A stretch of DNA of 32,124 nt from Marivita sp. S6314 (GTDB lineage: Bacteria > Pseudomonadota > Alphaproteobacteria > Rhodobacterales > Rhodobacteraceae), in NCBI RefSeq assembly GCF_023015985.1, contig NZ_JALKAO010000010.1, forward strand, positions 1 through 32,124, written 5' to 3'. Shown in pieces: positions 1 through 32,124 of this stretch. The number at the start of each line of letters is the position of its first letter. Position 1 is the first letter of the stretch. The notes under the pieces are model-generated. The model ran no database searches. It saw only the letters and a list, made by a program, of their open reading frames with translations, and had not been told where the DNA came from. A program made the translations under genes and the position numbers.

Positions 1-59
1 CTCCGACATAGACCACCGCTCACCATCCTGACCCACAGATCACCAAAAGGAGCATGACC

Positions 60-179
60 ATGTCAGCACAGGTTATCGACGGAAAGGCTTTTGCCCCTGG
101 CTCTGCAGGGCGGTTGACCGATGCTCCTGATCCTCGCGGGTCAAGCTCAATTCAACAAACAGAAGGACAAACGGCGTGA
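60..179 (+). pseudogene. Short ORF resembling a FolD N-terminus (remnant or leader ORF)
   Basis: A 39-codon ORF starts at ATG 60, seven bases after an AAGGAG box. Its first residues (MSAQVIDGKAFA) look like the usual opening of bifunctional FolD proteins. The rest, rich in Gly, Ser, Asp and Pro, does not continue as a FolD helix and stops at TGA 177-179. The stop overlaps the GTG start (176) of the next gene, so translation could be coupled. Two readings are possible: the scar of an internally deleted folD that once stood before the FolD-like gene, or a leader peptide. I favour the remnant because of the FolD-like opening, but the match is from memory. Bases 1-59 show nothing I can assign. 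Confidence 0.45.
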
Positions 180-1045
180 CACAGTCTGTGGAAGACCCCC
201 GCCTGCTAAAGGGCATTGGCGTGCGCAAACGCATTTTGCGGGATGTCGAACGCTATATCGAGGCGCAGCCGGGCATTGGCAAACTCGTTTCGATTGCCAT
301 CGGGGACATCCCCGAAGTTGCGGTCTATGTGCGCAACCAGGCGAAAGTTGCCGCATCGGTGAACCTGCCGTTCGAGCAGGTGTTCTGGGACGGGGATATC
401 ACGCAGGAAGAATGCAAGACGCGCCTTCAGCAGATGAACGACGATCCTCATGTCCTGGGGGTGATCCTGCAACGTCCGGTGCCGGATCATATCAATGTGC
501 GGTCGCTGCAATCGGCGATCCACCCGTTGAAAGACGTCGAAGGCATGAACCCGGCCTCCATCGGCAACATCATCTACAACGACGTCGCGCTTGCGCCCTG
601 TACCGCTGCGGCGGCTGTGGAGCTGGTGCGGGAAACCGGGCTGAACATGGAAGGCCTTGAGGTGGTCATGGTGGGCCATTCCGAAATCGTGGGCAAACCG
701 GCGGCGATGATGCTGATGGCCGAAGGGGCCACGGTGACAGTGTGTCACCACATGACGCGTTCAGTGGCGATGCATTCGCGGCGGGCCGATGTTGTGGTGG
801 TGGCCGTGGGCAAGGCACATCTGATTGGTGCGGACATGATCAAACCGGGAGCGGTTGTTATCGATATCGGCATCAACCAGACCGATCAGGGGCTGGTTGG
901 CGACGTGGACACCGACGCGGTGAAAGAAATTGCAGGCTGGGTGACCCCGGTTCCGGGCGGTGTTGGACCGGTGACCGTGGCGATCCTGATGCGCAACGCC
1001 ACCGTCGCACACCAGCGGCAGATCGCGGCAGGCTGGCTGGACTAG
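176..1045 (+). CDS. FolD-like methylene-THF dehydrogenase (catalytic residues altered)
   Basis: A 289-residue protein of the FolD family, which oxidises 5,10-methylene-THF to methenyl-THF and, in bifunctional members, hydrolyses it to 10-formyl-THF. FolD landmarks are present: YVRNQ (51-55), LQRPVP (98-103), KDVEG (119-123), the NAD(P)-site region around GHSEIVGKPAA, and the closing TPVPGGVGPVT. The lysine that follows Tyr by four residues in FolD (K54 in E. coli) is Gln55 here, and the Asp of KDVDG (D121) is Glu122; Gln99 (Q98) is kept. The cyclohydrolase step may therefore be lost or altered. The start is GTG 176 with a GAAGGA box eight bases upstream. It stops four bases before the convergent exporter gene. 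Its likely role is oxidation of methylene-THF made by the demethylases of this island. Family assignment is firm, exact activity is not. Confidence 0.85.
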   Translation: MTQSVEDPRLLKGIGVRKRILRDVERYIEAQPGIGKLVSIAIGDIPEVAVYVRNQAKVAASVNLPFEQVFWDGDITQEECKTRLQQMNDDPHVLGVILQRPVPDHINVRSLQSAIHPLKDVEGMNPASIGNIIYNDVALAPCTAAAAVELVRETGLNMEGLEVVMVGHSEIVGKPAAMMLMAEGATVTVCHHMTRSVAMHSRRADVVVVAVGKAHLIGADMIKPGAVVIDIGINQTDQGLVGDVDTDAVKEIAGWVTPVPGGVGPVTVAILMRNATVAHQRQIAAGWLD

Positions 1046-1049
1046 CGGT

Positions 1050-1895
1050 CTACAGCGCGAGGTAGCCCACACCCGCAAACGCCAGAACACATCCCCCGCA
1101 TTGGGGGAGTGTCATGCGTTCGCGCAGAAAGACCCAGGCCAGAAGAATGGTCAGCAGGCCGAACATCGACGATGTGACGGCGGCGTATTCCGGGTTGGGC
1201 AGGGGGGCTGCCGAGATCACGGCCAGCAGGGCAATGCCATCAAGGAATCCCATGACGACAAGGGGAAGAAGCGCGGCCTTGCCCGGCCAGAAGGTCGTGC
1301 GGCGCAGGCTCATCAGGATCAGCAGCAGGCCAAGGGCTGTGGCGCGCGCGATCAGGGTCGAGGACAGCTCGCCCGAGATGTCTGCCGCCAGTTGCCCGAG
1401 TTTGAACGTGCTGGCAAAGCCCACCGCAGACAGGGCCGAGAGCGCGATCGTGGGGCCGATAGGGGGATAGCTGGCATCGCTGCCATCCGACAGCGCGGCA
1501 ACAAGGCCGACACCTGCGACAATCGCCAGAACGGCGAGAAACTGCAGCGGCGTGATGGTGGCACCGAAGGCCACCGCAAAGGCCAGCGACAGAACCGGGT
1601 AGCTGGCAATCACCGGTGCCACCAATCGCACCGGTCCGCGTTCGAAGGCGTAGTAGAGGCCAAGGCTGGCGACCAGGAACGCAAGACCCGCGCCCATCGA
1701 CAACAGCAGCGCCGTTGGCGTGAGGTGCACGCGGGTGGAGGTGGCCAGAATCACGCCGGTCTGGAACAGGGCGCCGACGATCAGCACAAAGAGCAGCGCT
1801 GCCATCAGCGGCACGGTGCGGCTGAGATAGCGGATCGTGATGTCGTGGATTCCCCAGCACAGCGCGGCGATCAGACCCAGGCCCAACGCTGTCAT
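1050..1895 (-). CDS. DMT superfamily (EamA) permease
   Basis: A 281-residue, strongly hydrophobic protein with about ten membrane segments in two EamA-type halves. The first half carries an alternating ALCWGIHDITIRYLS opening and the second ends in the typical ERMTLPQCGG loop followed by a last hydrophobic helix. Such drug/metabolite transporters export or exchange small metabolites in the inner membrane; the substrate cannot be read from the sequence. It is convergent with the FolD-like gene and divergent from tdm, so it shares the 147-bp upstream region with tdm. No clear Shine-Dalgarno box precedes ATG 1895. It may be a passenger rather than part of the pathway. Confidence 0.8.
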   Translation of the reverse strand: MTALGLGLIAALCWGIHDITIRYLSRTVPLMAALLFVLIVGALFQTGVILATSTRVHLTPTALLLSMGAGLAFLVASLGLYYAFERGPVRLVAPVIASYPVLSLAFAVAFGATITPLQFLAVLAIVAGVGLVAALSDGSDASYPPIGPTIALSALSAVGFASTFKLGQLAADISGELSSTLIARATALGLLLILMSLRRTTFWPGKAALLPLVVMGFLDGIALLAVISAAPLPNPEYAAVTSSMFGLLTILLAWVFLRERMTLPQCGGCVLAFAGVGYLAL

Positions 1896-1953
1896 GAGTG
1901 GCCCGCGATGAGAATTGTCGGCATAGAGCCCCCTTGAGACGCTTGCATGGCTG

Positions 1954-1970
1954 AGAATAGGTGTTATTCT
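1954..1970. promoter_or_regulatory. Perfect inverted repeat AGAATA-N5-TATTCT upstream of tdm
   Basis: Six-base perfect arms around a GGTGT centre form a 17-bp dyad 73 bp before the tdm start and 59 bp before the divergent permease start. Size and placement suit a dimeric repressor or activator site controlling one or both genes. No matching regulator gene can be assigned. Confidence 0.35.
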
Positions 1971-2042
1971 TTAGATTAAACTTTTATTCCACGTATGCAA
2001 ATTCTGATTTCTGCTATGTGGGACCAGCGGGGGAGACATAAG

Positions 2043-4427
2043 ATGCTGGACGACATCTATCCACAGGTGGTGCCGGGACCACCGAAACCCAGCGGAATCT
2101 TTGAGCCTTTGGTTTTTTCCATGCCACCCGGCACGGAACGCTATGTGGTCGAGGGCTGCGGTGCGATCCTTGTGAGGCTGGAACCCGGTGACCGGGTCGA
2201 GGTGATCAACACCGAAGGCGGGCAACCCTGCGAATTGGTGGCATGCGGTCCGGATGGCAAGAGTGATCCCGGATTGATCGAGGCACAGGGGCAGGGCGCT
2301 CCGACAGGGCTTATGGCGCTTTTGACCGGGTCGGACCAAAGCCTGCGGTCGCTGCGGTTGGGCCTTGAGGCGCGCGGGATTGATCTGGCCGGTTGCGACG
2401 CCGTGAAGCATTTCGACAGCAGCACCCCGGCAGGCGACAAGGTCGAGGTCACGGCGCAGCGCGAAGGTGTGCTGATCGTTGCGGCCCCCCATCCAAACAC
2501 AAGCGGCATCATGGATTTCGAGGCGCAGGACACTGCGACGCCGCTGACGATCTATGTGCGTCGGGCGGTTCTCAAATCGGCGGCGCGGTTCGAATTGCCG
2601 GATCCCCTGGCCGATCCGGTATCGGATATCCGGGTTCACACCCAGACCGCCGAAAGCTATTTCGTCAAGGCGGGGGACTACATCCAGATCATTGATGTGG
2701 ATGGCCGCCAATGCACCGATTTCCAGTGTTTTGATGCCCGCAAGCTCGACAAGGGGATCGAACACGCGCTTGATGTAACCACGACGCGCACGATCATGGA
2801 GCATGCCTATCCCATGCCGGGATTGCATGCGAAGTATTACGATCAGGATATGGTGCCGCTGCTGGAGGTGATCCAGGACACCTGCGGACGCCATGACGCC
2901 TTTGCGCTGGCCTGTTCGTCGAAATATTACGATGACATCGGCTATCCGGGGCACGTGAATTGTTCGGACAATTTCAATGGCGCGTTGGGCAAACACGGGG
3001 TTACGCCGCGTGCGGGCTGGATGGCGATCAACTTTTTCTTCAACACCGCGCTGGATGAGCACGGTGTGATGTATTCCGACGAACCGTGGTCGCGGCCCGG
3101 GGATTACGTGCTGATGCGCGCGCTGACGGACCTTGTCTGCGTGTCGTCGGCCTGTCCCGATGACACCAGCCCGGCCAATGGCTGGAACCCGACCGATATC
3201 CATGTGCGCACCTATAGCGGCAAGGAAACCTTCCAAAGATCGGTGGCCTATCGGCCCACCCCAGACGCGGAGCCTAAAATGACCAAGCAAACCGGTTTCC
3301 ATGACCGTTTCGACCGGTTCACCGACAACTTCATCGAATATAACGGGTATTGGCTGGCCAATTGCATGGCCACGGAAGGGCCGATCCAGGAATACCATGC
3401 CTGCCGCGAAAAGGCGGTGGTGCTGGACCTGTCGCCGCTGCGAAAGTTTGAAATCACCGGGCCGGATTCCGAAGCGCTGTGCCAGTACATCTTTACCCGC
3501 AACATGAAGACCCTGCCGATTGGCGGCGTGGTCTATTCGGCGATGTGCTACGAGCATGGTGGGATGATCGACGACGGCACCGTGTTCCGTCTGGGTCAGG
3601 ACAATTTCCGCTGGATCGGCGGGTCGGATTACGGCGGTGAGTGGATCCGCGAGCAAGCGGACAAGCTGGGTCTCAAGGTGCTGATCCGGTCTTCGACGGA
3701 CATGCAGCACAACATCGCGGTGCAGGGTCCGGAAAGCCGGGACATCCTGCGCAAGTTTGTGTGGACAGCGCCGCATCATCCCAAGTTTGACGATCTGGCA
3801 TGGTTCCGCTTTACGCCCGCGCGGATCGGAGACCATGACGGTATTCCGATCGTGGTCAGCCGCACCGGCTATACGGGGGAATTGGGCTACGAGATTTTCT
3901 GCCACCCCAAGCATGCCCCCGAGGTGTTTGACGCGGTTTGGGAAGCGGGCCAGGGCCACGGTCTGGCCCCGATGGGGCTGGAGGCGCTGGACATGGTGCG
4001 GATCGAGGCCGGTCTGATCTTTGCCGGGTATGATTTCAGCGACCAGACCGACCCATTCGAAGCCGGGATCGGCTTTACCTGCCCGCTGAAGTCGAAAACG
4101 GATGATTTCATTGGCCGGGACGCCCTGATCCGTCGCAAGGAAAACCCGATGCGCAAGCTGGTGGGGCTTGATATCGGATCGAACGTATCGGTGGACCACG
4201 GCGATTGCGTGCATATCGGGCGCGCGCAGGTGGGCGAGATCTGTTCCTCCATGCGGTCGCCTCTGCTCGGGCGGAACATCGCGATGGCGCGGATCGACGT
4301 GGCCCATGCGGACGCGGGCACCGAGGTTGAGATCGGCAAGCTGGACGGGCACCAGAAACGCTTGCCCGCAACCGTGCGCGCCGATCTTGCGGCCTACGAT
4401 CCCGGCAAGACGAAGCCACGCTCATGA
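2043..4427 (+). CDS. tdm: Trimethylamine N-oxide demethylase Tdm (DUF1989 + GcvT fusion)
   Basis: Tdm cleaves TMAO to dimethylamine and formaldehyde without an external reductant and can pass formaldehyde to THF. The protein is 794 residues from ATG 2043, which has GGGGGAG seven bases upstream; an in-frame ATG at 1995 has no such box. Residues 1-190 look like a degenerate DUF1989-type barrel, about 200-380 are a full DUF1989 domain, and about 410-790 are a GcvT/aminomethyltransferase fold with the SRTGYTGELGYEIF motif. Cys291, Cys307 and Cys371 have spacings of 16 and 64, matching the three zinc-binding cysteines I recall for the characterised Methylocella enzyme. It heads an operon, overlapping the globin gene by ATGA. 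The DUF1989-GcvT fusion together with dmm, mgs, gmaS and tmo genes makes this call strong. Confidence 0.92.
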   Translation: MLDDIYPQVVPGPPKPSGIFEPLVFSMPPGTERYVVEGCGAILVRLEPGDRVEVINTEGGQPCELVACGPDGKSDPGLIEAQGQGAPTGLMALLTGSDQSLRSLRLGLEARGIDLAGCDAVKHFDSSTPAGDKVEVTAQREGVLIVAAPHPNTSGIMDFEAQDTATPLTIYVRRAVLKSAARFELPDPLADPVSDIRVHTQTAESYFVKAGDYIQIIDVDGRQCTDFQCFDARKLDKGIEHALDVTTTRTIMEHAYPMPGLHAKYYDQDMVPLLEVIQDTCGRHDAFALACSSKYYDDIGYPGHVNCSDNFNGALGKHGVTPRAGWMAINFFFNTALDEHGVMYSDEPWSRPGDYVLMRALTDLVCVSSACPDDTSPANGWNPTDIHVRTYSGKETFQRSVAYRPTPDAEPKMTKQTGFHDRFDRFTDNFIEYNGYWLANCMATEGPIQEYHACREKAVVLDLSPLRKFEITGPDSEALCQYIFTRNMKTLPIGGVVYSAMCYEHGGMIDDGTVFRLGQDNFRWIGGSDYGGEWIREQADKLGLKVLIRSSTDMQHNIAVQGPESRDILRKFVWTAPHHPKFDDLAWFRFTPARIGDHDGIPIVVSRTGYTGELGYEIFCHPKHAPEVFDAVWEAGQGHGLAPMGLEALDMVRIEAGLIFAGYDFSDQTDPFEAGIGFTCPLKSKTDDFIGRDALIRRKENPMRKLVGLDIGSNVSVDHGDCVHIGRAQVGEICSSMRSPLLGRNIAMARIDVAHADAGTEVEIGKLDGHQKRLPATVRADLAAYDPGKTKPRS

Positions 4428-4849
4428 CGGCGCCGCGTCCAGAAACCCTGATCGAAAAGATCGGCGGCGAAGAGGCGCTGCGGACGTTGATCCATCGGTT
4501 CTACGATCTGATGGAGACGGAACCGGAGGCGCATGACATCCACCGCTTGCATTTCCGTGGGCACGGGCTTGACCATACACGCGAGGCGCAGGTCGAGTTC
4601 ATGTCCGGTTTTATGGGCGGGCGGGCCTATTACCGCGAACGCAACGGGCATATGGACTTGCGCGAAATCCACGCGCATGTCCCGATCCGAGAGGTCGACG
4701 CGGAAACCTGGCTTGGGGTCTGGGACCGGGCGTTGGACGACTGCGGTCATTCCGGCCCGCATATCGACGCTTTGCGCAAAACCGTGCGGCGGGCGGCGTT
4801 GATGCTGGTCAATGATGTGCCGGACTGGCGCGTCGGAGAAGCGCCTTGA
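4424..4849 (+). CDS. Group II truncated haemoglobin
   Basis: A 141-residue single-domain globin of the 2-over-2 fold. Features of group II are visible: the B-helix FYDLM with Tyr27, the GGRAYYRERNGH segment before the F helix, candidate proximal His83 in REIHAHVPI, and Trp96 at the position usually called G8. These proteins bind O2, NO or peroxide in the cytoplasm. The gene overlaps tdm by four bases (ATGA) and the next gene by TTGA, so it is co-translated with Tdm. Why a TMAO demethylase operon needs a globin is unknown; protection of the Fe/Zn enzyme from NO or peroxide, or oxygen delivery, are guesses. Confidence 0.88.
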   Translation: MTAPRPETLIEKIGGEEALRTLIHRFYDLMETEPEAHDIHRLHFRGHGLDHTREAQVEFMSGFMGGRAYYRERNGHMDLREIHAHVPIREVDAETWLGVWDRALDDCGHSGPHIDALRKTVRRAALMLVNDVPDWRVGEAP

Positions 4850-5229
4850 GAGCAGCGTTGCGCTGGTCTGTGTTGGCGATCTGTGCCTTTGCGGGCGCAG
4901 CGCAGGCGCAGGCGGTCAAGCTGACGGGTGACGAAATCCGTGCGCTTCTGACGGACAACACGGCTGTCGGGCGCTGGGACGGTGTCAAATACCGCCAGTT
5001 TTTCGGCGCGGATGGGGTGACCATCTTTACGCAGGACGGGGCGCGCTCTGCCCGGGGGACATGGCGCGTGGATGACGCCGAGCTGGAATACCAGAGCATC
5101 TGGCCGGGGGATGAAAGCTGGGAAGGCTGGTTCGTGATGGAATATGGCGACACTTATTACTGGGTGTCCAAATCCACCCCGCCGACGCCGTTTCAGGTTC
5201 TGGACGGTCAACAACTGGTTTCCGAATGA
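4846..5229 (+). CDS. Small exported protein of unknown function
   Basis: A 127-residue protein starting at TTG 4846, five bases after GGAGAA and overlapping the globin stop. It has a classic signal peptide (RAALRW, hydrophobic core, AQA cleavage near residue 22), so it should be periplasmic. The mature part begins with LTGDEIRALLTDNTAVGRWDG, followed by aromatic-rich strands (GTWRV, WEGWFVMEYGDTYYW), which suggests a small beta-rich fold. I do not recognise the family. Tight overlaps on both sides place it in the tdm operon. Confidence 0.7.
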   Translation: MRAALRWSVLAICAFAGAAQAQAVKLTGDEIRALLTDNTAVGRWDGVKYRQFFGADGVTIFTQDGARSARGTWRVDDAELEYQSIWPGDESWEGWFVMEYGDTYYWVSKSTPPTPFQVLDGQQLVSE

Positions 5230-5621
5230 TCCGCGCAGCGCTGATCGGCGCTGCGCTTCTGGGCTTAGCTGGCGTCGTGCAGGCGGACACCTGCGCTGTG
5301 TTTGACGCGGGACAGGACCAACCCAAGGGCGCGACCTGTACTCTTTCGCGGGTACTGGGGGGCGGGGTGTCCGAGGATTGTTCCTGGAGCTTTCCCCTGC
5401 GCGCCGACGCCGCGCGACAGCGGTTTGACGAGATGTCCGCGCTGTTGCGCAGCTGTGCTGACGGGCCGGTGACGATGCAGGGGGCGGCGGTCAATCATCC
5501 CGACAGTTATGACCAGCTGACTGCGCAGGTCGGCGGGCAGGAGGTCAGCTTGTCGCTGAAGGACAAGGGCGCGCTGGGGCGCAGCTTTGTGTTTCTGCGC
5601 CGCGCCGCGTCTTCAGACTAA
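5226..5621 (+). CDS. Small exported cysteine-containing protein of unknown function
   Basis: A 131-residue protein whose ATG overlaps the previous stop (ATGA). The first 20 residues are a signal peptide ending in VQA. The mature part has four cysteines (CAVF at the start, then ATCTL, EDCSW and RSCAD), which could form two disulphides in the periplasm. The family is not recognised. It is the last gene of the tdm operon, followed by a strong bidirectional terminator. Confidence 0.68.
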   Translation: MIRAALIGAALLGLAGVVQADTCAVFDAGQDQPKGATCTLSRVLGGGVSEDCSWSFPLRADAARQRFDEMSALLRSCADGPVTMQGAAVNHPDSYDQLTAQVGGQEVSLSLKDKGALGRSFVFLRRAASSD

Positions 5622-5660
5622 ATCCGTTCAACATCAGGGTGCGCGCCGCCCAATAAAAAA

Positions 5661-5685
5661 CGCCGCGCAGACGGGCTGCGCGGCG
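5661..5685. terminator. Bidirectional intrinsic terminator between the tdm operon and gmaS
   Basis: Perfect 10-bp arms CGCCGCGCAG (5661-5670) and CTGCGCGGCG (5676-5685) flank a 5-base loop. On the plus strand it is followed by GTGTTTT, and on the minus strand by the complement of AAAAAA (5655-5660). It therefore can stop both the tdm operon and the convergent mgs-gmaS transcript. Confidence 0.85.
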
Positions 5686-5707
5686 GTGTTTTACCACTTG
5701 GTAAAAA

Positions 5708-7036
5708 TCAGATGTCGAGCGTGTTCTCGCGCTCCCAGCGAGAGAAGTGCGACACGAAGGAATTCCATTCCTGCATCTTCATCTTGAGATAGGCGGACGA
5801 GAATTCTTCCCCCATCACGGCCTTCAGGCCCTTGTCCTTGTCATATTCGCGCAGCGCGTCGAGCATGTTGAGAGGCAGCTTGGGCGCGCCGCGGACCTTG
5901 TGACCTTCGGCATACATGTCGATGTCGTGACGCTTGCCGGGATCCGCCTTGGAGCGAATGCCGGAGAGACCCGCCGCGATGATCACAGCCTGCAGCAGGT
6001 AGGGGTTCACCGCACCGTCGGGCAGGCGCAGTTCGAACCGGCCTGGTCCCGGAACACGAACCATGTGCGTGCGGTTGTTGCCGGTCCATGTCACGGTGTT
6101 GGGTGCCCAGGTCGCGCCGGACGTGGTGCGTGGCGCGTTGATGCGCTTGTAGCTGTTCACCGTTGGGTTGGTGATCGCGGCCAGTGCCGAGGCGTGCTTC
6201 ATGATGCCGCCCAGGAAGTGCTTGCCGCGTTCCGACAGACCCACTTCGCCGGTCTGGCCTTCGCCTTCGCCTGCAAACACGTTGACCTTGGAATCCGCGC
6301 CGGGCGCGTCCCAGACGGAAATATGCGCATGGCAGCCATTGCCGGTCAGGCCTTCGACGGGCTTTGGCATGAACGTCGCGCGGTAGCCGTGTTTTTCGGC
6401 GACGCTTTTGGCCATGAACTTGAAGAACGAATGCTTGTCAGCGGTCTTCAGGGCATCGTCGTAATCCCAGTTCATTTCCCACTGGCCGTTCGCGTCTTCG
6501 TGGTCGTTCTGGTACGGGTTCCAGCCCAGTTCCAGCATGTAATCCGAGATTTCGCGAATGACATCAATGCGGCGCATCATGGCCTGCTGGTCATAGCAGG
6601 GCTTTTCGGCGGTATCGAATTCGTCGCTGATCTGTTTGCCGTTTGGGGTGAGCAGGAAGAACTCCGCTTCGATCCCGGTTTTGACGTGCATGCCTTCTTC
6701 GGCGGCTTCGGCAATCAGGCGGCGCAGCACGTTGCGCGGGGCCTGTTCGACGGGTTTGCCTTCCATGACGCAGTCCGCAGGCACCCAGGCGATTTCCTTG
6801 TTCCACGGCAGGATGATCACCGCATCGGGGTCTGGCACCGCCAGCATGTCGGGGTGCGCGGGTGTCAGGTCAAGCCATGTGGCAAAGCCTGCGAATCCGG
6901 CGCCATCTTCCTGCATGTCCGCAATGGCGCGGGCCGGCACCAGCTTGGCGCGCTGTCCGCCAAACAGGTCCGTGAAGGAGATCATGAAGTATTTAACGCC
7001 GTTTTCCTCGGCGAATTTGGCGAGGTCAATTGCCAT
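5708..7036 (-). CDS. gmaS: Gamma-glutamylmethylamide synthetase (type III glutamine synthetase family)
   Basis: A 442-residue ATP-dependent ligase of the glutamine synthetase superfamily. GmaS joins methylamine to glutamate to give gamma-glutamylmethylamide, the first step of the indirect methylamine pathway. Visible motifs are the metal-ligand GIEAEFFLL, the NGCHAHIS segment equivalent to the GS NG-G-H-H-S motif, NPTVNSYKR, and RLPDGAVNPY near the substrate site. The start ATG 7036 follows AGGGAA by eight bases. It lies downstream of mgsABC on the same strand, separated by 87 bp with a hairpin. The neighbourhood (dmm, mgs, mgd) separates it from GlnT-type glutamine synthetases, which look similar in sequence. 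Confidence 0.9.
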   Translation of the reverse strand: MAIDLAKFAEENGVKYFMISFTDLFGGQRAKLVPARAIADMQEDGAGFAGFATWLDLTPAHPDMLAVPDPDAVIILPWNKEIAWVPADCVMEGKPVEQAPRNVLRRLIAEAAEEGMHVKTGIEAEFFLLTPNGKQISDEFDTAEKPCYDQQAMMRRIDVIREISDYMLELGWNPYQNDHEDANGQWEMNWDYDDALKTADKHSFFKFMAKSVAEKHGYRATFMPKPVEGLTGNGCHAHISVWDAPGADSKVNVFAGEGEGQTGEVGLSERGKHFLGGIMKHASALAAITNPTVNSYKRINAPRTTSGATWAPNTVTWTGNNRTHMVRVPGPGRFELRLPDGAVNPYLLQAVIIAAGLSGIRSKADPGKRHDIDMYAEGHKVRGAPKLPLNMLDALREYDKDKGLKAVMGEEFSSAYLKMKMQEWNSFVSHFSRWERENTLDI

Positions 7037-7075
7037 TTGTGTGTTCCCTGTGGTCTTGAGTCAGTCGGAAATGAG

Positions 7076-7107
7076 AAGGGCGCGTTCCATTTCTGGTCCG
7101 CGCCCTT
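7076..7107 (-). terminator. Hairpin between mgsC and gmaS, possible attenuator
   Basis: Arms AAGGGCGCG (7076-7084) and CGCGCCCTT (7099-7107) are perfect, and the loop holds a further CCA/TGG pairing after a 2x2 internal mismatch. On the minus strand the following stretch is only moderately T-rich (TTCTCATTT). It may partially terminate the mgs transcript, or stabilise RNA ends between mgsC and gmaS. Confidence 0.5.
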
Positions 7108-7123
7108 TTGGTAATGGGTTTTG

Positions 7124-8470
7124 TCAGAAGCCTGTACCGGGTTTTCCCGGATACCAGTCTGTCCCTGCCAGTGGCACGCGCGCCATGGCGGCGGCTTCCA
7201 TTGTCAGGGCGACAAGATCCTCTGGTTCGAGGTTGTGAAGGTGGTTCTTGCCACAGGCCCGTGCGATGGTTTGCGCTTCGAGCGTCATCACTTTGAGGTA
7301 GTTGCGCAGGCGACGTCCGCCCTCGACCGGGTCGAAACGGGCCATCAGCTCTGGGTCTTGCGTGGTGATGCCCGCAGGGTCCTGACCTTCGTGCCAATCG
7401 TCATACGCGCCGGCGGTGGTGCCCAGCTTGTTGTATTCGGCTTCCCATTTCGGGTCGTTGTCCCCCAGAGCAATCAGCGCCGCCGTGCCGATGGCAACCG
7501 CGTCGGCACCCAGGGCCATCGCCTTTGCCACGTCCGCGCCCGAGCGGATGCCGCCGGACAGGATCAGCTGGACCTTGCGGTGCATGCCCTGATCCTGAAG
7601 CGCCTGAACGGCCGGGCGGATGATCGCCAGCGTGGGCTGGCCCACATGTTCGATGAACACGTCCTGTGTGGCCGCTGTGCCGCCCTGCATCCCGTCCAGA
7701 ACAACCGCGTCCGCGCCTGCCTTGATCGCCAACGTGGTGTCATAGTAGGGGCGCGCGCCCGCAACCTTGACGTAGATCGGAACCTTCCAGCCGGTGATTT
7801 CGCGCAGTTCGAGGATCTTGATCTCAAGATCGTCGGGGCCGGTCCAATCCGGGTGACGGCAGGCCGAGCGCTGGTCGATGCCCTTGGGCAGGTTGCGCAT
7901 TTCGGCCACGCGGTCCGAGATCTTCTGACCCAGCAGCATACCGCCGCCGCCGGGCTTTGCGCCCTGGCCAACCACGATTTCAATCGCGTCCGCTTTGCGC
8001 AGGTCGTCGGGGTTCATGCCATAGCGGCTGGGCAGGTACTGGTAGACAAGCTTGGTCGAGTGACCACGCTCTTCCGGTGTCATGCCGCCGTCGCCGGTGG
8101 TTGTGGACGTGCCCGCAGCGGACGCGCCGCGGCCCAATGCTTCTTTCGCCGGGCCGGACAACGCGCCAAAGGACATGCCCGCGATGGTGATCGGGATATC
8201 CAGTTCAATCGGGTTTTCGGCATGCAAACCACCGATGGTGACGGAGGTTTCGCATTTCTCGCGGTAGCCTTCGAGAGGGTAGCGCGAAATCGAGGCCCCC
8301 ATGAACAGAAGGTCGTCAAAGGACGGGACCTTCCGCTTCGCACCACCACCGCGGATATCGTAGATACCGGTCGCGGCTGCGCGGCGGATATCGCTGTTGA
8401 TGTCTTGCGTGAACGTCGCGGATTGGCGCGGCGTTGTGTGGGGGATACCCCTGGGATCGTGTTTGTTCAT
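7124..8470 (-). CDS. mgsC: N-methylglutamate synthase, FMN glutamate-synthase-like subunit
   Basis: A 448-residue protein of the FMN-binding central domain of glutamate synthase. With MgsA and MgsB it converts gamma-glutamylmethylamide to N-methylglutamate. The barrel contains GGMTPEERGHS, the GQGAKPGGGGMLLG segment, the VKVAGARPYYD strand and the phosphate-binding LSGGIRSGADVAKAMALGADAV. The iron-sulphur cysteines usually found before the VATQDPEL-like segment of GltB are absent: residues 355-371 read AYDDWHEGQDPAGITTQ. I chose ATG 8470 because GAGGA lies eight bases upstream; ATG 8485 overlapping the mgsB stop is the alternative. The same architecture is called GlxD in rhizobia. Confidence 0.88.
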   Translation of the reverse strand: MNKHDPRGIPHTTPRQSATFTQDINSDIRRAAATGIYDIRGGGAKRKVPSFDDLLFMGASISRYPLEGYREKCETSVTIGGLHAENPIELDIPITIAGMSFGALSGPAKEALGRGASAAGTSTTTGDGGMTPEERGHSTKLVYQYLPSRYGMNPDDLRKADAIEIVVGQGAKPGGGGMLLGQKISDRVAEMRNLPKGIDQRSACRHPDWTGPDDLEIKILELREITGWKVPIYVKVAGARPYYDTTLAIKAGADAVVLDGMQGGTAATQDVFIEHVGQPTLAIIRPAVQALQDQGMHRKVQLILSGGIRSGADVAKAMALGADAVAIGTAALIALGDNDPKWEAEYNKLGTTAGAYDDWHEGQDPAGITTQDPELMARFDPVEGGRRLRNYLKVMTLEAQTIARACGKNHLHNLEPEDLVALTMEAAAMARVPLAGTDWYPGKPGTGF

Positions 8471-8481
8471 GTCTGGTATCC

Positions 8482-9165
8482 TCAATACGCGGCGGCGTTG
8501 TCGACGTCGAAGTTGTACAGGTTGCGCGCCGAACCGTACCGGGTGAATTCGCTGGGATCAGCGTCAATCCCGGCTTCGTCCAGAAGGGATTTCAGCAGCT
8601 CCAGGTGTTCCGGGCGCATTTCCTTTTTGATGCAGTCTGCACCAAGGCTTTTGACCGAACCGCGCACAAAGAAGCGGGCTTCGTAGCAGCTGTCGCCAAG
8701 CGCGTCGCCCGCGTCGCCGCAGACAACGAGGTTGCCGGACTGGCCCATGAACGCGGACATGTGGCCGATATTGCCCTGAACCACGATGTTCACACCCTTC
8801 ATCGAGATGCCGCATCGGGACGAAGCGTTACCTTTCACCACGATCAGGCCACCGTGACCGGTCGCGCCCAGATACTGGCTGGCGTCGCCTTCGATCACGA
8901 TCTTACCGGACATGATGTTTTCACCTGTGCCGGGGCCGGCAGAGCCGTCGATGTTCACGGTCGCCTGCTGGTTCATGCCCGCGCAGTAATACCCGGTCGA
9001 ACCTTTGACGGTGACTTCAATCGGCGCGTTCAATCCACATGCGATGGCGTGCGCACCCTTTGGGTTGACGATTTCCCAGGCGGTTTGATTCGTGGTTTCA
9101 GATTGCGCGTGAAGCTGCGCGTTGACCTGGCGGAGGCCAATTTCCTGAAGATCGAGTGTTTGCAT
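8482..9165 (-). CDS. mgsB: N-methylglutamate synthase, GXGXG subunit
   Basis: A 227-residue protein matching the C-terminal GXGXG beta-helix domain of glutamate synthase as a free subunit. Regular right-handed helix turns are visible from about residue 55 to 180, with repeated patterns such as GSAGPGTGENI, GATGHGGLIVVKGNA and GVNIVVQGNIGHMSAFMGQSGNLVVCGDAGD. It has a structural role in the MgsABC complex. The start ATG 9165 lies one base after the mgsA stop, with an AGAAGG box inside mgsA, which argues for coupled translation. Longer upstream starts would run deep into mgsA. Confidence 0.86.
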   Translation of the reverse strand: MQTLDLQEIGLRQVNAQLHAQSETTNQTAWEIVNPKGAHAIACGLNAPIEVTVKGSTGYYCAGMNQQATVNIDGSAGPGTGENIMSGKIVIEGDASQYLGATGHGGLIVVKGNASSRCGISMKGVNIVVQGNIGHMSAFMGQSGNLVVCGDAGDALGDSCYEARFFVRGSVKSLGADCIKKEMRPEHLELLKSLLDEAGIDADPSEFTRYGSARNLYNFDVDNAAAY

Positions 9166-9166
9166 A

Positions 9167-10096
9167 TTAGGCGGCCTTCTCAGTCGTTGTTGGGGCCGAG
9201 TTGTGGCTCCAGAAGTAGACGGTTGCGGGCTCTGGTTCCCAGACGCGTGCATCTTCGATGCCCGGCAGGTTGACCAGCGCACGGTATTCGGACCCGAAGG
9301 CGACGTATTGATCGGTTTCGGCCATCACGGCGGGCTTGCACGCGATTGGGTCGCGGACCACGCCGAAGCCGTCCTTCGTGCCGACGACAAAGGTGAAGAA
9401 ACCGTCAAGATCGTCGAGCGAGCTTTCCAGTGCCTCGCCCAGCGATGCGCCTTCGCGCATTTTCCAGGTGAGGTACGCTGCACCCACTTCGGTGTCGTTT
9501 TCTGTTTCGATATGGATGCCTTCGCGGCGCAGCTTGCGGCGCAGCGAATTGTGGTTGGACAATGAGCCGTTGTGCACGAGGCACTGATCGTCACCGGTGT
9601 TGAACGGGTGCGCGCCCATGGTGGTCACGGCTGATTCGGTTGCCATGCGTGTGTGGCCGATGCCGTGTGTGCCATGCATGCCAGAGATGCCAAATTGCGC
9701 GGCAACGTCTTTGGGCAGACCCACTTCCTTGTAGATCTCAAGCGTTTCGCCGCGGCTCATCAGGCGCACGTTCGGACGAATGCTGGCCAGAGTGGCGCGC
9801 AGGACATCCGCAGACGCTGCGGGCACGTTCAGAACGGCATGTGTCGAATTGACGGATACGTCGATTTTCGCACCCAGCGCATCGGACAGGTCTTTGTCCA
9901 GACCATCGAAATCGACGTCTGGCGTGTTGGACTGCACCGTGAATTTCACGTGATCGGCAGAGCCGTCGCCATAGATGGCGATGCCGGCGCTGTCTGGTCC
10001 ACGATCTGTCATCGTGATCAGCATGTCCGTCAGAAGGCTGCCAAGCTGCGGCTCAAGCGCCTTGTCCTTCAAAAATAATCCTACGATTCCACACAT
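9167..10096 (-). CDS. mgsA: N-methylglutamate synthase, class II amidotransferase subunit
   Basis: A 309-residue Ntn-type glutaminase. ATG 10096 places Cys2 (MCGIVGLF) at the N-terminus, where methionine removal exposes the nucleophile; the longer start at 10114 would bury it. GGGGAG lies ten bases upstream. Further motifs are TDRGPDSAGIA, HTRMATES, the oxyanion-region HNGSLSNHNSLRR and ENDTEVGAAYL. It would hydrolyse gamma-glutamylmethylamide and channel methylamine to the MgsC FMN site. It is the first gene of the mgsABC-gmaS transcript, which has its own 157-bp upstream region after the terminator of the amt operon. Confidence 0.88.
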   Translation of the reverse strand: MCGIVGLFLKDKALEPQLGSLLTDMLITMTDRGPDSAGIAIYGDGSADHVKFTVQSNTPDVDFDGLDKDLSDALGAKIDVSVNSTHAVLNVPAASADVLRATLASIRPNVRLMSRGETLEIYKEVGLPKDVAAQFGISGMHGTHGIGHTRMATESAVTTMGAHPFNTGDDQCLVHNGSLSNHNSLRRKLRREGIHIETENDTEVGAAYLTWKMREGASLGEALESSLDDLDGFFTFVVGTKDGFGVVRDPIACKPAVMAETDQYVAFGSEYRALVNLPGIEDARVWEPEPATVYFWSHNSAPTTTEKAA

Positions 10097-10141
10097 GAGT
10101 AAAATTCTCCCCAAGCGGCTCCATGTGAGCCTTCGACCGAA

Positions 10142-10170
10142 ACGTTAGCACCAAAGATTTTTTCTCTCAA
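10142..10170 (-). promoter_or_regulatory. Candidate promoter for mgsABC-gmaS
   Basis: Reading the minus strand, TTGAGA (10170-10165) and TAACGT (10147-10142) are 17 bp apart, 46 bp or more before the mgsA start. The -35 box is fair and the -10 box poor (three of six), so this is tentative. Confidence 0.25.
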
Positions 10171-10185
10171 CTGTGAAGAATAAAA

Positions 10186-10201
10186 TTTTCATCTCAGTCA
10201 A
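10186..10201 (-). promoter_or_regulatory. Copy B of the island motif (TTGACTGAGATGAAAA) before mgsA
   Basis: The minus strand reads TTGACTGAGATGAAAA, 14 of 16 identical to the copy before the fdh genes. It lies between the amt-operon terminator and the candidate mgsA promoter, about 90 bp before the mgsA start. Confidence 0.55.
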
Positions 10202-10206
10202 AAGAA

Positions 10207-10231
10207 AAATGGGCCCGGCATGGGCCCATTT
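10207..10231 (-). terminator. Terminator of the amt operon
   Basis: Ten-base arms AAATGGGCCC (10207-10216) and GGGCCCATTT (10222-10231) enclose a 5-base loop. On the minus strand the stem runs into a T-rich tract (TTTTTCTTTT), the form of an intrinsic terminator for amt and the 72-codon gene. Confidence 0.85.
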
Positions 10232-10253
10232 GTTCTTGTGTCGGTTGAACCGC

Positions 10254-10472
10254 TCAGTACCGTTCAACGGATCGTTGGACTTTTTCGTGATCCAGAGCCC
10301 GCTGGCTGGCGGCTTCCAGGTGCTTGCGCTCGCGCACAAACTGGATCCGGTGCCATCCCAGCCAGAACAGGACGCCGACAATCGTCATCGGGATTTCCCA
10401 TCCCTGCATCGGGTAAATGGGGCCCACTTCGGCCAGATCAACGGCCCAGTTTTCGTATCCAATGGTAGACAT
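10254..10472 (-). CDS. Small single-pass membrane protein downstream of amt
   Basis: A 72-residue protein with one hydrophobic segment (about residues 27-40, IPMTIVGVLFWLGW) followed by a charged helix rich in Arg, Glu, His and Lys. AAGGAG lies seven bases before ATG 10472, a strong signal for so small a gene. It starts 11 bp after the amt stop and ends before the shared terminator, so it is co-transcribed with amt. I do not recognise the family; an accessory or regulatory partner of the transporter is an inference from position and topology. Confidence 0.72.
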   Translation of the reverse strand: MSTIGYENWAVDLAEVGPIYPMQGWEIPMTIVGVLFWLGWHRIQFVRERKHLEAASQRALDHEKVQRSVERY

Positions 10473-10483
10473 CTGGTCTCTCC

Positions 10484-11857
10484 TTAGTTTGCTGGCCGCG
10501 CTTTGCTCGCGAGATAGGCTTTGTCGGCTTCAATGATGGCCTCTTTTGCGTCCTCGTAGGCGTGGTTCTCGGCGTAATCGAGACCTTCGAGTTCCACCTC
10601 TTCGGGGATTCGCAAAACACCGGCTGCGGCCTGCATCTTGGCGACGATAAACGCCGGCAGGAAACCCAGGCCAAAGAACATGATCATTGCGCCCAGGAAT
10701 TGGCCAAGCGGGTTGATCGTGGCGTAGCCTTCAAATGGCGACGACGGCGCGCCCCAAAGGACAAATCCCGCGATCACGAGACCGATGAAACCCGCGTATC
10801 CGTGAACAGCCACGGCCCCCACCGCATCATCCAGCTTGAACTTCCGTTCAACCCAGTAGTGCAGTTTGTAGGCGATCACGACGCCGATGGCGGCGATGAT
10901 CATGGACTGGATCGGGTGATAGAGGTCGTTGCCCGCCGACGCGGTGATGACCCCGGCCAGACCGCCGGAGAAGGTCCAGAACGCATCCCCGCGCGAGATC
11001 ACGTAAGCCGCCATCAGACCGCCGGAGAGCGACATCAGGAAGTTGAAGGTGATCGCCGAAAGCGATGTGGGCGCGAGATAGATGTTGGTTGCGGTCCAGG
11101 TTGTGCCGGTGATCTGTCCGCCGATGGCCTCGGGGGAAATCGCGGGCACGTTGCACGCGGCGTAAAAGCCCCAGAAACCGGTGTAGATCAGGAAGATCCC
11201 GATGGTCAGCATCCACGGATTGTGCGGCGGGATGTCCCGAGGGGTGCCGTCGGCAGCGAATTTGCCGATTCGCGGTCCAAGCACGGTAATCACGCCCAGC
11301 GCGTATCCCCCGGCGATGGCATGGATCACACCAGAGGCGTAGGCATCGTGGTAGCCAAGGTATTTGACCATCCAGCCACCGTAGTGCCAGCCCCAGGCGG
11401 CGTCGATGATCCACCAGACCGAGCCGATCAGAACCGCGTGGACCCACAATGCAGAGGATCGGATCCGTTCGATGACCGATCCGGACACGATGGACGCCGC
11501 TGTCCAGGAGAACAGCAGGAAGGCCGCCCAGAACACGCCGGTGATCCGGTCGTCGAGATTCGTGGCCATGTTCTGCGACCAGGGCAGATTCGCGGCACCG
11601 GCTTCCAGATCAAGTCCGCCGAAGAACGGGAACATGGGGAACGCCCAGTAAATCCACCACCCAAAGAAAAAGAACGTCACGGTGACCAGCGGTATGACCA
11701 TGACGTTCTTCATCAACGTATGCATGTGGTTGCGGCGGCGACTTGCGCCGACTTCATACATGCAGAAGCCGACGTGAATTAAGAACATGAAGACGACCGT
11801 CACCCAGTAATAAAACTCGGTGAACACCGTCGTCAGTGCGTTTAGGTTTCCATCCAC
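10484..11857 (-). CDS. amt: Amt-family ammonium/methylammonium transporter
   Basis: A 457-residue protein with about eleven membrane segments. Amt landmarks are present: SASIVSGS-like pore segment TAASIVSGSVIER, the first pore histidine in ASGVIHAIAGG with a preceding Asp (YHDAYASG), and the second in DDAVGAVAVHGYAG. The C-terminal 45 residues are acidic and helical. It probably moves ammonium or methylammonium across the inner membrane; location beside gmaS and mgs genes favours a role in methylamine use or recapture of released ammonium. The start is GTG 11857 (GAGGG nine bases upstream); the nearby ATG at 11853 is out of frame. No PII gene is adjacent, unlike the common glnK-amtB pair. Confidence 0.88.
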   Translation of the reverse strand: MDGNLNALTTVFTEFYYWVTVVFMFLIHVGFCMYEVGASRRRNHMHTLMKNVMVIPLVTVTFFFFGWWIYWAFPMFPFFGGLDLEAGAANLPWSQNMATNLDDRITGVFWAAFLLFSWTAASIVSGSVIERIRSSALWVHAVLIGSVWWIIDAAWGWHYGGWMVKYLGYHDAYASGVIHAIAGGYALGVITVLGPRIGKFAADGTPRDIPPHNPWMLTIGIFLIYTGFWGFYAACNVPAISPEAIGGQITGTTWTATNIYLAPTSLSAITFNFLMSLSGGLMAAYVISRGDAFWTFSGGLAGVITASAGNDLYHPIQSMIIAAIGVVIAYKLHYWVERKFKLDDAVGAVAVHGYAGFIGLVIAGFVLWGAPSSPFEGYATINPLGQFLGAMIMFFGLGFLPAFIVAKMQAAAGVLRIPEEVELEGLDYAENHAYEDAKEAIIEADKAYLASKARPAN

Positions 11858-12000
11858 TTTTTGTGTCCCTCACTGTTGTTGACCGGTTTTATTTGCCCGG
11901 TAGGAATATTTTTTTAATCAGGCTGCTTGCCGGTGTTGTGTTTTGTCAAGTCTTGGGGGCTGGTTTTTTTGTGTCGCACAGGCTGTGGGACACCGCCTGC

Positions 12001-12040
12001 GCGTCACGCGCCGCAGACATTCGCGCTCTGCGTGTGACGC
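12001..12040. promoter_or_regulatory. Compound inverted repeat in the amt/dmmD divergent region
   Basis: Outer arms GCGTCAC (12001-12007) and GTGACGC (12034-12040) enclose inner arms CGCAGA (12012-12017) and TCTGCG (12027-12032). It lies near the middle of the 313-bp gap between amt and dmmD. It may be an operator or a leader-RNA hairpin. The rest of the gap is AT-rich towards amt and holds island motif copy D; I see no convincing promoter pair in it. Confidence 0.3.
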
Positions 12041-12065
12041 AGGGTCAAGCGACGCGCTGCAAATT

Positions 12066-12081
12066 TTGCCTGAGAGGAAAA
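12066..12081 (+). promoter_or_regulatory. Copy D of the island motif (TTGCCTGAGAGGAAAA) before dmmD
   Basis: Fourteen of 16 bases match the copy before the fdh genes. It lies 89 bp before the dmmD start on the plus strand and about 210 bp before amt on the other side. Confidence 0.5.
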
Positions 12082-12170
12082 AAATCTGCACATGAGTATT
12101 GATTTTTGCAGGTCTATCAGTCTGAATGCCGCCAACACTAATCACAAGACATGAGAATAGGGGGGCCGAG

Positions 12171-13322
12171 ATGGCTATTCTTTGGAGGACATCCGCACTT
12201 GCACAGCGTCACGCCGAAATCGGTGGTGAGCTGGAAGATTGGAACGGCATGGGCACGGCATGGTTTTACGACCACACGCCCGAACGCGCCAAGGCGGACT
12301 ATGAAGCGATCCGCACGAAGGCGGGGCTCATGGATGTGTCCGGACTCAAGAAGGTGCACGTTACCGGTGCAGACGCGGCGTATGTGATTGATCGTGTGAC
12401 CACCCGCAACGTCGAAAAGATCGCGCCCGGCCGGTCAACCTATGCGTCGATCCTGAATGACCAGGGCAAGTTCGTTGACGACTGCATCATCTACCACATC
12501 GCGGTGAATTCGTGGCTGGTTGTGCATGGCACCGGCACCGGCATGGAGCAGCTGACATCCGTTGCGGCGGGCAAGAACTGCACCGTGATCTTTGATGACG
12601 ACCTGCATGACATGTCGCTGCAGGGTCCGGTTGCGGTTGATCTGCTGGCCAAAGAAATCCCGGCTGTGCGGGACCTGTCCTATTTCGGTCTGATGCAGAC
12701 ACGCCTTTATGGCCGTGACGTGATGATTTCGCGCACGGGCTATACCGGTGAGCGTGGCTACGAAATTTTCTGCCGTGCCAAGGATGCGGTGCATCTGTGG
12801 GACAGCATTCTGGAGGCGGGCAAAGACATGGGTGTGCGTCCGACACAGTTCAGCACGCTCGATATGCTGCGCATCGAAAGCTACCTGCTGTTCTATCCCG
12901 GCGACAACTCGGAAACCTTCCCGTTCGACGACGAACCCTGCGGCGATACGCTCTGGGAACTGGGACTCGACTTCACCGTTTCCCCCGGCAAAACTGGCTT
13001 TATCGGTGCAGAGAACCACTACGCGCTGGAAGGCAAGGAGCGGTTCAAGATTTACGGTGTGAAGTTGTCCGGCGACGCGATGGACCAGATGGAGATGCAT
13101 GCGCGCGTTCTGCATGACGGCAAGGACGTGGGTGTGATCACCTATGGTCTGTCGTCCGAACTGAACGGTTATTCCGTTGCGATTGCCCGTCTGTCGCCAG
13201 AGGTGGCGGTTGCCGGAACCAAGCTGACGGTCAAGCAGCCGGATGGCACCGAACTGGCCGCAACTGCGGAAGAGATGCCGTTCTACGATAAGGACAAGTC
13301 GATCCGCACCGCAAAAGGCTAA
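12171..13322 (+). CDS. dmmD: GcvT-family THF-binding protein of dimethylamine oxidation (DmmD-like)
   Basis: A 383-residue aminomethyltransferase (GcvT) fold protein. The family motif SRTGYTGERGYEIF lies near residues 185-198, almost identical to that in Tdm. It probably binds THF and captures formaldehyde released by dimethylamine oxidation as methylene-THF. ATG 12171 follows AGGGGGG by five bases; the in-frame ATG 12126 lacks a box. DmdA (DMSP demethylase) is a paralogue of similar size, but the position directly before dmmABC favours the DmmD role. That DmmD is the GcvT member of the dmmDABC set is from memory. A strong hairpin separates it from dmmA. Confidence 0.75.
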   Translation: MAILWRTSALAQRHAEIGGELEDWNGMGTAWFYDHTPERAKADYEAIRTKAGLMDVSGLKKVHVTGADAAYVIDRVTTRNVEKIAPGRSTYASILNDQGKFVDDCIIYHIAVNSWLVVHGTGTGMEQLTSVAAGKNCTVIFDDDLHDMSLQGPVAVDLLAKEIPAVRDLSYFGLMQTRLYGRDVMISRTGYTGERGYEIFCRAKDAVHLWDSILEAGKDMGVRPTQFSTLDMLRIESYLLFYPGDNSETFPFDDEPCGDTLWELGLDFTVSPGKTGFIGAENHYALEGKERFKIYGVKLSGDAMDQMEMHARVLHDGKDVGVITYGLSSELNGYSVAIARLSPEVAVAGTKLTVKQPDGTELAATAEEMPFYDKDKSIRTAKG

Positions 13323-13333
13323 ACCAGAAAAAC

Positions 13334-13357
13334 AGAGCGTGCCGATTGGCACGCTCT
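13334..13357 (+). terminator. Intrinsic terminator/attenuator between dmmD and dmmA
   Basis: Perfect 10-bp arms AGAGCGTGCC (13334-13343) and GGCACGCTCT (13348-13357) with a GATT loop are followed by TTTTT. It sits 12 bp after dmmD and 34 bp before dmmA, so it should lower dmmABC expression relative to dmmD unless dmmA has its own promoter. Confidence 0.85.
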
Positions 13358-13390
13358 TTTTGAATTAAAGAAGGGCGAGAGACGCAAGCG

Positions 13391-13993
13391 ATGTCAAAGT
13401 TTCAATTCCCGGAAAGCATCAAAAGCAGGCCCGTCTACGGCACGCTGGAACCGCGTCCCGGCAAAGCGCATCTGTTGATCGCGGACGCAGAAGGGGCCGA
13501 GGCTATTCTGGACCTGGCGGCGCAGGACGCCGACCTGATTGCCAAGGCGCACATCATCTTTATTCCCAAGGGCACCGATTATTCGGACAAGCTGAGGGCG
13601 CTGAACCCCGCGCAGTATTACGAAGGCCCGTCTTACGAGGCGTCGCTTCAGCGGTTGCGTCACGTGCTGGCCCATGCCCATCAGGGGTTGCAGGTGTACC
13701 TGACCGGCACCGAGGGATTGATGGGGCAGGCGCAGAACGAAGCGATGCAGGCCGGTATCCCGCACACCGCGATCCAGACCGAACATCGCGGGTCGGTCGC
13801 ACGCCGGATGCAGTGCGTGCACTGCAAGGGAATCACCGAAGACGTCATGCATGATCCATTCCAATGCGCGCATTGTGGATTGCATCTTTTTGTCCGCGAT
13901 CACTATTCCCGCCGTCTCGCCGCCTTTCAGGGCGTGCGCGTGGATGCGGAAGATCCCGGAAATATCCCAGATCCTGTGGAGCTGTATTCATGA
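13391..13993 (+). CDS. dmmA: Dimethylamine monooxygenase subunit DmmA
   Basis: A 200-residue protein of the DmmA family. The N-terminal two thirds resemble a small Rossmann-like domain. Near the C-terminus Cys142, Cys145, Cys159 and Cys162 form two CxxC pairs (QCVHC and QCAHC), a likely zinc or iron ribbon, followed by RDHYSRRLAAFQGV. It acts with DmmB and DmmC in NADPH- and O2-dependent oxidation of dimethylamine to methylamine plus formaldehyde. Only a weak GAGAG box precedes ATG 13391. It overlaps dmmB by ATGA. Confidence 0.88.
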   Translation: MSKFQFPESIKSRPVYGTLEPRPGKAHLLIADAEGAEAILDLAAQDADLIAKAHIIFIPKGTDYSDKLRALNPAQYYEGPSYEASLQRLRHVLAHAHQGLQVYLTGTEGLMGQAQNEAMQAGIPHTAIQTEHRGSVARRMQCVHCKGITEDVMHDPFQCAHCGLHLFVRDHYSRRLAAFQGVRVDAEDPGNIPDPVELYS

Positions 13994-14976
13994 GCGCTGC
14001 CCCTCAGAAAGCCAAACCGGGCGCTGAACAAATCCCGGTCACCGTCAGCGCGGTTGTTCCGTTGAACGACCTCGTGACACGATTCGAATTCAAGCGGACC
14101 GACGGTGCGCCGTTCCCGACCTTTTCCGGTGGCGCCCATACCGTTGTGACGATGCAGGATGACGGGCGCACGCGGTTGAACCCGTATTCGCTGATGTCCG
14201 ATCCCGCCGATACGTCGACCTACGCCATTTCGGTGCGTCGGGATGATCAGGGCCGGGGCGGATCGCTGTTTATGCACACCCGCGTGAAGGTTGGCGACGA
14301 GATGACGCTGACCTACCCGGTGAACCTGTTTTCGCTGGATCTGCGGGCGCGCAAGCATCTGTTCTTTGCCGGTGGTATCGGCATCACGCCGTTCATGTCG
14401 ATGATTGCACAGCTTGAGCGGATGAACGGCCACTGGGAACTGCACTATGCGGTTCGGACCGAGGCGCTTGGGACGTATGTTGATGAGCTGCGCTACAAGT
14501 TCCCGAACAAGGTGCATGTCTATTACGACGATCAGAACGACGCGATCCCGCTGGAGTCGCTTCTGGATGGTCAGCCTTTGGGCACCAATGCCTATGTGTG
14601 CGGCCCGAAAGGCATGATCGACTGGGTGCACGCCACCGCAGCCGCATCGGGCTGGCCGGATGCGCAGGTGCATTCAGAAGAATTCATGGCACCCCAGCCG
14701 GGCGCGCCGTTCGAAGTGCGGCTGTGCAAATCGGACAAGACGATCAAGGTCGGCGAAAACGAAAGCCTGCTGGAAGCGATGGAACGGGAAGGTGTGGAAG
14801 CGCCGTTCTTGTGCCGTGGCGGTGCCTGCGGGCAGTGTGAAACCGACGTGGTGTCTTATGACGGTGAATTCGTCCACCGCGACCACTGGCTGGACGATGA
14901 CCAGCATGCAAGTGGGCAGAAAATCATGCCATGCGTCAGCCGCTTTGTCGGCAAATCCCTGGAGCTTGACAGATGA
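13990..14976 (+). CDS. dmmB: Dimethylamine monooxygenase reductase subunit DmmB
   Basis: A 328-residue phthalate-dioxygenase-reductase-like protein. Order of domains: flavin-binding barrel with RLNPYSL (62-68), NAD(P) domain with GGIGITPF (128-135) and CGPKGM (204-209), then a plant-type 2Fe-2S ferredoxin domain with Cys275, Cys280, Cys283 and Cys315. It passes electrons from NAD(P)H to the haem subunit DmmC. ATG 13990 overlaps the dmmA stop by ATGA; the upstream in-frame start at 13864 would lie inside dmmA and adds Arg-rich residues with no family resemblance. It overlaps dmmC by four bases. Confidence 0.88.
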   Translation: MSAAPQKAKPGAEQIPVTVSAVVPLNDLVTRFEFKRTDGAPFPTFSGGAHTVVTMQDDGRTRLNPYSLMSDPADTSTYAISVRRDDQGRGGSLFMHTRVKVGDEMTLTYPVNLFSLDLRARKHLFFAGGIGITPFMSMIAQLERMNGHWELHYAVRTEALGTYVDELRYKFPNKVHVYYDDQNDAIPLESLLDGQPLGTNAYVCGPKGMIDWVHATAAASGWPDAQVHSEEFMAPQPGAPFEVRLCKSDKTIKVGENESLLEAMEREGVEAPFLCRGGACGQCETDVVSYDGEFVHRDHWLDDDQHASGQKIMPCVSRFVGKSLELDR

Positions 14977-16040
14977 CCATTCAGTTCAACGAAGAGACAT
15001 TCCGCGACGATTATTCGTTCCGCAATTCGGAGTGGGCGATCAAGCGCTTTCCGTTCCCGTTCCACGAAGACAGCTACATGTATTCGGTGAACATGGAGCA
15101 GCACCGGGGCGGGCCGGAAGGGTCTGTGTACGAAAAGCGCTTCGATGTGGACGAGCATTACGTGTCCGAGATGCGGGACCGGGCAATGGTTCTTGCCGAT
15201 GATCCGCTGCGTTGCCAGAGCCTGCCGCACATGACATTGGCCGGGTGGGACACGCTGGAACTGATCATGGTCAGCAAATCCGAGGATTACCCGGACCTGT
15301 TCGAACTGCACCGCGACGGTGATCGCTGGCGCTGGATCAACAAGCCGATGGGCATCGACCACACGTTCACGTTCCTTGATGAAACAACGCTGCCTTGCGA
15401 TCCGCTGGAATACATCACGCGGCAGGCGCAGGGGGACTTTGCCGTTCTCGATCAGCGGGACGAGATGCTTTACATGGACGCCGGCATGATCACGACGCAG
15501 GCGGACTGGAGCCTCGATTTCGACATCGGCATGGACTTCTTCGAATGGCATGCGCCGGTTCCGCTGGCCCACGAGATGGGTATTTTCAAGCGCGCGCTGA
15601 AATTCCTGCTGAACATTCAGCAAGGGGCCCCGGCGCGGCGTCTGAACTGGACCATGACGGTGAATCCGCTGCTGGATACCAGCCCGGAAAACTATCACAA
15701 ATGGGGTGTTCAAAAGACAACGCTGACGCCCGAGAATATCGGGTCCAAACAGCACCTGCGCGTGGAATTGCAGACCTTCTACCGGTTGCCACGGTCGAAT
15801 GCGCTGTTGTTCCCGATCCGGTGCTACCTGATTGCGTTCCAGGACCTTGTGTCGATGCCGAAATGGGGTCGCCGTTTGCACCGTGTGATCCGCGATCTGC
15901 CCGAAGAACTGGCGACGTATAAGGGCTTTATCGACAATCGTCCGATGATGCTTGATTACCTGAGCAAGTTTGACGATGGCCTGCCGACAAGCCCGGGGGT
16001 GTTCCCGGATCTTGAAAGCGAACCACCGCTTCAGAAATAA
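14973..16040 (+). CDS. dmmC: Dimethylamine monooxygenase catalytic subunit DmmC (haem-dependent oxidative N-demethylase family)
   Basis: A 355-residue protein of the DUF3445/haem-dependent oxidative N-demethylase family. Recognisable segments are the early FPFPFHEDSYMYSVNMEQ, the central aspartate- and tryptophan-rich DRWRWINKPMGIDHTF, and the late LRVELQTFYRLPRSNALLFPIRCYL stretch typical of the family. It is taken to carry the haem and PAS-like fold where dimethylamine is hydroxylated. Translation is coupled to dmmB by ATGA. The gene ends the dmmABC operon just before a strong terminator. Which subunit holds the active site is family knowledge, not visible here. Confidence 0.87.
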   Translation: MTIQFNEETFRDDYSFRNSEWAIKRFPFPFHEDSYMYSVNMEQHRGGPEGSVYEKRFDVDEHYVSEMRDRAMVLADDPLRCQSLPHMTLAGWDTLELIMVSKSEDYPDLFELHRDGDRWRWINKPMGIDHTFTFLDETTLPCDPLEYITRQAQGDFAVLDQRDEMLYMDAGMITTQADWSLDFDIGMDFFEWHAPVPLAHEMGIFKRALKFLLNIQQGAPARRLNWTMTVNPLLDTSPENYHKWGVQKTTLTPENIGSKQHLRVELQTFYRLPRSNALLFPIRCYLIAFQDLVSMPKWGRRLHRVIRDLPEELATYKGFIDNRPMMLDYLSKFDDGLPTSPGVFPDLESEPPLQK

Positions 16041-16044
16041 TAGA

Positions 16045-16069
16045 AAAGCCCCGCGAAATGCGGGGCTTT
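16045..16069. terminator. Bidirectional terminator between dmmC and the XRE-cupin gene
   Basis: Ten-base arms AAAGCCCCGC (16045-16054) and GCGGGGCTTT (16060-16069) enclose GAAAT. The T tail is short (TTTCTC), and the minus strand continues into TCTATT, so it can serve both convergent genes. Confidence 0.75.
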
Positions 16070-16088
16070 CTCGTTCACGTTGAATGCC

Positions 16089-16742
16089 TTAGGTGTTCTG
16101 CGGGTACGAAATGATCGACAGGTATTTCGCTGGCAGATCGACCAGGTTTTCCGGCCCGTGCGGCGCATCCGCGTCGAAAAATAGCGTATCGCCCGGTCGC
16201 AGCGGAAAAACGTCAGCGCCGTGTCGGTAGTCAATCGCGCCTTCCAGCATATAGATCGTTTCGATCCCGCCATGCTGGAACGTTTCGAATGTATCGCTTT
16301 CGGCGGTCAGTTCGATCAGATACGGCTCAACAATCACGCCGCTGGCGTTGCTGCCAATGTGCCCCAGAAGCGTATATTGGTGCCCCGCGCGCGTGCCTTC
16401 GCGTTCTGTTTCAACGCCTTGACCGGCCTTGGTATGCACCGCTTCGCGCCGTTCTTCGAACTGGCGGAAGAAAGAGGTGAGCGGCACCGACAGCACGTTG
16501 GCCAGCGTTTGCAAAGTGGACAGCGACGGTGACGTGTTGCCGTTCTCGATCTTTGACAACATCCCGACCGACAGGCCGGTCCGTTCCGAGAGTTCGGCAA
16601 CGGTTGTCCCTTGTGCCTTGCGAAAGCTGCGCACCTCTCGGCCGATCGCAACTTCGAGCACTTTCTCGCGGACTGTGCGGGATGCATGCGGATCCTGCGT
16701 AAGACGCACTATCATTTCGGGTACCGTTTCGGCTATCTCCAT
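16089..16742 (-). CDS. XRE-family transcriptional regulator with C-terminal cupin domain
   Basis: A 217-residue regulator. A helix-turn-helix of the Cro/C1 type spans about residues 30-85 (RSFRKAQGTTVAELSERTGLSVGMLSKIENG, with LSTLQTLANVL after it), and a small-molecule-binding cupin about 140-215 (GGIETIYMLEGAIDYR, PLRPGDTLFFDADAPHGPEN). ATG 16742 is chosen because AAGGAG is nine bases upstream; GTG 16748 would leave only three. It is divergent from the GlxA-type gene and shares its promoter region. XRE-cupin proteins often repress amine or amino-acid catabolic genes, and this one is the best local candidate to bind the island motif, a copy of which lies in its own upstream region. Confidence 0.85.
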   Translation of the reverse strand: MEIAETVPEMIVRLTQDPHASRTVREKVLEVAIGREVRSFRKAQGTTVAELSERTGLSVGMLSKIENGNTSPSLSTLQTLANVLSVPLTSFFRQFEERREAVHTKAGQGVETEREGTRAGHQYTLLGHIGSNASGVIVEPYLIELTAESDTFETFQHGGIETIYMLEGAIDYRHGADVFPLRPGDTLFFDADAPHGPENLVDLPAKYLSIISYPQNT

Positions 16743-16810
16743 ACTCACGGTCTCCTTAATTAGCGTCGTGTCGCACGTCCATATGAATAGTTTAGTGAAG
16801 TTTCTTGTGA

Positions 16811-16838
16811 TTGCCAGAAATTTTCCTGTCAGTATAAA
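16811..16838 (+). promoter_or_regulatory. Sigma-70-type promoter of the GlxA-family gene
   Basis: TTGCCA (16811-16816) and TATAAA (16833-16838) match five of six consensus bases each and are 16 bp apart. Initiation would fall about 20 bases before ATG 16867. This is the best promoter match I found in the window. Confidence 0.6.
16821..16836 (-). promoter_or_regulatory. Copy C of the island motif inside the regulator promoter
   Basis: The minus strand reads TATACTGACAGGAAAA, 14 of 16 identical to the fdh copy. It occupies the spacer and overlaps the -10 box of the plus-strand promoter, a position that would block RNA polymerase if a protein bound it. It also lies about 80-95 bp before the XRE-cupin start, so autoregulation is possible. 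Confidence 0.6.
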
Positions 16839-16866
16839 TTCGCGGCATTAATTGAGTGTGACCCCG

Positions 16867-17862
16867 ATGGCGAAACCGTTTTCAACAGGATTTCTGATCT
16901 TCCCCGGCTTTCCGATGGCCTGTCTGACGTCGATGATCGAACCGATGCGGGCGGCGAATGAAATCTCGGGGCAGGCTGCGTTTGAGTGGCATCTGGTGTC
17001 GGAAACAGCGGGCAAGGTCAAAGCCAGCGCGTTGGTCGAGTTTGAACCCAACCATGTGCTCGACGATGTGGACGATCTGGATCTGCTGATCCTGCTGTCT
17101 TCCCCCACAGCCCAGTTCGAGGCGAAATCCACCTCTGGCAAATTGCGGTCCTTACAGCGCCACGGCACGATTGTGGGGGCGGTCAGTGGCGGTGTGTTCC
17201 CGCTGGTGCGGGCGGGCATTGCCGGCGACAAACCATTGTCTGTGCATTGGTGCTATAAATCTGCCTTTGATGCAGAGTTCCCGTCGCATCGCAGTTCGGA
17301 CCGGGTGATCGAAATTTCCGAAACGCTGCTGACCGCGTCTGGTGCTGCGGCGGCGTTTGATCTGTCATTGCACATCATCGAAAAGCGGCTTGGTGCGGGG
17401 CTGGCCACAGAGGTGGCGTGTTGGTTTCAGCATCCCGTCATGCGCCGCGAAGGGGTCGATCAGGCCATCCCGGCGCTGAGCGGGGATACAGCCGGTGCGC
17501 AGTTCCCGCCGTTGGTCGAACGGGCGGTGAAAATGTTCGCGCAACATATCGAGGAACCGATTTCGGTCGGGTCTGTGGCCGACACGCTTGGGATCTCGCC
17601 GCGCCATCTGGAACGGTCGTTCAAGCAGTCAACCGGCCTGAACCCGACGCATTACTATCGCAAACTGCGCATGGATGCGGCGCGACAGATGGTTCTTTAT
17701 ACCAATGACCGGATGAGCGACGTTGCGGCCGCGGTGGGCTATAACAGCGCGCAGACCTTTGCGAAACACTATCACACTGCGTTTGGCGTCACCCCCAAGG
17801 AAGACCGGAACCGGATCAATCTGTTCCGGGTCCGGGGCAATCTGTCGGTGCCGTCGGTGTAA
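16867..17862 (+). CDS. GlxA-family transcriptional regulator (GATase1-like + AraC HTH)
   Basis: A 331-residue regulator. Residues to about 180 form a DJ-1/PfpI-like sensor domain; the nucleophile elbow reads VGAVSGGVF, so the usual Cys is absent and the domain should sense rather than catalyse. The last 100 residues are an AraC-type double helix-turn-helix (ISVGSVADTLGISPRHLERSF, then MSDVAAAVGYNSAQTFAKHYHTAFGVTP). GbdR and related regulators of glycine betaine and sarcosine use share this layout. ATG 16867 is preferred; GTG 16858 and TTG 16852 are in-frame alternatives and no strong box decides. It is convergent with mgdD, three bases apart, and may activate mgd, dmm or mgs genes. Confidence 0.85.
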   Translation: MAKPFSTGFLIFPGFPMACLTSMIEPMRAANEISGQAAFEWHLVSETAGKVKASALVEFEPNHVLDDVDDLDLLILLSSPTAQFEAKSTSGKLRSLQRHGTIVGAVSGGVFPLVRAGIAGDKPLSVHWCYKSAFDAEFPSHRSSDRVIEISETLLTASGAAAAFDLSLHIIEKRLGAGLATEVACWFQHPVMRREGVDQAIPALSGDTAGAQFPPLVERAVKMFAQHIEEPISVGSVADTLGISPRHLERSFKQSTGLNPTHYYRKLRMDAARQMVLYTNDRMSDVAAAVGYNSAQTFAKHYHTAFGVTPKEDRNRINLFRVRGNLSVPSV

Positions 17863-17865
17863 CGG

Positions 17866-18441
17866 TCAGTGGGCCGAGCGGATGGCCGTCATCAACGCGT
17901 GATGCAACGACCCGGCCGAGGAGCGTGGACCCATCACCATGATATGCGTCGGGTCTGCGACCACCACGAAACAGCCCAGATGGTCAATGCTGGTCCGCGT
18001 CGCCTCTCCTCCGGAACAGGCGCGGATATTGAACGGGCAGAGCCGTTCGAACACGTCGGCCAATCCGTCGCCTAACAGATCAAAGCGGCACCAGGCGTCG
18101 TTCTGTTCGGTGATGCTGGCCGATCCGTTGGCCAGTGGCACCAACTGCGCCGCCAGGTCTTCGTGCGATGTGTGTGGTGCGGTGACCATCCACTGGTCCG
18201 GGCCGGTCCAGAACGCACCAAGCGCGTCGCCGAACACGGCGCGACCGGCCTCTGGTACCGGCGTGCCAAGGAACTTGGCCAGCACGTCTTGCGCTGTCGA
18301 TTCCTGACCCAACCGGGACGCGAAGGACGCGATGGCGGTGTTGGTCACCTCGGTCAGGGTGACCGGGCCATGTGTGTCCACACGGGGTTCAGTGCCGCCC
18401 AGCGGCGTGCGCGGGATCATGTCGTTGGAACGGTCAGACAC
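17866..18441 (-). CDS. mgdD: N-methylglutamate dehydrogenase / sarcosine oxidase gamma subunit
   Basis: A 191-residue SoxG-like protein of the heterotetrameric sarcosine oxidase family; the gamma chain is structural with a partial GcvT-like fold. Recognisable parts are FWTGPDQWMV, the SITEQNDAWCRFDL stretch and the SIDHLGC end segment. The start is taken as GTG 18441, overlapping the mgdC stop by eight bases with AAGGAG nine bases upstream; a longer ATG at 18501 would lie within mgdC and lacks a box. It is the last gene of the mgd operon. Assignment to N-methylglutamate rather than sarcosine rests on the surrounding genes. Confidence 0.8.
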   Translation of the reverse strand: MSDRSNDMIPRTPLGGTEPRVDTHGPVTLTEVTNTAIASFASRLGQESTAQDVLAKFLGTPVPEAGRAVFGDALGAFWTGPDQWMVTAPHTSHEDLAAQLVPLANGSASITEQNDAWCRFDLLGDGLADVFERLCPFNIRACSGGEATRTSIDHLGCFVVVADPTHIMVMGPRSSAGSLHHALMTAIRSAH

Positions 18442-21385
18442 GGAGACGGTCTCCTTCGGGGTCAATGAAATGTGCGCTGACAACTTCGACATCGTGGTCA
18501 ACTTCGGTCAGCGGACTGACAAGCCGAACGATTTCCCCCAGACGGGTGTCGCCGGATTTCAGGAAGCCAATGCCGATATGGTGTCCGAGGTTGGGCGAAT
18601 AACAGGCCGAGGTGATGTAGCCCTGATCGTGGGCCGCATCGACTTTGTCGCCTTTGGTCATCAGGTGCGCGCCTGCCGGGACGGATTTGCTGGGATCAAC
18701 GGGTTTGAACCCAACCAGTTTGAGCGCGTCTTCGGTGTTCAGACCTTCGCGTTCCGACAGGGTTGATCCGATGCTGTCTTTCTTCTTGTTCACCATCCGG
18801 CCCATGCCAAGATTGAGCGCGGTGGTGGTGCCGTTCAGCTCATTGCCAGCCGCGTGACCCTTTTCAATCCGCATCACGCCAAGGGCTTCTGTGCCATAGA
18901 CAACCGCGTCGAATTCTTCGCCAGCGGCCACAAGTTTGCGGATGAGCGCATCGCCGTAGCGCGTCGGAACCGCGATTTCATAGGCCAGTTCGCCCGAGAA
19001 AGAGATGCGGAACAACCGGCCGCGCACGCCGCCGATGCTGATTTCCCCACAGGCCATGTAGGGAAATGCCTCGTTTGAGATGTCGTGCTCCGGGTCCACC
19101 ACCTTTTGCAGTAGATCGCGCGCGTTGGGGCCTGCGACGGAATACTGCGCCCAGGCTTCGGTGGTCGAGATCAGTTGCACATCGAGATCCGGGAATAGGC
19201 ATTGACGGACAAATTCCATGTGCCTGTACACGCCGACCGCGTTGGCGGTGGTTGTGGTCACGACGAAATGGTCTTCGGCCAGTCGCGCGGCGGTTCCGTC
19301 ATCCATGGCGATGCCATCTTCGCGCAGCATCAGGCCATAGCGCACCTTACCGACCGGAACTTTGGCAAACGGGTTGCAGTAAATCTTGTTGAGGAAGGTC
19401 GCCGCATCAGCGCCTTGCACGTCGATCTTGCCAAGGGTGGTCACGTCACAAATGCCGACCGACTTGCGGGTCTGTGACACCTCGCGGTCCACGGATTGCC
19501 GCCAATGGGTTTCGCCATCTTTCGGGAACCACTGCGCGCGCAGCCACATGCCCACTTCGACAAACACAGCGCCTTGTTCTTCGGCCCATGTGTGGGACGG
19601 AGTCTTGCGCACCGGGCGGAAATCCTCGTCGCGCGACCGGCCTGCCAGCGTGCCAATGGCTGTCGGTGTGTAGGGCGGGCGGAAAATGGTGGTGCCGACC
19701 TGCGGAATCGACTTGCCTGCCAGTTCGGCCATGATTGCCAGACCGCCCATATTGGACGTTTTGCCCTGATCGGTCGCCATACCCAGCGTGGTGTAACGCT
19801 TGAGGTGTTCGACGGAGGTGAAGTTTTCCTGATGGGCCAGCTTCACGTCCTTGGCGGTAACATCGTTCTGCTGGTCAAGCCAAGCGCGTTTTGCCCCGTC
19901 GACGTGCCAGAAAGGCGTGACGTTGATCGGGGCGTCTTCTGCCTCGGGCAGGGTGGGGCGGTTGGATGTGATGCCAAGGACGTCCAGCGCCTTGGTCGCC
20001 ACGTCAACGCCGCTTTGCAGCGCGCCATGGGTCGAGAAATGCCCCAGAGCCGCACCTGCGGCAGACATGCCGACGGGCAAGGCGTCTCCGGGAACAAAGG
20101 CCGCGATGTCGTCTTGCCATGTGGGGCGTCCGCGCTGATGGCTGGCCAGATGCACGTTCGGGTTCCAGCCGCCCGACACGCCAAGCGCGCCGCATTCCAG
20201 CGTGCGTTCGGAGCCATCGGCCAGCTGGACCTTCACGAAGGTCAGGCCAAGACGGCCCATTGTGTCCGACACCTGCGCGCCTTGCAGCACTTCGTAGTCA
20301 CGGCTGACCGGACCATCGGCGCGGGTGTCGATCACGGCGGCGATTTTGACGCCTTGCGCGTGCAGATCGGCTGCGGTGCGGTGACCGTCATCGTTATTGG
20401 TGAACACCGCGACACGTTTGGCGGGGGTCGCCGCCCAGCGGTTGACGTAGGACCGCAGCGCCGAGGCCAGCATGATGCCGGGGCGGTCGTTCTGTTCGAA
20501 TGCGATGGGGCGTTCGGTGGCACCAGCGGCCAGAATCGCCTGCTTGGAATAAATGCGCCACAGGATCTGGCGCGGCTTGCCGTCTGCCGGTACGGGCAGG
20601 TGATCTGACACGCGTTCGACAGCGCCGTAAATCCCGTGGTCAAACGCGCCGATCACGGTTGTGCGCGGCATGACACGGACATTGGGCATGGCCGAGAGTT
20701 CGCCAACAAGCGATGCCGCCCAGCCAGAGGCCGATTGATCGCCAACCGAGAAGGTTTCCGCGTTCAGGCGACCGCCTAATGCGAAATCCTCGTCGGCGAG
20801 GATCACCTCTGCGCCGGAGCGCGCGGCGGTCAGCGCCGCCATTAGACCGGTTGGGCCTGCACCGATGACGAGCAGATCGCAGTGCAGGAAGCCTTTGTCA
20901 TAGCTGTCGGGATCGGGTTCAAGCGACAGCGATCCCAGACCAGCCGCCTTGCGGATGATCGGTTCGTACACCTTTTCCCAAAAGGCAGCGGGCCACATGA
21001 AGGTTTTGTAGTAAAACCCGGCTGCAAAGAAGGTCGACAAACGGTCATTCACGGCCATCGCGTCAAAGGCCAGCGACGGCCAGCGGTTCTGCGACGTGGC
21101 GGTCAGCCCGTCAAACAGCTCGGCCGTGGTGGCGCGCGTATTAGGTTCCTTGCGCGCGCCAGAGCGGAGTTCGACAATTGCGTTGGGTTCTTCGGAGCCG
21201 GCCGTCAGCGGGCCGCGTGGGCGGTGGTATTTGAACGACCGGCCCATAAGGCGCACATTGTTGGCCAGAAGCGCCGACGCAAGCGTGTCGCCTTCGTAGC
21301 CTTGAAACGATTTTCCATCAAACTTGAAGGACATCGGGCGGTCACGATTGATCAGCCCGCCATTCAAACGATTCGTCTGGCTCAT
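18434..21385 (-). CDS. mgdC: N-methylglutamate dehydrogenase / sarcosine oxidase alpha subunit
   Basis: A 983-residue SoxA-like subunit, the usual length. Residues to about 100 are a ferredoxin-like domain without iron-sulphur cysteines (FDGKSFQGYEGDTLASALL). From about 168 an NAD-binding Rossmann motif appears (DLLVIGAGPTGLMAALTAARSG), with a second dinucleotide region before GVSGGWNPNVHLASHQ. The last 370 residues are a GcvT fold with FRISFSGELAYEIAVP, which can bind THF and trap released formaldehyde. It overlaps mgdB by ATGA. In the gmaS pathway this enzyme oxidises N-methylglutamate back to glutamate; a true sarcosine oxidase cannot be excluded by sequence alone. Confidence 0.85.
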   Translation of the reverse strand: MSQTNRLNGGLINRDRPMSFKFDGKSFQGYEGDTLASALLANNVRLMGRSFKYHRPRGPLTAGSEEPNAIVELRSGARKEPNTRATTAELFDGLTATSQNRWPSLAFDAMAVNDRLSTFFAAGFYYKTFMWPAAFWEKVYEPIIRKAAGLGSLSLEPDPDSYDKGFLHCDLLVIGAGPTGLMAALTAARSGAEVILADEDFALGGRLNAETFSVGDQSASGWAASLVGELSAMPNVRVMPRTTVIGAFDHGIYGAVERVSDHLPVPADGKPRQILWRIYSKQAILAAGATERPIAFEQNDRPGIMLASALRSYVNRWAATPAKRVAVFTNNDDGHRTAADLHAQGVKIAAVIDTRADGPVSRDYEVLQGAQVSDTMGRLGLTFVKVQLADGSERTLECGALGVSGGWNPNVHLASHQRGRPTWQDDIAAFVPGDALPVGMSAAGAALGHFSTHGALQSGVDVATKALDVLGITSNRPTLPEAEDAPINVTPFWHVDGAKRAWLDQQNDVTAKDVKLAHQENFTSVEHLKRYTTLGMATDQGKTSNMGGLAIMAELAGKSIPQVGTTIFRPPYTPTAIGTLAGRSRDEDFRPVRKTPSHTWAEEQGAVFVEVGMWLRAQWFPKDGETHWRQSVDREVSQTRKSVGICDVTTLGKIDVQGADAATFLNKIYCNPFAKVPVGKVRYGLMLREDGIAMDDGTAARLAEDHFVVTTTTANAVGVYRHMEFVRQCLFPDLDVQLISTTEAWAQYSVAGPNARDLLQKVVDPEHDISNEAFPYMACGEISIGGVRGRLFRISFSGELAYEIAVPTRYGDALIRKLVAAGEEFDAVVYGTEALGVMRIEKGHAAGNELNGTTTALNLGMGRMVNKKKDSIGSTLSEREGLNTEDALKLVGFKPVDPSKSVPAGAHLMTKGDKVDAAHDQGYITSACYSPNLGHHIGIGFLKSGDTRLGEIVRLVSPLTEVDHDVEVVSAHFIDPEGDRLRV

Positions 21386-21669
21386 TTCGACCGTCCCTCT
21401 TGTCTGGCAACATCGCGCGCCAGTTCGACCTTGGTGATTTCATGGGTGGTGGTGTCGCGTGTCACGACCAGCCAGGACCGGTCCCCCCCTTCGTGAAACC
21501 ACAATTCGCGGTGCAGGCCCGCCGGGTTGCTGCGCAGGTAGCCGTAGTCGATGAACTGGTCCAGGGCATCTTCGGCTTCCCAGTCGGGGCGATGGATCAG
21601 TGCGGCGTCGCCCAGATACGTGAATTCGGAGGCATCGCGCGGGCCAAGCAGCGGGTGATGAATGATCAT
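21382..21669 (-). CDS. mgdB: N-methylglutamate dehydrogenase / sarcosine oxidase delta subunit, zinc ligands lost
   Basis: A 95-residue SoxD-like protein. Classical SoxD opens with CPxCGxR and binds zinc through two N-terminal cysteines plus a later His and Cys. Here the opening is HHPLLGPRD (His5 and Leu8 in the cysteine places), and the later pair reads WFHEGGD, keeping His59 but with Asp63 instead of Cys. Three of four ligands are thus gone, while EF, NPAG-HRE and WLVVTRDT family residues remain. It lies between mgdA (12-bp gap) and mgdC (ATGA overlap). The change may mark the N-methylglutamate branch of the family. Confidence 0.82.
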   Translation of the reverse strand: MIIHHPLLGPRDASEFTYLGDAALIHRPDWEAEDALDQFIDYGYLRSNPAGLHRELWFHEGGDRSWLVVTRDTTTHEITKVELARDVARQEGRSK

Positions 21670-21681
21670 GGTGCGCGGTCC

Positions 21682-22932
21682 TCAGTGCAGGTTGGGCTGA
21701 TTGCCCATGCCTTTTTCGTCGATCATCAAGCCACGGTTGAAGCGGTCGAATCGATACGCGGTTGCGGTCGGGTGGGGTTCGTCGCGGGCCAGCAGGTGGG
21801 CATAGACATAGCCCGATGCCGGCGTGGCCTTGAACCCGCCATAGCACCAGCCTCCATTGAAATAGAGCCCGTCGATATGGGTCTTGTCGATGATCGGCGA
21901 GCCATCCATCGACATGTCCATGATCCCGCCCCACATGCGCAGAAGCCGCGCGCGTCCCAGCATCGGGAAGATCGCCATGCCGCCTTCGCAGACGTCTTCG
22001 ACCACCGGCAGGTTGCCGCGCTGCGCGTAGGAATTGTAGCCGTCAAGATCGCCACCGAAGACCAGCCCGCCCTTGTCGGACTGGCTGCAATAAAAGTGAC
22101 CCGCGCCAAAGGTGATGACGCCCGGCAGCACAGGCTTCAGACCTTCGGACACAAAGGCCTGCAGCACATGGCTTTCGATGGGAAGCCGCATGCCTGCCTT
22201 CGCCATCACCCGGCTGGACGATCCAGCCACGCAGGAGGCAACCTTGCCCGCCTTGATCGTGCCGCGCGAGGTTTCGACCCCGGTGCAGGTGCCGTTTTCG
22301 ATCAGGAATCCGGTGACTTCGCAGTTCTGGATGATATCGACACCCAACCGGTCTGCGCCGCGCGCATAGCCCCACGCCACCGCGTCGTGGCGAACGGTGC
22401 CGCCGCGATGTTGCGCCAGGCCGCCCTTGATCGGGAAGCGGGGGTTTTCGGTGTTCAGGAACGGGTAGCGTTCCTTGATCTGTGCCGTTGTCAGCAGGTC
22501 AGCATCCGCGCCGTTCAACATCATCGCGTTGCCGCGCCGGATGAAAGCGTCGCGCTGCGCGTCCGTATGGATCAGGTTCAGGATGCCGCGCTGGCTAACC
22601 ATTGCGTTATAGTTAAGGTCCTGTTCCAGCCCTTCCCACAGCTTCAGCGAGAATTCATAGAACGGTTCATTGCCATCCAGCAGGTAGTTGGAACGGATGA
22701 TCGTCGTGTTGCGGCCCACGTTGCCGCCACCGATCCAGCCTTTTTCAAGCACCGCGATCCGCTTCTGGCCGTAGATCTTGGCCAGATAATACGCGGTGGC
22801 CAGGCCGTGGCCGCCGCCGCCGATGATCACGATATCATAGGCGCTTTTGGGCTCGACGTCGCGCCACGCTGGTTTCCAGCCTTTGTGGCCGGTCAAGGCC
22901 TCTTTAATAACCCGTAATCCGGAATAACGCAT
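21682..22932 (-). CDS. mgdA: N-methylglutamate dehydrogenase / sarcosine oxidase beta subunit
   Basis: A 416-residue SoxB-like flavoprotein oxidase, the catalytic chain. The FAD-binding DIVIIGGGGHGLATAYYLAK lies at about 33-52, followed by EKGWIGGGNVGRNTTIIRSNY and by QHRGGTVRHDAVAWGYARG (175-193), which contains the histidines (175, 182) where covalent FMN attachment is expected in this family. The C-terminal FAD region shows YFNGGWCYGGFKATP. ATG 22932 follows AAAGGAG by nine bases; the longer start at 22998 has no box and adds residues foreign to the family. It is the first gene of the mgdABCD operon, divergent from tmoX. Confidence 0.85.
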   Translation of the reverse strand: MRYSGLRVIKEALTGHKGWKPAWRDVEPKSAYDIVIIGGGGHGLATAYYLAKIYGQKRIAVLEKGWIGGGNVGRNTTIIRSNYLLDGNEPFYEFSLKLWEGLEQDLNYNAMVSQRGILNLIHTDAQRDAFIRRGNAMMLNGADADLLTTAQIKERYPFLNTENPRFPIKGGLAQHRGGTVRHDAVAWGYARGADRLGVDIIQNCEVTGFLIENGTCTGVETSRGTIKAGKVASCVAGSSSRVMAKAGMRLPIESHVLQAFVSEGLKPVLPGVITFGAGHFYCSQSDKGGLVFGGDLDGYNSYAQRGNLPVVEDVCEGGMAIFPMLGRARLLRMWGGIMDMSMDGSPIIDKTHIDGLYFNGGWCYGGFKATPASGYVYAHLLARDEPHPTATAYRFDRFNRGLMIDEKGMGNQPNLH

Positions 22933-22969
22933 GGAATCGGACTCCTTTGCGCAATGATGTCCGAAATTC

Positions 22970-22998
22970 TTGGTCGATTCTGTACTATACCGGACCAA
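22970..22998 (-). promoter_or_regulatory. Candidate mgdA promoter region with inverted repeat
   Basis: The minus strand carries TATAGT, a good -10 box, about 50 bp before the mgdA start, though no good -35 box is spaced correctly. Arms TTGGTC (22970-22975) and GACCAA (22993-22998) flank this box symmetrically, so a dimeric activator or repressor could act here. Confidence 0.35.
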
Positions 22999-23040
22999 AA
23001 ACCATGCAAATCAGACATCTCGAATAGAAAATCCGATTTA

Positions 23041-23050
23041 TGTGATCACA
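23041..23050. promoter_or_regulatory. Perfect palindrome TGTGATCACA between mgdA and tmoX
   Basis: A 10-bp perfect palindrome in the 287-bp divergent region, 109 bp before mgdA and 170 bp before tmoX. It resembles GntR/FadR-type half-site arrangements more than CRP, which needs a six-base spacer. It is short enough that chance is possible. Confidence 0.3.
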
Positions 23051-23087
23051 TTTGAGGCAAGAAGATCGCCCTTCAAAAGAAAAATAT

Positions 23088-23116
23088 TTGATCCACAGTA
23101 AAAATTTCGGTATTTA
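23088..23116 (+). promoter_or_regulatory. Candidate tmoX promoter with weak copy E of the island motif
   Basis: TTGATC (23088-23093) and TATTTA (23111-23116) are 17 bp apart. The first box starts TTGATCCACAGTAAAA (23088-23103), which matches 12 of 16 bases of the fdh motif copy. Both assignments are weak alone; their coincidence is the reason to list it. Confidence 0.35.
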
Positions 23117-23180
23117 TCCCGACCAGTCGCATACGGGTGCATGGACGCCGCGACTGAAGCTATCGCGCACTGGGCTCTGA

Positions 23181-24161
<981 letters not shown>

Positions 24162-24182
24162 GCGTTCAGCCCTGCAGATCAT

Positions 24183-24211
24183 AAGCCCTGTCCGACTGTC
24201 GGGCAGGGCTT
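24183..24211 (+). terminator. Hairpin with T-run between tmoX and tmoW
   Basis: Thirteen-base arms AAGCCCTGTCCGA (24183-24195) and TCGGGCAGGGCTT (24199-24211), paired with one G-U, are followed by TTTTT. It should act as a partial terminator so that more binding protein than importer is made, a common arrangement in ABC uptake operons. Confidence 0.85.
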
Positions 24212-24284
24212 TTTCATAGACAAATCCCGAGCAGACGCGCAGCATAAGCAGCGTCCCCAAGCTCTTTTTACGTTGGAGTCCCCG

Positions 24285-25304
24285 ATGACCACTGACGCAC
24301 CTGTTATTTCCTGTAAGAACGTCTGGAAGATCTTTGGAGATGATCCAGAGGGCTATCTTGCGAAGATGCCGGCCGGACAAAGCTACGACGACATCCGGGC
24401 TGACGGGTACATCGCCGGAGTGAAAGACGTTTCGATCGAGGTCGGACGCGGAGAAATGCTTGTTATCATGGGATTGTCGGGGTCCGGCAAATCCACGCTG
24501 GTCCGTTGTTTTTCACGGTTGCACGATATCACCGGCGGCACGATCGAGGTCGAGGGTCAGGATATCATGGCGCTGGCTGAGAAAGACCTGATCGACCTGC
24601 GCCGCAACAAAATGGGCATGGTGTTCCAAAGCTTTGGCCTGTTGCCACACCGCACCGTACTCGACAATGTCGCGTTTCCGCTGGAAATGCGCGGTCAGGA
24701 CAAACATGCCCGTCGCGCGCGGGCGCTCGAAGTGATCAAGCTGGTTGGTCTGGAAGGGCGCGAGGATTATTTCCCGCGCGAGTTGTCCGGTGGCCAGCAA
24801 CAGCGCGTCGGCATTGCCCGCAGCCTCGCCATTGAGCCGGATATCTGGTTTCTGGACGAACCGTTCTCGGCGCTTGACCCGTTGATCCGCCGCGAAATGC
24901 AGGACGAGTTTTTGCGTCTTCAGGAAATGCTCGGCAAGACCATCGTGTTTATCACGCATGACTTTGACGAAGCGCTGCGCCTTGCGGACCGAATTGCGAT
25001 CATGAAAGACGGTGCCGTTGAGCAATGCGACACGCCAGATCAGATCGTGATGCACCCGGCGACGGAATATGTTCGAAAATTCACGGAAGATATCGACAAA
25101 TCGCGCGTCGTACACGCCAGCGTTCTGGTCAAACCGGATGCGCAGGGCGAAGGTGATCCCGTCTCTTCAACCGCGACAATCCATGATCTGGCCCCGACGC
25201 TTGTGGCGGATCTGCGCGAATTCATCCCCGTGACGGATGGCACCGCGGTGATTGGTGCCCTGTCTCGTCAGGAGGCGCTGGAAGTCTTGGTGGGAGCTGA
25301 CTGA
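24285..25304 (+). CDS. tmoW: TMAO ABC importer, ATP-binding subunit
   Basis: A 339-residue ProV-like ATPase. Walker [10 protein letters not shown] is at 63-71, the Q-loop in [14 protein letters not shown], the signature LSGGQ at 167-171, Walker B IWFLDEP with Asp191 and Glu192, and the switch histidine in FITHDFDEA. The last 55 residues are a short CBS-like tail, as in osmotic-stress importers. ATG 24285 has GGAG six bases upstream, so the longer TTG start at 24273 is not used. It overlaps tmoV by three bases (TGATG). Confidence 0.9.
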
Positions 25305-27283
25305 TGGCTGTCATTTCCACCAATCAACCGGGCATCAAGCCACAACAGTATACGTCGACGCAGATCGCCACGGGTGTGTTCTGCGTCGCGCTGATTTTCA
25401 CCCTGCTGCAGTTTACCGGCCTGCTGCCATCCTGGCTGCACCGGTTGCCGGAGAGCTGGATACCGCCCTTCGCGGTCTGGCTGGACGCCGCGTTCAACTT
25501 TATCCGGACCGATCTTGGTCTGGAAAAGCTGACGCGCTGGTTCGCGGAAGGGCCATTGCAATTCATGCTCGATACATCGGCCAACCTGCTATACGGCAAG
25601 AAACGCTGGCCCGGGTTTGAACAGATCCCGTGGAGCGCCATCGCGGCGGCGGCGGCGGTACTGGGCTATTACCTGGGCGGTTGGCGTCTGGCGGCACTTG
25701 CGGGGGGCACATTTGTGTGGACCGCATTGATCGGCCAGTGGACCATCGCAATGGAAACCATGTCGGTTCTGGTTGTTGCCGCTCCGATGGCTTTTGTCAT
25801 TGGTCTGGGACTGGGCATTGCCGCTTGGAAATACCCGTGGGTGGACCGGGCGATCAAACCGATCCTGTCGGTTCTGCAGACGCTGCCGTTCTTCACGTAT
25901 CTTTTGCCTGCGGTCATCTTTTTCAAAGTTGGTCCAACAGCCGGTGCGGTTGCCACGATCATCTATGCCATTCCGCCGATGATCCTGATGACCACTCTGG
26001 GTCTCAAGAAAGTGTCGTCAGAAGTGGTGGAAGCCGGCAAGATGTCCGGATGTTCCCGCTTCCAGATGCTGCGGCATGTCTACGTGCCCGCTGCGCGGAC
26101 CGAGATCCTTGTTGGCGTGAACCAGGTGATCATGCTGTGTCTGGCGATGGTGGTTCTGACCGCGTTTATCGGGATGCCGGGACTTGGCGCCAAGCTGCTT
26201 GCGATGATGGGCAGTTTCAAACTGGGCCGTTCGTTCGAAATCGGCGTGACGATTGTGCTTCTGGCGGTGACGCTGGACCGGCTGTCCAAGGCGTGGGTGG
26301 TGAAACTGCCCGAGCATTTCGAGAAGGGCACCCCCTGGTGGCAGCGGCACAAGTACCTGCTCGCGGGTGTGGGCGCGTTTGTGTTCTTTACCATCCTGGG
26401 CCAGTTCGTGGAGTGGTTTGCCGAAATCGGACGCCGCCAGAACTTTTCGCAGGGCAAGGAAATCGACACGGCGATCAAGACTTTCCTGGCCTTTGACCTT
26501 GTGCAGGCCACGACGGAAAAGATCCGCTACGTGCTGAATGTTTGGGTGCTGAACCCGTTCCGGGACTTCCTGCTGTCGATTCCGACGGCCGGGTTCATCC
26601 TTTTTGTCGTGGCGGGGGCGCTGGCCCTTGGGGGCCGACGGTCCGGGATTTATGCTGCGGTGTTCTTTGGTCTGGTGGCCCTTTCGGGTTGGTGGGACCG
26701 GTCGGTCATCACCTTGTACTCGGTGATTTCGGCGGTGATCCTTGCGACGCTGATTGGTCTGCCAATCGGGATACTGGCGGCACGGTCCGAAAAATGGTCG
26801 CAGCGCGTTCTGCTGATCTGTGACACGGCGCAAACCTTCCCGAGCTTCATCTACCTGATCCCGGCGATCATGCTGTTTGGCATCACGGCGACGTCCGTGG
26901 TCATGTCGATCCTGATCTTCGCCATGGTGCCGCTGGTGCGGTACACGGTCGAAGGCTTGCGCGGCGTGCCCGAGGAAATGAACGAAGCGGCAGACATGTC
27001 CGGGGCCACCCGGATGCAGAAGCTGTGGAACGTGCAATTGCCCCTGGCGCTGCCAACGATGGCGGTCGGCTTTAACCAGGCGATCATGTTCGCGTTCTTC
27101 ATGGTGATCATTGCGGCCTTTATCGGGACGCAGGACCTTGGTCAGGAATTGCAGAAGACCCTGGCCGGGACCGATCTTGGCAAGAACTTTGTTCTGGGTA
27201 TTTGCGTGTCGCTGATGGCGCTGACCTTCGACATGGCGATCATGACCTGGGCAGACCGAAAGAAGCGGCTTCTCGGATTGTGA
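25304..27283 (+). CDS. tmoV: TMAO ABC importer, double-length permease
   Basis: A 659-residue inner-membrane permease made of two BPD_transp_1 halves in one chain, each with its own ATPase-contact EAA loop: GCSRFQMLRHVYVPAA near residue 248 and GATRMQKLWNVQLPLA near 566. Many membrane segments are visible in both halves, plus extra N-terminal helices (ATGVFCVALIFTLLQFTG). Ordinary ProW proteins hold one such half and dimerise; here one gene supplies both. GGGAG lies seven bases before the ATG. It is the last tmo gene, followed by a structured 254-bp gap. Confidence 0.9.
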   Translation: MAVISTNQPGIKPQQYTSTQIATGVFCVALIFTLLQFTGLLPSWLHRLPESWIPPFAVWLDAAFNFIRTDLGLEKLTRWFAEGPLQFMLDTSANLLYGKKRWPGFEQIPWSAIAAAAAVLGYYLGGWRLAALAGGTFVWTALIGQWTIAMETMSVLVVAAPMAFVIGLGLGIAAWKYPWVDRAIKPILSVLQTLPFFTYLLPAVIFFKVGPTAGAVATIIYAIPPMILMTTLGLKKVSSEVVEAGKMSGCSRFQMLRHVYVPAARTEILVGVNQVIMLCLAMVVLTAFIGMPGLGAKLLAMMGSFKLGRSFEIGVTIVLLAVTLDRLSKAWVVKLPEHFEKGTPWWQRHKYLLAGVGAFVFFTILGQFVEWFAEIGRRQNFSQGKEIDTAIKTFLAFDLVQATTEKIRYVLNVWVLNPFRDFLLSIPTAGFILFVVAGALALGGRRSGIYAAVFFGLVALSGWWDRSVITLYSVISAVILATLIGLPIGILAARSEKWSQRVLLICDTAQTFPSFIYLIPAIMLFGITATSVVMSILIFAMVPLVRYTVEGLRGVPEEMNEAADMSGATRMQKLWNVQLPLALPTMAVGFNQAIMFAFFMVIIAAFIGTQDLGQELQKTLAGTDLGKNFVLGICVSLMALTFDMAIMTWADRKKRLLGL

Positions 27284-27310
27284 TTCGGGAATAACCGACC
27301 GCTTTTCCGA

Positions 27311-27380
27311 GGCGGGTCATCGACAGGCCGACGGGTGGCGCAAACGCGCAGAGTCCCGTCGCGCATGGCGATGGCCCGCC
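27311..27380 (+). other. Nested inverted repeats (structured RNA or terminator) after tmoV
   Basis: Outer arms GGCGGGTCATCG (27311-27322) and CGATGGCCCGCC (27369-27380) pair over 12 bp with one G-U. Inside, CGACGGG (27329-27335) pairs with CCCGTCG (27355-27361), and the top holds a GCGC/GCGC possibility around 27338-27349. The following tract (TCTTGTCTTT) is T-rich but not a clean run. It lies 27 bp after the tmoV stop. It may be a terminator, a transcript-stabilising end or a small RNA. Confidence 0.5.
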
Positions 27381-27457
27381 TCTTGTCTTTGTGTCAAACC
27401 TGCGCCGAGAGATGGCGGAACGGCAGGAAGAATTTCCAAATATTTCTCGTTTCCTTG

Positions 27458-27473
27458 TTGACTGACAGGAAAA
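27458..27473 (+). promoter_or_regulatory. Copy A of the island motif (TTGACTGACAGGAAAA) before the fdh genes
   Basis: Reference copy of the motif, 64 bp before the formate dehydrogenase start. It is embedded in a wider dyad, TTTCCT (27450-27455) and AGGAAA (27467-27472). TTGACT could also act as a -35 box, but no -10 box is well placed. Confidence 0.55.
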
Positions 27474-27537
27474 TAAATTGAACAAAAAGAATACTGAGGC
27501 GCTGCAGGCGAGAGCAGGTGGCTGTAGGAGGTAGGAC

Positions 27538-29223
27538 ATGGCGCTGGACGATCGCAAAGGTGTGTGGAAACAGGGGCGTGGCAAAGGACGCACAAGCCCC
27601 AAAGGTCGCCAATACGAGGACTCAGCCCTCGCAGAGGTGCAGTCTTTGCTGGGAGACGCGCCGCGTCGCCGCGATCTTCTGATTGAATTTCTGCATCTGA
27701 TTCAGGATGCCCACGGCCATCTGTCGGCTGCGCACCTGCGCGCCCTGGCCGAAGAAATGCGGCTGAGCATGGCCGAAGTATACGAGGTTGCGACCTTCTA
27801 CGCGCATTTCGACGTTGTGAAAGAAGGTGAAACACCTCCACCCGCCCTGACGATCCGGGTTTGCGACTCGTTGTCGTGTGAACTGGCCGGGGCGCAGCAG
27901 CTGAAGGCCGCGTTGGAGGATGGGCTTGATCCGACCGAAGTGCGCGTCTTGCGTGCGCCATGCATGGGTCGCTGCGACACGGCCCCAGTGATCGAGCTGG
28001 GCCACAAGCATATCGACCACGCGACGCCGGAAAACGTGAAAGAGGCCGTCGCCGCGCGCGACACCCATGCTGTTATTCCCGACTATCAGGACCTCGCGGC
28101 GTATCAGGCCGACGGTGGCTACGAACAACTGGTTGCCCTACGCAAAGGCGGCGACTGGGAAGCGACGCAGGAACTGGTGCTGTCTGCCGGTCTTCGCGGA
28201 CTTGGCGGGGCCGGATTCCCATCGGGTCGCAAATGGGGCTTTGTGCGCGCCAATGCCGGACCGCGGTATCTGGCCGTCAACGGCGACGAAGGCGAACCGG
28301 GCACGTTCAAAGACCGGTATTACCTTGAGCGGGTGCCACATCTGTTCCTCGAAGGCATGCTGATCGCCGCATGGGCGGTCGAGGCGGACACCTGCTTTAT
28401 CTACATGCGCGACGAATACCCGGCAGTGCTTGAGATCCTCGCCCGCGAGATCAAGGCGTTGGAAGACGCGGGCCTTGTTGCCCCTGGTTATATCGACCTG
28501 CGCCGTGGTGCCGGGGCGTATATCTGCGGTGAAGAATCCGCGATGATCGAATCCATCGAAGGCAAGCGCGGCCTGCCGCGCCACCGCCCGCCATTCGTGG
28601 CGCAGGTGGGGATCTTCAACCGCCCGACGCTGGTGCATAACGTGGAAACCCTGCACTGGGTCGCGCGGATCTGCCGCGAGGGCGCAGAGTGTCTGAGCAG
28701 CACGGAAAAGAACGGGCGCAAGGGCCTGCGGTCCTATTCCGTATCAGGCCGTGTGGCGAAGCCGGGTGTCTACCTTCTGCCAGCGGGCAGCACGATCATG
28801 GATATCATCGACGCCTGTGGCGGCATGGCCGAGGGTCACACCTTCAAGGCCTACCAGCCGGGTGGCCCGTCTTCGGGCTTGTTGCCCGCCAGCATCAATG
28901 ACGTGCCGCTTGATTTCGACACGCTGCAACCGCTGGGTACCTTTATCGGTTCGGCTGCGGTTGTGGTCCTGTCGGACAAGGACAAGGCCCGCGATGCTGC
29001 GCTGAACATGCTGCGGTTCTTTGAAGACGAAAGCTGCGGCCAGTGCACCCCGTGCCGGGTGGGCTGCGAAAAGGCGGTCAAGCTGATGCAATCGGACCGC
29101 TGGGACCAGTCGCTGCTGGAAGAGCTGAGCCAGGCGATGGTGGATGCCAGTATCTGTGGTCTGGGGCAGGCGGCCCCGAACCCAATCCGACTCACAATGA
29201 AGCACTTCCCGGAGGAAATCTGA
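27538..29223 (+). CDS. fdhB: NAD-dependent formate dehydrogenase beta subunit (NuoE-NuoF fusion)
   Basis: A 561-residue diaphorase subunit. The first 190 residues are NuoE/FdsG-like with 2Fe-2S ligands CDSLSC and CMGRC. The rest is NuoF/FdsB-like: FMN and NADH motifs GLGGAGFPSGRKW and NGDEGEPGTFKDRYYLE, GAGAYICGEES, and the 4Fe-4S cysteines in SCGQCTPCR and CGLG. It moves electrons from the alpha subunit to NAD+. Such a fused beta chain is known from Methylorubrum Fdh1. AGGAGG is six bases before ATG 27538. It stands three bases before fdhA and follows a motif-bearing upstream region. Confidence 0.92.
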   Translation: MALDDRKGVWKQGRGKGRTSPKGRQYEDSALAEVQSLLGDAPRRRDLLIEFLHLIQDAHGHLSAAHLRALAEEMRLSMAEVYEVATFYAHFDVVKEGETPPPALTIRVCDSLSCELAGAQQLKAALEDGLDPTEVRVLRAPCMGRCDTAPVIELGHKHIDHATPENVKEAVAARDTHAVIPDYQDLAAYQADGGYEQLVALRKGGDWEATQELVLSAGLRGLGGAGFPSGRKWGFVRANAGPRYLAVNGDEGEPGTFKDRYYLERVPHLFLEGMLIAAWAVEADTCFIYMRDEYPAVLEILAREIKALEDAGLVAPGYIDLRRGAGAYICGEESAMIESIEGKRGLPRHRPPFVAQVGIFNRPTLVHNVETLHWVARICREGAECLSSTEKNGRKGLRSYSVSGRVAKPGVYLLPAGSTIMDIIDACGGMAEGHTFKAYQPGGPSSGLLPASINDVPLDFDTLQPLGTFIGSAAVVVLSDKDKARDAALNMLRFFEDESCGQCTPCRVGCEKAVKLMQSDRWDQSLLEELSQAMVDASICGLGQAAPNPIRLTMKHFPEEI

Positions 29224-29226
29224 TCC

Positions 29227-32004
29227 ATGACTGATCAAATCACCTTTACGCTGGACGGCGAAACGGTCACTGCCGAACCGGGGATGACGATTTGGGAAGT
29301 GGCGAACGGGCGGGGTCTTGTCATTCCGCATCTGTGCCACAAACCTGCGCCGGGGTACCGCCCCGATGGCAACTGCCGCGCCTGTATGGTCGAGGTCGAA
29401 GGCGAGCGGACGCTGATTGCGTCCTGCATCCGCGAACCCGTGGATGGCATGGTTGTCACCACCAATTCCGCCCGCGCCGAAAACGCGCGCAAGATGGTTG
29501 TCGAAATGCTGGTCGCCGATCAGCCGGAGCGCAACGAAGCCCACGACAAATCCGCCCATTTCTGGGATATGGCCGATCAGAACGGTGTGTCCGAAAGCCG
29601 CTTTCCCAAGCTGGAGGAGGGCCGCATCCCGTTGCTCGATGACAGCCATGTGGCGATGTCGGTCAACCTTGATGCCTGCATCCAATGTGGTCTGTGCGTG
29701 CGCGCCTGTCGCGAAGTGCAGGTCAACGACGTGATTGGCATGTCGGGACGGGGGCACGATTCCTACCCGACCTTCGATTTTGCCGACCCGATGGGCACGT
29801 CAACCTGCGTGGCCTGTGGGGAATGTGTGCAAGCCTGCCCGACGGGCGCGCTGATGCCGTCTTCTGTTGTCGATGAGAACCAGGTCGGTGACAGCATGGA
29901 TTTTGACAGCGAAACCGAAAGCGTCTGCCCGTTCTGCGGCGTGGGCTGCAAGGTGTCGCTCAAGGTCAAGGACGGCAAGGTCAAATATGTCGAGGGCATC
30001 AATGGCCCCGCAAACGAAGGCCGTCTGTGCGTCAAAGGCCGCTTTGGATTTGACTATATCCACCACGAGCACCGCCTGACCAAGCCGCTGATCCGCCGCG
30101 AAGATGCGCCGCCCAAGGGTCTGAATGTCGATCCGGGCAATCTTGATACCCATTTCCGTGAGGCGACATGGGAAGAAGCGATGGACGCTGCCGCCGGTGG
30201 TCTTGCCAAGCTGCGGCAGGCACATGGCGGCCAATCGGTTGCCGGTTTTGGGTCTGCGAAATGCACCAATGAAGAGGCGTATCTGTTCCAGAAACTGATC
30301 CGTCAGGGTTTCAAGCACAACAACGTCGATCACTGCACCCGCCTGTGCCACGCCTCGTCTGTTGCGGCTTTGATCGAAAACGTTGGATCGGGGGCGGTGA
30401 CCGCAACCTTCAACGAGATCGAAAACGCCGATGTTGCGATCGTGATCGGGGCCAATCCGGTCGAAAACCACCCGGTTGCGGCCACGTATTTCAAGCAGTT
30501 CGCCAAGAACGGCGGTAAGCTCATCGTGATGGACCCGCGCGGGCAGGGGCTCAAGCGGTTTGCGTCACACATGCTGCAATTCCGCCCCGGTGCGGACGTG
30601 TCGATGCTCAACGCGATCATGCACGTGATCGTCGAAGAAAACCTGTACGACCAGCAATATATCGACGCCTATACCGAGAATTGGGAGGCCGAGAAAGAAC
30701 ACCTCAAGGCCTTCAGCCCGGAAGCGATGGAACCGATTTGCGGCATTGCACCGGATGTGATCCGCGATGTCGCGCGCACCTTTGCCGGCGCCAAGGCGGC
30801 CATGATCTTCTGGGGCATGGGTGTCAGCCAGCACATCCACGGCACCGACAATTCGCGGTGTCTGATCAGCCTTGCGCTGATGACCGGTCAGGTTGGACGC
30901 TCCGGCACGGGTCTGCACCCGCTGCGCGGACAGAACAACGTGCAGGGCGCGTCTGATGCGGGCCTGATCCCGATGTTTGTTCCGGATTACCGGTCGGTCG
31001 AGGACCCATCCGTCCGTGAAGACATCTTTGGTGTCTGGGGGCGCGACGACGACTGGTCGAACAAGCGCGGCTTGACGGTCACTGAGATTGTCGATCAGGC
31101 CTATGCGGGCAACATCAAGGGGATGTATATTCAGGGCGAAAACCCGGCCATGTCCGACCCGGATGTGGAACATGCCCGCGACGCCTTTGCCAAGCTTGAG
31201 CATCTGGTGGTGCAGGATATTTTCCTCACGGAAACAGCCTGTTACGCGGATGTGATCCTGCCGGCCTCGGCCTTGTACGAAAAGAACGGCACGGTTTCGA
31301 ACACGAACCGTCAGGTGCAGCGGGTCCGTCCGGCTGTGCCGCCCCCCGGTGACGCGCGCGAAGACTGGGCGATCACGGTGGAACTGGCGCAGCGGCTTGG
31401 CTTGCCATGGGAATACACCGATGTGAGCCAGGTGTTTGCCGAAATGAAGCAGGTCATGGGGTCGCTCGACAACATCACCTGGGAGCGTCTTGAGACAGAG
31501 ACCATCACCTACCCGTCGCTCAGCCCGACCGACCCCGGTCAGGCCGTGGTGTTCGGCGATGGGTTCCCGCGTCCGGAAGGGCGCGCGCGCTTTACCCCGG
31601 CATCGGTGATTGCACCGGACGAAGCGCCGGATTCGGAATACCCGATGATCATGACAACCGGGCGTCAGCTGGAACACTGGCACACCGGGTCGATGACGCG
31701 CCGCGCATCTGTGCTGGATGCGGTCGAGCCAGAAGCGAACTGTTCACTGCACCCCAAAACGCTGCGCGCGTTGGGCGTCGCCCCGGGCGACATGGTGCGG
31801 CTGACCACGCGGCGCGGGTCGATCGAGATCATGGCGCGGGCCGACCGGGCGGTGTCCGAAGACATGGTCTTCGTCCCCTTCGCCTATGTCGAAGCTGCGG
31901 CCAACGTTCTGACGAACCCGGCGGTCGATCCTTACGGCAAGATCCCCGAATTCAAATTCTCCGCCGTGCGCGTTGAAGCCATCACAAAGATCGCGGCCGA
32001 GTGA
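29227..32004 (+). CDS. fdhA: NAD-dependent formate dehydrogenase alpha subunit (Mo/W bis-MGD)
   Basis: A 925-residue cytoplasmic catalytic subunit oxidising formate to CO2. Order: N-terminal 2Fe-2S domain (CHKPAPGYRPDGNCRAC), two 4Fe-4S sites (CIQCGLCVRAC and CVACGECVQACPTG), the 4Fe-4S of the molybdopterin domain (CPFCGVGC, GRLCVKGR), then the DMSO-reductase-type fold. Cys374 in CTRLCHASS aligns with the selenocysteine of E. coli FdhF, so this is a cysteine enzyme. The C-terminal pterin domain shows TTGRQLEHWHTGSMTRR. GGAGG precedes ATG 29227. No fdsC or fdsD homologue is seen before fhs. Confidence 0.93.
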   Translation: MTDQITFTLDGETVTAEPGMTIWEVANGRGLVIPHLCHKPAPGYRPDGNCRACMVEVEGERTLIASCIREPVDGMVVTTNSARAENARKMVVEMLVADQPERNEAHDKSAHFWDMADQNGVSESRFPKLEEGRIPLLDDSHVAMSVNLDACIQCGLCVRACREVQVNDVIGMSGRGHDSYPTFDFADPMGTSTCVACGECVQACPTGALMPSSVVDENQVGDSMDFDSETESVCPFCGVGCKVSLKVKDGKVKYVEGINGPANEGRLCVKGRFGFDYIHHEHRLTKPLIRREDAPPKGLNVDPGNLDTHFREATWEEAMDAAAGGLAKLRQAHGGQSVAGFGSAKCTNEEAYLFQKLIRQGFKHNNVDHCTRLCHASSVAALIENVGSGAVTATFNEIENADVAIVIGANPVENHPVAATYFKQFAKNGGKLIVMDPRGQGLKRFASHMLQFRPGADVSMLNAIMHVIVEENLYDQQYIDAYTENWEAEKEHLKAFSPEAMEPICGIAPDVIRDVARTFAGAKAAMIFWGMGVSQHIHGTDNSRCLISLALMTGQVGRSGTGLHPLRGQNNVQGASDAGLIPMFVPDYRSVEDPSVREDIFGVWGRDDDWSNKRGLTVTEIVDQAYAGNIKGMYIQGENPAMSDPDVEHARDAFAKLEHLVVQDIFLTETACYADVILPASALYEKNGTVSNTNRQVQRVRPAVPPPGDAREDWAITVELAQRLGLPWEYTDVSQVFAEMKQVMGSLDNITWERLETETITYPSLSPTDPGQAVVFGDGFPRPEGRARFTPASVIAPDEAPDSEYPMIMTTGRQLEHWHTGSMTRRASVLDAVEPEANCSLHPKTLRALGVAPGDMVRLTTRRGSIEIMARADRAVSEDMVFVPFAYVEAAANVLTNPAVDPYGKIPEFKFSAVRVEAITKIAAE

Positions 32005-32031
32005 CCGCGTCCCCCAAACAGGAAGATCCCC

Positions 32032-32124
32032 ATGTCATACAAGTCAGATATTGAAATAGCGCGTGAGGCGTCGAAGCGTCCGATTCAGGAGATTGGCGAG
32101 AAGATCGGGATCGGGACGGATGAT
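32032..32124 (+). CDS. fhs: Formate-tetrahydrofolate ligase, N-terminus (cut by window end)
   Basis: Thirty-one codons are visible. The opening [13 protein letters not shown] and the following [11 protein letters not shown] are characteristic of Fhs, which reversibly links formate and THF using ATP. AGGAAG lies six bases before ATG 32032, and the gene starts 27 bp after fdhA, so the two probably share a transcript. In this island it would either release formate with ATP gain or assimilate it. Confidence 0.85.

Follow-up and report, generated by a model that had tools for sequence, protein, structure and literature searches.

The TMAO/methylamine island of Marivita sp. S6314 raises the question of which regulator, if any, acts through a 16-bp motif that recurs between its genes. 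In the 32,124-nucleotide stretch of DNA that was analysed, referred to as the window, the motif TTGACTGACAGGAAAA occurs exactly at 27458-27473 (+), with two mismatches at 10186-10201 (-), 12066-12081 (+) and 16821-16836 (-), and with 12 of 16 matching positions at 23088-23103, this last copy being read directly from the sequence. An earlier inspection of the letters alone (the sequence-only reading) had placed all copies correctly, and all five lie, as it said, in non-coding gaps between pathway genes, upstream of mgsA, dmmD, the XRE-cupin gene and tmaR, tmoX and fdh. Its rough estimate that the recurrence goes beyond chance was borne out: at up to three mismatches the window contains 4 matches where 0.10 would be expected, a number not attained in any of 100 dinucleotide shuffles. 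At up to two mismatches, the complete genome of 3,767,503 bases has exactly 4 matches, all within the 32-kb island, and the 16-mer read backwards gave 2 matches as a control.

The 16-mer is the off-centre part of a 21-bp dyad, aaTTTTCCTgacAGGAAAAtt, that emerged when the window was withheld and the motif was learned from the XRE-cupin upstream regions of 76 other loci. For this hold-out set, which left out the window and four near relatives, palindrome-constrained EM with 150 seeds reached a log-likelihood of 313, compared with 37 after shuffling; a run with 25 seeds had stuck in a shifted register. Unconstrained EM also yielded the palindrome from 40 dmmD regions (378 versus 63 shuffled) and again from 47 XRE-cupin regions of loci without visible tmaR (186 versus 65 shuffled). 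An unconstrained search of 260-nt regions upstream of the XRE-cupin gene converged on the apparent coding start of the divergent tmaR; the shorter regions of tmaR-less loci worked.

When the window was scored with the foreign-trained matrix, the five 16-mer sites took ranks 1-5, and the best score of the reversed window was 10.8 bits. The best copy of the putative operator, to which no strand was assigned, lies between the XRE-cupin gene and tmaR (16819..16839, 27.9 bits); it is also matched by the profile search of the own genome described below and has counterparts upstream of the XRE-cupin gene in relatives. The other putative operators precede the dmmDABC operon (12063..12083, +, 23.9 bits; operon at 12126..16040, +, Pfam), the formate dehydrogenase (fdh) genes (27455..27475, +, 22.1 bits; genes at 27538..32004, +), the mgsABC-gmaS operon (10184..10204, -, 20.0 bits; operon at 5708..10114, -) and the TMAO transporter genes tmoXWV (23085..23105, +, 17.9 bits; genes at 23196..27283, +). 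A sixth site that was absent from the earlier list precedes amtB (11890..11910, -, 17.5 bits; gene at 10484..11857, -). The dyad centres at dmmD and mgsA are each about 98 nt before the likely start codon (ATG 12171 and ATG 10096, respectively). The DNA flanking the sites looks unrelated between sites.

A profile built from 75 of 88 distinct foreign sites gave 7 matches at 5 places in the own genome at E <= 10, every one within the window, and did not recover the tmoX site (E <= 10; 150 of 225 first-look candidates scored). Thus, neither the 16-mer nor the profile search found matches at equal rates elsewhere in the genome, the outcome that the sequence-only reading had named as speaking against an operator. 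In 198 genomes, the profile matched 9 at E <= 0.05, 4 of them without an XRE-cupin relative at the cut-off used, in a scan that is too insensitive for a census of the regulon (stricter filters, 38 candidates scored per genome). We also considered tdm, upstream of which there are weak matches at 1963 and 1983 (14.8 and 13.7 bits); since these are weak and none of at least 14 bits was found in 5 relatives, tdm is not claimed as a target.

To what extent is the palindrome conserved in the same places? For this comparison we used the best 80 of at least 587 related loci, with genes matched at a bit score of at least 100, an identity of at least 45%, a match start within 40 residues and at least 100 nt of upstream DNA. 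Upstream regions were scored for all 80 XRE-cupin and all 61 mgsA matches, 41 of 45 dmmD, 25 of 40 amtB, 18 of 22 tmoX, 36 of 38 mgdB and 31 of 33 tmaR matches; most unscored amtB matches belong to a second kind, about 40% identical, and part of the tmoX, tmaR and mgdB regions share DNA with XRE-cupin regions or with one another. Within these best 80 of at least 587 loci, the palindrome scored at least 17 bits upstream of dmmD in 31/41 regions, amtB in 19/25, mgsA in 22/61, tmoX in 8/18 and the XRE-cupin gene in 41/80, the last count being training data for 76 of the 80 loci (the other four score 22.0, 16.6, 22.0 and 2.4), whereas reversed controls reached 17 bits in 0-1 regions per gene class. 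Lowering the threshold to 14 bits in the same 80 loci gave, on unrounded scores, 44/61 before mgsA (5/61 in the reversed control) and 13/18 before tmoX (0/18); rounded scores add one region each for mgsA, tmoX and mgdB. Of ten operon-internal genes in these loci (gmaS, mgsB, mgsC, dmmB, dmmC, mgdA, mgdD, mgdG, tmoW and tmoV), none reached 17 bits and only gmaS reached 14, in 1/52 regions; upstream of dmmA, 2/44 reached 14 and none 17. The fdh site has one clear equivalent among 10 homologues (19.8 bits, locus L264) and one weak match (13.7 bits, L267; reversed control 11.7).

By these sequence comparisons, the palindrome is nearly confined to the island in this genome and is conserved at the same operon leaders. 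The proposal of an operator for an island-specific regulator, and its corollary of conservation at the same genes in related strains, are thereby supported, fdh excepted. We consider it extremely improbable that the sites reflect a chance similarity of AT-rich gaps or of promoter boxes (with TTGACT as a -35 box), or a functionless local repeat. The sites do have a high AT content, and TTGAC(T) occurs in some copies. There is also a matrix match at 5688 (14.5 bits), in the gap that separates gmaS from an unverified convergent ORF; this match is probably an inverted repeat of the terminator type. The earlier caveat that AT-rich bias helps such matches is fair, but the bias does not explain the pattern: besides the near-empty reversed controls, log-likelihoods drop about 3- to 9-fold when the training sets are shuffled, and conservation tracks gene identity and the XRE-cupin gene across genera.

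Two regulator genes flank the best copy, and products of both types had been named as candidate binders. One is tmaR, of the AraC/GlxA type (16852..17862, +, likely start ATG 16867; Pfam and NCBIfam), in the same place between dmm and mgd as SPO1584 (PMC13390433). A 2026 paper on the regulation of marine methylamine/TMAO breakdown puts forward a single master regulator, TmaR having been published as the pathway's master activator; the paper's main text gives no binding motif and mentions no XRE or cupin protein (PMC13390433). The TmaR-DBD is reported as a dimer that binds the promoters of tmaR, dmm, gmaS-mgs, tdm, tmm and mgd, with Kd values of 0.13, 0.31, 0.62, 0.94, 1.40 and 2.64 uM, respectively (PMC13390433). 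The three tightest of these targets come in the same order as the top palindrome scores among its six targets in the window. This agreement and the dimeric state favour the reading that the palindrome is the TmaR binding site, which we nevertheless judge improbable from the distribution of the genes and sites.

In the set of 198 genomes, the XRE-cupin gene and mgsA occur together in 52, mgsA alone in 6 and the XRE-cupin gene alone in 4 (p 6e-36), so that 52 of the 58 mgsA genomes contain the XRE-cupin gene, compared with 24 of 58 that contain TmaR. Likewise, the XRE-cupin gene is present in all 27 dmmD genomes and tmaR in 20. A palindrome of at least 14 bits precedes mgsA in 17/23 genomes with both regulators, in 13/20 with XRE-cupin but not TmaR and in 0/6 with neither (reversed controls: 2/23, 1/20 and 1/6). 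These counts cover the 49 of 58 genomes in which mgsA was scored (43/52 with and 6/6 without XRE-cupin; scores rounded to 0.1), G000, G003, G004, G014, G039, G046, G083, G138 and G159 being unscored, and 13 of the 43 scored XRE-cupin genomes have no such site. Before dmmD, the palindrome is missing from 4/19 scorable genomes with both regulators (the twentieth, G030, is cut by a contig end) and from 4/7 with XRE-cupin only; among the latter it is kept in G127, G153 and G187.

In 10 of the 29 genomes with XRE-cupin but not TmaR, no TmaR-like protein exceeded 34% identity. We inspected the loci of 12 of these 29 genomes and of all 7 with TmaR but not XRE-cupin (8 regions), taking the five best positions per region. 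Six of the 12 had a site of at least 14 bits before a pathway gene, whereas 6 of the 7 had nothing above 13 bits in about 20 kb around tmaR; in the seventh, an XRE-cupin relative with 35% identity is present. Searches of these seven genomes for mgsA and dmmD gave no match, and they therefore test only the tmaR and mgd promoters. A TmaR operator would be present with tmaR and absent without it, a pattern that the palindrome does not follow. Compared across genomes in this way, the palindrome goes with the XRE-cupin gene rather than with tmaR, and of the two named binders the XRE-cupin protein is favoured by co-distribution and the GlxA-type protein is not.

Instead, the loci with tmaR share a different element before mgdBDAG, a direct repeat of TCGGAT / GTCTGAT / GTCCGGT in steps of about 21 bp (22985..23038, -). 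Direct-repeat half-sites are the usual arrangement for AraC proteins; the palindrome lacks this arrangement, and the tmaR-linked repeat has it. The repeat scored at least 13.9 in 27/27 regions with tmaR, 3 of which were held out, and in 1/12 regions without tmaR in the locus, absence referring here to the locus and not to the genome; 2 of 14 such regions (L139 and L143) were dropped, the start codon not being found. Held-out scores were 19.0 and 15.4. The matrix was learned on non-coding DNA, a first 38-wide matrix having captured the start-codon region of mgdB. No repeat of this type was found at dmm, mgsA or tmaR, and mgd is the weakest of the six TmaR-DBD targets. We propose the repeat as a candidate TmaR site, distinct from the palindrome.

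The other flanking gene (16089..16748, -, start GTG 16748 or ATG 16742) encodes the XRE-cupin protein, with an N-terminal HTH_3 domain (Pfam, 1e-14) and a C-terminal Cupin_2 domain (1.5e-11). Its closest solved chain is 1y9q, of the HTH_3 family (E 2.5e-10), and its best NCBIfam match is PuuR (NF007408) at 58.1 bits, far short of the equivalog cut-off of 211. Judging by gene order, SPO1583 of Ruegeria pomeroyi may be its counterpart. XRE-cupin proteins are described in PMC7901475 as typically dimeric, with palindromic sites and local targets. In the window, too, the putative operators stand ahead of nearby metabolic operons and of the XRE-cupin gene itself, where binding of the palindrome by its own product is predicted. 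We consider it very likely that the XRE-cupin regulator uses the motif as its operator.

The closest parallels are PauR of P. aeruginosa and PuuR of E. coli, XRE-cupin repressors of the gamma-glutamyl-polyamine pathway. That pathway likewise starts with a glutamine-synthetase-like gamma-glutamylating enzyme, PuuA there and GmaS here, and the PuuR operator differs in sequence from this palindrome. Shared features are the HTH_3 and cupin architecture, a palindromic operator, and the own gene plus pathway operons as targets (for PauR, PMC7901475); differences are the methylamine pathway, the low PuuR score and the tandem operators at mgs and dmm. The TmaR system resembles the present one in its gene cluster and its overlapping target operons, its counterpart in the window being encoded next to the XRE-cupin gene, and differs in that TmaR co-occurs with the direct repeat and not with the palindrome. 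Another local regulator of the pathway, which is not a proposed binder here, is TmoR (SPO1553), a GntR-type repressor whose reported action on tmm does not extend to tdm and the genes downstream (PMC13390433). The sequence-only reading knew of no description of the motif, and we found none in the open-access literature searched.

The sign of regulation was approached through the position of the palindrome relative to predicted promoters, using promoters with a palindrome of at least 14 bits in the usual place. Measured from the dyad centre, the best predicted -10 box falls at +46 to +49 in 33/40 promoters of mgsA (z 13.9 at +47) and, in 11/29 promoters of dmmD, at +49 (z 9.2), and the position of the dmmD operator relative to the predicted -35 and -10 boxes is conserved; by eye, the -10 boxes at both genes are poor. 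By prediction, this places the palindrome centre near -60, an activator-like place. A second dyad, centred 20 bp nearer the gene, overlaps or abuts the predicted -35 box. At dmmD it is a weak dyad-like element (12083..12103, +) adjoining the predicted -35 TTGATT, with conserved columns between +12 and +31 in 33 dmmD promoters, and at mgsA a weaker tandem dyad (10164..10184, -) with conserved columns and the predicted -35 TTGA in its right half, for which an unconstrained motif search gives the junction AGGAAAAATAgTTTCcT. At tmoX, the predicted -10 is at +15 in 7/12 promoters (z 4.3), and no single offset stood out at the XRE-cupin gene and amtB promoters.

At dmm and mgs, the predicted geometry is compatible with activation as well. 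The XRE-cupin protein might then mainly activate dmm and mgs, with sites near -60 and -40, and repress tmoX and its own gene from a site over the -35 box or spacer. This alternative shares the operator claim and differs only in sign. The -10 offsets at mgsA and dmmD and the second dyad at -35 agree with it, as does the tmoX offset with repression there, but the promoters are predicted rather than mapped, the second site could equally block the -35 box, and no single offset supports it at the XRE-cupin gene or amtB. Furthermore, every XRE-cupin protein of P. aeruginosa whose targets have been defined is reported to be an inhibitor (PMC7901475). We therefore regard dual action as a tentative alternative and, by analogy, repression as the somewhat more probable main action.

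Taken as a whole, the explanation that we consider likely is that the palindrome serves as the operator for a PuuR/PauR-like regulator of the XRE-cupin type, the product of the gene at 16089-16748. As a dimer, this protein would bind aaTTTTCCTgacAGGAAAAtt at the promoters of its own gene (shared with tmaR), dmmDABC, mgsABC-gmaS, amtB and tmoXWV, and in this lineage also fdh. The cupin domain may sense a pathway metabolite, either methylamine or a gamma-glutamyl product of GmaS/Mgs. In line with what is reported for the XRE-cupin proteins studied so far, binding would repress transcription as long as this metabolite is lacking, and TmaR would activate from separate sites.

The degradation of methylamine and TMAO by Roseobacter-type bacteria is an important route of nitrogen in the sea. 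What is new here is a proposed operator and the likely owner of a second regulator, along with a candidate TmaR site. Should the protein act in both directions, which we hold to be possible but doubtful, marine TMAO and methylamine use would have a second master switch that has gone unrecognised, one that cooperates with TmaR through distinct DNA sites and acts by itself in species lacking TmaR, and the protein would be an exception to the reported inhibit-only rule for XRE-cupin proteins. Since the XRE-cupin gene is so much more widespread than TmaR among the mgsA genomes, it could explain how the pathway is regulated in species without TmaR.

Contig 1 of a 39-contig draft genome (3.77 Mb) makes up the window, which contains a TMA/TMAO catabolic island with tdm, gmaS-mgsABC, amtB, dmmDABC, an XRE-cupin regulator gene (16089..16748, minus strand), a GlxA/AraC-type regulator gene (16852..17862, plus strand), mgdBDAG, which encode sarcosine-oxidase-like subunits, tmoXWV and fdh. 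Judged by its position and type, the AraC-type gene is the counterpart of TmaR (SPO1584), the master activator of the pathway in Ruegeria pomeroyi, which was named in June 2026 and binds the promoters of tmm, tdm, dmm, gmaS-mgs, mgd and tmaR (PMC13390433). That paper's main text contains none of the terms motif, binding site, XRE, cupin, SPO1583 and consensus. Among the loci of relatives, amtB genes near dmm/mgs genes are of two kinds, with about 78-91% and 39-42% identity to that of the window (10484-11857), the latter mostly in the opposite orientation.

The sequence-only reading had described a 16-bp motif in the gaps before pathway genes. The exact 16-mer and three copies with two mismatches, located before mgsA, dmmD and fdh and between the two regulator genes, lie where it had placed them, the weaker copy before tmoX is present as stated, and the copies exceed the chance expectation of 0.10 within the window. 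In the whole genome, matches with at most two mismatches occur at those four places only, and the backward pattern gave 2. Searched with a profile made from 75 sites of other species, this genome yielded 7 matches (E<=10) at 5 places, none of them outside the window. The search scored 150 of 225 first-look candidates and was therefore not exhaustive; its matches did not include the tmoX site, which scores 10.8 bits with the profile.

The 16-mer sits off-centre in a 21-bp palindrome, which was recovered from DNA upstream of XRE-cupin homologues in the best 80 of at least 587 loci, without use of the sequence of the motif as reported. A palindrome-constrained search of 81 regions including the window gave AAATTTTCCTGACAGGAAAATTT, and removal of the window and four near relatives (76 regions) gave aaTTTTCCTgacAGGAAAAtt, with a log-likelihood of 313 versus 37 for shuffled regions. 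Over the window, this hold-out matrix ranked the five reported sites 1-5, followed by a site before amtB, while the top score in the reversed window was 10.8 bits. The same palindrome also emerged from unconstrained searches, both of 40 dmmD regions and of 47 XRE-cupin regions at loci without visible tmaR, so the symmetry was not imposed by the method. A different inverted repeat just past the end of gmaS (TTTTACCAcTTGGTAAAA; 5688-5708), scoring 14.5 with the operator matrix, is probably a terminator.

The palindrome is located at operon leaders. Within 220 nt upstream of each gene in the best 80 loci, scores of >=17 bits were found at 31/41 dmmD, 19/25 amtB, 22/61 mgsA and 8/18 tmoX genes, as well as at 41/80 XRE-cupin genes, which are mostly training data; the hits at mgdB (7/36) and tmaR (4/31) are largely shared with divergent tmoX or XRE-cupin gaps. 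Operon-internal genes of these loci had none at this threshold, and at >=14 bits gmaS had 1/52 and dmmA 2/44. Reversed regions gave a single case at >=17 bits (mgsA) and, at >=14 bits, XRE-cupin 1/80, dmmD 1/41, mgsA 5/61 and amtB 3/25.

The best copy in the window is flanked by both regulator genes. Co-occurrence was examined across 198 genomes of this family, with E cut-offs of 1e-40 (XRE-cupin) and 1e-60 (TmaR). Of these, 52 carried both the XRE-cupin gene and mgsA, 6 had mgsA without the XRE-cupin gene and 4 had the XRE-cupin gene without mgsA; TmaR was present in 24 of the 58 mgsA genomes. All 27 dmmD genomes had the XRE-cupin gene and 20 had TmaR. Upstream of mgsA, palindromes of >=14 bits were found in 17/23 genomes with both regulators, 13/20 with XRE-cupin but not TmaR and 0/6 with neither (reversed controls 2/23, 1/20 and 1/6), and upstream of dmmD in 15/19 scorable genomes with both and 3/7 with XRE-cupin only. 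The closest TmaR-like proteins in ten genomes of the XRE-cupin-only class were <=34% identical, compared with >=46% for the TmaR set. In six of the seven genomes with TmaR but no XRE-cupin gene, no palindrome >13 bits was found in about 20 kb around tmaR; since none of these genomes has a match to mgsA or dmmD, only the tmaR and mgd promoters were tested. The seventh (G038) lacks a close homologue; next to its tmaR is an XRE-cupin gene with 35% identity, and a 23.4-bit palindrome (locus L145, 7878-7898) precedes the adjacent gene, by our reading a Rieske-type oxygenase. The operator may be common to related XRE-cupin proteins.

Loci with tmaR share another element before mgd, the direct repeat TGTCsGAtnTG...ttTGTCCGAt with a step of about 21 bp (log-likelihood 342 versus 105 shuffled), which scored >=13.9 in 27/27 such regions examined, three of them held out and the window among these, and in 1/12 regions without tmaR in the locus. 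Its half-sites in the window (22985-23038, minus strand) are TCGGAT, GTCTGAT and GTCCGGT at steps of about 21 bp before mgdBDAG. This repeat is a better candidate TmaR site than the palindrome. The published Kd values of the TmaR DNA-binding domain are 0.13 (tmaR), 0.31 (dmm), 0.62 (gmaS-mgs), 0.94 (tdm), 1.40 (tmm) and 2.64 uM (mgd), from fits with wide errors to a fusion of the isolated domain (PMC13390433). The three promoters bound most tightly are the top three palindrome promoters of the six in this window, in the same order, and mgd ranks last, as would be expected if TmaR bound the palindrome; past the first three, the two orders disagree (tmoX/mgd gap 17.9, tdm 14.8; tmm is outside the window). 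In view of the partial agreement, we retain TmaR as the owner of the palindrome as an improbable alternative to the XRE-cupin protein.

Among promoters whose palindrome (>=14 bits) occupies the usual position, the best predicted -10 box followed the palindrome centre at a distance of 46-49 bp for mgsA (33/40) and of 49 bp for dmmD (11/29), placing the centre near -60; both have a weaker second dyad 20 bp closer to the gene, adjoining or over the -35. For tmoX, the predicted -10 at +15 (7/12) would place the palindrome over the -35 and spacer. No single -10 offset was prominent at the XRE-cupin gene promoters, where several relatives have a -10-like hexamer at +17 by eye. The arrangement of the sites at dmm and mgs would be suitable for activation. 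In Pseudomonas aeruginosa, XRE-cupin relatives bind palindromes wherever a motif could be derived, and where their targets are defined they inhibit mainly adjacent metabolic genes (PMC7901475). Because the studied proteins inhibit, our default is that the XRE-cupin protein would act as a repressor and that a pathway metabolite would relieve the repression.

Wide conservation of the fdh site was not found among 10 fdh homologues in the relatives, which included one clear equivalent and one weak match. At one locus (L264, genome G002), an fdh homologue has a 19.8-bit palindrome 62 nt upstream. At another (L177, G037), a profile match (E<=0.05) precedes a gene of the glutamine synthetase family with 31% identity to GmaS. 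We found no description of the operator or of the function of the XRE-cupin gene in the open-access literature searched, most subscription papers being outside its scope, and PMC8292978 is unrelated. Local XRE-cupin regulators are already known as a type; what is new here is this putative regulator and its candidate operator. Since the palindrome-bearing fdh homologue and the XRE-cupin gene of G002 are on separate contigs, the regulon may reach beyond the island.
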